30,605 bases of DNA from a virus. Location: positions 1-30,605 of the IMG/VR virus record IMGVR_UViG_3300002835_000752; one strand, written 5' to 3'. Below the pieces are notes generated by a model that worked only from the letters and a program-made list of their open reading frames with translations, made no database searches and was not told the DNA's origin. Each line of letters starts with the position of its first letter. The stretch's first letter is position 1. Below are positions 1-30,605 of the stretch, piece by piece. Position numbers and translations under genes: made by a program.

Positions 1-1841
1 AATGAGTTTGCTTTATCTACTATCCAACCTAAAGGACCTGAGATCATAGAAGATAAACTATCTTTTGTTTTTTCTATATTTTTAGCTAAATTAGCTTCAG
101 CATCTAATCTTTGTTGAGCTAAATCAACTGTTTCTCCTTGAGCTACACTTCTTTGTAATTCTTCAGCTTCAGCTGTTTTACCTGCTGCTTGAAGAGCTTT
201 TACTTTTTCTATAATTCCTTTATTTCCTTTTTTCTCTAATTCTGCTAAAGCCTTTTGTTTTACTAAAGAATCAGCTAATTCATCTGCACTCATACCTAAA
301 GCTTTAGCATAAGCTTCTTGCTGGATAGGCATCATCTTTTGGAATTTTTGCAGTCCATCAGGACCTAAATTCTTCATCATTTCTTCAGCAGCTGCCGCTG
401 AATCACCTTGTAAAGCTAAATATCTTGCTTTTTCAAGATTTAAATCTTGTCCAGTTAATAATTCTGCTTCTAATTCTGCTGAAATAGAGTCTTCAAAATT
501 TAATAAACCTTGAGATATTTTTTTAGTTTGTTCTAAACTCATACCAAGCCTTTGTGCTTGAGTAACGGCTTTAGCTAACAAATCAGGATTATTTTTATAT
601 TGAGCCGCTAATTGTCCTGATGTTTTTAATACTTCTTGGGTAATTTTCTTTTGACTTAAAGCACCTTTATTAGTTTTACCTATAGAGTTATATACATCTT
701 CAGCTGATTTACCTGTTAGTTGTTCGTATTCTGCTATTTTAGCGGCTTCTCCAGCTGTTAAACCCGCTACTTCTTTTAATTTGGTTTGAGTTAATAATTG
801 TTTTTGACTAAATTCAACAGAGGTTCCAAAAGCATCATTTAAATCTTTAAAAGAAGATAAATTATCTTTAGTGTTTGCTAAATTATCTCCAGAACTAGCA
901 GCCATTGCTTCCATATGGTGAACCATATGGGCTGCTGTATCACTACTAACACCTAAGGTTTTAGATATATCCGCAGTTTCTTTACTAAAATGAGTACCTA
1001 TTTCATACATTGTATGAAAAGCTTTTGCTGTAAGAGCTACTTGAACTAAAGGATCTGATAAACTTTCTTTAATACCTTTTCCTATACTAGTTAATCCTGC
1101 TCCTATAACTTTAAAACTGCTGCCTGATTTGGCTGCTTCTCGTAAATCTTTGTTTATATGTTCAAAAGCTTCAGACTCAATACCAATATGCTCTAAACTT
1201 TTAGTTATACCTTTAAATAATCCTCCAGTAACACCTAAAGTTTTTTGTATTTTTTCTTCGTTTTCTACTTCTTTTTCACTTAAAGAAACAATTTGTTTTA
1301 AATATGAATTTTTTAAATTTAAAGCAGAATTTATTTCTGAAGAATAGTTTTTTAATTTTTCATATTCTTCTGTTTCTTTTTTAGTAGCGTTACCTGATTT
1401 TAGTTTAGTTTCAAGTTCAGCCTTTTGGATTTTAGCTAAATCCCTAGCATTTTTTAATTGGTTGTATTCTTCTTGAGTTTGTTTAGATAAAGATTTAAGT
1501 TGTTTAACTGTTAATATCTCTTCATCTTTTTTATGATTACTTAATTTTTGAGCTATACCCTCTAGTTTACTGTAGGATTTATTTACTAAATTAATAGCGT
1601 TTTCTTGTCCTTTTAAATCAGCTAAAGTATTTTTAAGAGTTGATGATATGTTACCAAAAGTATCTTTTAAATCTTCAACTTCTTTTTTCATACGGGTGAG
1701 CACCTTTCTAGCTCCTTCCATACCTCCACCCGCAGCTTCAATTGCCGCGTTTAGATTTTTAAAAGATTCTCCCCCTAAAGATGTTATTTCTCTACGAAGT
1801 TCTTGGATTTGTTTTTTTAAATCTTGGATGTTATCAGCCAT
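1..1841 (-). CDS. Tail tape measure-like protein, N-terminal 613 residues (truncated by window)
   Basis: Open from ATG at 1841 to the window edge; the C-terminus is missing. The start reads MADNIQDLKKQIQELRRE and the first ~220 residues are Lys/Glu/Leu-rich with strong coiled-coil character. A more mixed region follows, with a short hydrophobic stretch near residues 255-275 (SDPLVQVALTAKAFHTMYEI), then Ala/Gln/Glu-rich helical sequence. Long helical proteins directly after the hub genes are typical of tape measures, which set tail length and cross into the host on injection. T4 has its tape measure (gp29) in the same cluster as genes 26 and 51. The family call rests on position and coiled-coil content, not on a recognised catalytic or lytic motif. 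No Shine-Dalgarno is visible. The coding-strand motif ATATTTATA lies 18 nt before the ATG. Confidence 0.78.
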   Translation of the reverse strand, partial: MADNIQDLKKQIQELRREITSLGGESFKNLNAAIEAAGGGMEGARKVLTRMKKEVEDLKDTFGNISSTLKNTLADLKGQENAINLVNKSYSKLEGIAQKLSNHKKDEEILTVKQLKSLSKQTQEEYNQLKNARDLAKIQKAELETKLKSGNATKKETEEYEKLKNYSSEINSALNLKNSYLKQIVSLSEKEVENEEKIQKTLGVTGGLFKGITKSLEHIGIESEAFEHINKDLREAAKSGSSFKVIGAGLTSIGKGIKESLSDPLVQVALTAKAFHTMYEIGTHFSKETADISKTLGVSSDTAAHMVHHMEAMAASSGDNLANTKDNLSSFKDLNDAFGTSVEFSQKQLLTQTKLKEVAGLTAGEAAKIAEYEQLTGKSAEDVYNSIGKTNKGALSQKKITQEVLKTSGQLAAQYKNNPDLLAKAVTQAQRLGMSLEQTKKISQGLLNFEDSISAELEAELLTGQDLNLEKARYLALQGDSAAAAEEMMKNLGPDGLQKFQKMMPIQQEAYAKALGMSADELADSLVKQKALAELEKKGNKGIIEKVKALQAAGKTAEAEELQRSVAQGETVDLAQQRLDAEANLAKNIEKTKDSLSSMISGPLGWIVDKANS

Positions 1842-1859
1842 TCTAAAAAATTAGTTTAT

Positions 1860-1868
1860 TATAAATAT
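1860..1868 (-). promoter_or_regulatory. Late-promoter-like motif before the tape measure gene
   Basis: The coding strand reads ATATTTATA followed by ATA, 18 nt before the ATG at 1841 and 2 nt after a terminator hairpin. It is one of twelve such sites before genes in this window. The promoter role is inferred from recurrence and from its position after terminators. Confidence 0.6.
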
Positions 1869-1870
1869 GA

Positions 1871-1896
1871 AAAGGCATCACTTTTTAGATGCCTTT
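1871..1896 (-). terminator. Intrinsic-type terminator after the hub genes
   Basis: The coding strand forms a perfect 9-bp stem, AAAGGCATC (1896-1888) with GATGCCTTT (1879-1871), around an 8-nt loop. A short run of T closes the 3' side. The TGA stop of the upstream ORF (1880-1878) sits in the hairpin, so gene end and terminator are merged. Confidence 0.7.
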
Positions 1897-2168
1897 GTAA
1901 CATATGAAGGTACGTTTACTTTTGGTGAGTTAACAGCACCTGCTGATTTCATTGCTTTAATAGATTCTTCAACAGTATTTGTTTGAGAAGTACTATTTTT
2001 CTTTTCGTAATGTTCAAGAATTTTTTTATATGTAAATTGTCGTAACCAAACCGGCATATTATATACTGTGTTATAATCATAACCGCCTTGTCCGTAAAAC
2101 AATATTTCGTGGATTTGGGTAAATAAACTACCCCTATAATCAGGCGTCAGGCCAAAAAAAGTTAACAC
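1878..2168 (-). CDS. Small hub/tape-measure chaperone-like protein, probably expressed by +1 frameshift
   Basis: Ninety-six residues if read from GTG at 2168. It overlaps the gp26-like gene by 29 nt in the +1 frame, and no ATG or Shine-Dalgarno serves it. The core (PDYRGSLFTQIHEILFYGQG, then YNTVYNMPVWLRQFTYKKIL) is aromatic and helical, followed by a Lys/Ser/Thr-rich tail. T4 keeps gene 51, for hub assembly, next to gene 26, and this ORF holds that place, though I cannot show homology. Many tailed phages carry a frameshifted chaperone pair just before the tape measure (lambda G/GT). The T7 run inside the overlap would let a ribosome reading the gp26-like frame enter this one and make a fusion of about 341 residues. 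Independent GTG initiation remains possible. Confidence 0.7.
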   Translation of the reverse strand: MLTFFGLTPDYRGSLFTQIHEILFYGQGGYDYNTVYNMPVWLRQFTYKKILEHYEKKNSTSQTNTVEESIKAMKSAGAVNSPKVNVPSYVTKASKK

Positions 2169-2904
2169 CTATAGGTACAGTGATGTCCTCCTCAACACCA
2201 CTATCAAAAGTATAAGTATACTTTAAATTAATGCCTGGGCTGATTGAGTTAAAGTGTTCTCTAAATGCTCTTGAATCTTTAGCTAGAAAACCATATTCAA
2301 TAAATTCTCTAATAGTTTTAGGATTATAATCACCATTTACAGACAAAATAGTATGACGTAATCTTGTTGTTACTTCAGAATTACCTTTAGGATCAATTTT
2401 CTTTAAACCTTGGTTTTCTTTTTCAATCGCTTGCTCATCACCATGAGTTAATAATTTAAAAGTAATTACATTACCTGTATTAGGAAGTTTAAAAGAAAAT
2501 TCATTTTTTCCTTTTTCTGTTAATGATTTTTCATTAAGTAATTTTTCTCCTAATAATGTTAAATCAACAGTAATAATTTCTTCATTATCGCTGTATTCTG
2601 GATAGTAAGTAAATGAATAGTCTTTACCGTAACCTAAAATACGAGCAGCTAACATAATAGCGTCTTTATCACCGATTAAAAGATCACTATAATCAAATTT
2701 AGTAATAAGCATAGATTGTAATAGCTTATCAATTACAATACCTTGTTTAATATAGTTTTGATTAGTTAAAATGTCTTCTTCTCTAGCAGTCATATATTTC
2801 ATTTCAACTTTTCCAGATGCTAAAGGATGACCTTCGGGATACAGTAAGCCTTTTGAAGGCAATTCCACCATTTCTGTGGGGAATTTGAACTTATTTTCTT
2901 CCAT
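2140..2904 (-). CDS. 26: T4 gp26-like baseplate hub protein
   Basis: 254 residues. The N-terminus is highly characteristic of the T4 baseplate hub family (T4_baseplate, as I recall PF12322): FPTEMVELPSKGLLYPEGHP at residues 8-27, then VEMKYMTAREEDILTNQNYI and QGIVIDKLLQSMLITKFDYS, then an LLIGDKDAIMLAARILGYGKDY block. Hub proteins of this type act in assembling the central baseplate hub around the tape measure and tail lysozyme. T4 gp26 is slightly shorter. The gene follows its own motif copy and a strong terminator, and overlaps the next ORF by 29 nt in the +1 frame. The ATG at 2904 directly precedes the conserved N-terminal block; a second motif-like word (ATATTTATG) overlaps that ATG. Confidence 0.87.
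   Translation of the reverse strand: MEENKFKFPTEMVELPSKGLLYPEGHPLASGKVEMKYMTAREEDILTNQNYIKQGIVIDKLLQSMLITKFDYSDLLIGDKDAIMLAARILGYGKDYSFTYYPEYSDNEEIITVDLTLLGEKLLNEKSLTEKGKNEFSFKLPNTGNVITFKLLTHGDEQAIEKENQGLKKIDPKGNSEVTTRLRHTILSVNGDYNPKTIREFIEYGFLAKDSRAFREHFNSISPGINLKYTYTFDSGVEEDITVPIGVNFFWPDA
2154..2160 (-). promoter_or_regulatory. Candidate +1 frameshift slippery run (seven T on the coding strand)
   Basis: The gp26-like frame reads AAC TTT TTT TGG here. A P-site Phe tRNA can move one base forward and still read TTT, after which the frame continues as GGC CTG ACG into the downstream 96-residue ORF. The zero frame stops 12 nt further on (TGA, 2142-2140). The geometry fits a tail-assembly frameshift; no experimental evidence is available here. 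Confidence 0.45.
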
Positions 2905-2932
2905 AAATATTTTTTATAACTTTATTGTCCTA

Positions 2933-2941
2933 TATAAATAT
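2933..2941 (-). promoter_or_regulatory. Late-promoter-like motif before the gp26-like gene
   Basis: The coding strand has ATATTTATA inside TTATATATTTATATAGG, 28 nt before the ATG at 2904. It begins immediately after the T-tract of the terminator for the tube gene. Confidence 0.55.
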
Positions 2942-2942
2942 A

Positions 2943-2976
2943 TAAAAAAAAAAGAAGCTCGCAAAAAATGCGAGCT
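2943..2976 (-). terminator. Strong intrinsic terminator after the tube gene
   Basis: On the coding strand an 8-bp stem, AGCTCGCA with TGCGAGCT (2976-2969 and 2963-2956), closes a short loop. It is followed by TTC and a run of about ten T. This is the clearest terminator in the window and should isolate tail-tube transcription from the hub genes. Confidence 0.88.
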
Positions 2977-2997
2977 CTTTTATGATTTTTTTACTAA

Positions 2998-3486
2998 TTA
3001 GAAATTCAATACACAATAATCAGGTTGAACAGTCATAGTGATATTTACTGCTGTATTTTCTGTATCCCAGTTATAATCACCAAAGTTTGCTTCAGTAATT
3101 AAAGCACCTTTAATAACCCACTCAGATACAATATCACCTACAGGACCTAATACATCAAAAGTTAAATCTTTCTTGTAAAAATCACTGTAACCATCACGAC
3201 CAGTTACTGATTCGTGATGTAAACGTACCCATTCCATTACTGCTTCAGCGCCTGAAGGAGTAATAGGATCAAATAAGGTAAATTGAATAGGACCCCAAGT
3301 GGTTTTTCCTTTAACAAATCGTTGGATATTGATATGGTTCAAAGGAACAGTACCTTGGCTTACTGTTATAGCACCTACACCTTTAATTTCATAAGCAGGA
3401 ATACCATCAATATACATAATAAAGCGGTTTGCCTGTTTTGGTTCAAAGGCGGTGAAAAATATTTCGTTTGGATTTAATACTGCCAT
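2998..3486 (-). CDS. 19: Tail tube protein (T4 gp19-like)
   Basis: 162 residues, nearly the length of T4 gp19 (163). The opening (NPNEIFFTAFEPKQANRFIM, then YIDGIPAYEIKGV), the central GPIQFTLFDPITPSGAEAVM and the VTGRDGYSDFYKKDLTFDVL stretch match the gp19/gpV tube fold: hexameric rings stacked into the inner tail tube. It directly follows the sheath gene, as in T4. A motif copy lies 19 nt upstream and a strong terminator follows the stop, so it can be a monocistronic unit, as suits a highly expressed structural protein. No Shine-Dalgarno; the leader is A-rich. Confidence 0.94.
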   Translation of the reverse strand: MAVLNPNEIFFTAFEPKQANRFIMYIDGIPAYEIKGVGAITVSQGTVPLNHINIQRFVKGKTTWGPIQFTLFDPITPSGAEAVMEWVRLHHESVTGRDGYSDFYKKDLTFDVLGPVGDIVSEWVIKGALITEANFGDYNWDTENTAVNITMTVQPDYCVLNF

Positions 3487-3505
3487 TTTATTTATTTTGT
3501 TTTGT

Positions 3506-3514
3506 TATAAATAT
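3506..3514 (-). promoter_or_regulatory. Late-promoter-like motif before the tube gene
   Basis: The coding strand reads ATATTTATAACA, 19 nt before the ATG at 3486. It lies in the 42-bp gap between sheath and tube. Confidence 0.62.
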
Positions 3515-3528
3515 TCAATTTTTTAAAA

Positions 3529-5235
3529 TTATGCTGGGAAAGTAACTCCGGTAGGTAAGATATTAAAATCCAAGTAAATGAATTCAGCAGTCTTAGTAGG
3601 TTGAATATAAATTTGACCTATTAATTGATTTCTGTCGATTACATCAGCTGTATTATTTGTATCATCCATTACCACTTTAAAAGCATATAATCCTTGACGT
3701 TGTTGTACTGATTCTAAGTATGGATTAACTTGGCTTAAGAAACTATTTCTAGTAGCTATTGTATTTTGTTCAAATACTAAATTTAAAGCAACTTGAGAAA
3801 TATAAGACTTAAGTTCAATTAACAATCTACGAACATTTACACGATCTAAAGCAGAAGCTTTAGTTTGTAATGTTTTTTGTCCATAAACTACTACTCCTGT
3901 TCCAGGGAAAGAAGCAATTGGATTAACTTTACCATTATATAAAATATCTCTGTTTGCTTGAGATAATTTTTGTTCAGGACGAATTACTTGACTTAATCCA
4001 CCTCTATTAATACCAGCAGGAGCAAACCAAGGTTCAGCAGCATTATCGTTAAAAGCATAAACACCTCCAATTACTGTTGAAGCAGGAACCCAAACGTTTT
4101 TACCTAAATCAGGATCTTGAACTTGAACCCAAGGCCAGTAAGAAGCAGCATACGAAGTATTACGAGTAGCAGCTTGAGCAACTACAGCAGCAGCTGTTGC
4201 TGTACCATAAGCTACAGGATCAAGAACATAAATATTATCTCCTCTGTTTTGGGTATTTGAAATGATTGAAGTACAAACTCCAGTATGTAATGAATCAATC
4301 AAACCAGGAGTTAACACTACTTTAAACTTATAATCATCAGTATTAGCTAACAAATTAACCATGTTAGCATAACTACCACTGCTTACACCTTGAGTGTTTG
4401 TAGCAGTGATTGTTTGATACATGTTAGCCGCACCAAAAGTTCCAATAGCACCACCGAATGATCCACTAGCAACTAAAGGAATTGAAGATGTAAATTGGTT
4501 TTTAGGAGTACCATTATTATCAAAATAATCAGGAGTTAATAAATTAACAGATTTAACTCGTACATAAGAAGAAGCATTAGGATAAGATCCAGATACTTCA
4601 ACTTGGTTAGTAGTTGAATTATAATTTAAAGTATAATCACCAAGTATTTTAGAAATAAAATTAGGAGCTTTAGGATCTAATGATAAGTTAGTCCAAGTTT
4701 CTAATACTGTTTTAGCGTTAGTTAAATCATCTCCTCTTCTAATTAATAAATCAAAAGTACCTGAACTTGTACTAGAATTAACTACTTCCCATCTAATATT
4801 ATCAGATGAACCGCTTGCTAATTGACCATTAGAACCTTCAGTAGAAGTACTATTCATAATAGTACCTTTAGAAATTGTTTCTAATACAATTGAAGGTTGA
4901 GTTGCTGCTAAATTTGAAGCTGAGATTGCTGAGCTTGATGCAAATGAGTAAGAACCTGTAACTACACGAGCTACTAATAAACTAGTTCCACCGTTAGCGA
5001 AATAGTTGTAAGCAGCTATTGAAGTAAAATATGTGTAAGCATCGCTTCCACTTACAAAAGTAGTTCCGAATTTGTTTTGATACTCGCTGTAAGAGGTAAC
5101 CAATGTTGGAATTTCAACAGGACCTTTTACAGTTGGGCCTATAATTGCGGCTCCTACAGTTGCGGGTTGTGCTGTGATAAATGATTGGTCATTTTCTCTA
5201 GCAAGTACACCGGGTGATATTAATGTTTCTGCCAT
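3529..5235 (-). CDS. 18: Contractile tail sheath protein (T4 gp18-like)
   Basis: 568 residues, shorter than T4 gp18 (659). The N-terminus (ISPGVLARENDQSFITAQPA, then VGAAIIGPTVKGPVEIPTLV, YSEYQNKFGT and an NYFANGGTSLLVARV block) and C-terminus (LDRVNVRRLLIELKSYISQV, VFEQNT, QRQGLYAFKVVMDDTNNT, ending TAEFIYLDFNILPTGVTFPA) are textbook sheath sequence. The variable middle (~residues 90-310) is the protruding, poorly conserved part. The WFAPAGINRGGL motif near residue 405 is typical of the family. The sheath polymerises around the tube and contracts on infection. Its own motif lies 28 nt upstream. The ~106-bp gap before it (5236-5341) is AT-rich with no further gene. Confidence 0.95.
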   Translation of the reverse strand: MAETLISPGVLARENDQSFITAQPATVGAAIIGPTVKGPVEIPTLVTSYSEYQNKFGTTFVSGSDAYTYFTSIAAYNYFANGGTSLLVARVVTGSYSFASSSAISASNLAATQPSIVLETISKGTIMNSTSTEGSNGQLASGSSDNIRWEVVNSSTSSGTFDLLIRRGDDLTNAKTVLETWTNLSLDPKAPNFISKILGDYTLNYNSTTNQVEVSGSYPNASSYVRVKSVNLLTPDYFDNNGTPKNQFTSSIPLVASGSFGGAIGTFGAANMYQTITATNTQGVSSGSYANMVNLLANTDDYKFKVVLTPGLIDSLHTGVCTSIISNTQNRGDNIYVLDPVAYGTATAAAVVAQAATRNTSYAASYWPWVQVQDPDLGKNVWVPASTVIGGVYAFNDNAAEPWFAPAGINRGGLSQVIRPEQKLSQANRDILYNGKVNPIASFPGTGVVVYGQKTLQTKASALDRVNVRRLLIELKSYISQVALNLVFEQNTIATRNSFLSQVNPYLESVQQRQGLYAFKVVMDDTNNTADVIDRNQLIGQIYIQPTKTAEFIYLDFNILPTGVTFPA

Positions 5236-5263
5236 TTTTATGTTTTATTTAGAATTGTCTTAT

Positions 5264-5272
5264 TATAAATAT
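5264..5272 (-). promoter_or_regulatory. Late-promoter-like motif before the sheath gene
   Basis: The coding strand reads ATATTTATAATA, 28 nt before the ATG at 5235. The leader also contains AGACAATTCTA (5260-5250), a word that recurs in the leader of the gene at 10269. Confidence 0.62.
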
Positions 5273-5341
5273 GTTAAAAGTTTTAAAAAATCAAGTTAAT
5301 TTATAACAATTAAGTAAAAAACATTTATATACAAATAAATA

Positions 5342-5881
5342 TTATTGTAAATAAACTACAATAAAATTAACATCATCATTTGTAGAAGCACCTATATCTT
5401 TAATAAGAAATGCACCTGAGCCAGGGGTTGCTTCTTGTACCATTAAAGCATTATTACCTGGTGATGTTGAACCTGATGCTTTAGTTGCTGTGACCCAATA
5501 TTGTGTTTGGAAGGTTTTGCCACTTAAAATTGTAGGGTTGATAAGTGAAGAAACACCAGATGCCATTGTGATGGAACCAGCTAATAGACCTAATCCTCCA
5601 GGTAAAAAATTACCTCCTCCACCTTTTGGACTATAAACAGGAACACCTGTATTAATATATTGAGCTCCAGATGAAGTACCAGCTAATGAACCTGTAAAAG
5701 ATCCAGTATAAGAAGAGGCAGTCACACTACCTGTAATTTTCATACTGCCTGTTAATACAAATGAACCTGATAATGTAACATCATATTGTACTAGGCCAGT
5801 GAATGCGTCTACTGATTGTGTAACGTGCCCTACTTGAATTGTAGCGCCTGTTGTTATGCCGGTTTTAGATAATACAGCCAT
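5342..5881 (-). CDS. Short fibre-like structural protein with GSFTGS repeats
   Basis: 179 residues. The N-terminus (MAVLSKTGITTGATIQVGHV) may be an attachment segment. It is followed by short beta repeats typical of the fibre proteins here (LSGSFVLTGSMKITGSVTAS, then SSYTGSFTGSLAGTSSGA at ~75-93), a glycine-rich patch (PKGGGGNFLPGGLGLLAG) and a compact C-terminal domain ending DDVNFIVVYLQ. Composition resembles the larger fibres downstream of gp15, so this is probably a minor fibre or tail decoration. I do not recognise a named family. The motif ends only 4 nt before the ATG, which would give a very short or absent leader. Confidence 0.75.
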   Translation of the reverse strand: MAVLSKTGITTGATIQVGHVTQSVDAFTGLVQYDVTLSGSFVLTGSMKITGSVTASSYTGSFTGSLAGTSSGAQYINTGVPVYSPKGGGGNFLPGGLGLLAGSITMASGVSSLINPTILSGKTFQTQYWVTATKASGSTSPGNNALMVQEATPGSGAFLIKDIGASTNDDVNFIVVYLQ

Positions 5882-5885
5882 TTGT

Positions 5886-5894
5886 TATAAATAT
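5886..5894 (-). promoter_or_regulatory. Late-promoter-like motif, almost abutting a start codon
   Basis: The coding strand reads ATATTTATAACAAATGG, so only 4 nt separate the 9-mer from the ATG at 5881. It lies 10 nt after a terminator. Confidence 0.6.
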
Positions 5895-5904
5895 TTACAA
5901 GAAA

Positions 5905-5934
5905 TAAAAAAAGCACCCCATAAAGAGGTGCTTT
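5905..5934 (-). terminator. Intrinsic terminator after the 85-aa gene
   Basis: The coding strand forms an 8-bp stem, AAAGCACC with GGTGCTTT (5934-5927 and 5917-5910), with a loop of about 9 nt. The T-run continues to about 5905. It is followed at once by the motif for the gene at 5881. Confidence 0.85.
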
Positions 5935-5955
5935 AAAAATAATTTAAAATTTAAA

Positions 5956-6213
5956 TTACATTGTAAAGGGAATAAATACTCCGTTTTCAATATCAATTTG
6001 ACCTTCACCATATTTAGATTGAATTTCTACGGCAAAAGCATTTTGTTCTTCATTTGAAGAAGCAACGTCTTGTTTAATTTTGTCGCGAGTTAAATCTAAA
6101 TTGATTTTTTGAATATCAATTTGACCTAAAATGTTAATAAGTTCTTGATTTTTTTGTTGAAATTCTTTTACTTTAGAAATTTCTTCGATTGTAAGTGTAA
6201 CTTGATTTTCCAT
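5956..6213 (-). CDS. Small helical protein of unknown function
   Basis: 85 residues. Predicted mostly helical and coiled-coil: LTIEEISKVKEFQQKNQELI from residue 6, then Lys/Asp/Gln-rich helix, ending in YGEGQIDIENGVFIPF, a short hairpin-like tail. I cannot name the family. Like the 69-, 81- and 86-residue ORFs in this window it opens with an L-T/S-x-E-E-I type helix and sits among fibre genes. A fibre-assembly chaperone or minor tail subunit is a reasonable guess but not shown. It has its own motif 5 nt upstream and its own terminator, so it can be expressed alone. Confidence 0.8.
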   Translation of the reverse strand: MENQVTLTIEEISKVKEFQQKNQELINILGQIDIQKINLDLTRDKIKQDVASSNEEQNAFAVEIQSKYGEGQIDIENGVFIPFTM

Positions 6214-6218
6214 ATGAT

Positions 6219-6227
6219 TATAAATAT
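6219..6227 (-). promoter_or_regulatory. Late-promoter-like motif, 5 nt before a start codon
   Basis: The coding strand reads ATATTTATAATCATATGG. The 9-mer ends 5 nt before the ATG at 6213, again implying a nearly leaderless message if it is a -10 type element. Confidence 0.58.
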
Positions 6228-6252
6228 ATTAGTTATTTATTAAAATTCCAAA

Positions 6253-6591
6253 TTAACATGTAAATGTATCTAAAATTTCTCCTGAGGTATTTACTTGTAC
6301 TGCTATATCACCTCCGTTATTTATTTTCCACCACCCAAAAACACCATTAAACGGTATAGTTCCGGCTGAGTCAAAATAAATAAAATCACCTATTCCAGCG
6401 GTTCCTGTATACCAAATATCAATAGGCATAGGCATTGGTGGAGGTGTTGGTGGTGGTTGTGGGGGAGGATTACAAGCATCAGGTCCATTACCTGCGGGAT
6501 AATAATTAGGATCATCATATAGAATTCCCTGTGTTAAAACTATACCTCCTCTAGAAGATGCTATTATACCTGTAAATGTTCTTGAAAACAT
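6253..6591 (-). CDS. Small protein with polyproline linker and C-terminal beta domain
   Basis: 112 residues in two parts joined by a proline-rich linker at residues 42-56 (PPPQPPPTPPPMPMP). The N-terminal ~38 residues (FSRTFTGIIASSRGGIVLTQ) may anchor it. The C-terminal ~55 residues (IWYTGTAGIGDFIYFDSAGT, FGWWKINNGGDIAVQVNTSG) look like a small beta fold and end in cysteine; a second cysteine is at 40. I do not recognise the family. It is separated from the upstream fibre gene by one base (TAATATG), so the two are probably co-translated. It may be a tip or spacer protein for that fibre. Confidence 0.72.
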   Translation of the reverse strand: MFSRTFTGIIASSRGGIVLTQGILYDDPNYYPAGNGPDACNPPPQPPPTPPPMPMPIDIWYTGTAGIGDFIYFDSAGTIPFNGVFGWWKINNGGDIAVQVNTSGEILDTFTC

Positions 6592-6592
6592 A

Positions 6593-7450
6593 TTATGCTA
6601 GATCTCCAAATACGTACCATTCATCAACTGCTCGTTTTACTAAAGTTGCAGCCGAATATTGACTTGCTAAATTTAATAACCCACCAGCACTTCTTAAAGT
6701 AACACCTCCAGCGGCTGCTATATTAGTAGGACCTGTGTTTTGTTGTACAACCATAAATTGAGTACCCACAGCTATAGGAACAGATGCGTTTGTTGGAACT
6801 GTAAGTGTGTTTGGAGCAGCACTATTCATTTCAATTAATTTATCAGCATCTGTTGATGCTAAAGTATAACTACCTCCTTGGTTATTAAAAGATATTACGG
6901 GGGAAGATGTTAAAACATTACCTGATGTATCAACAGATAAAACAGCTACTGCTGTACCGGGAAATGCTGATACACTGTTGTATCCGGGTAATGCCATTTG
7001 TAGGTTATGCATACTCCACCAAGCAACTTCTCCAGTACTTCCAGCATTTGTACCTTTTAGTATTCTTAATCTGTTTTGATATAGATCAATAAATGAAGCT
7101 GAAGTGTAAGTTCCTCCGGGAGCGCTAAATCCAATTTGTCCTCCTTCATTTGAAGTATCACGAGCTCCTAAAGTTAAAGTATTTTCATTGGGTCCTAATG
7201 AACCAGATCCTATAGTTAAACTTCCTGTAATTAATACTCTTTGATTTAATGTATTAACAAAAGATGCTGTACTAGCAAAAGATGCTGAAGTGACACTTCC
7301 TAATAGATTTTGTGCTGTTGTTGCAAATGAAGCAGTACCCGCAACGCTACCTGATAATGATCCTGTAAATGAAGTAGCTATTATACTACCTGATATTAAT
7401 GTTGATCCTGATACAATCAGGCCTTTACGTGCTACGAATTCTCTTGCCAT
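6593..7450 (-). CDS. Fibre protein, MAxExVxRxGLxVSGS adapter type
   Basis: 285 residues. The N-terminus MAREFVARKGLIVSGSTLIS is nearly the same as that of the 774-residue protein just upstream, suggesting both dock on the same partner. Residues ~25-75 are GSFTGS/SASFAST repeats. The C-terminal ~90 residues (NTLTVPTNASVPIAVGTQFM ... YSAATLVKRAVDEWYVFGDL) are a recognisable phage fibre tip domain that recurs in tail proteins of many phages. Likely role: receptor binding or tail decoration. Unlike its neighbours it has a good Shine-Dalgarno (AAAGGA, 8 nt before the ATG) and no motif copy upstream. Confidence 0.85.
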   Translation of the reverse strand: MAREFVARKGLIVSGSTLISGSIIATSFTGSLSGSVAGTASFATTAQNLLGSVTSASFASTASFVNTLNQRVLITGSLTIGSGSLGPNENTLTLGARDTSNEGGQIGFSAPGGTYTSASFIDLYQNRLRILKGTNAGSTGEVAWWSMHNLQMALPGYNSVSAFPGTAVAVLSVDTSGNVLTSSPVISFNNQGGSYTLASTDADKLIEMNSAAPNTLTVPTNASVPIAVGTQFMVVQQNTGPTNIAAAGGVTLRSAGGLLNLASQYSAATLVKRAVDEWYVFGDLA

Positions 7451-7458
7451 TTATTTTT

Positions 7459-7464
7459 TCCTTT
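7459..7464 (-). promoter_or_regulatory. Shine-Dalgarno sequence, exceptional in this window
   Basis: The coding strand AAAGGA lies 8 nt before the ATG at 7450. Most other starts here have only A/T-rich leaders, so this site stands out and supports the chosen start. Confidence 0.55.
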
Positions 7465-7492
7465 CATTTTCCAGGATGTTTAATATAATGTA

Positions 7493-7520
7493 ATAACTTG
7501 GTTTTAAATTTCCAAGTTAT
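7493..7520 (-). terminator. Hairpin at the end of the 774-aa fibre gene (weak terminator)
   Basis: A 9-bp perfect stem (ATAACTTGG with CCAAGTTAT) with a 10-nt loop includes the TAA stop of the fibre gene. The 3' side is TTACATTATATT, not a T-run, so it may stall, process or protect RNA rather than terminate efficiently. Confidence 0.45.
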
Positions 7521-9841
7521 ATTGTACGAACTAGTGTTCTAATTGTCCAAGTACCTGATGGAGATAATGCTAATAATCTAACGTTACCTGCATTTATATC
7601 TGCTGTTAAGATTACCATTGAAGTATTTCCAATATCTAAAGTAGATGTTTCAGTAAATTCAGCAGTAGTACCATTAGTAACTACCATTACTGTTCCTGCT
7701 CTCATATCTGTAGTACTTTGTTTAATAACGTAATCAAAGAACACCGCATCTACGTTAGTTGCTGAAACTGAAGCTACTTGGGTTAAGGTTGATATTGCTT
7801 GAGGACCAATCTGTTGTTTATCAATAATACTCTTTTGAACCCCAGAACCTGAAATTAATAAATCACCTGTAGTAACTATATTTCCAGTAAATGTTTTAAC
7901 ACCTGCTATAGATTGGTCTCCAGTTGTTCTTAATACTGTAGAGTCAACTGCAGCGGTTACACCTGTTGAACCATTATATGAAGTTCCACTTAATCCATCA
8001 CCTATTGTTAATGTACCTAAATTATTACCTAGTGTAATACCTGAAATTGTGCTAGCTGCTAATTTTGAAACAGCAATTGCTGCTGAGTTGTTAATATCTG
8101 CGTTAACAATTACTCCTGAACCGATTGCTGCTACACCTGCTGATGTGATAGTAATATCACCACTTACAGTACTAAAGGCTGAACTTGAGAAATAAGCAGC
8201 CATTGAACCTGAATCAACAGTGAATGTTCTAGCGGCAGCACCTGTAAATGTTCCACCTGAAGCAAGACCTGATCCTGCTGTTAAAGCATTACCTACTTGA
8301 GTAGCAGTGGTAGCTGTTGTAGCATTACCTGATAATGCCGCTGTAATAGTACCCGCTGAAAAATTTCCAGAAGCATCACGTGCAACTACTTTAGAGGCTG
8401 TGTTAGCATCTGTAGCATCTACGGCAAATGTTCTAGCAGTAGCACCGGTATATGTTCCTCCAGAAGTTATATAAGAACCAGCAGTTAAAGCAGCTAAAGT
8501 ACCCCCTAATGTTACACCAGATATTGTATTTGCTGCTAATTTAGAAACAGCAATTGCTGCTGCTGCATTAATATCAGCATCTACTATTACTCCGGACCCA
8601 ATTGATGCTACACCAGCTGATGTAATACTAATATCACCACTTACTTGAGCAAATGTAGAACTAGAGTAAAAAGACAACATTGAACCGGAGTTAACATTTA
8701 GTTTTCCAGTAACAGGAGTTAATCCTTGTCCTGCTAATCCTGTTGCTAAATCGGTTTGAGTTGTGTAAACACTTGAACCACCACCATTTTGAGTATAATA
8801 CCTAAAGTTGGCATCAGGAGTAGTACCAGGTGAAGTTGGGAATGAAGCAGCAACACCTGTAAGTGCTGAACCGTCTCCTTTAAATGAACCAGTAAATGAA
8901 CCTGTTAATATTGTACCTGGAGTTGTAGAAGTTACAGCAGTTACTAAAATTGTTCCTGCTGAGAAGTTACCTGAAGCATCACGCGCAACAATTTTAGAAG
9001 CTGTGTTAGCATCTGTAGCGTCTACTGCAAATGTTCTTGCTGTAGAACCATTAAATGTACCTCCTGATGTTAAATAAGAACCAGCAGTTAATGCTGCTGT
9101 AGTTGCTAAAGCGGTAGTAGCATTTGAAGCCCAAGAAGCAGTACCTGTTAAAGCACCTACAAAGGTAGTAGATGTAACAGAAGATAAACCAGCAATAGTA
9201 GTTGCTGAGCTTCCTAAAGAAATAGCTGTTGAACCTACAGTAACTGAACTGTTTGCTAATTGAGCATTTAAAATACCAGCGGTAGCAGATAACTGAGTAG
9301 TTGTAATTCCTGATAATCTAGCTAATGGAACAGTACCTGAAGCTAAGTTATCAGCGTTTAAAGCAGTTAATGCAGTACCAGTACCTGTAAAAGATGAAGC
9401 TGAAACCGCACCTATAATTCCTAATGGTTTGTTAAATTCCATTCTAGAGCTACCATTACTCCAAGTAATAGAAGCAGCAGCACCTGAAATAAATAAACCA
9501 CCACCATCAGCATCTGCTGAGGTTGTAGAACCAGAAGCAATAACAACTAATTTATCCTTAATAAAAATATCAGTAGTGTTAATAAACGTAGTAGTACCTG
9601 ATACTGTAAGGTTACCTGTTACTGTTGTATTACCATTTACTGTTAAACCAGCAAAAGAAGGTGAACTTCCTGAGTTTACTGATTGGTTTATAGAAAAAGA
9701 AGAGTTTGAAAGAACACCATTAGCTCCTATACTTATTAAATTACCAGAACCGGCAGATAATCCTCTTACTGTTAAACTTCCTGATAAGTCTGAACTTCCT
9801 GAGACTACTAGACCTCTTCGAATTACATATTCATTAGCCAT
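7517..9841 (-). CDS. Long repeat-built tail fibre protein
   Basis: 774 residues. The N-terminal adapter MANEYVIRRGLVVSGSSDLS is shared with the next gene. A TVTGNLTVSGTTTFINTTDI module at 74-93 recurs in the 400-residue protein. Two longer repeat types fill residues ~250-606: the A type (ALTAGSYLTSGGTFNGSTAR, FAVDATDANTASK, ARDASGNFSAGTI) and the B type (SGDISITSAGVASIGSGVIV, ADIN, AIAVSKLAA). The C-terminal ~100 residues (FDYVIKQSTTDMRAGTVMVV, LDIGNTSMVILTADI, TWTIRTLVRTI) match the tip of the 132-residue protein just upstream. Overall a trimeric-fibre style adhesin: adapter, repetitive shaft, binding head. A motif copy lies 14 nt before the ATG. Confidence 0.88.
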   Translation of the reverse strand: MANEYVIRRGLVVSGSSDLSGSLTVRGLSAGSGNLISIGANGVLSNSSFSINQSVNSGSSPSFAGLTVNGNTTVTGNLTVSGTTTFINTTDIFIKDKLVVIASGSTTSADADGGGLFISGAAASITWSNGSSRMEFNKPLGIIGAVSASSFTGTGTALTALNADNLASGTVPLARLSGITTTQLSATAGILNAQLANSSVTVGSTAISLGSSATTIAGLSSVTSTTFVGALTGTASWASNATTALATTAALTAGSYLTSGGTFNGSTARTFAVDATDANTASKIVARDASGNFSAGTILVTAVTSTTPGTILTGSFTGSFKGDGSALTGVAASFPTSPGTTPDANFRYYTQNGGGSSVYTTQTDLATGLAGQGLTPVTGKLNVNSGSMLSFYSSSTFAQVSGDISITSAGVASIGSGVIVDADINAAAAIAVSKLAANTISGVTLGGTLAALTAGSYITSGGTYTGATARTFAVDATDANTASKVVARDASGNFSAGTITAALSGNATTATTATQVGNALTAGSGLASGGTFTGAAARTFTVDSGSMAAYFSSSAFSTVSGDITITSAGVAAIGSGVIVNADINNSAAIAVSKLAASTISGITLGNNLGTLTIGDGLSGTSYNGSTGVTAAVDSTVLRTTGDQSIAGVKTFTGNIVTTGDLLISGSGVQKSIIDKQQIGPQAISTLTQVASVSATNVDAVFFDYVIKQSTTDMRAGTVMVVTNGTTAEFTETSTLDIGNTSMVILTADINAGNVRLLALSPSGTWTIRTLVRTI
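8024..9094 (-). repeat. Internal duplicated shaft modules in the 774-aa fibre
   Basis: A-type copies: 9094-8948, 8491-8345 and a partial one at 8287-8213. B-type copies: 8689-8495 and 8212-8024. Copies A1 and A2 share the identical peptide FAVDATDANTASK, and B is adjacent to A in both places (B-A, then A-B). This indicates duplication with later divergence of the shaft. Confidence 0.8.
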
Positions 9842-9855
9842 ATTTTACTATTTGT

Positions 9856-9864
9856 TATAAATAT
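9856..9864 (-). promoter_or_regulatory. Late-promoter-like motif before the 774-aa fibre
   Basis: The coding strand reads ATATTTATAACA, 14 nt before the ATG at 9841, within the 29-bp gap to the previous gene. Confidence 0.6.
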
Positions 9865-9870
9865 GTGGCT

Positions 9871-10269
9871 TTAAAGTATCTTCGCAAGGGTTTTAATAAC
9901 CCACATAGTAGGTCCTACAACATCTGCTATAATTTCTACGTTACTAGCTAAAATTCTACACTGTAAAATTACGTCTGTTGTATTACCTAAGTCTACAGTA
10001 GTAACTTCTGTAAAGTTAATATTAGAACCATCCCAAACGGCCATAATATTACCTACTCGATAATTTAAGTTGCTTTTTATTAAATATTCAAAATTCACTC
10101 CGTTACCATCAGTGATAGGAAAACTACCTATTACATTAGTTCCAGCACTTACTAAACTGTTTTCGTATGTTCTTATTTTAGCCGCATTAAGAGTAACATC
10201 TCCAGTTACTGTTAAACCAGATAAAGAGGCATTAGAGCCAGATATTATGACTTTTTTCCACGACGGCAT
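9871..10269 (-). CDS. Minimal fibre: SWKK adapter fused to the shared tip domain
   Basis: 132 residues. The N-terminus MPSWKKVIISGSNASLSG matches that of the 400-residue protein (MASWKKVIVSGSDA). The C-terminal ~90 residues (VNFEYLIKSNLNYRVGNIMA, VTTVDLGNTTDVILQCRI, MWVIKTLAKIL) match the tip of the 774-residue fibre. The shaft between is almost absent, one TGDVTLNAA-like unit. It therefore looks like a fibre reduced to adapter plus head, or a chimera of two fibre types. The product may compete with or cap the longer fibres. It has an unusually long, structured 73-nt leader. Confidence 0.8.
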   Translation of the reverse strand: MPSWKKVIISGSNASLSGLTVTGDVTLNAAKIRTYENSLVSAGTNVIGSFPITDGNGVNFEYLIKSNLNYRVGNIMAVWDGSNINFTEVTTVDLGNTTDVILQCRILASNVEIIADVVGPTMWVIKTLAKIL

Positions 10270-10342
10270 ATTTCTTATTATGGTTGGTTACTAGAATTGT
10301 CTAGTCCACTTCCCTTACGGGCCTATAATATAATCATAAATA
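10270..10342 (-). other. Structured leader of the 132-aa fibre gene
   Basis: This 73-nt gap is the only sizeable leader among the fibre genes. The coding strand contains CCCGTAAGGG (10321-10312) and CTAGACAATTCTAG (10304-10291), which can form two small hairpins. It also carries the word AGACAATTCTA found in the sheath leader. Confidence 0.35.
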
Positions 10343-10343
10343 T
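10335..10343 (-). promoter_or_regulatory. Late-promoter-like motif (ATATTTATG variant), distant from its gene
   Basis: The coding strand reads ATATTTATGATTATATTATAG, split here as ATATTTATG then ATTATATTATAG. It overlaps the TAA of the upstream gene and lies 65 nt before the ATG at 10269. The TATATTATA that follows could be an ordinary -10. Confidence 0.45.
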
Positions 10344-10603
10344 TAGGAAATAGCAGATGTGCGTGATGTTTTTTTAGCTTCTTTTACTAAAAGGGCTTCT
10401 AATTGACGTTGTCTTTCTTCTTCTGCTTGAACTCGTTCTTGTTCTTGCATCTGAAGGTTCATCTGGATTTGAAAAGCGGCTTCATCTAATTTATTTTGTA
10501 AAGCTGCTACTAACCTAGCATTCCTTCCAGTAATAGAAACCACATCCACAGATTGTAGGATTATAGTGATTTCATCAAGTGTTAATTCTATTGGATATTG
10601 CAT
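10343..10603 (-). CDS. Small coiled-coil protein of unknown function
   Basis: 86 residues. The first half is a helical domain (PIELTLDEITIILQSVDVVS, then NARLVAALQNKLDEAAFQI). The second half is a highly charged coiled coil, Gln/Glu/Arg-rich (QMQEQERVQAEEERQRQLEA), ending Lys/Ser/Thr-rich. It starts 2 nt after the stop of the 69-residue ORF, so the two are one translational unit between fibre genes. No family recognised. A fibre-trimerisation chaperone or a structural spacer would fit. Confidence 0.78.
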   Translation of the reverse strand: MQYPIELTLDEITIILQSVDVVSITGRNARLVAALQNKLDEAAFQIQMNLQMQEQERVQAEEERQRQLEALLVKEAKKTSRTSAIS

Positions 10604-10605
10604 AA

Positions 10606-10815
10606 TTATTTATCCAAAGATAAATACTGGTTTTGCAACTTCAAAACTAAATTATAAAGAGGTTCAATATTTTCTCCTTGAAATGTGGATTGTTTAACTA
10701 GATTAAGTAACAAAGCTATTTCTTCTTTAGTTAATTGGTTTGGATTCATATCAATTGTTAAAATTGGTTGTGGTTCTTGTGAAGAAGAAATTGTTTTGTT
10801 GCTAAAAAATGCCAT
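10606..10815 (-). CDS. Small helical protein of unknown function
   Basis: 69 residues. After ~25 disordered residues (FFSNKTISSSQEPQP) comes a helical hairpin: NPNQLTKEEIALLLNLVKQS, then NIEPLYNLVLKLQNQYLSL. No named family. It shares the LTxEEI-type opening with the other small ORFs of the window and is paired with the 86-residue gene directly after it. No Shine-Dalgarno is present; a motif copy lies 25 nt upstream inside the end of the previous gene. Confidence 0.75.
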   Translation of the reverse strand: MAFFSNKTISSSQEPQPILTIDMNPNQLTKEEIALLLNLVKQSTFQGENIEPLYNLVLKLQNQYLSLDK

Positions 10816-10829
10816 AAAAAGTTAAAATA

Positions 10830-12032
10830 TTAAGAATAAATATAAATATCTCCAGTACCAGAATCAACATGCATGTTACCAAATCCGTAAGTAGTACCAC
10901 CCCATGTTGGGATTGGAGCAGGAGCACCTGCTGATTGTGAAACAGCTACCATATAAGCATCATGAGCTACAGTAGTTGCTGTTCCTGATACATTATAAGC
11001 AATACCGAATCGACCATATGAACCAGGAAGTGCTTCTAAATAAAATGCTGAACCAACACCTGAAGCACTATAGGCTAATACAATACCAGAGTCTTGTAGA
11101 GTTGTGGAACCACTGTTTAATAATACAAATTGGTCTTTAACATATAAGTTAGTACTGTTTACAAATGATGCTGTACCATTTACTGTTAAGTTACCGCCTA
11201 CTGTTAAATTGTTAGTAACATTAGCTGCTGCTAATGTAGCTATTGTACCAATAGTTAAATTATCAAATCTAGCTGTTGGAGATACAATTTCACCAGCAAT
11301 AGCTGCTGGAGCTACTACACTAGGTGTACCAATTGCTAAATAACCATTTTGCGCTTTAATATTACCCGCAGATGAAGTAATATCTTGGACAGCAGCTATG
11401 TATCCTGCAGAATTAATTCCACTAGAAGCAGTAATAAATGAACCTGATAATCCTGTCGCGTAAACAAAGTTTAAACCAGCTAAAGAAGTTGCTGTACCAC
11501 CTAACGATATTGATGTATTACCAATAGTTACAGCACTGTTAGCTAAGTGACCATTTTGAATACTACTAGAATTAATTACAGCAGTAACTGATACACCTGA
11601 AGTAACTGTAAAGTCAATATAAGTACTATCTACAAATCTACCAGCTTCAAATATTGCTTTTCTAGAACCAGTAACAAAATGAGATGATCCCGTATCAACC
11701 ATTATTGTATTACCAGTACCAACAGCTTTAGTTAAACCTGAGCCAGTAATTTGGGAAGTAATATCAGCTAATGTAATTTTTTGAAGAGCAGCTGAACCTG
11801 ATACTACAAAGGGTTGGTTAGTAATTTCTGTGACTACTCCAGGAATGTTCAGACCTGTAGCGGTAATACCTGTAATACCTGTACCATCACCAAAGAATGA
11901 ACCTGTAAATGAACCTGTTAATTTAGTGGTTGTTAGTGGGTTTGTTGTGGTAATTACTTGATTTGTACCAACGGTTGATGAGTTTAATACTGCATCACTA
12001 CCCGAGACTATGACTTTTTTCCAGCTTGCCAT
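10830..12032 (-). CDS. Fibre protein, SWKK adapter type
   Basis: 400 residues. Adapter MASWKKVIVSGSDAVLNSST, a GSFTGSFFGDGTGITGITA unit at ~40-58, an ANSAVTIGNTSISLGGTATS unit at 164-183 and a NLTVGGNLTVNGTASFVNST unit at 275-294. The last two recur in the 774-residue fibre (ANSSVTVGSTAISLG; TVSGTTTFINTT). The C-terminal ~100 residues (FVLLNSGSTTLQDSGIVLAY, YGRFGIAYNVSG, DAYMVAVSQ, ending GTGDIYIYS) form a different tip from its relatives. It is probably a receptor-binding fibre or baseplate decoration made from shared parts. Its start is preceded by TATAAATA in the T4-like orientation. Confidence 0.83.
   Translation of the reverse strand: MASWKKVIVSGSDAVLNSSTVGTNQVITTTNPLTTTKLTGSFTGSFFGDGTGITGITATGLNIPGVVTEITNQPFVVSGSAALQKITLADITSQITGSGLTKAVGTGNTIMVDTGSSHFVTGSRKAIFEAGRFVDSTYIDFTVTSGVSVTAVINSSSIQNGHLANSAVTIGNTSISLGGTATSLAGLNFVYATGLSGSFITASSGINSAGYIAAVQDITSSAGNIKAQNGYLAIGTPSVVAPAAIAGEIVSPTARFDNLTIGTIATLAAANVTNNLTVGGNLTVNGTASFVNSTNLYVKDQFVLLNSGSTTLQDSGIVLAYSASGVGSAFYLEALPGSYGRFGIAYNVSGTATTVAHDAYMVAVSQSAGAPAPIPTWGGTTYGFGNMHVDSGTGDIYIYS
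10841..10849 (-). promoter_or_regulatory. Late-promoter-like motif inside the 3' end of the 400-aa gene
   Basis: The coding strand reads GATATTTATATTTATTC, 25 nt before the ATG at 10815. It encodes the final DIYIY residues of the upstream protein, so coding and regulatory use would overlap. Confidence 0.45.
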
Positions 12033-12036
12033 GATT

Positions 12037-12044
12037 TATTTATA
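12037..12044 (-). promoter_or_regulatory. TATAAATA box in the T4 late-promoter orientation
   Basis: The coding strand reads ATATATAAATAAATCATGG. TATAAATA ends 4 nt before the ATG at 12032. It is the only gene-start site in this orientation; the others read TATTTATA. The region is very AT-rich, so this may be chance. Confidence 0.35.
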
Positions 12045-12055
12045 TATTATACATA

Positions 12056-13249
12056 TTAGATTCCAAAGAAAAATTCACCAGAGGCAGAATAATAAATACC
12101 TCCTGTTATAGGCGTCGGAGTTGTGTAGTAAGCTTCTAAAGCCATTACCCCTTCAGTATTAAATTTTAGTAATTCGCGTGATGATGATTGAAGTAAAAAG
12201 AAATGTGGTGTAAAACCAGTACCATTAGCTACAGAAGCAGTTATAGAACCTGTTTGAATTCTATCTGCTAATCCACTTCCGCCTCCACCAGGTAATGATG
12301 ATGTAATAAACAAAACATTGTTTGAAGCATCAAACATTACTGTATTAACAGTTGGGCTAGGTGTATACGGGAATGCTAATCCAGGTAATGCTATAGAAGG
12401 TGAATTAATTACTACTGTTGTTGAGGAGGCATTAATATCCCCAACTAAATTAAATGCACCACTAATATTAGTTGAACCGGTAATTGTTTGGTCACCTACA
12501 AATATATTTGAACCTGTGGTTGCAAATACAGAAGATGCTGTTCCATTTAATAATCTAGAGTTTAAAGCAAAAGACGCGGTTATAGCAAATGAACTACTTA
12601 ACGCATATGATGCACTAGTAGCGTTTAATGCAAACGATGATGATATAGCTTGCGAGGCCGATATCGCCCAAGAACCCGTGCCTAATAACGACCCAGTAAA
12701 CGATCCAGTAAATGAGGAAGCTGTTATAAGGGTTGAAATAATAGAACCTGTTACACTAAGAGAGCCTGTTATTTGTGCTGAACCTGTGTAAGGAAAGGAT
12801 GATGCATTTAAAGCATAAGATGCTGTTAAGGCATTAGAAGCAGTTAAGGCATATGAGGCACTCACAGCATTTAATATACTTCCACTCCAATAGGATGCTG
12901 TTAAGGCATTAGATGAAGATAAGGCATAAGATGATGAAACTGCATTACTTATACTACCTGAAAAATATGAAGCTGTTAAAGCATAAGATGATGAAATTGC
13001 ATTGCTTATACTTCCGCTAAAATAAGATGCTGTAGCTGCAAATGATGCAGATAAGGCATATGATGAACTAACACCTGAGCCTCCACCACCTGTAATTAAT
13101 ATTGTTAAATCATTAAATTGGCCGACTGACGCTGTTACTCCAGAACCTGTAAAATTAATTTTATTAACTTGGGTTGTAATTAAACTACCTTGGTTTTCTA
13201 CCTTAATAGGTATTAAACCGGGTTTCGATAGTTTATTATTATCAGCCAT
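12056..13249 (-). CDS. Fibre protein with SSYALTASY repeats
   Basis: 397 residues. The N-terminal ~50 residues (KPGLIPIKVENQGSLITTQV) may be the attachment part. Residues 61-150 are low-complexity repeats built on SSYALTASYFSGSISNA, with a second short SASYALSSSFAITASFAL block near 213-230. An FPYTGSAQITGSLSVTGS element at 152-169 recurs in the truncated fibre at 30130-30605. The C-terminal ~80 residues (RIQTGSITASVANGTGFTPH, LLKFNTEGVMALEAYYT, GEFFFGI) form a compact tip. Such Ala/Ser/Tyr repeats are common in fibres of uncultured phages; their fold is not established to my knowledge. A motif copy lies 10 nt upstream, embedded in an inverted repeat. Confidence 0.82.
   Translation of the reverse strand: MADNNKLSKPGLIPIKVENQGSLITTQVNKINFTGSGVTASVGQFNDLTILITGGGGSGVSSSYALSASFAATASYFSGSISNAISSSYALTASYFSGSISNAVSSSYALSSSNALTASYWSGSILNAVSASYALTASNALTASYALNASSFPYTGSAQITGSLSVTGSIISTLITASSFTGSFTGSLLGTGSWAISASQAISSSFALNATSASYALSSSFAITASFALNSRLLNGTASSVFATTGSNIFVGDQTITGSTNISGAFNLVGDINASSTTVVINSPSIALPGLAFPYTPSPTVNTVMFDASNNVLFITSSLPGGGGSGLADRIQTGSITASVANGTGFTPHFFLLQSSSRELLKFNTEGVMALEAYYTTPTPITGGIYYSASGEFFFGI
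12800..13069 (-). repeat. SSYALTASYFSGSISNA tandem peptide repeats
   Basis: Roughly four units over residues 61-150, each ending in SISNA or SILNA followed by SSSYAL or SASYAL. The DNA is correspondingly repetitive (words such as GCATAAGATG and GATGCTGTTAA on the plus strand). Confidence 0.8.
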
Positions 13250-13259
13250 AAATGTTTAT

Positions 13260-13268
13260 CATAAATAT
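13260..13268 (-). promoter_or_regulatory. Late-promoter-like motif within an inverted repeat
   Basis: The coding strand reads ATATTTATG, 10 nt before the ATG at 13249. It is flanked by GTTTATC (13278-13272) and GATAAAC (13260-13254), a 7-bp inverted repeat whose loop is the motif itself. Either an operator-like arrangement or coincidence. Confidence 0.5.
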
Positions 13269-13289
13269 TAAGATAAACAAGAGTTTTGG

Positions 13290-13976
13290 TTATATTCCAT
13301 ACCTTGTTCTTAAGGCATTAAATGTTTCGTTTATTTCAAGTGACGATAAAGCTCTGTTATAATTATGAAAAGCAGATATTAATCCTCTATAACTTTCCCC
13401 ATTATTTCCTTCTCCAAGTCTTAATTCCTCAGTATTACTTGTTGAAGTTAATCCAGGAGCAACCTGTGTTGCTACTATTACCCCGTTTCTCCAAATGGTT
13501 TTTGTTGAACCATCATATCGTATAGCAACGTGTTGCCAAGTATTGTAAACAATATCTCCTGGGGTAGAATCTAATGCTGTATATCCGCTTTGGTTAGTTT
13601 CATAATGTAAATATGCACCTGCTGAATTAATTGTTAAGGCATATTGTTGGTTATTTCCTTTACTAAAAATTCCATGCCATGTAGTACCACCTCCATAAGG
13701 ATAAATCATAGCCATTACTGTATATTGTTGACTGCTTGAAAAGTTTATTGAGTCACTATTGTTAATATATACTCTGTCATCACTCCCATCAAAAAACACA
13801 GCACCTAAACCACTACTTGTATAATAAGCACCCCCAAGTAATGTTCCATTATTGTTATAAAATGATAAATCATTCCACGTTGTACTTGATGCTGTAATAG
13901 ACATAGGATCTATACCATCTAAAACAGTTACTAATCCATTTATGTTTATTTGAGGGTTTGCGAATTGTGCTGGCAT
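13290..13976 (-). CDS. LamG-like lectin-fold protein, third tandem copy
   Basis: 228 residues. A concanavalin-like jelly roll of the LamG_3 type: an N-terminal NGLVTVLDGIDP strand, a central GAVFFDGSDDRVYINNSD, QYTVMAMIYPYG, GIFSKGNNQQYALTI, YNTWQHVAIRYDGSTKTIWR, NTEELRLGEG, and the diagnostic C-terminal HNYNRALSSLEINETFNALR ending RYGI. Such domains usually bind glycans, so a host-surface receptor-binding or decoration role is likely. The start ATG overlaps the previous stop (TAATG), so it is probably translationally coupled to the gene before. It has the same length as its two upstream paralogues but they differ widely in sequence. Confidence 0.87.
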   Translation of the reverse strand: MPAQFANPQININGLVTVLDGIDPMSITASSTTWNDLSFYNNNGTLLGGAYYTSSGLGAVFFDGSDDRVYINNSDSINFSSSQQYTVMAMIYPYGGGTTWHGIFSKGNNQQYALTINSAGAYLHYETNQSGYTALDSTPGDIVYNTWQHVAIRYDGSTKTIWRNGVIVATQVAPGLTSTSNTEELRLGEGNNGESYRGLISAFHNYNRALSSLEINETFNALRTRYGI

Positions 13977-14662
13977 TATAGACCGTATATTACTTTTGTA
14001 CCGTTAAAATTATTTGTTATTTCACTTTGGGTTAATTCTCTATTATAAACTAAACAGGTTGAATATGATAAATTACCAGCATAGTTACCAACAGTATTAT
14101 TCCACTCACATAATCTTAAATTAGTAGAAATTCCAAGACAGTTTCCATCAGCGGCTACTACAGGAGTTAATGCGTAAGGGATGCTATTAATGTATATTTT
14201 ATTTTGAGATAATAATCCACTACCGTTCATTACAAAAACATAATGTTTCCAGTTTCCTATTAATCCTAAACTAGTTACTGTAGCCGCATTTATACCAACA
14301 ACATTACTAGCGCCATTATTATATCCTAAACAATTATTTGCAGTATAAACATTATAACTATCCATTCCCAAAAACATTCCATTATTATAACTTATCCATT
14401 TTATCCATCCTTCAATAGATATAGTTGAGTATGTTCCAGCATTAGGTAAGTTTATATTTGCATGATCATTAATTCCGTCAAAATTAATAGATGCTATAGG
14501 ACCAGCAGTATATGTAGGTCCATTAACTAATGATCCGGTACTTACTCCTGGTGTGAATAAATTATCCCAATTTGTACTTCCGCTATTAAAAACATCAGCA
14601 TTAAGATAAGTTATTAATCCTGGAATTGATCCTATGTTAATTCCTCCTGTTATTCGTCCCAT
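13976..14662 (-). CDS. LamG-like lectin-fold protein, second tandem copy
   Basis: 228 residues. Same architecture as its neighbours: SIPGLITYLNADVFNSGS, then INFDGINDHANINLP, ISIEGWIKWISYNNGMFLGM, GNWKHYVFVMNGSG, QNKIYINSI, NLRLCEWNN, and the C-terminal CLVYNRELTQSEITNNFNGT ending VIYGL. Glycan binding is the usual role of the fold; the target is unknown. It sits 3 nt after the stop of the first copy and overlaps the third copy by one base. The three proteins have identical lengths but only scattered identity, which points to an old duplication with divergent binding faces. Confidence 0.86.
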   Translation of the reverse strand: MGRITGGINIGSIPGLITYLNADVFNSGSTNWDNLFTPGVSTGSLVNGPTYTAGPIASINFDGINDHANINLPNAGTYSTISIEGWIKWISYNNGMFLGMDSYNVYTANNCLGYNNGASNVVGINAATVTSLGLIGNWKHYVFVMNGSGLLSQNKIYINSIPYALTPVVAADGNCLGISTNLRLCEWNNTVGNYAGNLSYSTCLVYNRELTQSEITNNFNGTKVIYGL

Positions 14663-14665
14663 AAT

Positions 14666-15352
14666 TTATATTCCAAACCTCCCTCTGTTTGCATTAAAAT
14701 TTTGTGTTATTTCTGCTTGAGTAAGTACTCTATTATATAATCTATAAATAGCTTGATATCCTATAAAAAAACCAATACCACCATAACCAACCCCTAAATT
14801 TATATTAGTAGTTCCTATATAAGATTGTATTGTACCTGATCCTTGTAATACAGCATTTTTATATATTTGACAAGCACCGTTAGATACATTATAAGTATAA
14901 ACAATTTGATACCAATTATCTAAAGCTACAGTACCTGCTTGAAAATCATATAATGGAGGACTACCAAAATGACCTTGATATATAGTTCCATCTCGAAACA
15001 TTAAGTGTAAACCTTGTCTTATAGAAGCACCTCCATCACCAAATATTCCTCTATCTCCTACTAAACTTTGAGAAGGATAAACCCAAGCTTCTGCTGTATA
15101 ACTTGCATCATACATTCCTAAACCAGTAGCATTTTTATTTAAACTTATAAATCCATTACCTGTATAATTAAAGTATCTATTAGTAGTATTCCATGTTATT
15201 CCACTACCTAAACTACCACTTGTAGTTAAATCTATAGCATTGTAAACAGTAGAACTTGGATATGGAAAGCCGGAATTATTATTAGCATCCATTAAAAAAG
15301 TTAAACCATTAAACACTATAGAATTATATGCCGGACCTACACTAAAACTCAT
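14666..15352 (-). CDS. LamG-like lectin-fold protein, first tandem copy
   Basis: 228 residues. Opening NGLTFLMDANNNSGFPYPSS (short linear form typical of phage LamG proteins), then YTAEAWVYPSQSLVGDRGIF, LHLMFRDGTIYQGHFG, LDNWYQIVYTYNVSNGACQI, INLGVGYGGIGFFIGYQA, and the C-terminal RLYNRVLTQAEITQNFNANR ending GRFGI. It lies 4 nt after the fibre gene at 15357-16136, in the operon headed by the gp13-like gene. Expected role as for its paralogues: a virion-bound lectin. No motif of its own. Confidence 0.87.
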   Translation of the reverse strand: MSFSVGPAYNSIVFNGLTFLMDANNNSGFPYPSSTVYNAIDLTTSGSLGSGITWNTTNRYFNYTGNGFISLNKNATGLGMYDASYTAEAWVYPSQSLVGDRGIFGDGGASIRQGLHLMFRDGTIYQGHFGSPPLYDFQAGTVALDNWYQIVYTYNVSNGACQIYKNAVLQGSGTIQSYIGTTNINLGVGYGGIGFFIGYQAIYRLYNRVLTQAEITQNFNANRGRFGI

Positions 15353-15356
15353 AATT

Positions 15357-16136
15357 TTAAACTAATGAACTTGATCTCCAAGCACCTCCTAAATAAGCAT
15401 ATAGTAAATAACTACTGCCTGTTCTAAAAAATCTAAATTCTCCTTCTCTACCTGAACCTGAAGGAACAGCTGAACTTGTAGCTACAACTACAGCTGAACC
15501 TGAAACTGTTAAACCTGGGTTATTAAATCTACCCATAGTAATAATATAATCTGAGGTAGCATTTATAATTGGTAAACCGGAAGCATTATTAACTGAAAAT
15601 AATGAACCTGTAACACCATCATCTACTTGAAATAATCTACCAGTGGCACCATCTATTGAAAATATAGATGAACCTGAGGATTTAATATTTGTTGAACCTG
15701 ATATACCAAAGGATCCGGTAAATTGACCTGAAGTAGCTGAAAATGAACCTGATACTTGTACAGAACCAGTAACATTTACACCATTTGTAAATCTGCCTGA
15801 ACCTGAAACTTCTAATGTATAAAATGAGGATGTGGTTAAGATACCTACATTACCAAAAGATCCAATATTAAATAAAATACCATTAGCATTTACTAATCTA
15901 AAAGTATTAAATACTCCTATATCAACAGATGCTGTAACTGAACCTGATACTAATCTATTTGCACTAATACCAACAACTGATGAACCCGGAATATTTGTTA
16001 ATCCTGATCCATTACCTATAAAAGATCCACTAAATGAACCTGTAGCTGAACCTGTTACCTCTCCTATTACTGATCCTGTAAAAGAACCAGTTAATATTTG
16101 AGGGGCTAAAAATTGTTTACTATTGATTGTTGCCAT
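15357..16136 (-). CDS. Fibre protein with RSSSL C-terminus
   Basis: 259 residues. The N-terminus MATINSKQFLAPQILTGSFT leads into GSFTGS repeats and GSFIGNGSGLTNIPGSS at ~37-53. The middle contains SIFSIDGATGRLFQVDDG and SLFSVNNASGLPIINAT, a block common in environmental phage fibres. The last ~45 residues (SSAVPSGSGREGEFRFFRTG, LLYAYLGGAWRSSSLV) match the end of the 794-residue protein (GRWRSSSLA). ATG overlaps the stop of the gp15-like gene (TAATG), so its translation is tied to the neck/terminator operon. Probably a tail fibre or collar whisker. Confidence 0.84.
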   Translation of the reverse strand: MATINSKQFLAPQILTGSFTGSVIGEVTGSATGSFSGSFIGNGSGLTNIPGSSVVGISANRLVSGSVTASVDIGVFNTFRLVNANGILFNIGSFGNVGILTTSSFYTLEVSGSGRFTNGVNVTGSVQVSGSFSATSGQFTGSFGISGSTNIKSSGSSIFSIDGATGRLFQVDDGVTGSLFSVNNASGLPIINATSDYIITMGRFNNPGLTVSGSAVVVATSSAVPSGSGREGEFRFFRTGSSYLLYAYLGGAWRSSSLV

Positions 16137-17380
16137 TAGTCTCCAGATTCAAATTTACCTATACCTACAATTTCATCACCTACTGCTAATATATATCCTA
16201 AAGATGTAGTATTTACAACTAATGTAGAAACACCTGCAGCTTGAGTAAATGAAGTTATTGCTGATTTTTCGATTAAACTACCATTACAAAAAAATGTAAA
16301 ACTATTAACATCTGGTGGAGGAATACTAGCAGGAGGTGTTAACCAACCTACATTGAAAGTTACTGTTGTACTATTAGTAACTGTACCTGTTTTTTGAAAA
16401 TTAGATATTAAATAAGTAAATACTGATGGATCAACAGAACCCCCACCACTAGAACCACCACCGGGTACTAAGTTTGAGTCAATAAAGGTTGTTGAAGGAA
16501 GACTTGATCTGGCTGATGATATCATACTTGTAGTTCCTGGGGAGTTAATAGTTTCGAAAAATAATGTTGTTTTTGTTTTGTTGTTAAACTTAGATATTGC
16601 TGTTGTATCTTTTTGAATTACATCAGGAATAATATGTCCGTTTAATTTTAAAGTAAAAGTACTTCGTACTACTCTTTCTGCTGATTCTTCTAATTGGGTT
16701 TGGAAACCAAAAGAATCAATAGAAGCTTTAAATTTAAAACGTTCAGGATCACCCCAATAAGCATCAGAAGCATAATTCATAGCTTCTACAATTCCATTTA
16801 GTTGTTCTACATAATATGTAAAAATGATAAATGTATAAGTTACAGTTACATAATCAGGAACAACAACAGCGTAATATTGTTTTTCAGGTATTCTGTTATT
16901 TAATAAATCAAATCTACTATAGGCGTTTTTTGCACTATAGTTTTTCTGGAATACTCCATAATTGTGAGGATTATTTGCGTCTAATTTATTGGCAATAGTC
17001 CTATTTTTATCCATAGACTCACGCTTAAATACAATTAAGGGAGCCATTAATGATCCTTTTAAATCTCTTAAATACCCATCTTTTTGATATGATTTCCATT
17101 TTTCAGGAGAACCATATAAAACAGGCACAGGAAGAATTTCACCATTATGTTTTACAGTAGGTTTAATTACATTTTCAAGATAATAAAATATAGCTTCATC
17201 AATATCTTGAATGCTTATAGAAAATGGTTTTGTTGTATCACCTTTCCAAGATTGTTGTAATGCTCTGTTTTTAGTAGAAGGCACAGCATCATTAGGATTT
17301 CCTTGAGTAACATCATAAGGTACTACAAAAGAATTACTAATTTCTTTTTGGGTTTTTGGTATAGGTTTTCTTCCAGCCAT
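16136..17380 (-). CDS. 15: Tail terminator / sheath-stabilising protein (T4 gp15-like) with C-terminal extension
   Basis: 414 residues, much longer than T4 gp15 (272). Residues ~50-280 resemble the gp15/tail terminator family: VPVLYGSPEKWKSYQKDGYL at 85-104, then APLIVFKRESMDKNRT, PDYVTVTYTFIIFTYYVEQL at 175-194, EAMNYASDAYWGDPERFKFK and AERVVRSTFTLKLNGHIIPD. Gp15 caps the tail tube and joins it to the neck. A Gly/Ser linker (PGGGSSGGGS, 306-315) leads to an extra ~100-residue beta-rich domain (TVTFNVGWLTPP, FTFFCNGSLIEKSAITSF) absent from T4 gp15. It sits directly after the gp14-like gene with a TAATG overlap, the T4 order. Confidence 0.8.
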   Translation of the reverse strand: MAGRKPIPKTQKEISNSFVVPYDVTQGNPNDAVPSTKNRALQQSWKGDTTKPFSISIQDIDEAIFYYLENVIKPTVKHNGEILPVPVLYGSPEKWKSYQKDGYLRDLKGSLMAPLIVFKRESMDKNRTIANKLDANNPHNYGVFQKNYSAKNAYSRFDLLNNRIPEKQYYAVVVPDYVTVTYTFIIFTYYVEQLNGIVEAMNYASDAYWGDPERFKFKASIDSFGFQTQLEESAERVVRSTFTLKLNGHIIPDVIQKDTTAISKFNNKTKTTLFFETINSPGTTSMISSARSSLPSTTFIDSNLVPGGGSSGGGSVDPSVFTYLISNFQKTGTVTNSTTVTFNVGWLTPPASIPPPDVNSFTFFCNGSLIEKSAITSFTQAAGVSTLVVNTTSLGYILAVGDEIVGIGKFESGD

Positions 17381-17901
17381 TATAATCTTTGTTTAATAAT
17401 ATTTAATCTGTCTGCAGGAACGTAGTGGGCAGTACATATAATTGATACATTGTAACCAAATTCCTCTAGTCCTGGGTTTAATGGATTATTTCCATTACTA
17501 TCATAATAAGGATAATCAGGGTTTTTTCCTACAAAATATTGGTTAGCATTTGTGTTATCTATTTCCCAATATCCTTCATTCCACATTACAAAATCTCCTA
17601 CTTCAGGAACTAAATTAGCATCTACTAAATCGTCTCTTAAAAATCTAAAAGTAATGGGCCAAGCAAATCCAACTTCTTCATCTTGGATTGGAGAAGTTTG
17701 ATCATTTCTTTCAACTAAAGAATTTAATAATATAGGTTCTTCAAATACACGACCAGATGATGCCTCGCCGTACATATTTACTTTAGTATCCGTTATATTA
17801 CATTTATAAAACACTACCTCTTGGGAAATGATATCTGCCATTAACTCACGGCTAATGTTTCTAAATAAACTTATATCACGACTACTACCAAATAAAGCCA
17901 T
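17380..17901 (-). CDS. 14: Neck protein (T4 gp14-like)
   Basis: 173 residues, shorter than T4 gp14 (256). Typical features: ISRELMADIISQEVVFYKCN, a VNMYGEASSGRVFEEPILLN strand region, ITFRFLRDDLVDANLVPEVG, DFVMWNEGYWEIDNTNANQY near residues 105-124, and a C-terminal YNVSIICTAHYVPADRLNI. Gp14 with gp13 closes the portal after DNA packaging and makes the neck to which the tail binds. It starts one base after the gp13-like stop and overlaps the gp15-like start by one base (TAATG), a tightly coupled 13-14-15 order as in T4. Confidence 0.87.
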   Translation of the reverse strand: MALFGSSRDISLFRNISRELMADIISQEVVFYKCNITDTKVNMYGEASSGRVFEEPILLNSLVERNDQTSPIQDEEVGFAWPITFRFLRDDLVDANLVPEVGDFVMWNEGYWEIDNTNANQYFVGKNPDYPYYDSNGNNPLNPGLEEFGYNVSIICTAHYVPADRLNIIKQRL

Positions 17902-17902
17902 A

Positions 17903-19054
17903 TTATCCTATATAAATTGTCATTGGAACTTGTAATATTTCAGTATTACGAGCTATTGACTCTGCTGCTTTTCTTTCAAGTAATGCTTGACGTGATGTTG
18001 AATCTAAATACTCTCTTAATCTTGTAATAAGTGCTTCTTTTTCTGATGATGCTGCGGCTATTAAATCACTTTGGTTTAATGTTACTTCAGCTCCTGGAAT
18101 TGGGACTGTAGTGTATTTACCTCTAATATATCCTAACATTTCTTTACATAATGCTAAAGCATATTCAAAAATCCAACTTCTACCTACTGAATTGATTTGG
18201 GCATATCTTGGATTACTGTAAGGCATTTTAGATAAATTATTAATAACACCAGGTGCTGAGGTTACAGCGGCATTATTTCTATCATCTATTTTAATATAGT
18301 TAAACCATAATTTTATTCCTTCATCATCAGCTCCAGGAATAGGAAATATTCTTAGTTTATTATTTGATAATTGAAAAGTGTAATTAGATATTCTAATGTC
18401 ATTATTTAATTCAATAGCTTGCATATTAGCTACATCATAACTTAAAGGCATTAATAAGAAATTAGTTGCAGGGCCAAATCCAGCTAAACCGGTTAAACCA
18501 ACAGCACTCATAGCACCTGGAGCTAAACCAGCCCAAGGACTATATAATTGAGAAATTGCGGGTTTGTTTTCATAAAATATTTTTTTAATTTCAATTCCAC
18601 CAGTAACATTATTATCAATAGCCCATTGTTTTAAATCATAATCTTGAACACTTGAAGATAAATTAACTGAACCGCTGTACCAATCAATTTGACCACCAGT
18701 ACCTGCTTCAGAAGCGTATTGTTGTGACATTCTAATAATAGAAGCCATACCAGGATTAACTAAAGATTGATTAAGATTTGAACCGGTAGATGCTCCTTCT
18801 AAAGACAAGTAATTATCTCGTGCTTGAAAAGCATATAATTCGTTTCCATAAACAGTTACTGCTTCTTCAAATGCAGTATAAAACGATCCGGATTGAAGTT
18901 CAACTTCAACTAAAGGGTAACCCAAACGTTGAGCACAAAATCTAGCTACTTTATCTGCATCCTGTTGAAATTGGAAATCATTATCATAAAATCCAAAAGG
19001 TGTATCTCCAGGGAAGAAAGTACTAGTACCGGTCCAAATAGGAATGTTTGCCAT
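17903..19054 (-). CDS. 13: Neck protein (T4 gp13-like)
   Basis: 383 residues, longer than T4 gp13 (309). It begins FQFQQDADKVARFCAQRLGY and has an EAVTVYGNELYAFQARDNYL helix, central beta-rich sequence, and NNKLRIFPIP. The C-terminal part is the best marker: SWIFEYALALCKEMLGYIRG, then YTTVPIPGAEVTLNQSDLIA, SSEKEALITRLREYLD, ending PMTIYIG. Many phage neck/connector proteins end this way. The role is joining head to tail. It heads the operon with the gp14- and gp15-like genes. A motif copy lies 13 nt before the ATG; no Shine-Dalgarno. Confidence 0.82.
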   Translation of the reverse strand: MANIPIWTGTSTFFPGDTPFGFYDNDFQFQQDADKVARFCAQRLGYPLVEVELQSGSFYTAFEEAVTVYGNELYAFQARDNYLSLEGASTGSNLNQSLVNPGMASIIRMSQQYASEAGTGGQIDWYSGSVNLSSSVQDYDLKQWAIDNNVTGGIEIKKIFYENKPAISQLYSPWAGLAPGAMSAVGLTGLAGFGPATNFLLMPLSYDVANMQAIELNNDIRISNYTFQLSNNKLRIFPIPGADDEGIKLWFNYIKIDDRNNAAVTSAPGVINNLSKMPYSNPRYAQINSVGRSWIFEYALALCKEMLGYIRGKYTTVPIPGAEVTLNQSDLIAAASSEKEALITRLREYLDSTSRQALLERKAAESIARNTEILQVPMTIYIG

Positions 19055-19067
19055 AGTAATATTCTGT

Positions 19068-19076
19068 TATAAATAT
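19068..19076 (-). promoter_or_regulatory. Late-promoter-like motif before the neck operon
   Basis: The coding strand reads ATATTTATAACAG, 13 nt before the ATG at 19054, in the 41-bp gap after the 794-residue fibre gene. It could drive the seven genes down to 13290, which have no further motif copy between them. Confidence 0.62.
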
Positions 19077-19095
19077 TAAAATGGTTCAGAATAGT

Positions 19096-21480
19096 TTAAG
19101 CTAATGAACTTGATCTCCAACGACCAGCCATCCACACAAACATCACAGGTTGTCCAGTAACTGTTCCAAATAGGAATTGTCCGTCTGAACCACTAAATGT
19201 TGGAACTGCTGATTGTGTTGGTGATAAAATTGCTCCTGATGGTGATGTTATTTGTACTAAACTAGAAGTATAAACATTTATAACATCTGTTTGGTTATGT
19301 CTTATATTAAAACTACTACCGGTTGCTGAAGATGAAGGTGAAGTTACAAGTGACCATACTCCTGGTTGAGTACTTGATCCTGATACTGGACCATTCATTA
19401 TAATGGAAGCAAATCCATTTGGAGCTGCTGGTAATCTTAAGTTTTCACTGTAAAAGTTTCCTTGAGGATTCATTATAACAGCTGTTCCTCTAATATCAAA
19501 GACACCACCTTGACCACCAATAGCTGAACCTGTATTAAAAGCAAAAGACATGCTTGTAGTACCTGCTACTTGTTGTGCTACAAAATTTGTAGTTGATCCT
19601 GAAGTGAATTTTAAGAAGTCAGTAGAGACATCTAAAGATAATCCTACAGATCCTGTTTCTAATCTTAATGAACCTGTACCACTAAATGAACCGGTAAATG
19701 AACCTGATGTATTTGAAGAGGATATATTTAAATTTGTTAATCCTGAACCGTTTCCAATAAATGAACCTGTAAATGAACCTGTTAATCTACTTCCTGTAAT
19801 AGACCCTGAATTTATAATGTTTCCGCCAAATGTTACTTGACCTCCACCTGATTGAATATTAACACTTGAGCCTGTTAGTAATAAACTAGAATCTTTATCA
19901 CCAATAGTTAATGTAGTTCCTGATGTGCCTGCAATTTTGCTATTAAAATCAAACAGTAATGAAGCTGAACCTGAACCATCTCCAATGTATATTTCGTTTG
20001 TATTATTACCAATACTAACGTTACCACTTACTGCTGATAGTACTAAATCACCAAAATTATCTAATTGAATACTAGCTCCTGGAGTTGATGTGCTTCCTGT
20101 AAAGAAAATACCACTATTATTGTTTAAATTTAATCTACTACCTGAAATTAATCCAAAGCTGGCTGTGTTAGATTGAACAATATTACCACTTATAGAAGAA
20201 GTTACATATAAGTTATTACCTATTAAAGTAGATGAACTTATAACACTTGCTGTAATATTACCATTATTAATTTGAGCAAAAGATGCTGTAAATGGTCCTA
20301 AATTAACTTGACTACCAGTAATAAGTAAAGTAGTGTCACTAGAACCTACTGTTAAAACTACATTCTTACCAGTTTCACCTTTAATAGCACCATTAAAATC
20401 AAATACTATGTTTGCTGAACTAGTGCCATCACCGATGTAAATATCGTTTCTATCTTTAGCTAAATAAACACTACCAGAAACACTATCAATAACAAGGTTT
20501 CCTAAATTATCTAAAGTAATACTTCCGCCAAGATCTAAATAACTAGAAGTATAATTAGTACCTCCTGTTAAAGTAAATATATTGTTAAAAGTTGTTAATA
20601 CTGGGTTTGATCCAGAAACTGAACCAGAATATGATCCTGATTGGAATATAATTCCATTGTATTTTGAACCTGTAAATGATGAACTAATAGCAAAAACAGT
20701 ACTACTAACTACAGCAAACAATAAACTAGAACTTAATACTGTGTTTACTTTAGTTTTTAAGTTATCAAAAGCACTAGCTGATACTGAACCGGTAGCAAAG
20801 TAATAAACACTTCCTGTGTCAGGAGGTAATGAACCTGTTTCATCATATCCTGAAGCAATGAACACCCAATTTGTACTAGCAGAAACAATTCTAAAAGCAT
20901 CACCTGAATTATCACCAAAAGGAATTAATGAACCAGTATCTACAGAATTTCTAGCTCTTAAACCAGCAGAAGCTAATGTGTTATCATTAAAATAAATAGC
21001 TCCATTAGGTTGTAAAGCAATGTAAGAACTAGTATAATTTTCTACTACAAGAGTATTAATATTTACATTACTAGCACTTATAGTACTAGCTGTTATAAAA
21101 GAAGCATTAAAACTACCAGTTATAGAACCACTTGTGATTTTAGCAAAACTTGAACTAAACGGTCCTATAGTTAAATTACTACTAGTAATATTAACAGAAC
21201 TTCCTGAAATGTTTAATCTGGTGTCACCTGATCCTATTACTATTTCAGCTCCTGATCCAGGTGCTGCCTTAATAGCTCCGTCTTTATCAAATATTAAATT
21301 AGCGCTAGCTGTACCATCACCAATATAAATGTCATTATCACCAGGGCCAAAAATAACTTGGGAAGAAGATAATACTAATCTTCCCAAATTATCTAATTCA
21401 ATAGTAGCTCCAATGGTTCCGGCACTTCCGGAAAATTGGATTATGCTACTGGATGGTTTTATTCTTATATCTTTTCCCAT
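19096..21480 (-). CDS. Long fibre protein in the fibritin (wac) position
   Basis: 794 residues. A 75-residue module (IELDNLGRLVLSS, then NDIYIGDGTASANLIFDKDG, GSGDTRLNISGSSVNI) occurs three times at ~24-98, 319-393 and 468-542, separated by other fibre sequence. GSFTGSFIGNGSGLTNLN follows at ~568-585. The last ~45 residues (SAVPTFSGSDGQFLFGTVTG, MFVWMAGRWRSSSLA) match the end of the 259-residue fibre. It lies just before the gp13-like gene, where T4 has wac, the neck whisker. By position it may be a collar fibre, but sequence similarity to T4 fibritin is not visible. ATG overlaps the previous stop (TAATG). Confidence 0.82.
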   Translation of the reverse strand: MGKDIRIKPSSSIIQFSGSAGTIGATIELDNLGRLVLSSSQVIFGPGDNDIYIGDGTASANLIFDKDGAIKAAPGSGAEIVIGSGDTRLNISGSSVNITSSNLTIGPFSSSFAKITSGSITGSFNASFITASTISASNVNINTLVVENYTSSYIALQPNGAIYFNDNTLASAGLRARNSVDTGSLIPFGDNSGDAFRIVSASTNWVFIASGYDETGSLPPDTGSVYYFATGSVSASAFDNLKTKVNTVLSSSLLFAVVSSTVFAISSSFTGSKYNGIIFQSGSYSGSVSGSNPVLTTFNNIFTLTGGTNYTSSYLDLGGSITLDNLGNLVIDSVSGSVYLAKDRNDIYIGDGTSSANIVFDFNGAIKGETGKNVVLTVGSSDTTLLITGSQVNLGPFTASFAQINNGNITASVISSSTLIGNNLYVTSSISGNIVQSNTASFGLISGSRLNLNNNSGIFFTGSTSTPGASIQLDNFGDLVLSAVSGNVSIGNNTNEIYIGDGSGSASLLFDFNSKIAGTSGTTLTIGDKDSSLLLTGSSVNIQSGGGQVTFGGNIINSGSITGSRLTGSFTGSFIGNGSGLTNLNISSSNTSGSFTGSFSGTGSLRLETGSVGLSLDVSTDFLKFTSGSTTNFVAQQVAGTTSMSFAFNTGSAIGGQGGVFDIRGTAVIMNPQGNFYSENLRLPAAPNGFASIIMNGPVSGSSTQPGVWSLVTSPSSSATGSSFNIRHNQTDVINVYTSSLVQITSPSGAILSPTQSAVPTFSGSDGQFLFGTVTGQPVMFVWMAGRWRSSSLA
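19855..21411 (-). repeat. Three copies of the IYIGDG module in the 794-aa fibre
   Basis: The 75-residue copies lie at 21411-21187, 20526-20302 and 20079-19855. Each has I-x-LDN-x-G-x-LV, N-x-IYIGDG-x-x-SA, a Phe-Asp pair and a terminal TGS/SGS-x-VN. They are diverged at the DNA level, so the triplication is not recent. Confidence 0.8.
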
Positions 21481-24400
21481 TAGAATATTCTAGCGCCTTT
21501 TAATCTAAATTTAGTTTCATTAATTGGTTGAGTATAGGTTGTTTTAGCCATCCATTTATCTCCTCTATCAAAATATCTTTCATTAAAAGTATTAGTAAAT
21601 ACTTGTGCTTTATCCGGATCAGATACATTTAATTTACTTGATATATTATTAAATGCGGTGTATCCACTACTGTATATCATTCCTGCTAAAGAAATTTGGA
21701 AATGACCAGAACCTGTAAAGCTATAAGTTTTATTAAATGATACAGGAGTTAAAGATCTAGGTAAAGTACTAGTAAATAAAGCACTTCCGCTAATTAAATC
21801 TACTTCATTACCATCTTTAGTAACCATCATATAAATACTTCCACTAGCTACTTGTTCATTTTGGTTTACAATATTAAATGTTTGATAGTAGTTAAAGTTT
21901 AAATCAAAACTAGCAGATACTCCTTCTTCTAAATAAAAAGAAGCTGCTAATTTTGGTGTTCTCCAGTCTCCATTTGCTCCTGTTTGTCTATAAAATCTAT
22001 AGTATTCTTCTTCTGCTTTTTTAACCCACCATCCTGAAGAGTTTGTCCAAACATCGTATCCTAATCTATTATAATCTTTTATATAATTAGTAATATACCA
22101 TGTTGGTTTTGCCATACCGTAGTTTATAGCTGATATAGATGTAACAATTGTTGGTGTTATTCGTCTTGCATCCATTCCTCCTCTTTTTGGTAAAATAAAA
22201 GGTGTAGTAAATGGTTTATCCATAAAAGTTGAAGCAAAGAAAACAGATCCACCTTGGTTTATATAACCAAATCGGTTATTATCTACTATATAATTAACGT
22301 TAGTACCTATATTATCTGTAGATATACTAGGAGCAAATTGTCCTGTTACTCCTTCAGCTGCATTTCTTCTTATTACAAATAGAGTTGAATATGGAGTAGA
22401 ATAAACAATATTAGCATTAGCAGTAGTAAATGATGGTAATGGTAAGTTTCCTCCTAATACATAATTATAAGAAAATACATTTAAACTAAAATGAGCAGTC
22501 ATTCCTATTATACCTCCAATTCCATAGTATACATTTCCTGTACTAACAAGAGGTGAGGATGTTGCTGGTGTGTCTGAATTTTGGTAAATTTGGAAAAATC
22601 CAGAAAATAAATTATGTCTATCTGCCATTCCTGCTTTTCCGGAATGGAACATAATACCTTGAGAGTTATTAAAACAATTATAAAAAGTACACCCTTGAAC
22701 TAATCCCATATAGTTAAACCATCCATTGTATTGAATAGCAAATCCTGAGTATAGATAATTAGTAGATGTTCCAATAAATGGATAACTACCATTTACATGT
22801 TGAAAACCAACATTATTAAATAACATTCTTCTTACTGGTTGGTTAGTGTTACCTAATACTGCTATTCTTCCTGTATTCCATGATCCAGTATGAGCAAAAG
22901 ATCCTGAAAAGTTAAGTTGTTTGTTTAATTTAACAACATATGCTCCTTTTTCAATAGTTCCTTCTTCAAAAGGATAATCTAAATAAATAACATTTCCTGC
23001 ACTTTTACTAACAATTTTATATTCTTGAGTAAATCTATCTAAGAAACTAGAAGTATTAGCACTAGAACTAACAAACAATAAAGCTGAGTAGTTTCTAGCT
23101 TCAGCTATTGGTTGCATATTATTTCTAGAAATAATAGCTAATGAATCACCAATATTTAAGTCAGAAGCATTGTTTACTTGTAAACTATTAGAAACATTAT
23201 ATCTTACTCTATATCCTCTAAAGTTATTAAAAATATTTGCGGTTCTTGTAGTACCATTGGTTTCAATTCTTAAAAATCTATAAGTATGAGGACCTCCTAC
23301 ATTAAAGTTTCTAAAGGTTTCTGTATTTGCACGGAATCTTTCATCAATAATAGAAGATGTTAACGGAATCCAATTAGAAGCTGTTACAAAAGAACCAGTA
23401 ATATCATTACTTCCTGAGAATTGTATTCCTCGAGAAGCTGTCATGTTTTGTAAATTAAGAGAAAAGTTTTCTAAAAATGCTACTTTATTAAAAGTTACAG
23501 GTTGACCAAAATCAATAATTACACTTCTAGTAAAAGCCGTTCCTAAATCATAGGTTTGGTTCACATCATTTGTTAATCTCCAAAACTGACCAGCATCTAT
23601 TGTTTTACTACCTGAACTGTTGTTACCGAATATATAAGGGAAACTACCAGATATATTTGTGCTTCCACTTAATGGATTAGTTGTTGCGTATTCTGCTGCT
23701 CCTCTGTATGCAAAAGTATAATCTAAATGCTCTAAAGGATCAGTAACTATTGAAAACAACTTAGTTACTCTATTACCAGCAGCATGGGTATATTCAATAC
23801 CAGTTTCATACATTATTTGACCAGCAGAAGCCGTCACTGGTGAGTCTAGGGTTATTAATTGACCTTTTTGGTATACTTTATATCGAGTACATACTAAACA
23901 GTTATTACCGTTTGTATATAAACCTACTCTACCCCATAAAGTACCAGCAATAGCTACTTCATTTAATATTTCAACATCATTAACATATCCTTTTATAAAA
24001 CCACGAGATGCTTCTAAAGTAATTTTCTTAAATCCATCTTGAGAAAAACTACCTGTATAACTACCATTATATATTGTGTTATTATAGTTTTTCTGTCTTA
24101 AGTAAAATCTTTGGTTTTGAGGATCTATTACAAATGCTGTTCTTAGTGGTTGTGTTGTAGGAGCTGATAAAGGTGAAGTTGAATCAAAGTCTGATTGAGG
24201 TTCTGATTGGATGTATACACCATATTCTGCTCTACTACCAGATCCATTAGTAACGTTTCTTAAATTAGAAACCCAAGCCTCTACTTTAACATTATCTAAC
24301 ATAATGTTTTTTACAAACAAATGTCGGTATTGATTAGTAGTAAATTGAGTTAAACCTAATCCAGGAAATAATGTCCAGTCATTAAAATAAAAAGAACGAG

Positions 24401-25556
24401 TAATATCTGTATCCCATTCAGATAATGTTGATCCTGATTGGAAATTATAGTCAGCTAATTCTAAATCATATACAGAAGCGGTTAATATTGTTCTATATTG
24501 ATTTCCAATTAATATTTTATCTCCTGCTTTAAAACGTTCTTCATCAATAACTATTTGAGTAGCTGATTGAGTTGTTAGGATTTTTCCTTCTAAACCGTTT
24601 AATCGTTTTATATATAATCTTTTATTAGGAGTATCTTTATAAGTTACTTCTACAACTTCATCCCAAGAAGAAATTTGATTTACATAAGGAGCTCTTAAAC
24701 CTGCTAAAACTCCATTATCTGTACGAGATTGAGTTAAAAATGTTTCTCCTATAAATAATGGATCTTCAACTTCAAAGTTTGAAACATTATTTACAGTAAT
24801 ATAATAATCCCCAACAGCAGCACTTTGTGATAAAATAGAATTTGTTCTTACCTCAGGACCATCTATAATAAGATGTTGCATTGGGAAGTTGTTAACAATT
24901 AATCCACTAGTATTTAATAAGTTACCAGTTTCTGTACTAGCTGTTGGATAGTTTTTATTAAATCTAAATAAAGCAGAACCTGTCATTCTAAAGGTTCCAT
25001 CATTTAATACAACATATCCGTTAGGAGCAAGTACAGATCCACTTCTAAGTAATAATTCACCACCATTTTCAATAGTTAATGCTGGTATTCCAGATGATGA
25101 TGTAGATAATACTATTTCTCCACTAGAACTAGGAATAAATATTTGTCCTGGTTTGAAATGAATAACTGATGCATTTAGAATTAATCCTCCTTTTTTAGAA
25201 GGTAAAGATTCAGTAATTGGATAAATATCTAGACTCCAAGAATAATAAGAAGTATCAATAGAACAACTAATAAATTGGGTTGCACTACATGTTACATAAT
25301 TAATTTTAAGTTCTTCGTCTCTATCTGTATAAGTATAAAATGAATTTGAAACAGGAAAACCTATAGTAGAAGCTACGTTTAATGTTTGTTGTCCTACCCA
25401 AGGTTGGTAACCTGCTGCTAAGTTAATAGTAGTTCTTAAACCTCTAATAAAAACCTGATCACTGGATGTTGGGACAATACCTCCATACCATACAGAAGTA
25501 TCATTCCAACTAGCGGAATCAAAGTAAGAGCCTGATATTGAGAATATTTGGGCCAT
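21480..25556 (-). CDS. Giant multidomain adhesin, paralogue 2
   Basis: 1358 residues. N-terminus G8-like: SASWNDTSVWYGGIVPTSSD at 14-33 followed by beta-helix-like strands to ~235. A hinge (VGDYYITVNNVSNFEVED, 248-265), a KILTTQSATQIVIDEERFKA block at 325-344, a LamG/concanavalin-like region ~385-565, a discoidin-like (F5/8 C) region ~590-785 ending HTYRFLRIETNGTTR, then a right-handed beta-helix-like stretch ~880-1100 and a C-terminal domain ending KFRLKGARIF. No signal peptide. Likely a large virion adhesin or tail spike with possible polysaccharide binding; no catalytic residues can be assigned. It parallels the 1427-residue gene throughout. Possible alternative: glycan depolymerase. Confidence 0.82.
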   Translation of the reverse strand: MAQIFSISGSYFDSASWNDTSVWYGGIVPTSSDQVFIRGLRTTINLAAGYQPWVGQQTLNVASTIGFPVSNSFYTYTDRDEELKINYVTCSATQFISCSIDTSYYSWSLDIYPITESLPSKKGGLILNASVIHFKPGQIFIPSSSGEIVLSTSSSGIPALTIENGGELLLRSGSVLAPNGYVVLNDGTFRMTGSALFRFNKNYPTASTETGNLLNTSGLIVNNFPMQHLIIDGPEVRTNSILSQSAAVGDYYITVNNVSNFEVEDPLFIGETFLTQSRTDNGVLAGLRAPYVNQISSWDEVVEVTYKDTPNKRLYIKRLNGLEGKILTTQSATQIVIDEERFKAGDKILIGNQYRTILTASVYDLELADYNFQSGSTLSEWDTDITRSFYFNDWTLFPGLGLTQFTTNQYRHLFVKNIMLDNVKVEAWVSNLRNVTNGSGSRAEYGVYIQSEPQSDFDSTSPLSAPTTQPLRTAFVIDPQNQRFYLRQKNYNNTIYNGSYTGSFSQDGFKKITLEASRGFIKGYVNDVEILNEVAIAGTLWGRVGLYTNGNNCLVCTRYKVYQKGQLITLDSPVTASAGQIMYETGIEYTHAAGNRVTKLFSIVTDPLEHLDYTFAYRGAAEYATTNPLSGSTNISGSFPYIFGNNSSGSKTIDAGQFWRLTNDVNQTYDLGTAFTRSVIIDFGQPVTFNKVAFLENFSLNLQNMTASRGIQFSGSNDITGSFVTASNWIPLTSSIIDERFRANTETFRNFNVGGPHTYRFLRIETNGTTRTANIFNNFRGYRVRYNVSNSLQVNNASDLNIGDSLAIISRNNMQPIAEARNYSALLFVSSSANTSSFLDRFTQEYKIVSKSAGNVIYLDYPFEEGTIEKGAYVVKLNKQLNFSGSFAHTGSWNTGRIAVLGNTNQPVRRMLFNNVGFQHVNGSYPFIGTSTNYLYSGFAIQYNGWFNYMGLVQGCTFYNCFNNSQGIMFHSGKAGMADRHNLFSGFFQIYQNSDTPATSSPLVSTGNVYYGIGGIIGMTAHFSLNVFSYNYVLGGNLPLPSFTTANANIVYSTPYSTLFVIRRNAAEGVTGQFAPSISTDNIGTNVNYIVDNNRFGYINQGGSVFFASTFMDKPFTTPFILPKRGGMDARRITPTIVTSISAINYGMAKPTWYITNYIKDYNRLGYDVWTNSSGWWVKKAEEEYYRFYRQTGANGDWRTPKLAASFYLEEGVSASFDLNFNYYQTFNIVNQNEQVASGSIYMMVTKDGNEVDLISGSALFTSTLPRSLTPVSFNKTYSFTGSGHFQISLAGMIYSSGYTAFNNISSKLNVSDPDKAQVFTNTFNERYFDRGDKWMAKTTYTQPINETKFRLKGARIF

Positions 25557-25558
25557 TA

Positions 25559-25804
25559 TTATCCTATTTTTTGTTTAATTTTTTGTAAATATGCTAAAGC
25601 AACAAATACTGAAGGGTCAGTATTAGGGTGTTTAGATTCTTCTTCTAGTTCTAAAATCTTTTGATCAATTTCTTCTATTGAAAATGAAACTTGGTTATTT
25701 GTAGATAAAACTTGAGATTCTTTATTGTAATCCCAAAGTCCATAATACATAGAACTATATACATACGTCCATCTTTCACCTAAAATTTGAATTACATCAT
25801 TCAT
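25559..25804 (-). CDS. Small helical protein between the two giant adhesins
   Basis: 81 residues. The N-terminal half (IQILGERWTYVYSSMYYGLW) is aromatic; the second half is helical and charged (FSIEEIDQKILELEEESKHP, then VFVALAYLQKIKQKIG). Function unrecognised. It lies 2 nt before the 1358-residue gene and has a motif copy 5 nt upstream, so it probably leads the message for that gene. Position and helicity suggest an assembly factor for the giant protein, but that is guesswork. Confidence 0.75.
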   Translation of the reverse strand: MNDVIQILGERWTYVYSSMYYGLWDYNKESQVLSTNNQVSFSIEEIDQKILELEEESKHPNTDPSVFVALAYLQKIKQKIG

Positions 25805-25809
25805 ACACT

Positions 25810-25818
25810 TATAAATAT
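25810..25818 (-). promoter_or_regulatory. Late-promoter-like motif, 5 nt before a start codon
   Basis: The coding strand reads ATATTTATAAGTGTATG. The 9-mer ends 5 nt before the ATG at 25804, in the 31-bp gap between the two giant adhesin units. Confidence 0.58.
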
Positions 25819-25835
25819 TTAATTTTTTTGTTTTA

Positions 25836-28800
25836 TTAAAATAATTTTGCTCCTTTTAATCTAAATTTTTGTTCTGGGTTTCCATAAATACTTGTTGCTT
25901 TTCTAATAGTTTTATCTTCATTTGAAGTAAAATTTTTCATAGTAAAAGAATTATGAGTTAAATAAGCATCATTTTCACTTGGGGTTTTAAATGTACTATC
26001 TAGATTTTTAAATTCTAAATATCCCCTAGCAGCGGCTGTTCCTATCCATATATAGTAACTGCCTTCTCCTTCAAATGTAAAAGTTTTAGTATATGTAGTA
26101 AAGTTTTTAGATTTAGGTATTATTTCATATGGAATTTCATTAGGTAATATACTTTTACCATTTTTTGTTGCTACTAAAAACAAAGCCCCAGCATCATTTC
26201 CTTTTCTTACCCATTCATCTCTTTCTTGAGGAAACAAGTTAGTACCAAAACTTTGAGTAGTAAAGAAATTCAGTTGAGCTATTTGATCTATATTATTAAA
26301 ATAATCAAAATTAATAGTAAAAGAGGAAGTTGTTGCCGTATTTACTTCAGCACCAGCTGACCAAAGAGCATATTGAATACTCAAATTGTTCATGGCATTA
26401 TTTGATACAGGATAATATCTATAATTATCTAAATCATAGAATTTAATAAAATATCCTTTGACTGTTGTCCAAATATCATATCTCCATCTATTAAAGTTTT
26501 TAATATAATAAGTAGGAAGTCCAGCTTCAGCAAAATCACCCATACCTGTGTATGTTTGGACTACCCATGATGATAAAGGACTTAAAGAATTGTAGGCTGG
26601 TTTTTGGTCTGATCCTCCTCTTTCAGGCCAAAGAATTTCATCATTAGCCCAATCTGGACTAAGTCCTCCACCACCTGCCCATCCCCAAGATGCTTGAATT
26701 TTATTATTTTTTACAATTATATTAGCTGGTCTTTCATATATGTTGGAGTTAGCATTAAATTGAGAATGCATACTACCTACACCCATACCTAAATTTCTTA
26801 AATATCTCCATTTACTAGAATAACCATTTCTATTAAATCCACTAGCACCCGTTGATACACCAGCACCTCCAAATAAATTATCTGCTCCTCCAAATAAATT
26901 ATGAGAACAATTTACATAACCAAATCTATTATTTCCAAAGACAGTATTATTAGTTACAACATTACCTGTAAATATTTTTGATGCTTGTCCAAAATCATTA
27001 CCTACTGCAAAAATGGAACCCAAACCATTCATTATATTATATATACTGTTTTTTCTAAATAACATTCCATTAATACCGAATTGACTTCCTTCAAAGAAAA
27101 ATCCACCATTTTGAAAATTAAAGTTATTATATAAACTATTACCTTGAAATATATATAAACCAAAAGGAGTATTTTGTGTTGGTCCCATTATTGGGATGTT
27201 TTGAAATTGAGCATAGTTAGGAAGGGCATTATTTGTATGTTGAAAACTTACATTTTTTATTTTTAAGTTATTTTGATAAAAAAATGATCGTGTACTATAG
27301 TTACCTACAATCCCTTGTCCTGCTCTATAAGATCCAGAATCATATGAACCAGATAAAGTTAAACCACGATTAACTTTTACAACTCTTGATCCTTTTGCTA
27401 AAGGGAATGTATTATAAATTCTATCTAAAGTTAATACACTTCCAGAAATAGCGGTAATAGTATGATGATCGGGATAATAATCTAATAATTCATGTGAACC
27501 CGAATTTTGGTTAATAAAAGGAACAAGTTGAGTCATTCCAATATTGTGTCTATTAATTTGGTTATTAGGAATAATTACTATTTGATCTCCTACATTAAAA
27601 TCAGAAGCATTATTAACTTGGATTCTAGGATTATTTGAACCAGAATCAAAATTTCTTACAAATAACGATCTAATTGGGTTTGTATTATTACCAAAACTAG
27701 TATTTGTACTACCGTTTGAAACTCCACTAAAAGTAAATCTAACATAACGATATGTTACTTTTGGAAAATTAAAATCTCTAATTCCATCAGTATGAATTCT
27801 ACTTCGTCTATCAATACCCCCAGTAATAGGAAACCAAGTAATAGCATCTAAACTACCGGACACTGAATTAGGGAATACAGATTGAGTATAGTTTTGTCCC
27901 ACCCCACCAAAATATTCAATAAATCCAGCGTTAGAGAATGTGGTTGGTATTTCTAAATCAATAGTTATATTCCTGTTATCATTACCATTTCCTAACTGAA
28001 TATAGTTTGAAACCCATGCGTCTTGTATTAGTAAAGTACCAGCATTAGTTCCAGGGTTATTATGTAAACTTGTTGTGTTATTTGTTTGAAAAATATATGG
28101 AAAATTTCCAGTATTATTATATTCTGAGGTGCCTATATAGGCGTGAGCTAAGTTATTATGATCTAAAAGATTAGTAATTGTTGAACTTAATTTAGTTACT
28201 TTACTACTTGAAGGATGATAAAACTCGGTTCCTGTTTCATAAAATGTATCTCCTACACTTGCTGTTACACCAACATTTAAAGTAATTCTTTGACATTTAG
28301 CAAAAGTTCTAGCACGGGTAGCTATTAATCTGTGACTATATGAAAAAATACCATTTCTTCCCCAAAAAGCTCCTGTTTTTACTGGTTGTTCTGCTACTTG
28401 AACATTATTAATATATCCTCTAATAAATCCTTTAGTATATTCTAATCCTAATTTATATTCTCCTAAATAAGGACTTGTTATTCCACATCCTGTTAAATCT
28501 ATACTGTTAGAAATAGAATAACCAGGTTCATATCTAGGATTTAAAAAGAAAAATCCTCTTGTGGGTTGAACTCCTAAATATGTTCTATATAAAGCGGTGC
28601 TAGATCCAGCACCTTCTAGGGGTTGAATAGTGTTTACATAATCATCATTTCCTAATTCTGAGTTGATGAAAATTCCAAAATATGTTCTTGTATCAGAATC
28701 AACGTTATTAAATGAATAGCTATTTGGATTACTTCCTGTTGCTCCTTGTGGGATATTTCTTAACCATACTTCCCATTTAACTTTATCTCTTACAACTGTT

Positions 28801-30119
28801 TTTTCCATAGTATGGCGATATTGGAATTGGGAGTTTTGTTGATAATCAACTAATCCAACACCAGGAACTAAACTCCAACCTTGGAAATATTCACTTCGAG
28901 TATTATTAGTTTCAAAATTAGCTAATGATGCTGTAGGGTTTGTAAAATCATAATCATTTAATAAAAAATCATAGTCTTCTACATTAGTAATAGTAGCAAC
29001 TTGATTATTAATTACTATTTTATCTCCTATATTCCATCTTTCTTCATCTACTATCCATTGAGTTGCGCTTTGGGTAGTTAAAATTTTAGATTCAATACCA
29101 TTGTGTTTTTCAATATATAGTTTGTTAGTATCTTTTCCTACAACATAAAAAGATTCATCTTCACTACTTACAGTTCTATTAAAACTATATTCTGCTCTAA
29201 AACCACTATCTTCTCTAGGTAAAAGAGGTTCTTCTTCACCAACATGTATCCAATCTCCTACTTCAAAGGAAGAAGAATTTAAAACATTTAAAAAAGGATC
29301 TCCAACAGAAGAACTAGTTATTAGGTCAGTATTAGTTCTTACTTCTGGTCCTTCTAATTCAATATTTGAAAAATTATAAGAAGATTGAGAAATAAAAGTT
29401 ACTTGATTTAAATCAGTAACATTTGTTCCAACAGATCCTGTCCATGGATTATTATAAGCAATAGTTACAGACCCAGATATTTTTAACTCACCATCATTTA
29501 CTTGAATAAAATTTCTTAGTCTTATAGAAGCGCTATCCTGTATATGTAATTTACCACCATTTTGAAGAGTAACTCTATAAATATCTACTTGATCTGAACC
29601 TGAAATTGATATGACTCCTGGTTGGAAGAATAAACCTGAGTTTCTATACATTAACCATCCTCCGTTTTGTGATGGAAAGGGGGAATCATTTGGGAAAGAA
29701 GCAGAAGCCCAGTTAAAAAATGAATTGTCTACTGAGCAACTTCTAAATGTACTACCTAAATTAGTTCCATAAAAATTATATCCTTTGTAATCAATTTTAA
29801 CTAAAGCATTTCGGTTAGTAAAAGTATACAAAGAACCAGATTGAGGGAAAGGGAAACCATTAGCTGGAATTATTCCTGATCCTGTAGTAGTTTCTTGGAA
29901 TACATTTATATCTCTATATCCAGGCCAATAGGTTATACCATTAGCTACTGAAAAACCTGTAGTTCCTACTACTGTATCAGCGTCGTTTAATATAAATCTA
30001 TGTCCCTGAATCATTACATCATCACTTGCTGTAGGTACTATACCTCCAATCCAAATTGAAGGGTCATTCCACGAAGCGGTTCCGAAAAAAATATTATAAG
30101 ATGAACTTATTGCAGGCAT
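25836..30119 (-). CDS. Giant multidomain adhesin, paralogue 1
   Basis: 1427 residues, the largest gene here. G8-like start (TASWNDPSIWIGGIVPTASD, 14-33), beta-strand repeats to ~260, a SVGDPFLNVLNSSSFEVGDW hinge at 271-290, KILTTQSATQWIVDEERWNI at 345-364, a LamG-like region ~405-620 (GEYKLGLEYTKGFIRGYINN), a discoidin-like region ~640-830 (VTYRYVRFTFSGVS), a second IQVNNASDFNVGDQIVII hinge, an Asn-rich beta-helix-like stretch, and a C-terminus ending KFRLKGAKLF. The domain order equals that of the 1358-residue paralogue. Probably an adhesin or spike binding host glycans. It begins 10 nt after the upstream fibre gene without Shine-Dalgarno or motif, so it depends on a promoter further upstream. 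Confidence 0.83.
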   Translation of the reverse strand: MPAISSSYNIFFGTASWNDPSIWIGGIVPTASDDVMIQGHRFILNDADTVVGTTGFSVANGITYWPGYRDINVFQETTTGSGIIPANGFPFPQSGSLYTFTNRNALVKIDYKGYNFYGTNLGSTFRSCSVDNSFFNWASASFPNDSPFPSQNGGWLMYRNSGLFFQPGVISISGSDQVDIYRVTLQNGGKLHIQDSASIRLRNFIQVNDGELKISGSVTIAYNNPWTGSVGTNVTDLNQVTFISQSSYNFSNIELEGPEVRTNTDLITSSSVGDPFLNVLNSSSFEVGDWIHVGEEEPLLPREDSGFRAEYSFNRTVSSEDESFYVVGKDTNKLYIEKHNGIESKILTTQSATQWIVDEERWNIGDKIVINNQVATITNVEDYDFLLNDYDFTNPTASLANFETNNTRSEYFQGWSLVPGVGLVDYQQNSQFQYRHTMEKTVVRDKVKWEVWLRNIPQGATGSNPNSYSFNNVDSDTRTYFGIFINSELGNDDYVNTIQPLEGAGSSTALYRTYLGVQPTRGFFFLNPRYEPGYSISNSIDLTGCGITSPYLGEYKLGLEYTKGFIRGYINNVQVAEQPVKTGAFWGRNGIFSYSHRLIATRARTFAKCQRITLNVGVTASVGDTFYETGTEFYHPSSSKVTKLSSTITNLLDHNNLAHAYIGTSEYNNTGNFPYIFQTNNTTSLHNNPGTNAGTLLIQDAWVSNYIQLGNGNDNRNITIDLEIPTTFSNAGFIEYFGGVGQNYTQSVFPNSVSGSLDAITWFPITGGIDRRSRIHTDGIRDFNFPKVTYRYVRFTFSGVSNGSTNTSFGNNTNPIRSLFVRNFDSGSNNPRIQVNNASDFNVGDQIVIIPNNQINRHNIGMTQLVPFINQNSGSHELLDYYPDHHTITAISGSVLTLDRIYNTFPLAKGSRVVKVNRGLTLSGSYDSGSYRAGQGIVGNYSTRSFFYQNNLKIKNVSFQHTNNALPNYAQFQNIPIMGPTQNTPFGLYIFQGNSLYNNFNFQNGGFFFEGSQFGINGMLFRKNSIYNIMNGLGSIFAVGNDFGQASKIFTGNVVTNNTVFGNNRFGYVNCSHNLFGGADNLFGGAGVSTGASGFNRNGYSSKWRYLRNLGMGVGSMHSQFNANSNIYERPANIIVKNNKIQASWGWAGGGGLSPDWANDEILWPERGGSDQKPAYNSLSPLSSWVVQTYTGMGDFAEAGLPTYYIKNFNRWRYDIWTTVKGYFIKFYDLDNYRYYPVSNNAMNNLSIQYALWSAGAEVNTATTSSFTINFDYFNNIDQIAQLNFFTTQSFGTNLFPQERDEWVRKGNDAGALFLVATKNGKSILPNEIPYEIIPKSKNFTTYTKTFTFEGEGSYYIWIGTAAARGYLEFKNLDSTFKTPSENDAYLTHNSFTMKNFTSNEDKTIRKATSIYGNPEQKFRLKGAKLF

Positions 30120-30129
30120 AATTTTTTTA

Positions 30130-30605
30130 TTATTGTATAATTTGTAACTTGTTTATATCTTTACGAGTGCCTTGTATAAAGTAGTAACAATCAATATGAT
30201 CTTCACACTTTAAATACACTTTATTGTTTTTAACTTCTCCAACATATATTGATTGAAAATGACCTATTGGAGTTAATTGAACAGTAATCGATGATTCTTC
30301 AATCAACCATGTCCAATCCTCAGGTAATTCAATAATGTCGTTGTTTACTCTACCTCTGCAATAAACTGCATGTTCTGGTCCTTCTAAAACACCATAAACT
30401 AATTTTTGTCCTGGTTTTGTTTGGTGATCTATAATAAAAGATTTTTCAGTTGCTGCTAAGGTTCCATTAATTACTACCGATCCTGATATACGTGCTGATC
30501 CTGTATAAGGGAAAGCAGCAGAACCAATACCTGTTAACTGAGAACCATCTCCATAGTAAGTATTTGCTGCTACATCACCTGCAACATCTAAACTTCGTTG
30601 GGGTG
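30130..30605 (-). CDS. Tail fibre C-terminal region (5' end outside window)
   Basis: About 158 residues are visible, stop TAA at 30132-30130. It opens in fibre sequence (YYGDGSQLTGIGSAAFPYTG, then ARISGSVVINGTLAATE). The C-terminal ~110 residues are a recognisable fibre tip: KSFIIDHQTKPGQKLVYGVL, EGPEHAVYCRGRV, IELPEDWTWLIEESSITVQL, PIGHFQSIYVGEV, then DCYYFIQGTRKDINKL. This tip recurs in tail fibres of cyanophages and uncultured phages, as I recall. It resembles the region where S74 intramolecular chaperones sit, but no catalytic Ser/Lys pair is evident and little follows it. The FPYTGSA element is shared with the 397-residue fibre. Placement first in the cluster suggests one fibre/adhesin operon with the 1427-residue gene. 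Confidence 0.85.
   Translation of the reverse strand, partial: PQRSLDVAGDVAANTYYGDGSQLTGIGSAAFPYTGSARISGSVVINGTLAATEKSFIIDHQTKPGQKLVYGVLEGPEHAVYCRGRVNNDIIELPEDWTWLIEESSITVQLTPIGHFQSIYVGEVKNNKVYLKCEDHIDCYYFIQGTRKDINKLQIIQ

Follow-up and report, generated by a model that had tools for sequence, protein, structure and literature searches.

The 9-mer ATATTTATR, which precedes twelve genes in the window (the whole 30,605-nt stretch of viral DNA analyzed here), is probably the -10-type late promoter box of a large clade of T4-like Bacteroidetes myophages, read by a phage sigma factor related to gp55 and giving rise in part to leaderless messages. Most of what is known about the textbook system of T4 late transcription comes from phages of Proteobacteria and Cyanobacteria. 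The system proposed here is a previously undescribed variant of it, and many environmental phages of this large group seem to rely on another late box together with a sigma factor missed by annotation. Searches of open-access papers found no description of this promoter or sigma.

Box sites in the window

The window contains 15 matches to ATATTTATR, all on the minus strand, where every gene also lies, and 0 on the plus strand. The shuffled expectation is 4.4 for both strands together, with a maximum of 9 in 100 shuffles. Non-coding DNA makes up 734 bases (2.4%) of the window and holds 12 of the 15 matches (binomial p ~1.5e-17), and many tightly packed genes within operons carry no box. A preliminary description had reported the 9-mer upstream of twelve genes, always in the same orientation and nearly always in a gap. 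Each of the twelve sites is confirmed, with a copy 4–65 nt before the gene start, and the orientation is constant (15:0 on the coding strand). The placement in gaps holds for most copies, but the box at 10841..10849 lies within the last codons of the preceding gene.

All sites given here are on the minus strand, and the leader lengths are predictions. The candidate late promoter box at 1860..1868, ATATTTATA(ATAAAC), precedes a tape measure-like gene starting at 1841, with a predicted transcription start near 1855 and a leader of ~14 nt. The putative late boxes of the T4 baseplate hub-like gene (start 2904; box 2933..2941, leader ~24 nt) and the tail tube gene (start 3486; box 3506..3514, leader ~15 nt) occupy the same places in the Flavobacterium phage vB_FspM_immuto, hereafter immuto (149759, hub, and 149171, respectively). 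For the tail sheath gene (start 5235), the candidate late box at 5264..5272 would leave a leader of ~24 nt. Leaderless messages are predicted where the late box is directly followed by the ATG, as in ATATTTATAACAA at 5886..5894 (gene at 5881), ATATTTATAATCAT at 6219..6227 (gene at 6213) and ATATTTATAAGTGT at 25810..25818 (gene at 25804). The remaining predicted leaders are ~10 nt from the late box at 9856..9864 (start 9841), ~21 nt from the box at 10841..10849 (start 10815), ~6 nt from the ATATTTATG box at 13260..13268 (start 13249) and ~9 nt from the late box ATATTTATAACAGAA at 19068..19076, before a head-tail adaptor-like gene (start 19054). The ATATTTATG box at 10335..10343, 65 nt upstream of the gene start at 10269, is a weaker candidate.

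Other copies are not counted among these. The gene at 2904 does have an upstream box as first described, but the second ATATTTATG at 2902..2910 contains its start codon and is probably incidental. Intragenic copies are few, as had been noted; those at 4227..4235, inside the sheath gene, and at 29576..29584, inside the gene at 25836-30119, are not taken as promoters.

The box in related phages

We examined 83 related contigs (1.64 Mb), which do not count as independent observations; the closest isolate to the phage group of the window is immuto. The motif, its orientation, position and conservation were computed directly. The most over-represented 8-mer upstream of genes in this set is ATATTTAT. 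It is present in 369 of the 883 regions, where 28.5 would be expected, and its reverse complement occurs in only 13 of them. An equal density within genes and in both orientations had been named beforehand as grounds for giving up the promoter reading. Instead, ATATTTAT occurs 496 times forward and 25 times in reverse in 196 kb of intergenic DNA, versus 109 and 74 times in 1448 kb of coding DNA. The box is carried by 76 gene families and follows the coding strand in immuto (16:1) and in the relatives G001 (32:4), G002 (20:1) and G003 (15:0). Mel-JY01, considered as an independent witness, gives an ambiguous picture, with 16:0 upstream of genes but 51:39 genome-wide.

The relatives share the consensus (A/c)TATTTATAA(T/c)A(A/g)A. 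Across 445 unique sites, the positional profile reveals no -35 element and shows no TTG upstream. Virion genes with the box include those for sheath, tube, hub and terminase, and among 72 homologous sheath genes most have a ATATTTAT or CTATTTAT box upstream. A -35-like TTTTTGA before many of the sheath genes is not general, as nothing comparable appears in the 445-site profile.

Candidate sigma factor and gene layout

The preliminary description suggested looking elsewhere for a gp55-like sigma gene, and such a gene is present in the relatives. The box is likely read by this sigma factor, immuto gp118, a remote homologue of gp55. Few proteins of the group are as strongly conserved as the gp118 family, which is listed in databases as "hypothetical protein" and is encoded on at least 600 IMG/VR stretches. 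Immuto gp118 matches gp55 (phrog_234) with E 0.008, and hhalign against a gp55 alignment gives E = 5e-6 (86%), collinear over 108 columns. Among the 38 family members, 26 match Sigma70_r2 (best 9e-5) and 18 match phrog_234 (best 5e-4). The top 50 PDB fold matches are mostly sigma factors, each weak (Foldseek E at least 0.06), and a PDB sequence search returned no match. Searches of Pfam, PHROG and PDB with gp118 alone gave weak matches or none, and the profile route was needed. Taken singly, each sigma match is weak.

The window, a 30.6-kb fragment, lacks the sigma gene, and contigs of the same lineage carry it when they extend as far as its locus. In G017 it occurs alongside a window-type sheath (61%) and motifs at 29:1. 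It was not found in G001 and G002; for G001 this is explained by the contig, the closest long relative of the window, which begins just downstream of the expected sigma locus. The distant phage LR756508 has a sigma homologue and lacks the box, so not every member of the sigma family goes together with the box. A gp45-like clamp was detected in G018 (E 5e-7) and, as an orthologue, in G001, and was not found in immuto, G015, G016 or G017. If the more tentative reading given below holds, losing a recognizable clamp in the immuto branch would imply that activation coupled to replication has been lost or replaced there. A search for RNA polymerase beta' in seven records found none, with good controls, whereas a search for a single-subunit RNA polymerase gave no match but its positive control gave none either.

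Gene order, also computed directly, places the sigma gene at a border. In the immuto clade it is the last gene of an operon with early-type, host-like promoters (TTG-N20-TATATTTAGG) upstream, and five genomes have a late box no more than ~20 nt from the stop codon of the sigma gene. In immuto, the sigma gene separates early boxes from late ones (22:1 vs 9:19, p = 2e-6). In the mechanism we propose, host RNA polymerase carrying the phage-coded, gp55-related sigma (immuto gp118 family) would open a promoter of the form (A/c)TATTTATAA(T/c)A(A/g)A, spanning about -13 to +1 and without a -35/-33 element. Early promoters before the sigma operon in the immuto clade, and a late promoter right after the sigma gene across the group, would bring about the handover from early to late transcription.

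The host primary sigma-A could instead read the box, making a phage sigma unnecessary, although we consider this unlikely. Flavobacterial sigma-A promoters, as mapped in Flavobacterium psychrophilum, have TTG at -33 and TAnnTTTG at -12 to -5 (PMC9723704). The late box agrees with this -7 box at T-12, A-11, T-8 and T-6, in the register set by the inferred start (PMC9723704), and the immuto early promoters are host-like, having both elements except for a final TTTAG. At -7 and -5, however, the late box has A where the host box has T and G, and the late boxes have no TTG at -33 while the early promoters do. Moreover, a conserved sigma-like protein is encoded, with its gene at the early/late border.

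Start-codon spacing and comparison with known systems

Distances from the box to the ATG range from 2 to ~35 nt and are bimodal, with a cluster at 2-6 nt, almost none at 7-10 and then a spread over 11-31. There are 63 genes at 2-6 nt, 6 at 7-10 and 83 at 11-15, compared with 78, 111 and 121 for composition-matched control words (Fisher p = 6e-14). The 2-6 nt cluster spans 23 gene families, whose orthologues have similar N-termini. This bimodality speaks against a ribosome-binding site and for a promoter with a start ~13 nt downstream, from which some late genes would be transcribed without a leader. Transcription would begin at the conserved A that follows the box's first base by ~13 nt, a position that we infer from the leaderless-type spacing. 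In part of the late genes the start would be the A of the ATG or lie within 1-3 nt of it, and in the remaining late genes it would be ~6-26 nt upstream. Some boxed genes seem to be made from messages beginning directly at the start codon; leaderless-type spacing is found in 63 of 413 boxed genes (~15%).

It is improbable that the box is a translation signal, either a ribosome-binding site or a Kozak-like Bacteroidetes element. The box does stand shortly before start codons in A/T-rich leaders, and flavobacteria do not rely on Shine-Dalgarno sequences (PMC9723704). The wide range of distances with its gap at 7-10 nt is, however, incompatible with the narrow fixed distance of a ribosome-binding site, and unboxed genes are common inside the window operons. 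If the box is a promoter, leaderless late mRNAs are to be expected in hosts whose translation does not depend on Shine-Dalgarno sequences.

In the preliminary description, the box was thought to be a related but reversed or different element compared with the T4 late box. It is indeed promoter-like and different, but nothing supports its being reversed: it is directional, always on the coding strand, and, counted from the inferred start, placed as the box of T4 is. The reverse complement of the box contains TATAAATA, and the likeness of TATAAATA and TATTTATA as reverse complements is a resemblance for which no inversion mechanism is needed. We accordingly rejected a reversed T4 box as a mechanism. 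It is very improbable that an antisense T4-type box (TATAAATA on the other strand) drives antisense or divergent transcription, since all genes run in one direction and such transcripts would traverse the preceding genes backwards, while the coding side is where the A/T-rich extension, the conserved A at the inferred start and the spacing to the ATG are all found. A replication, recombination or packaging site, or an accident of composition in low-GC genomes that favour such words, can be practically dismissed given the strong excess over dinucleotide and second-order Markov expectations, the strict tie to gene starts and the absence inside operons.

If the box is a late promoter, late genes and their starts can be located in these genomes by a simple rule. 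It also becomes possible to test how sigma and promoter co-evolved after a shift to Bacteroidetes RNA polymerase, and a functional flavobacterial phage sigma with its promoter could be used for orthogonal expression in flavobacteria. More tentatively, it is quite possible that a widespread Bacteroidetes T4-like clade combines a divergent gp55-class sigma, perhaps with a sigma-4-like C-terminus, with a -10-only promoter that starts on the initiation codon of many virion genes, a regulon whose late promoter would itself dictate leaderless translation.

The T4 late promoter with its gp55 sigma has been reviewed for the Tevenvirinae and relatives (PMC2988020). Both systems have a short A/T-rich box without a conserved -35 element, upstream of virion genes in phages with T4-like morphogenesis genes, and the box described here would likewise lie about one helical turn before the start. 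Both groups also encode a small phage sigma, here remotely homologous to gp55 in its N-terminus and domain 2. The sigma of the present group differs in its length (232-240 aa), in an extra C-terminal helical region and in a divergence so great that annotation misses it. A share of the late mRNAs, unlike those of T4, is predicted to be leaderless. Members of the gp55 late sigma family are marked by a C-terminal epitope that binds the clamp, by dependence on gp45 and by the co-activator gp33, and they give core RNA polymerase its recognition of late promoters. The box itself is (A/c)TATTTATAA rather than T4's 8-bp TATAAATA, and the conserved word upstream of genes is ATATTTAT(A). A T4 control region passed through the same pipeline yielded TATAAATA on the coding strand, whereas coding-strand TATAAATA is rare upstream of genes here (in G001, 4 vs 29 reverse). 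Late boxes can drift among T4-type phages: those of KVP40, 44RR and S-PM2 are highly similar, and that of Aeh1 has one a/gC change at -13/-12 (PMC2988020), but none reads TATTTATA. Judging by its bases, the element looks more like a flavobacterial -7 box (TAnnTTTG) that has been altered at -7 and -5. In the inferred register the two have the -12/-11 TA and the T residues at -8 and -6 in common, the -33 TTG is lacking, and a very close form of the host promoter precedes the phage early genes. Leaderless mRNAs make up 5.5% in the host (PMC9723704), compared with the ~15% of leaderless-type spacing in these phages.

Genes of the window and of its relatives

The window is a viral fragment of 30,605 bases (GC ~32%) whose convincing genes all lie on the − strand. 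Their products include a T4-type tail sheath, tail tube, baseplate hub, tape-measure-like protein and head-tail adaptor. In the phage collection searched, the nearest isolate is Flavobacterium phage vB_FspM_immuto (sheath identity 56%), and IMG/VR holds many fragments that are nearer. Immuto is a 160 kb T4-like myophage with gp20-, gp23- and gp17-type genes; despite this gene set, its DNA polymerase belongs to family A. Based on this kinship, the host of the window's phage may be a member of the Bacteroidetes.

Three successive genes at 13290-15352, each encoding exactly 228 aa, match Laminin_G_3 (concanavalin-like) and are probably duplicated adhesion or fibre proteins. Near-identical C-terminal tags are shared by the large proteins at 21480-25556 and 25836-30119 (KFRLKGARIF and KFRLKGAKLF), and by those at 15357-16136 and 19096-21480 (GAWRSSSLV and GRWRSSSLA); perhaps these serve in assembly or attachment. 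Repeats of the type SGS..TGSFTGSF, as in fibre-like proteins, are common to many proteins encoded at 5342-17000 and to that at 19096-21480. Immuto also encodes queuosine-type proteins (QueC, QueD, QueE, FolE and QueF, with DpdA; 18607-37015), several with homologues at 85-90 kb in G001, the closest long relative of the window, and these phages may carry 7-deazaguanine-modified DNA.

A strand-specific box upstream of genes

The 9-mer ATATTTATR occurs 15 times on the coding strand of the window and never on the other, against ~4.4 copies expected on both strands together. Twelve of the 15 fall within 734 non-coding bases, 2.4% of the window (binomial p ~1.5e-17). Of all copies, two sit inside genes, another overlaps a start codon, and a further one falls where the gene before it ends. 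This confirms the preliminary description, which reported a box of single orientation, mostly in gaps and preceding twelve named genes.

Its proposed comparison of density and orientation also favors the box when run on relatives: in intergenic DNA (196 kb), forward copies of the 8-mer ATATTTAT number 496 and reverse ones 25, and in coding DNA (1448 kb) the figures are 109 and 74. In 83 related contigs (1.64 Mb, not independent of one another), the regions preceding predicted genes number 883. Their most over-represented 8-mer is ATATTTAT, found in 369 regions against 28.5 expected under a second-order Markov model; its reverse complement occurs in 13. Strand bias tracks the coding strand, with ratios of 16:1 for immuto, 32:4 for G001 and, in two further related genomes, 20:1 (G002) and 15:0 (G003). 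Members of 76 protein families are preceded by the motif, and most of 72 homologous sheath genes have ATATTTAT or CTATTTAT within 70 nt upstream.

The profile around 445 unique sites reads (A/c)TATTTATAA(T/c)A(A/g)A, with A at position 13 in 82% and no conserved element 20-45 nt upstream of the box. Counted from the last base of the 8-mer, spacing to the ATG is bimodal (2-6 nt in 63 genes, 7-10 nt in 6, 11-15 nt in 83 and 16-31 nt in 225), compared with 78, 111, 121 and 497 for control words of the same composition (first two bins, Fisher p = 6e-14). A ribosome-binding site would require narrow spacing, so this broad, bimodal distribution argues against that reading. Under the promoter reading, transcription is most simply predicted to start ~13 nt past the first base of the box. 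An ATG at that point would give a leaderless mRNA, leaders of a few nucleotides would be avoided, and other genes would have leaders of ~6-26 nt. The 2-6 nt class includes members of 23 protein families, and its orthologues have the same N-terminus (e.g. MAN..IWPGSSSFFPGDTPFGFYDY). Three genes of the window, at 5881, 6213 and 25804, are predicted to fall into the leaderless class.

A candidate late sigma factor

The preliminary description suggested that a gp55-like sigma gene be sought elsewhere. In immuto, the gp55 profile phrog_234 has one weak match, the hypothetical protein gp118 (E 0.008), which belongs to a strongly conserved family with relatives in at least 600 IMG/VR stretches. The family core, FDPSRGAKAYSYFGTIVKRWLILYN, resembles sigma regions 2.3-2.4. 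Of 38 members tested, 26 have a match to Sigma70_r2 (best 9e-5) and 18 have one to phrog_234 (best 5e-4), each weak by itself. With hhalign, the family aligns collinearly with a ten-member gp55 alignment (E = 5e-6, 86%); the 108 aligned columns begin at the N-terminus and run to the end of domain 2. When the AlphaFold model (pLDDT 79) is compared with PDB folds, most of the 50 highest-ranking matches are sigma factors, all of them weak (best E 0.06). The C-terminal third may, as a guess, be a sigma-4-like domain. A homologue was detected in relatives by profiles; the window itself lacks the gene within its 30,605 bases. We consider gp118 likely to be a previously unannotated gp55-class protein and the candidate late sigma.

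In the window's lineage, this gene is present on contigs that extend to its locus. One single contig, G017, combines a window-type sheath (61%), the sigma gene and motifs at 29:1. G001 begins just downstream of the locus, so the missing gene on that contig is not evidence of absence. A late box lies at most ~20 nt from the sigma stop codon in immuto and in four related phages (G015-G018). Upstream of the gene, at a distance of 2-2.4 kb, immuto, G015 and G016 have early-type promoters. On the linear record of immuto, the sigma gene divides the two sets: 22 of 23 early promoters fall to one side of it, and 19 of 28 late boxes to the opposite side (p = 2e-6). A sigma homologue is also present in the jumbo phage LR756508, where the box is absent.

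A sheath and sigma homologue of this flavobacterial group also occur in Microcystis phage Mel-JY01 (PP395634), recorded from a cyanobacterium, and its recorded host may be worth a check. The evidence for the box in Mel-JY01 is mixed, at 16:0 in the regions that precede genes and 51:39 over the whole genome. A gp45-like sliding clamp is found in the window's lineage beside groES/groEL, in G018 (4262-4756) with an orthologue in G001 (95730-96470); none was detected in immuto.

No RNA polymerase beta' gene was found in seven records, and the host core RNA polymerase is therefore the likely enzyme for late transcription.

Relationship to T4 and host promoters

Early-type promoters in the immuto clade look host-like (TTG-N20-TATATTTAGG). 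In immuto these probable host-type early promoters, TTG-N20-TATATTTAGGTAT, form a second class at 20-76 kb, with a ratio of 16:0 in favor of the coding strand. Host-like early promoters and a divergent late box together indicate two promoter classes, the putative late one differing from the early one in having no -33 element and in the loss of two key bases.

The box had been described as a reversed T4 late promoter, a reading that the data do not support. An identical pipeline applied to a T4 late region returned TATAAATA on the coding strand as the commonest 8-mer, and thus reads T4 in its known orientation. We propose instead that the element is a new variant of late promoter, and predict that late mRNAs are partly leaderless. 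Relative to the inferred start, it sits where T4's own late box does, at -13 to -5 (PMC2988020). In sequence it resembles the flavobacterial sigma-A box, TAnnTTTG at -12 to -5 (PMC9723704), sharing T-12, A-11, T-8 and T-6 and differing at -7 and -5.
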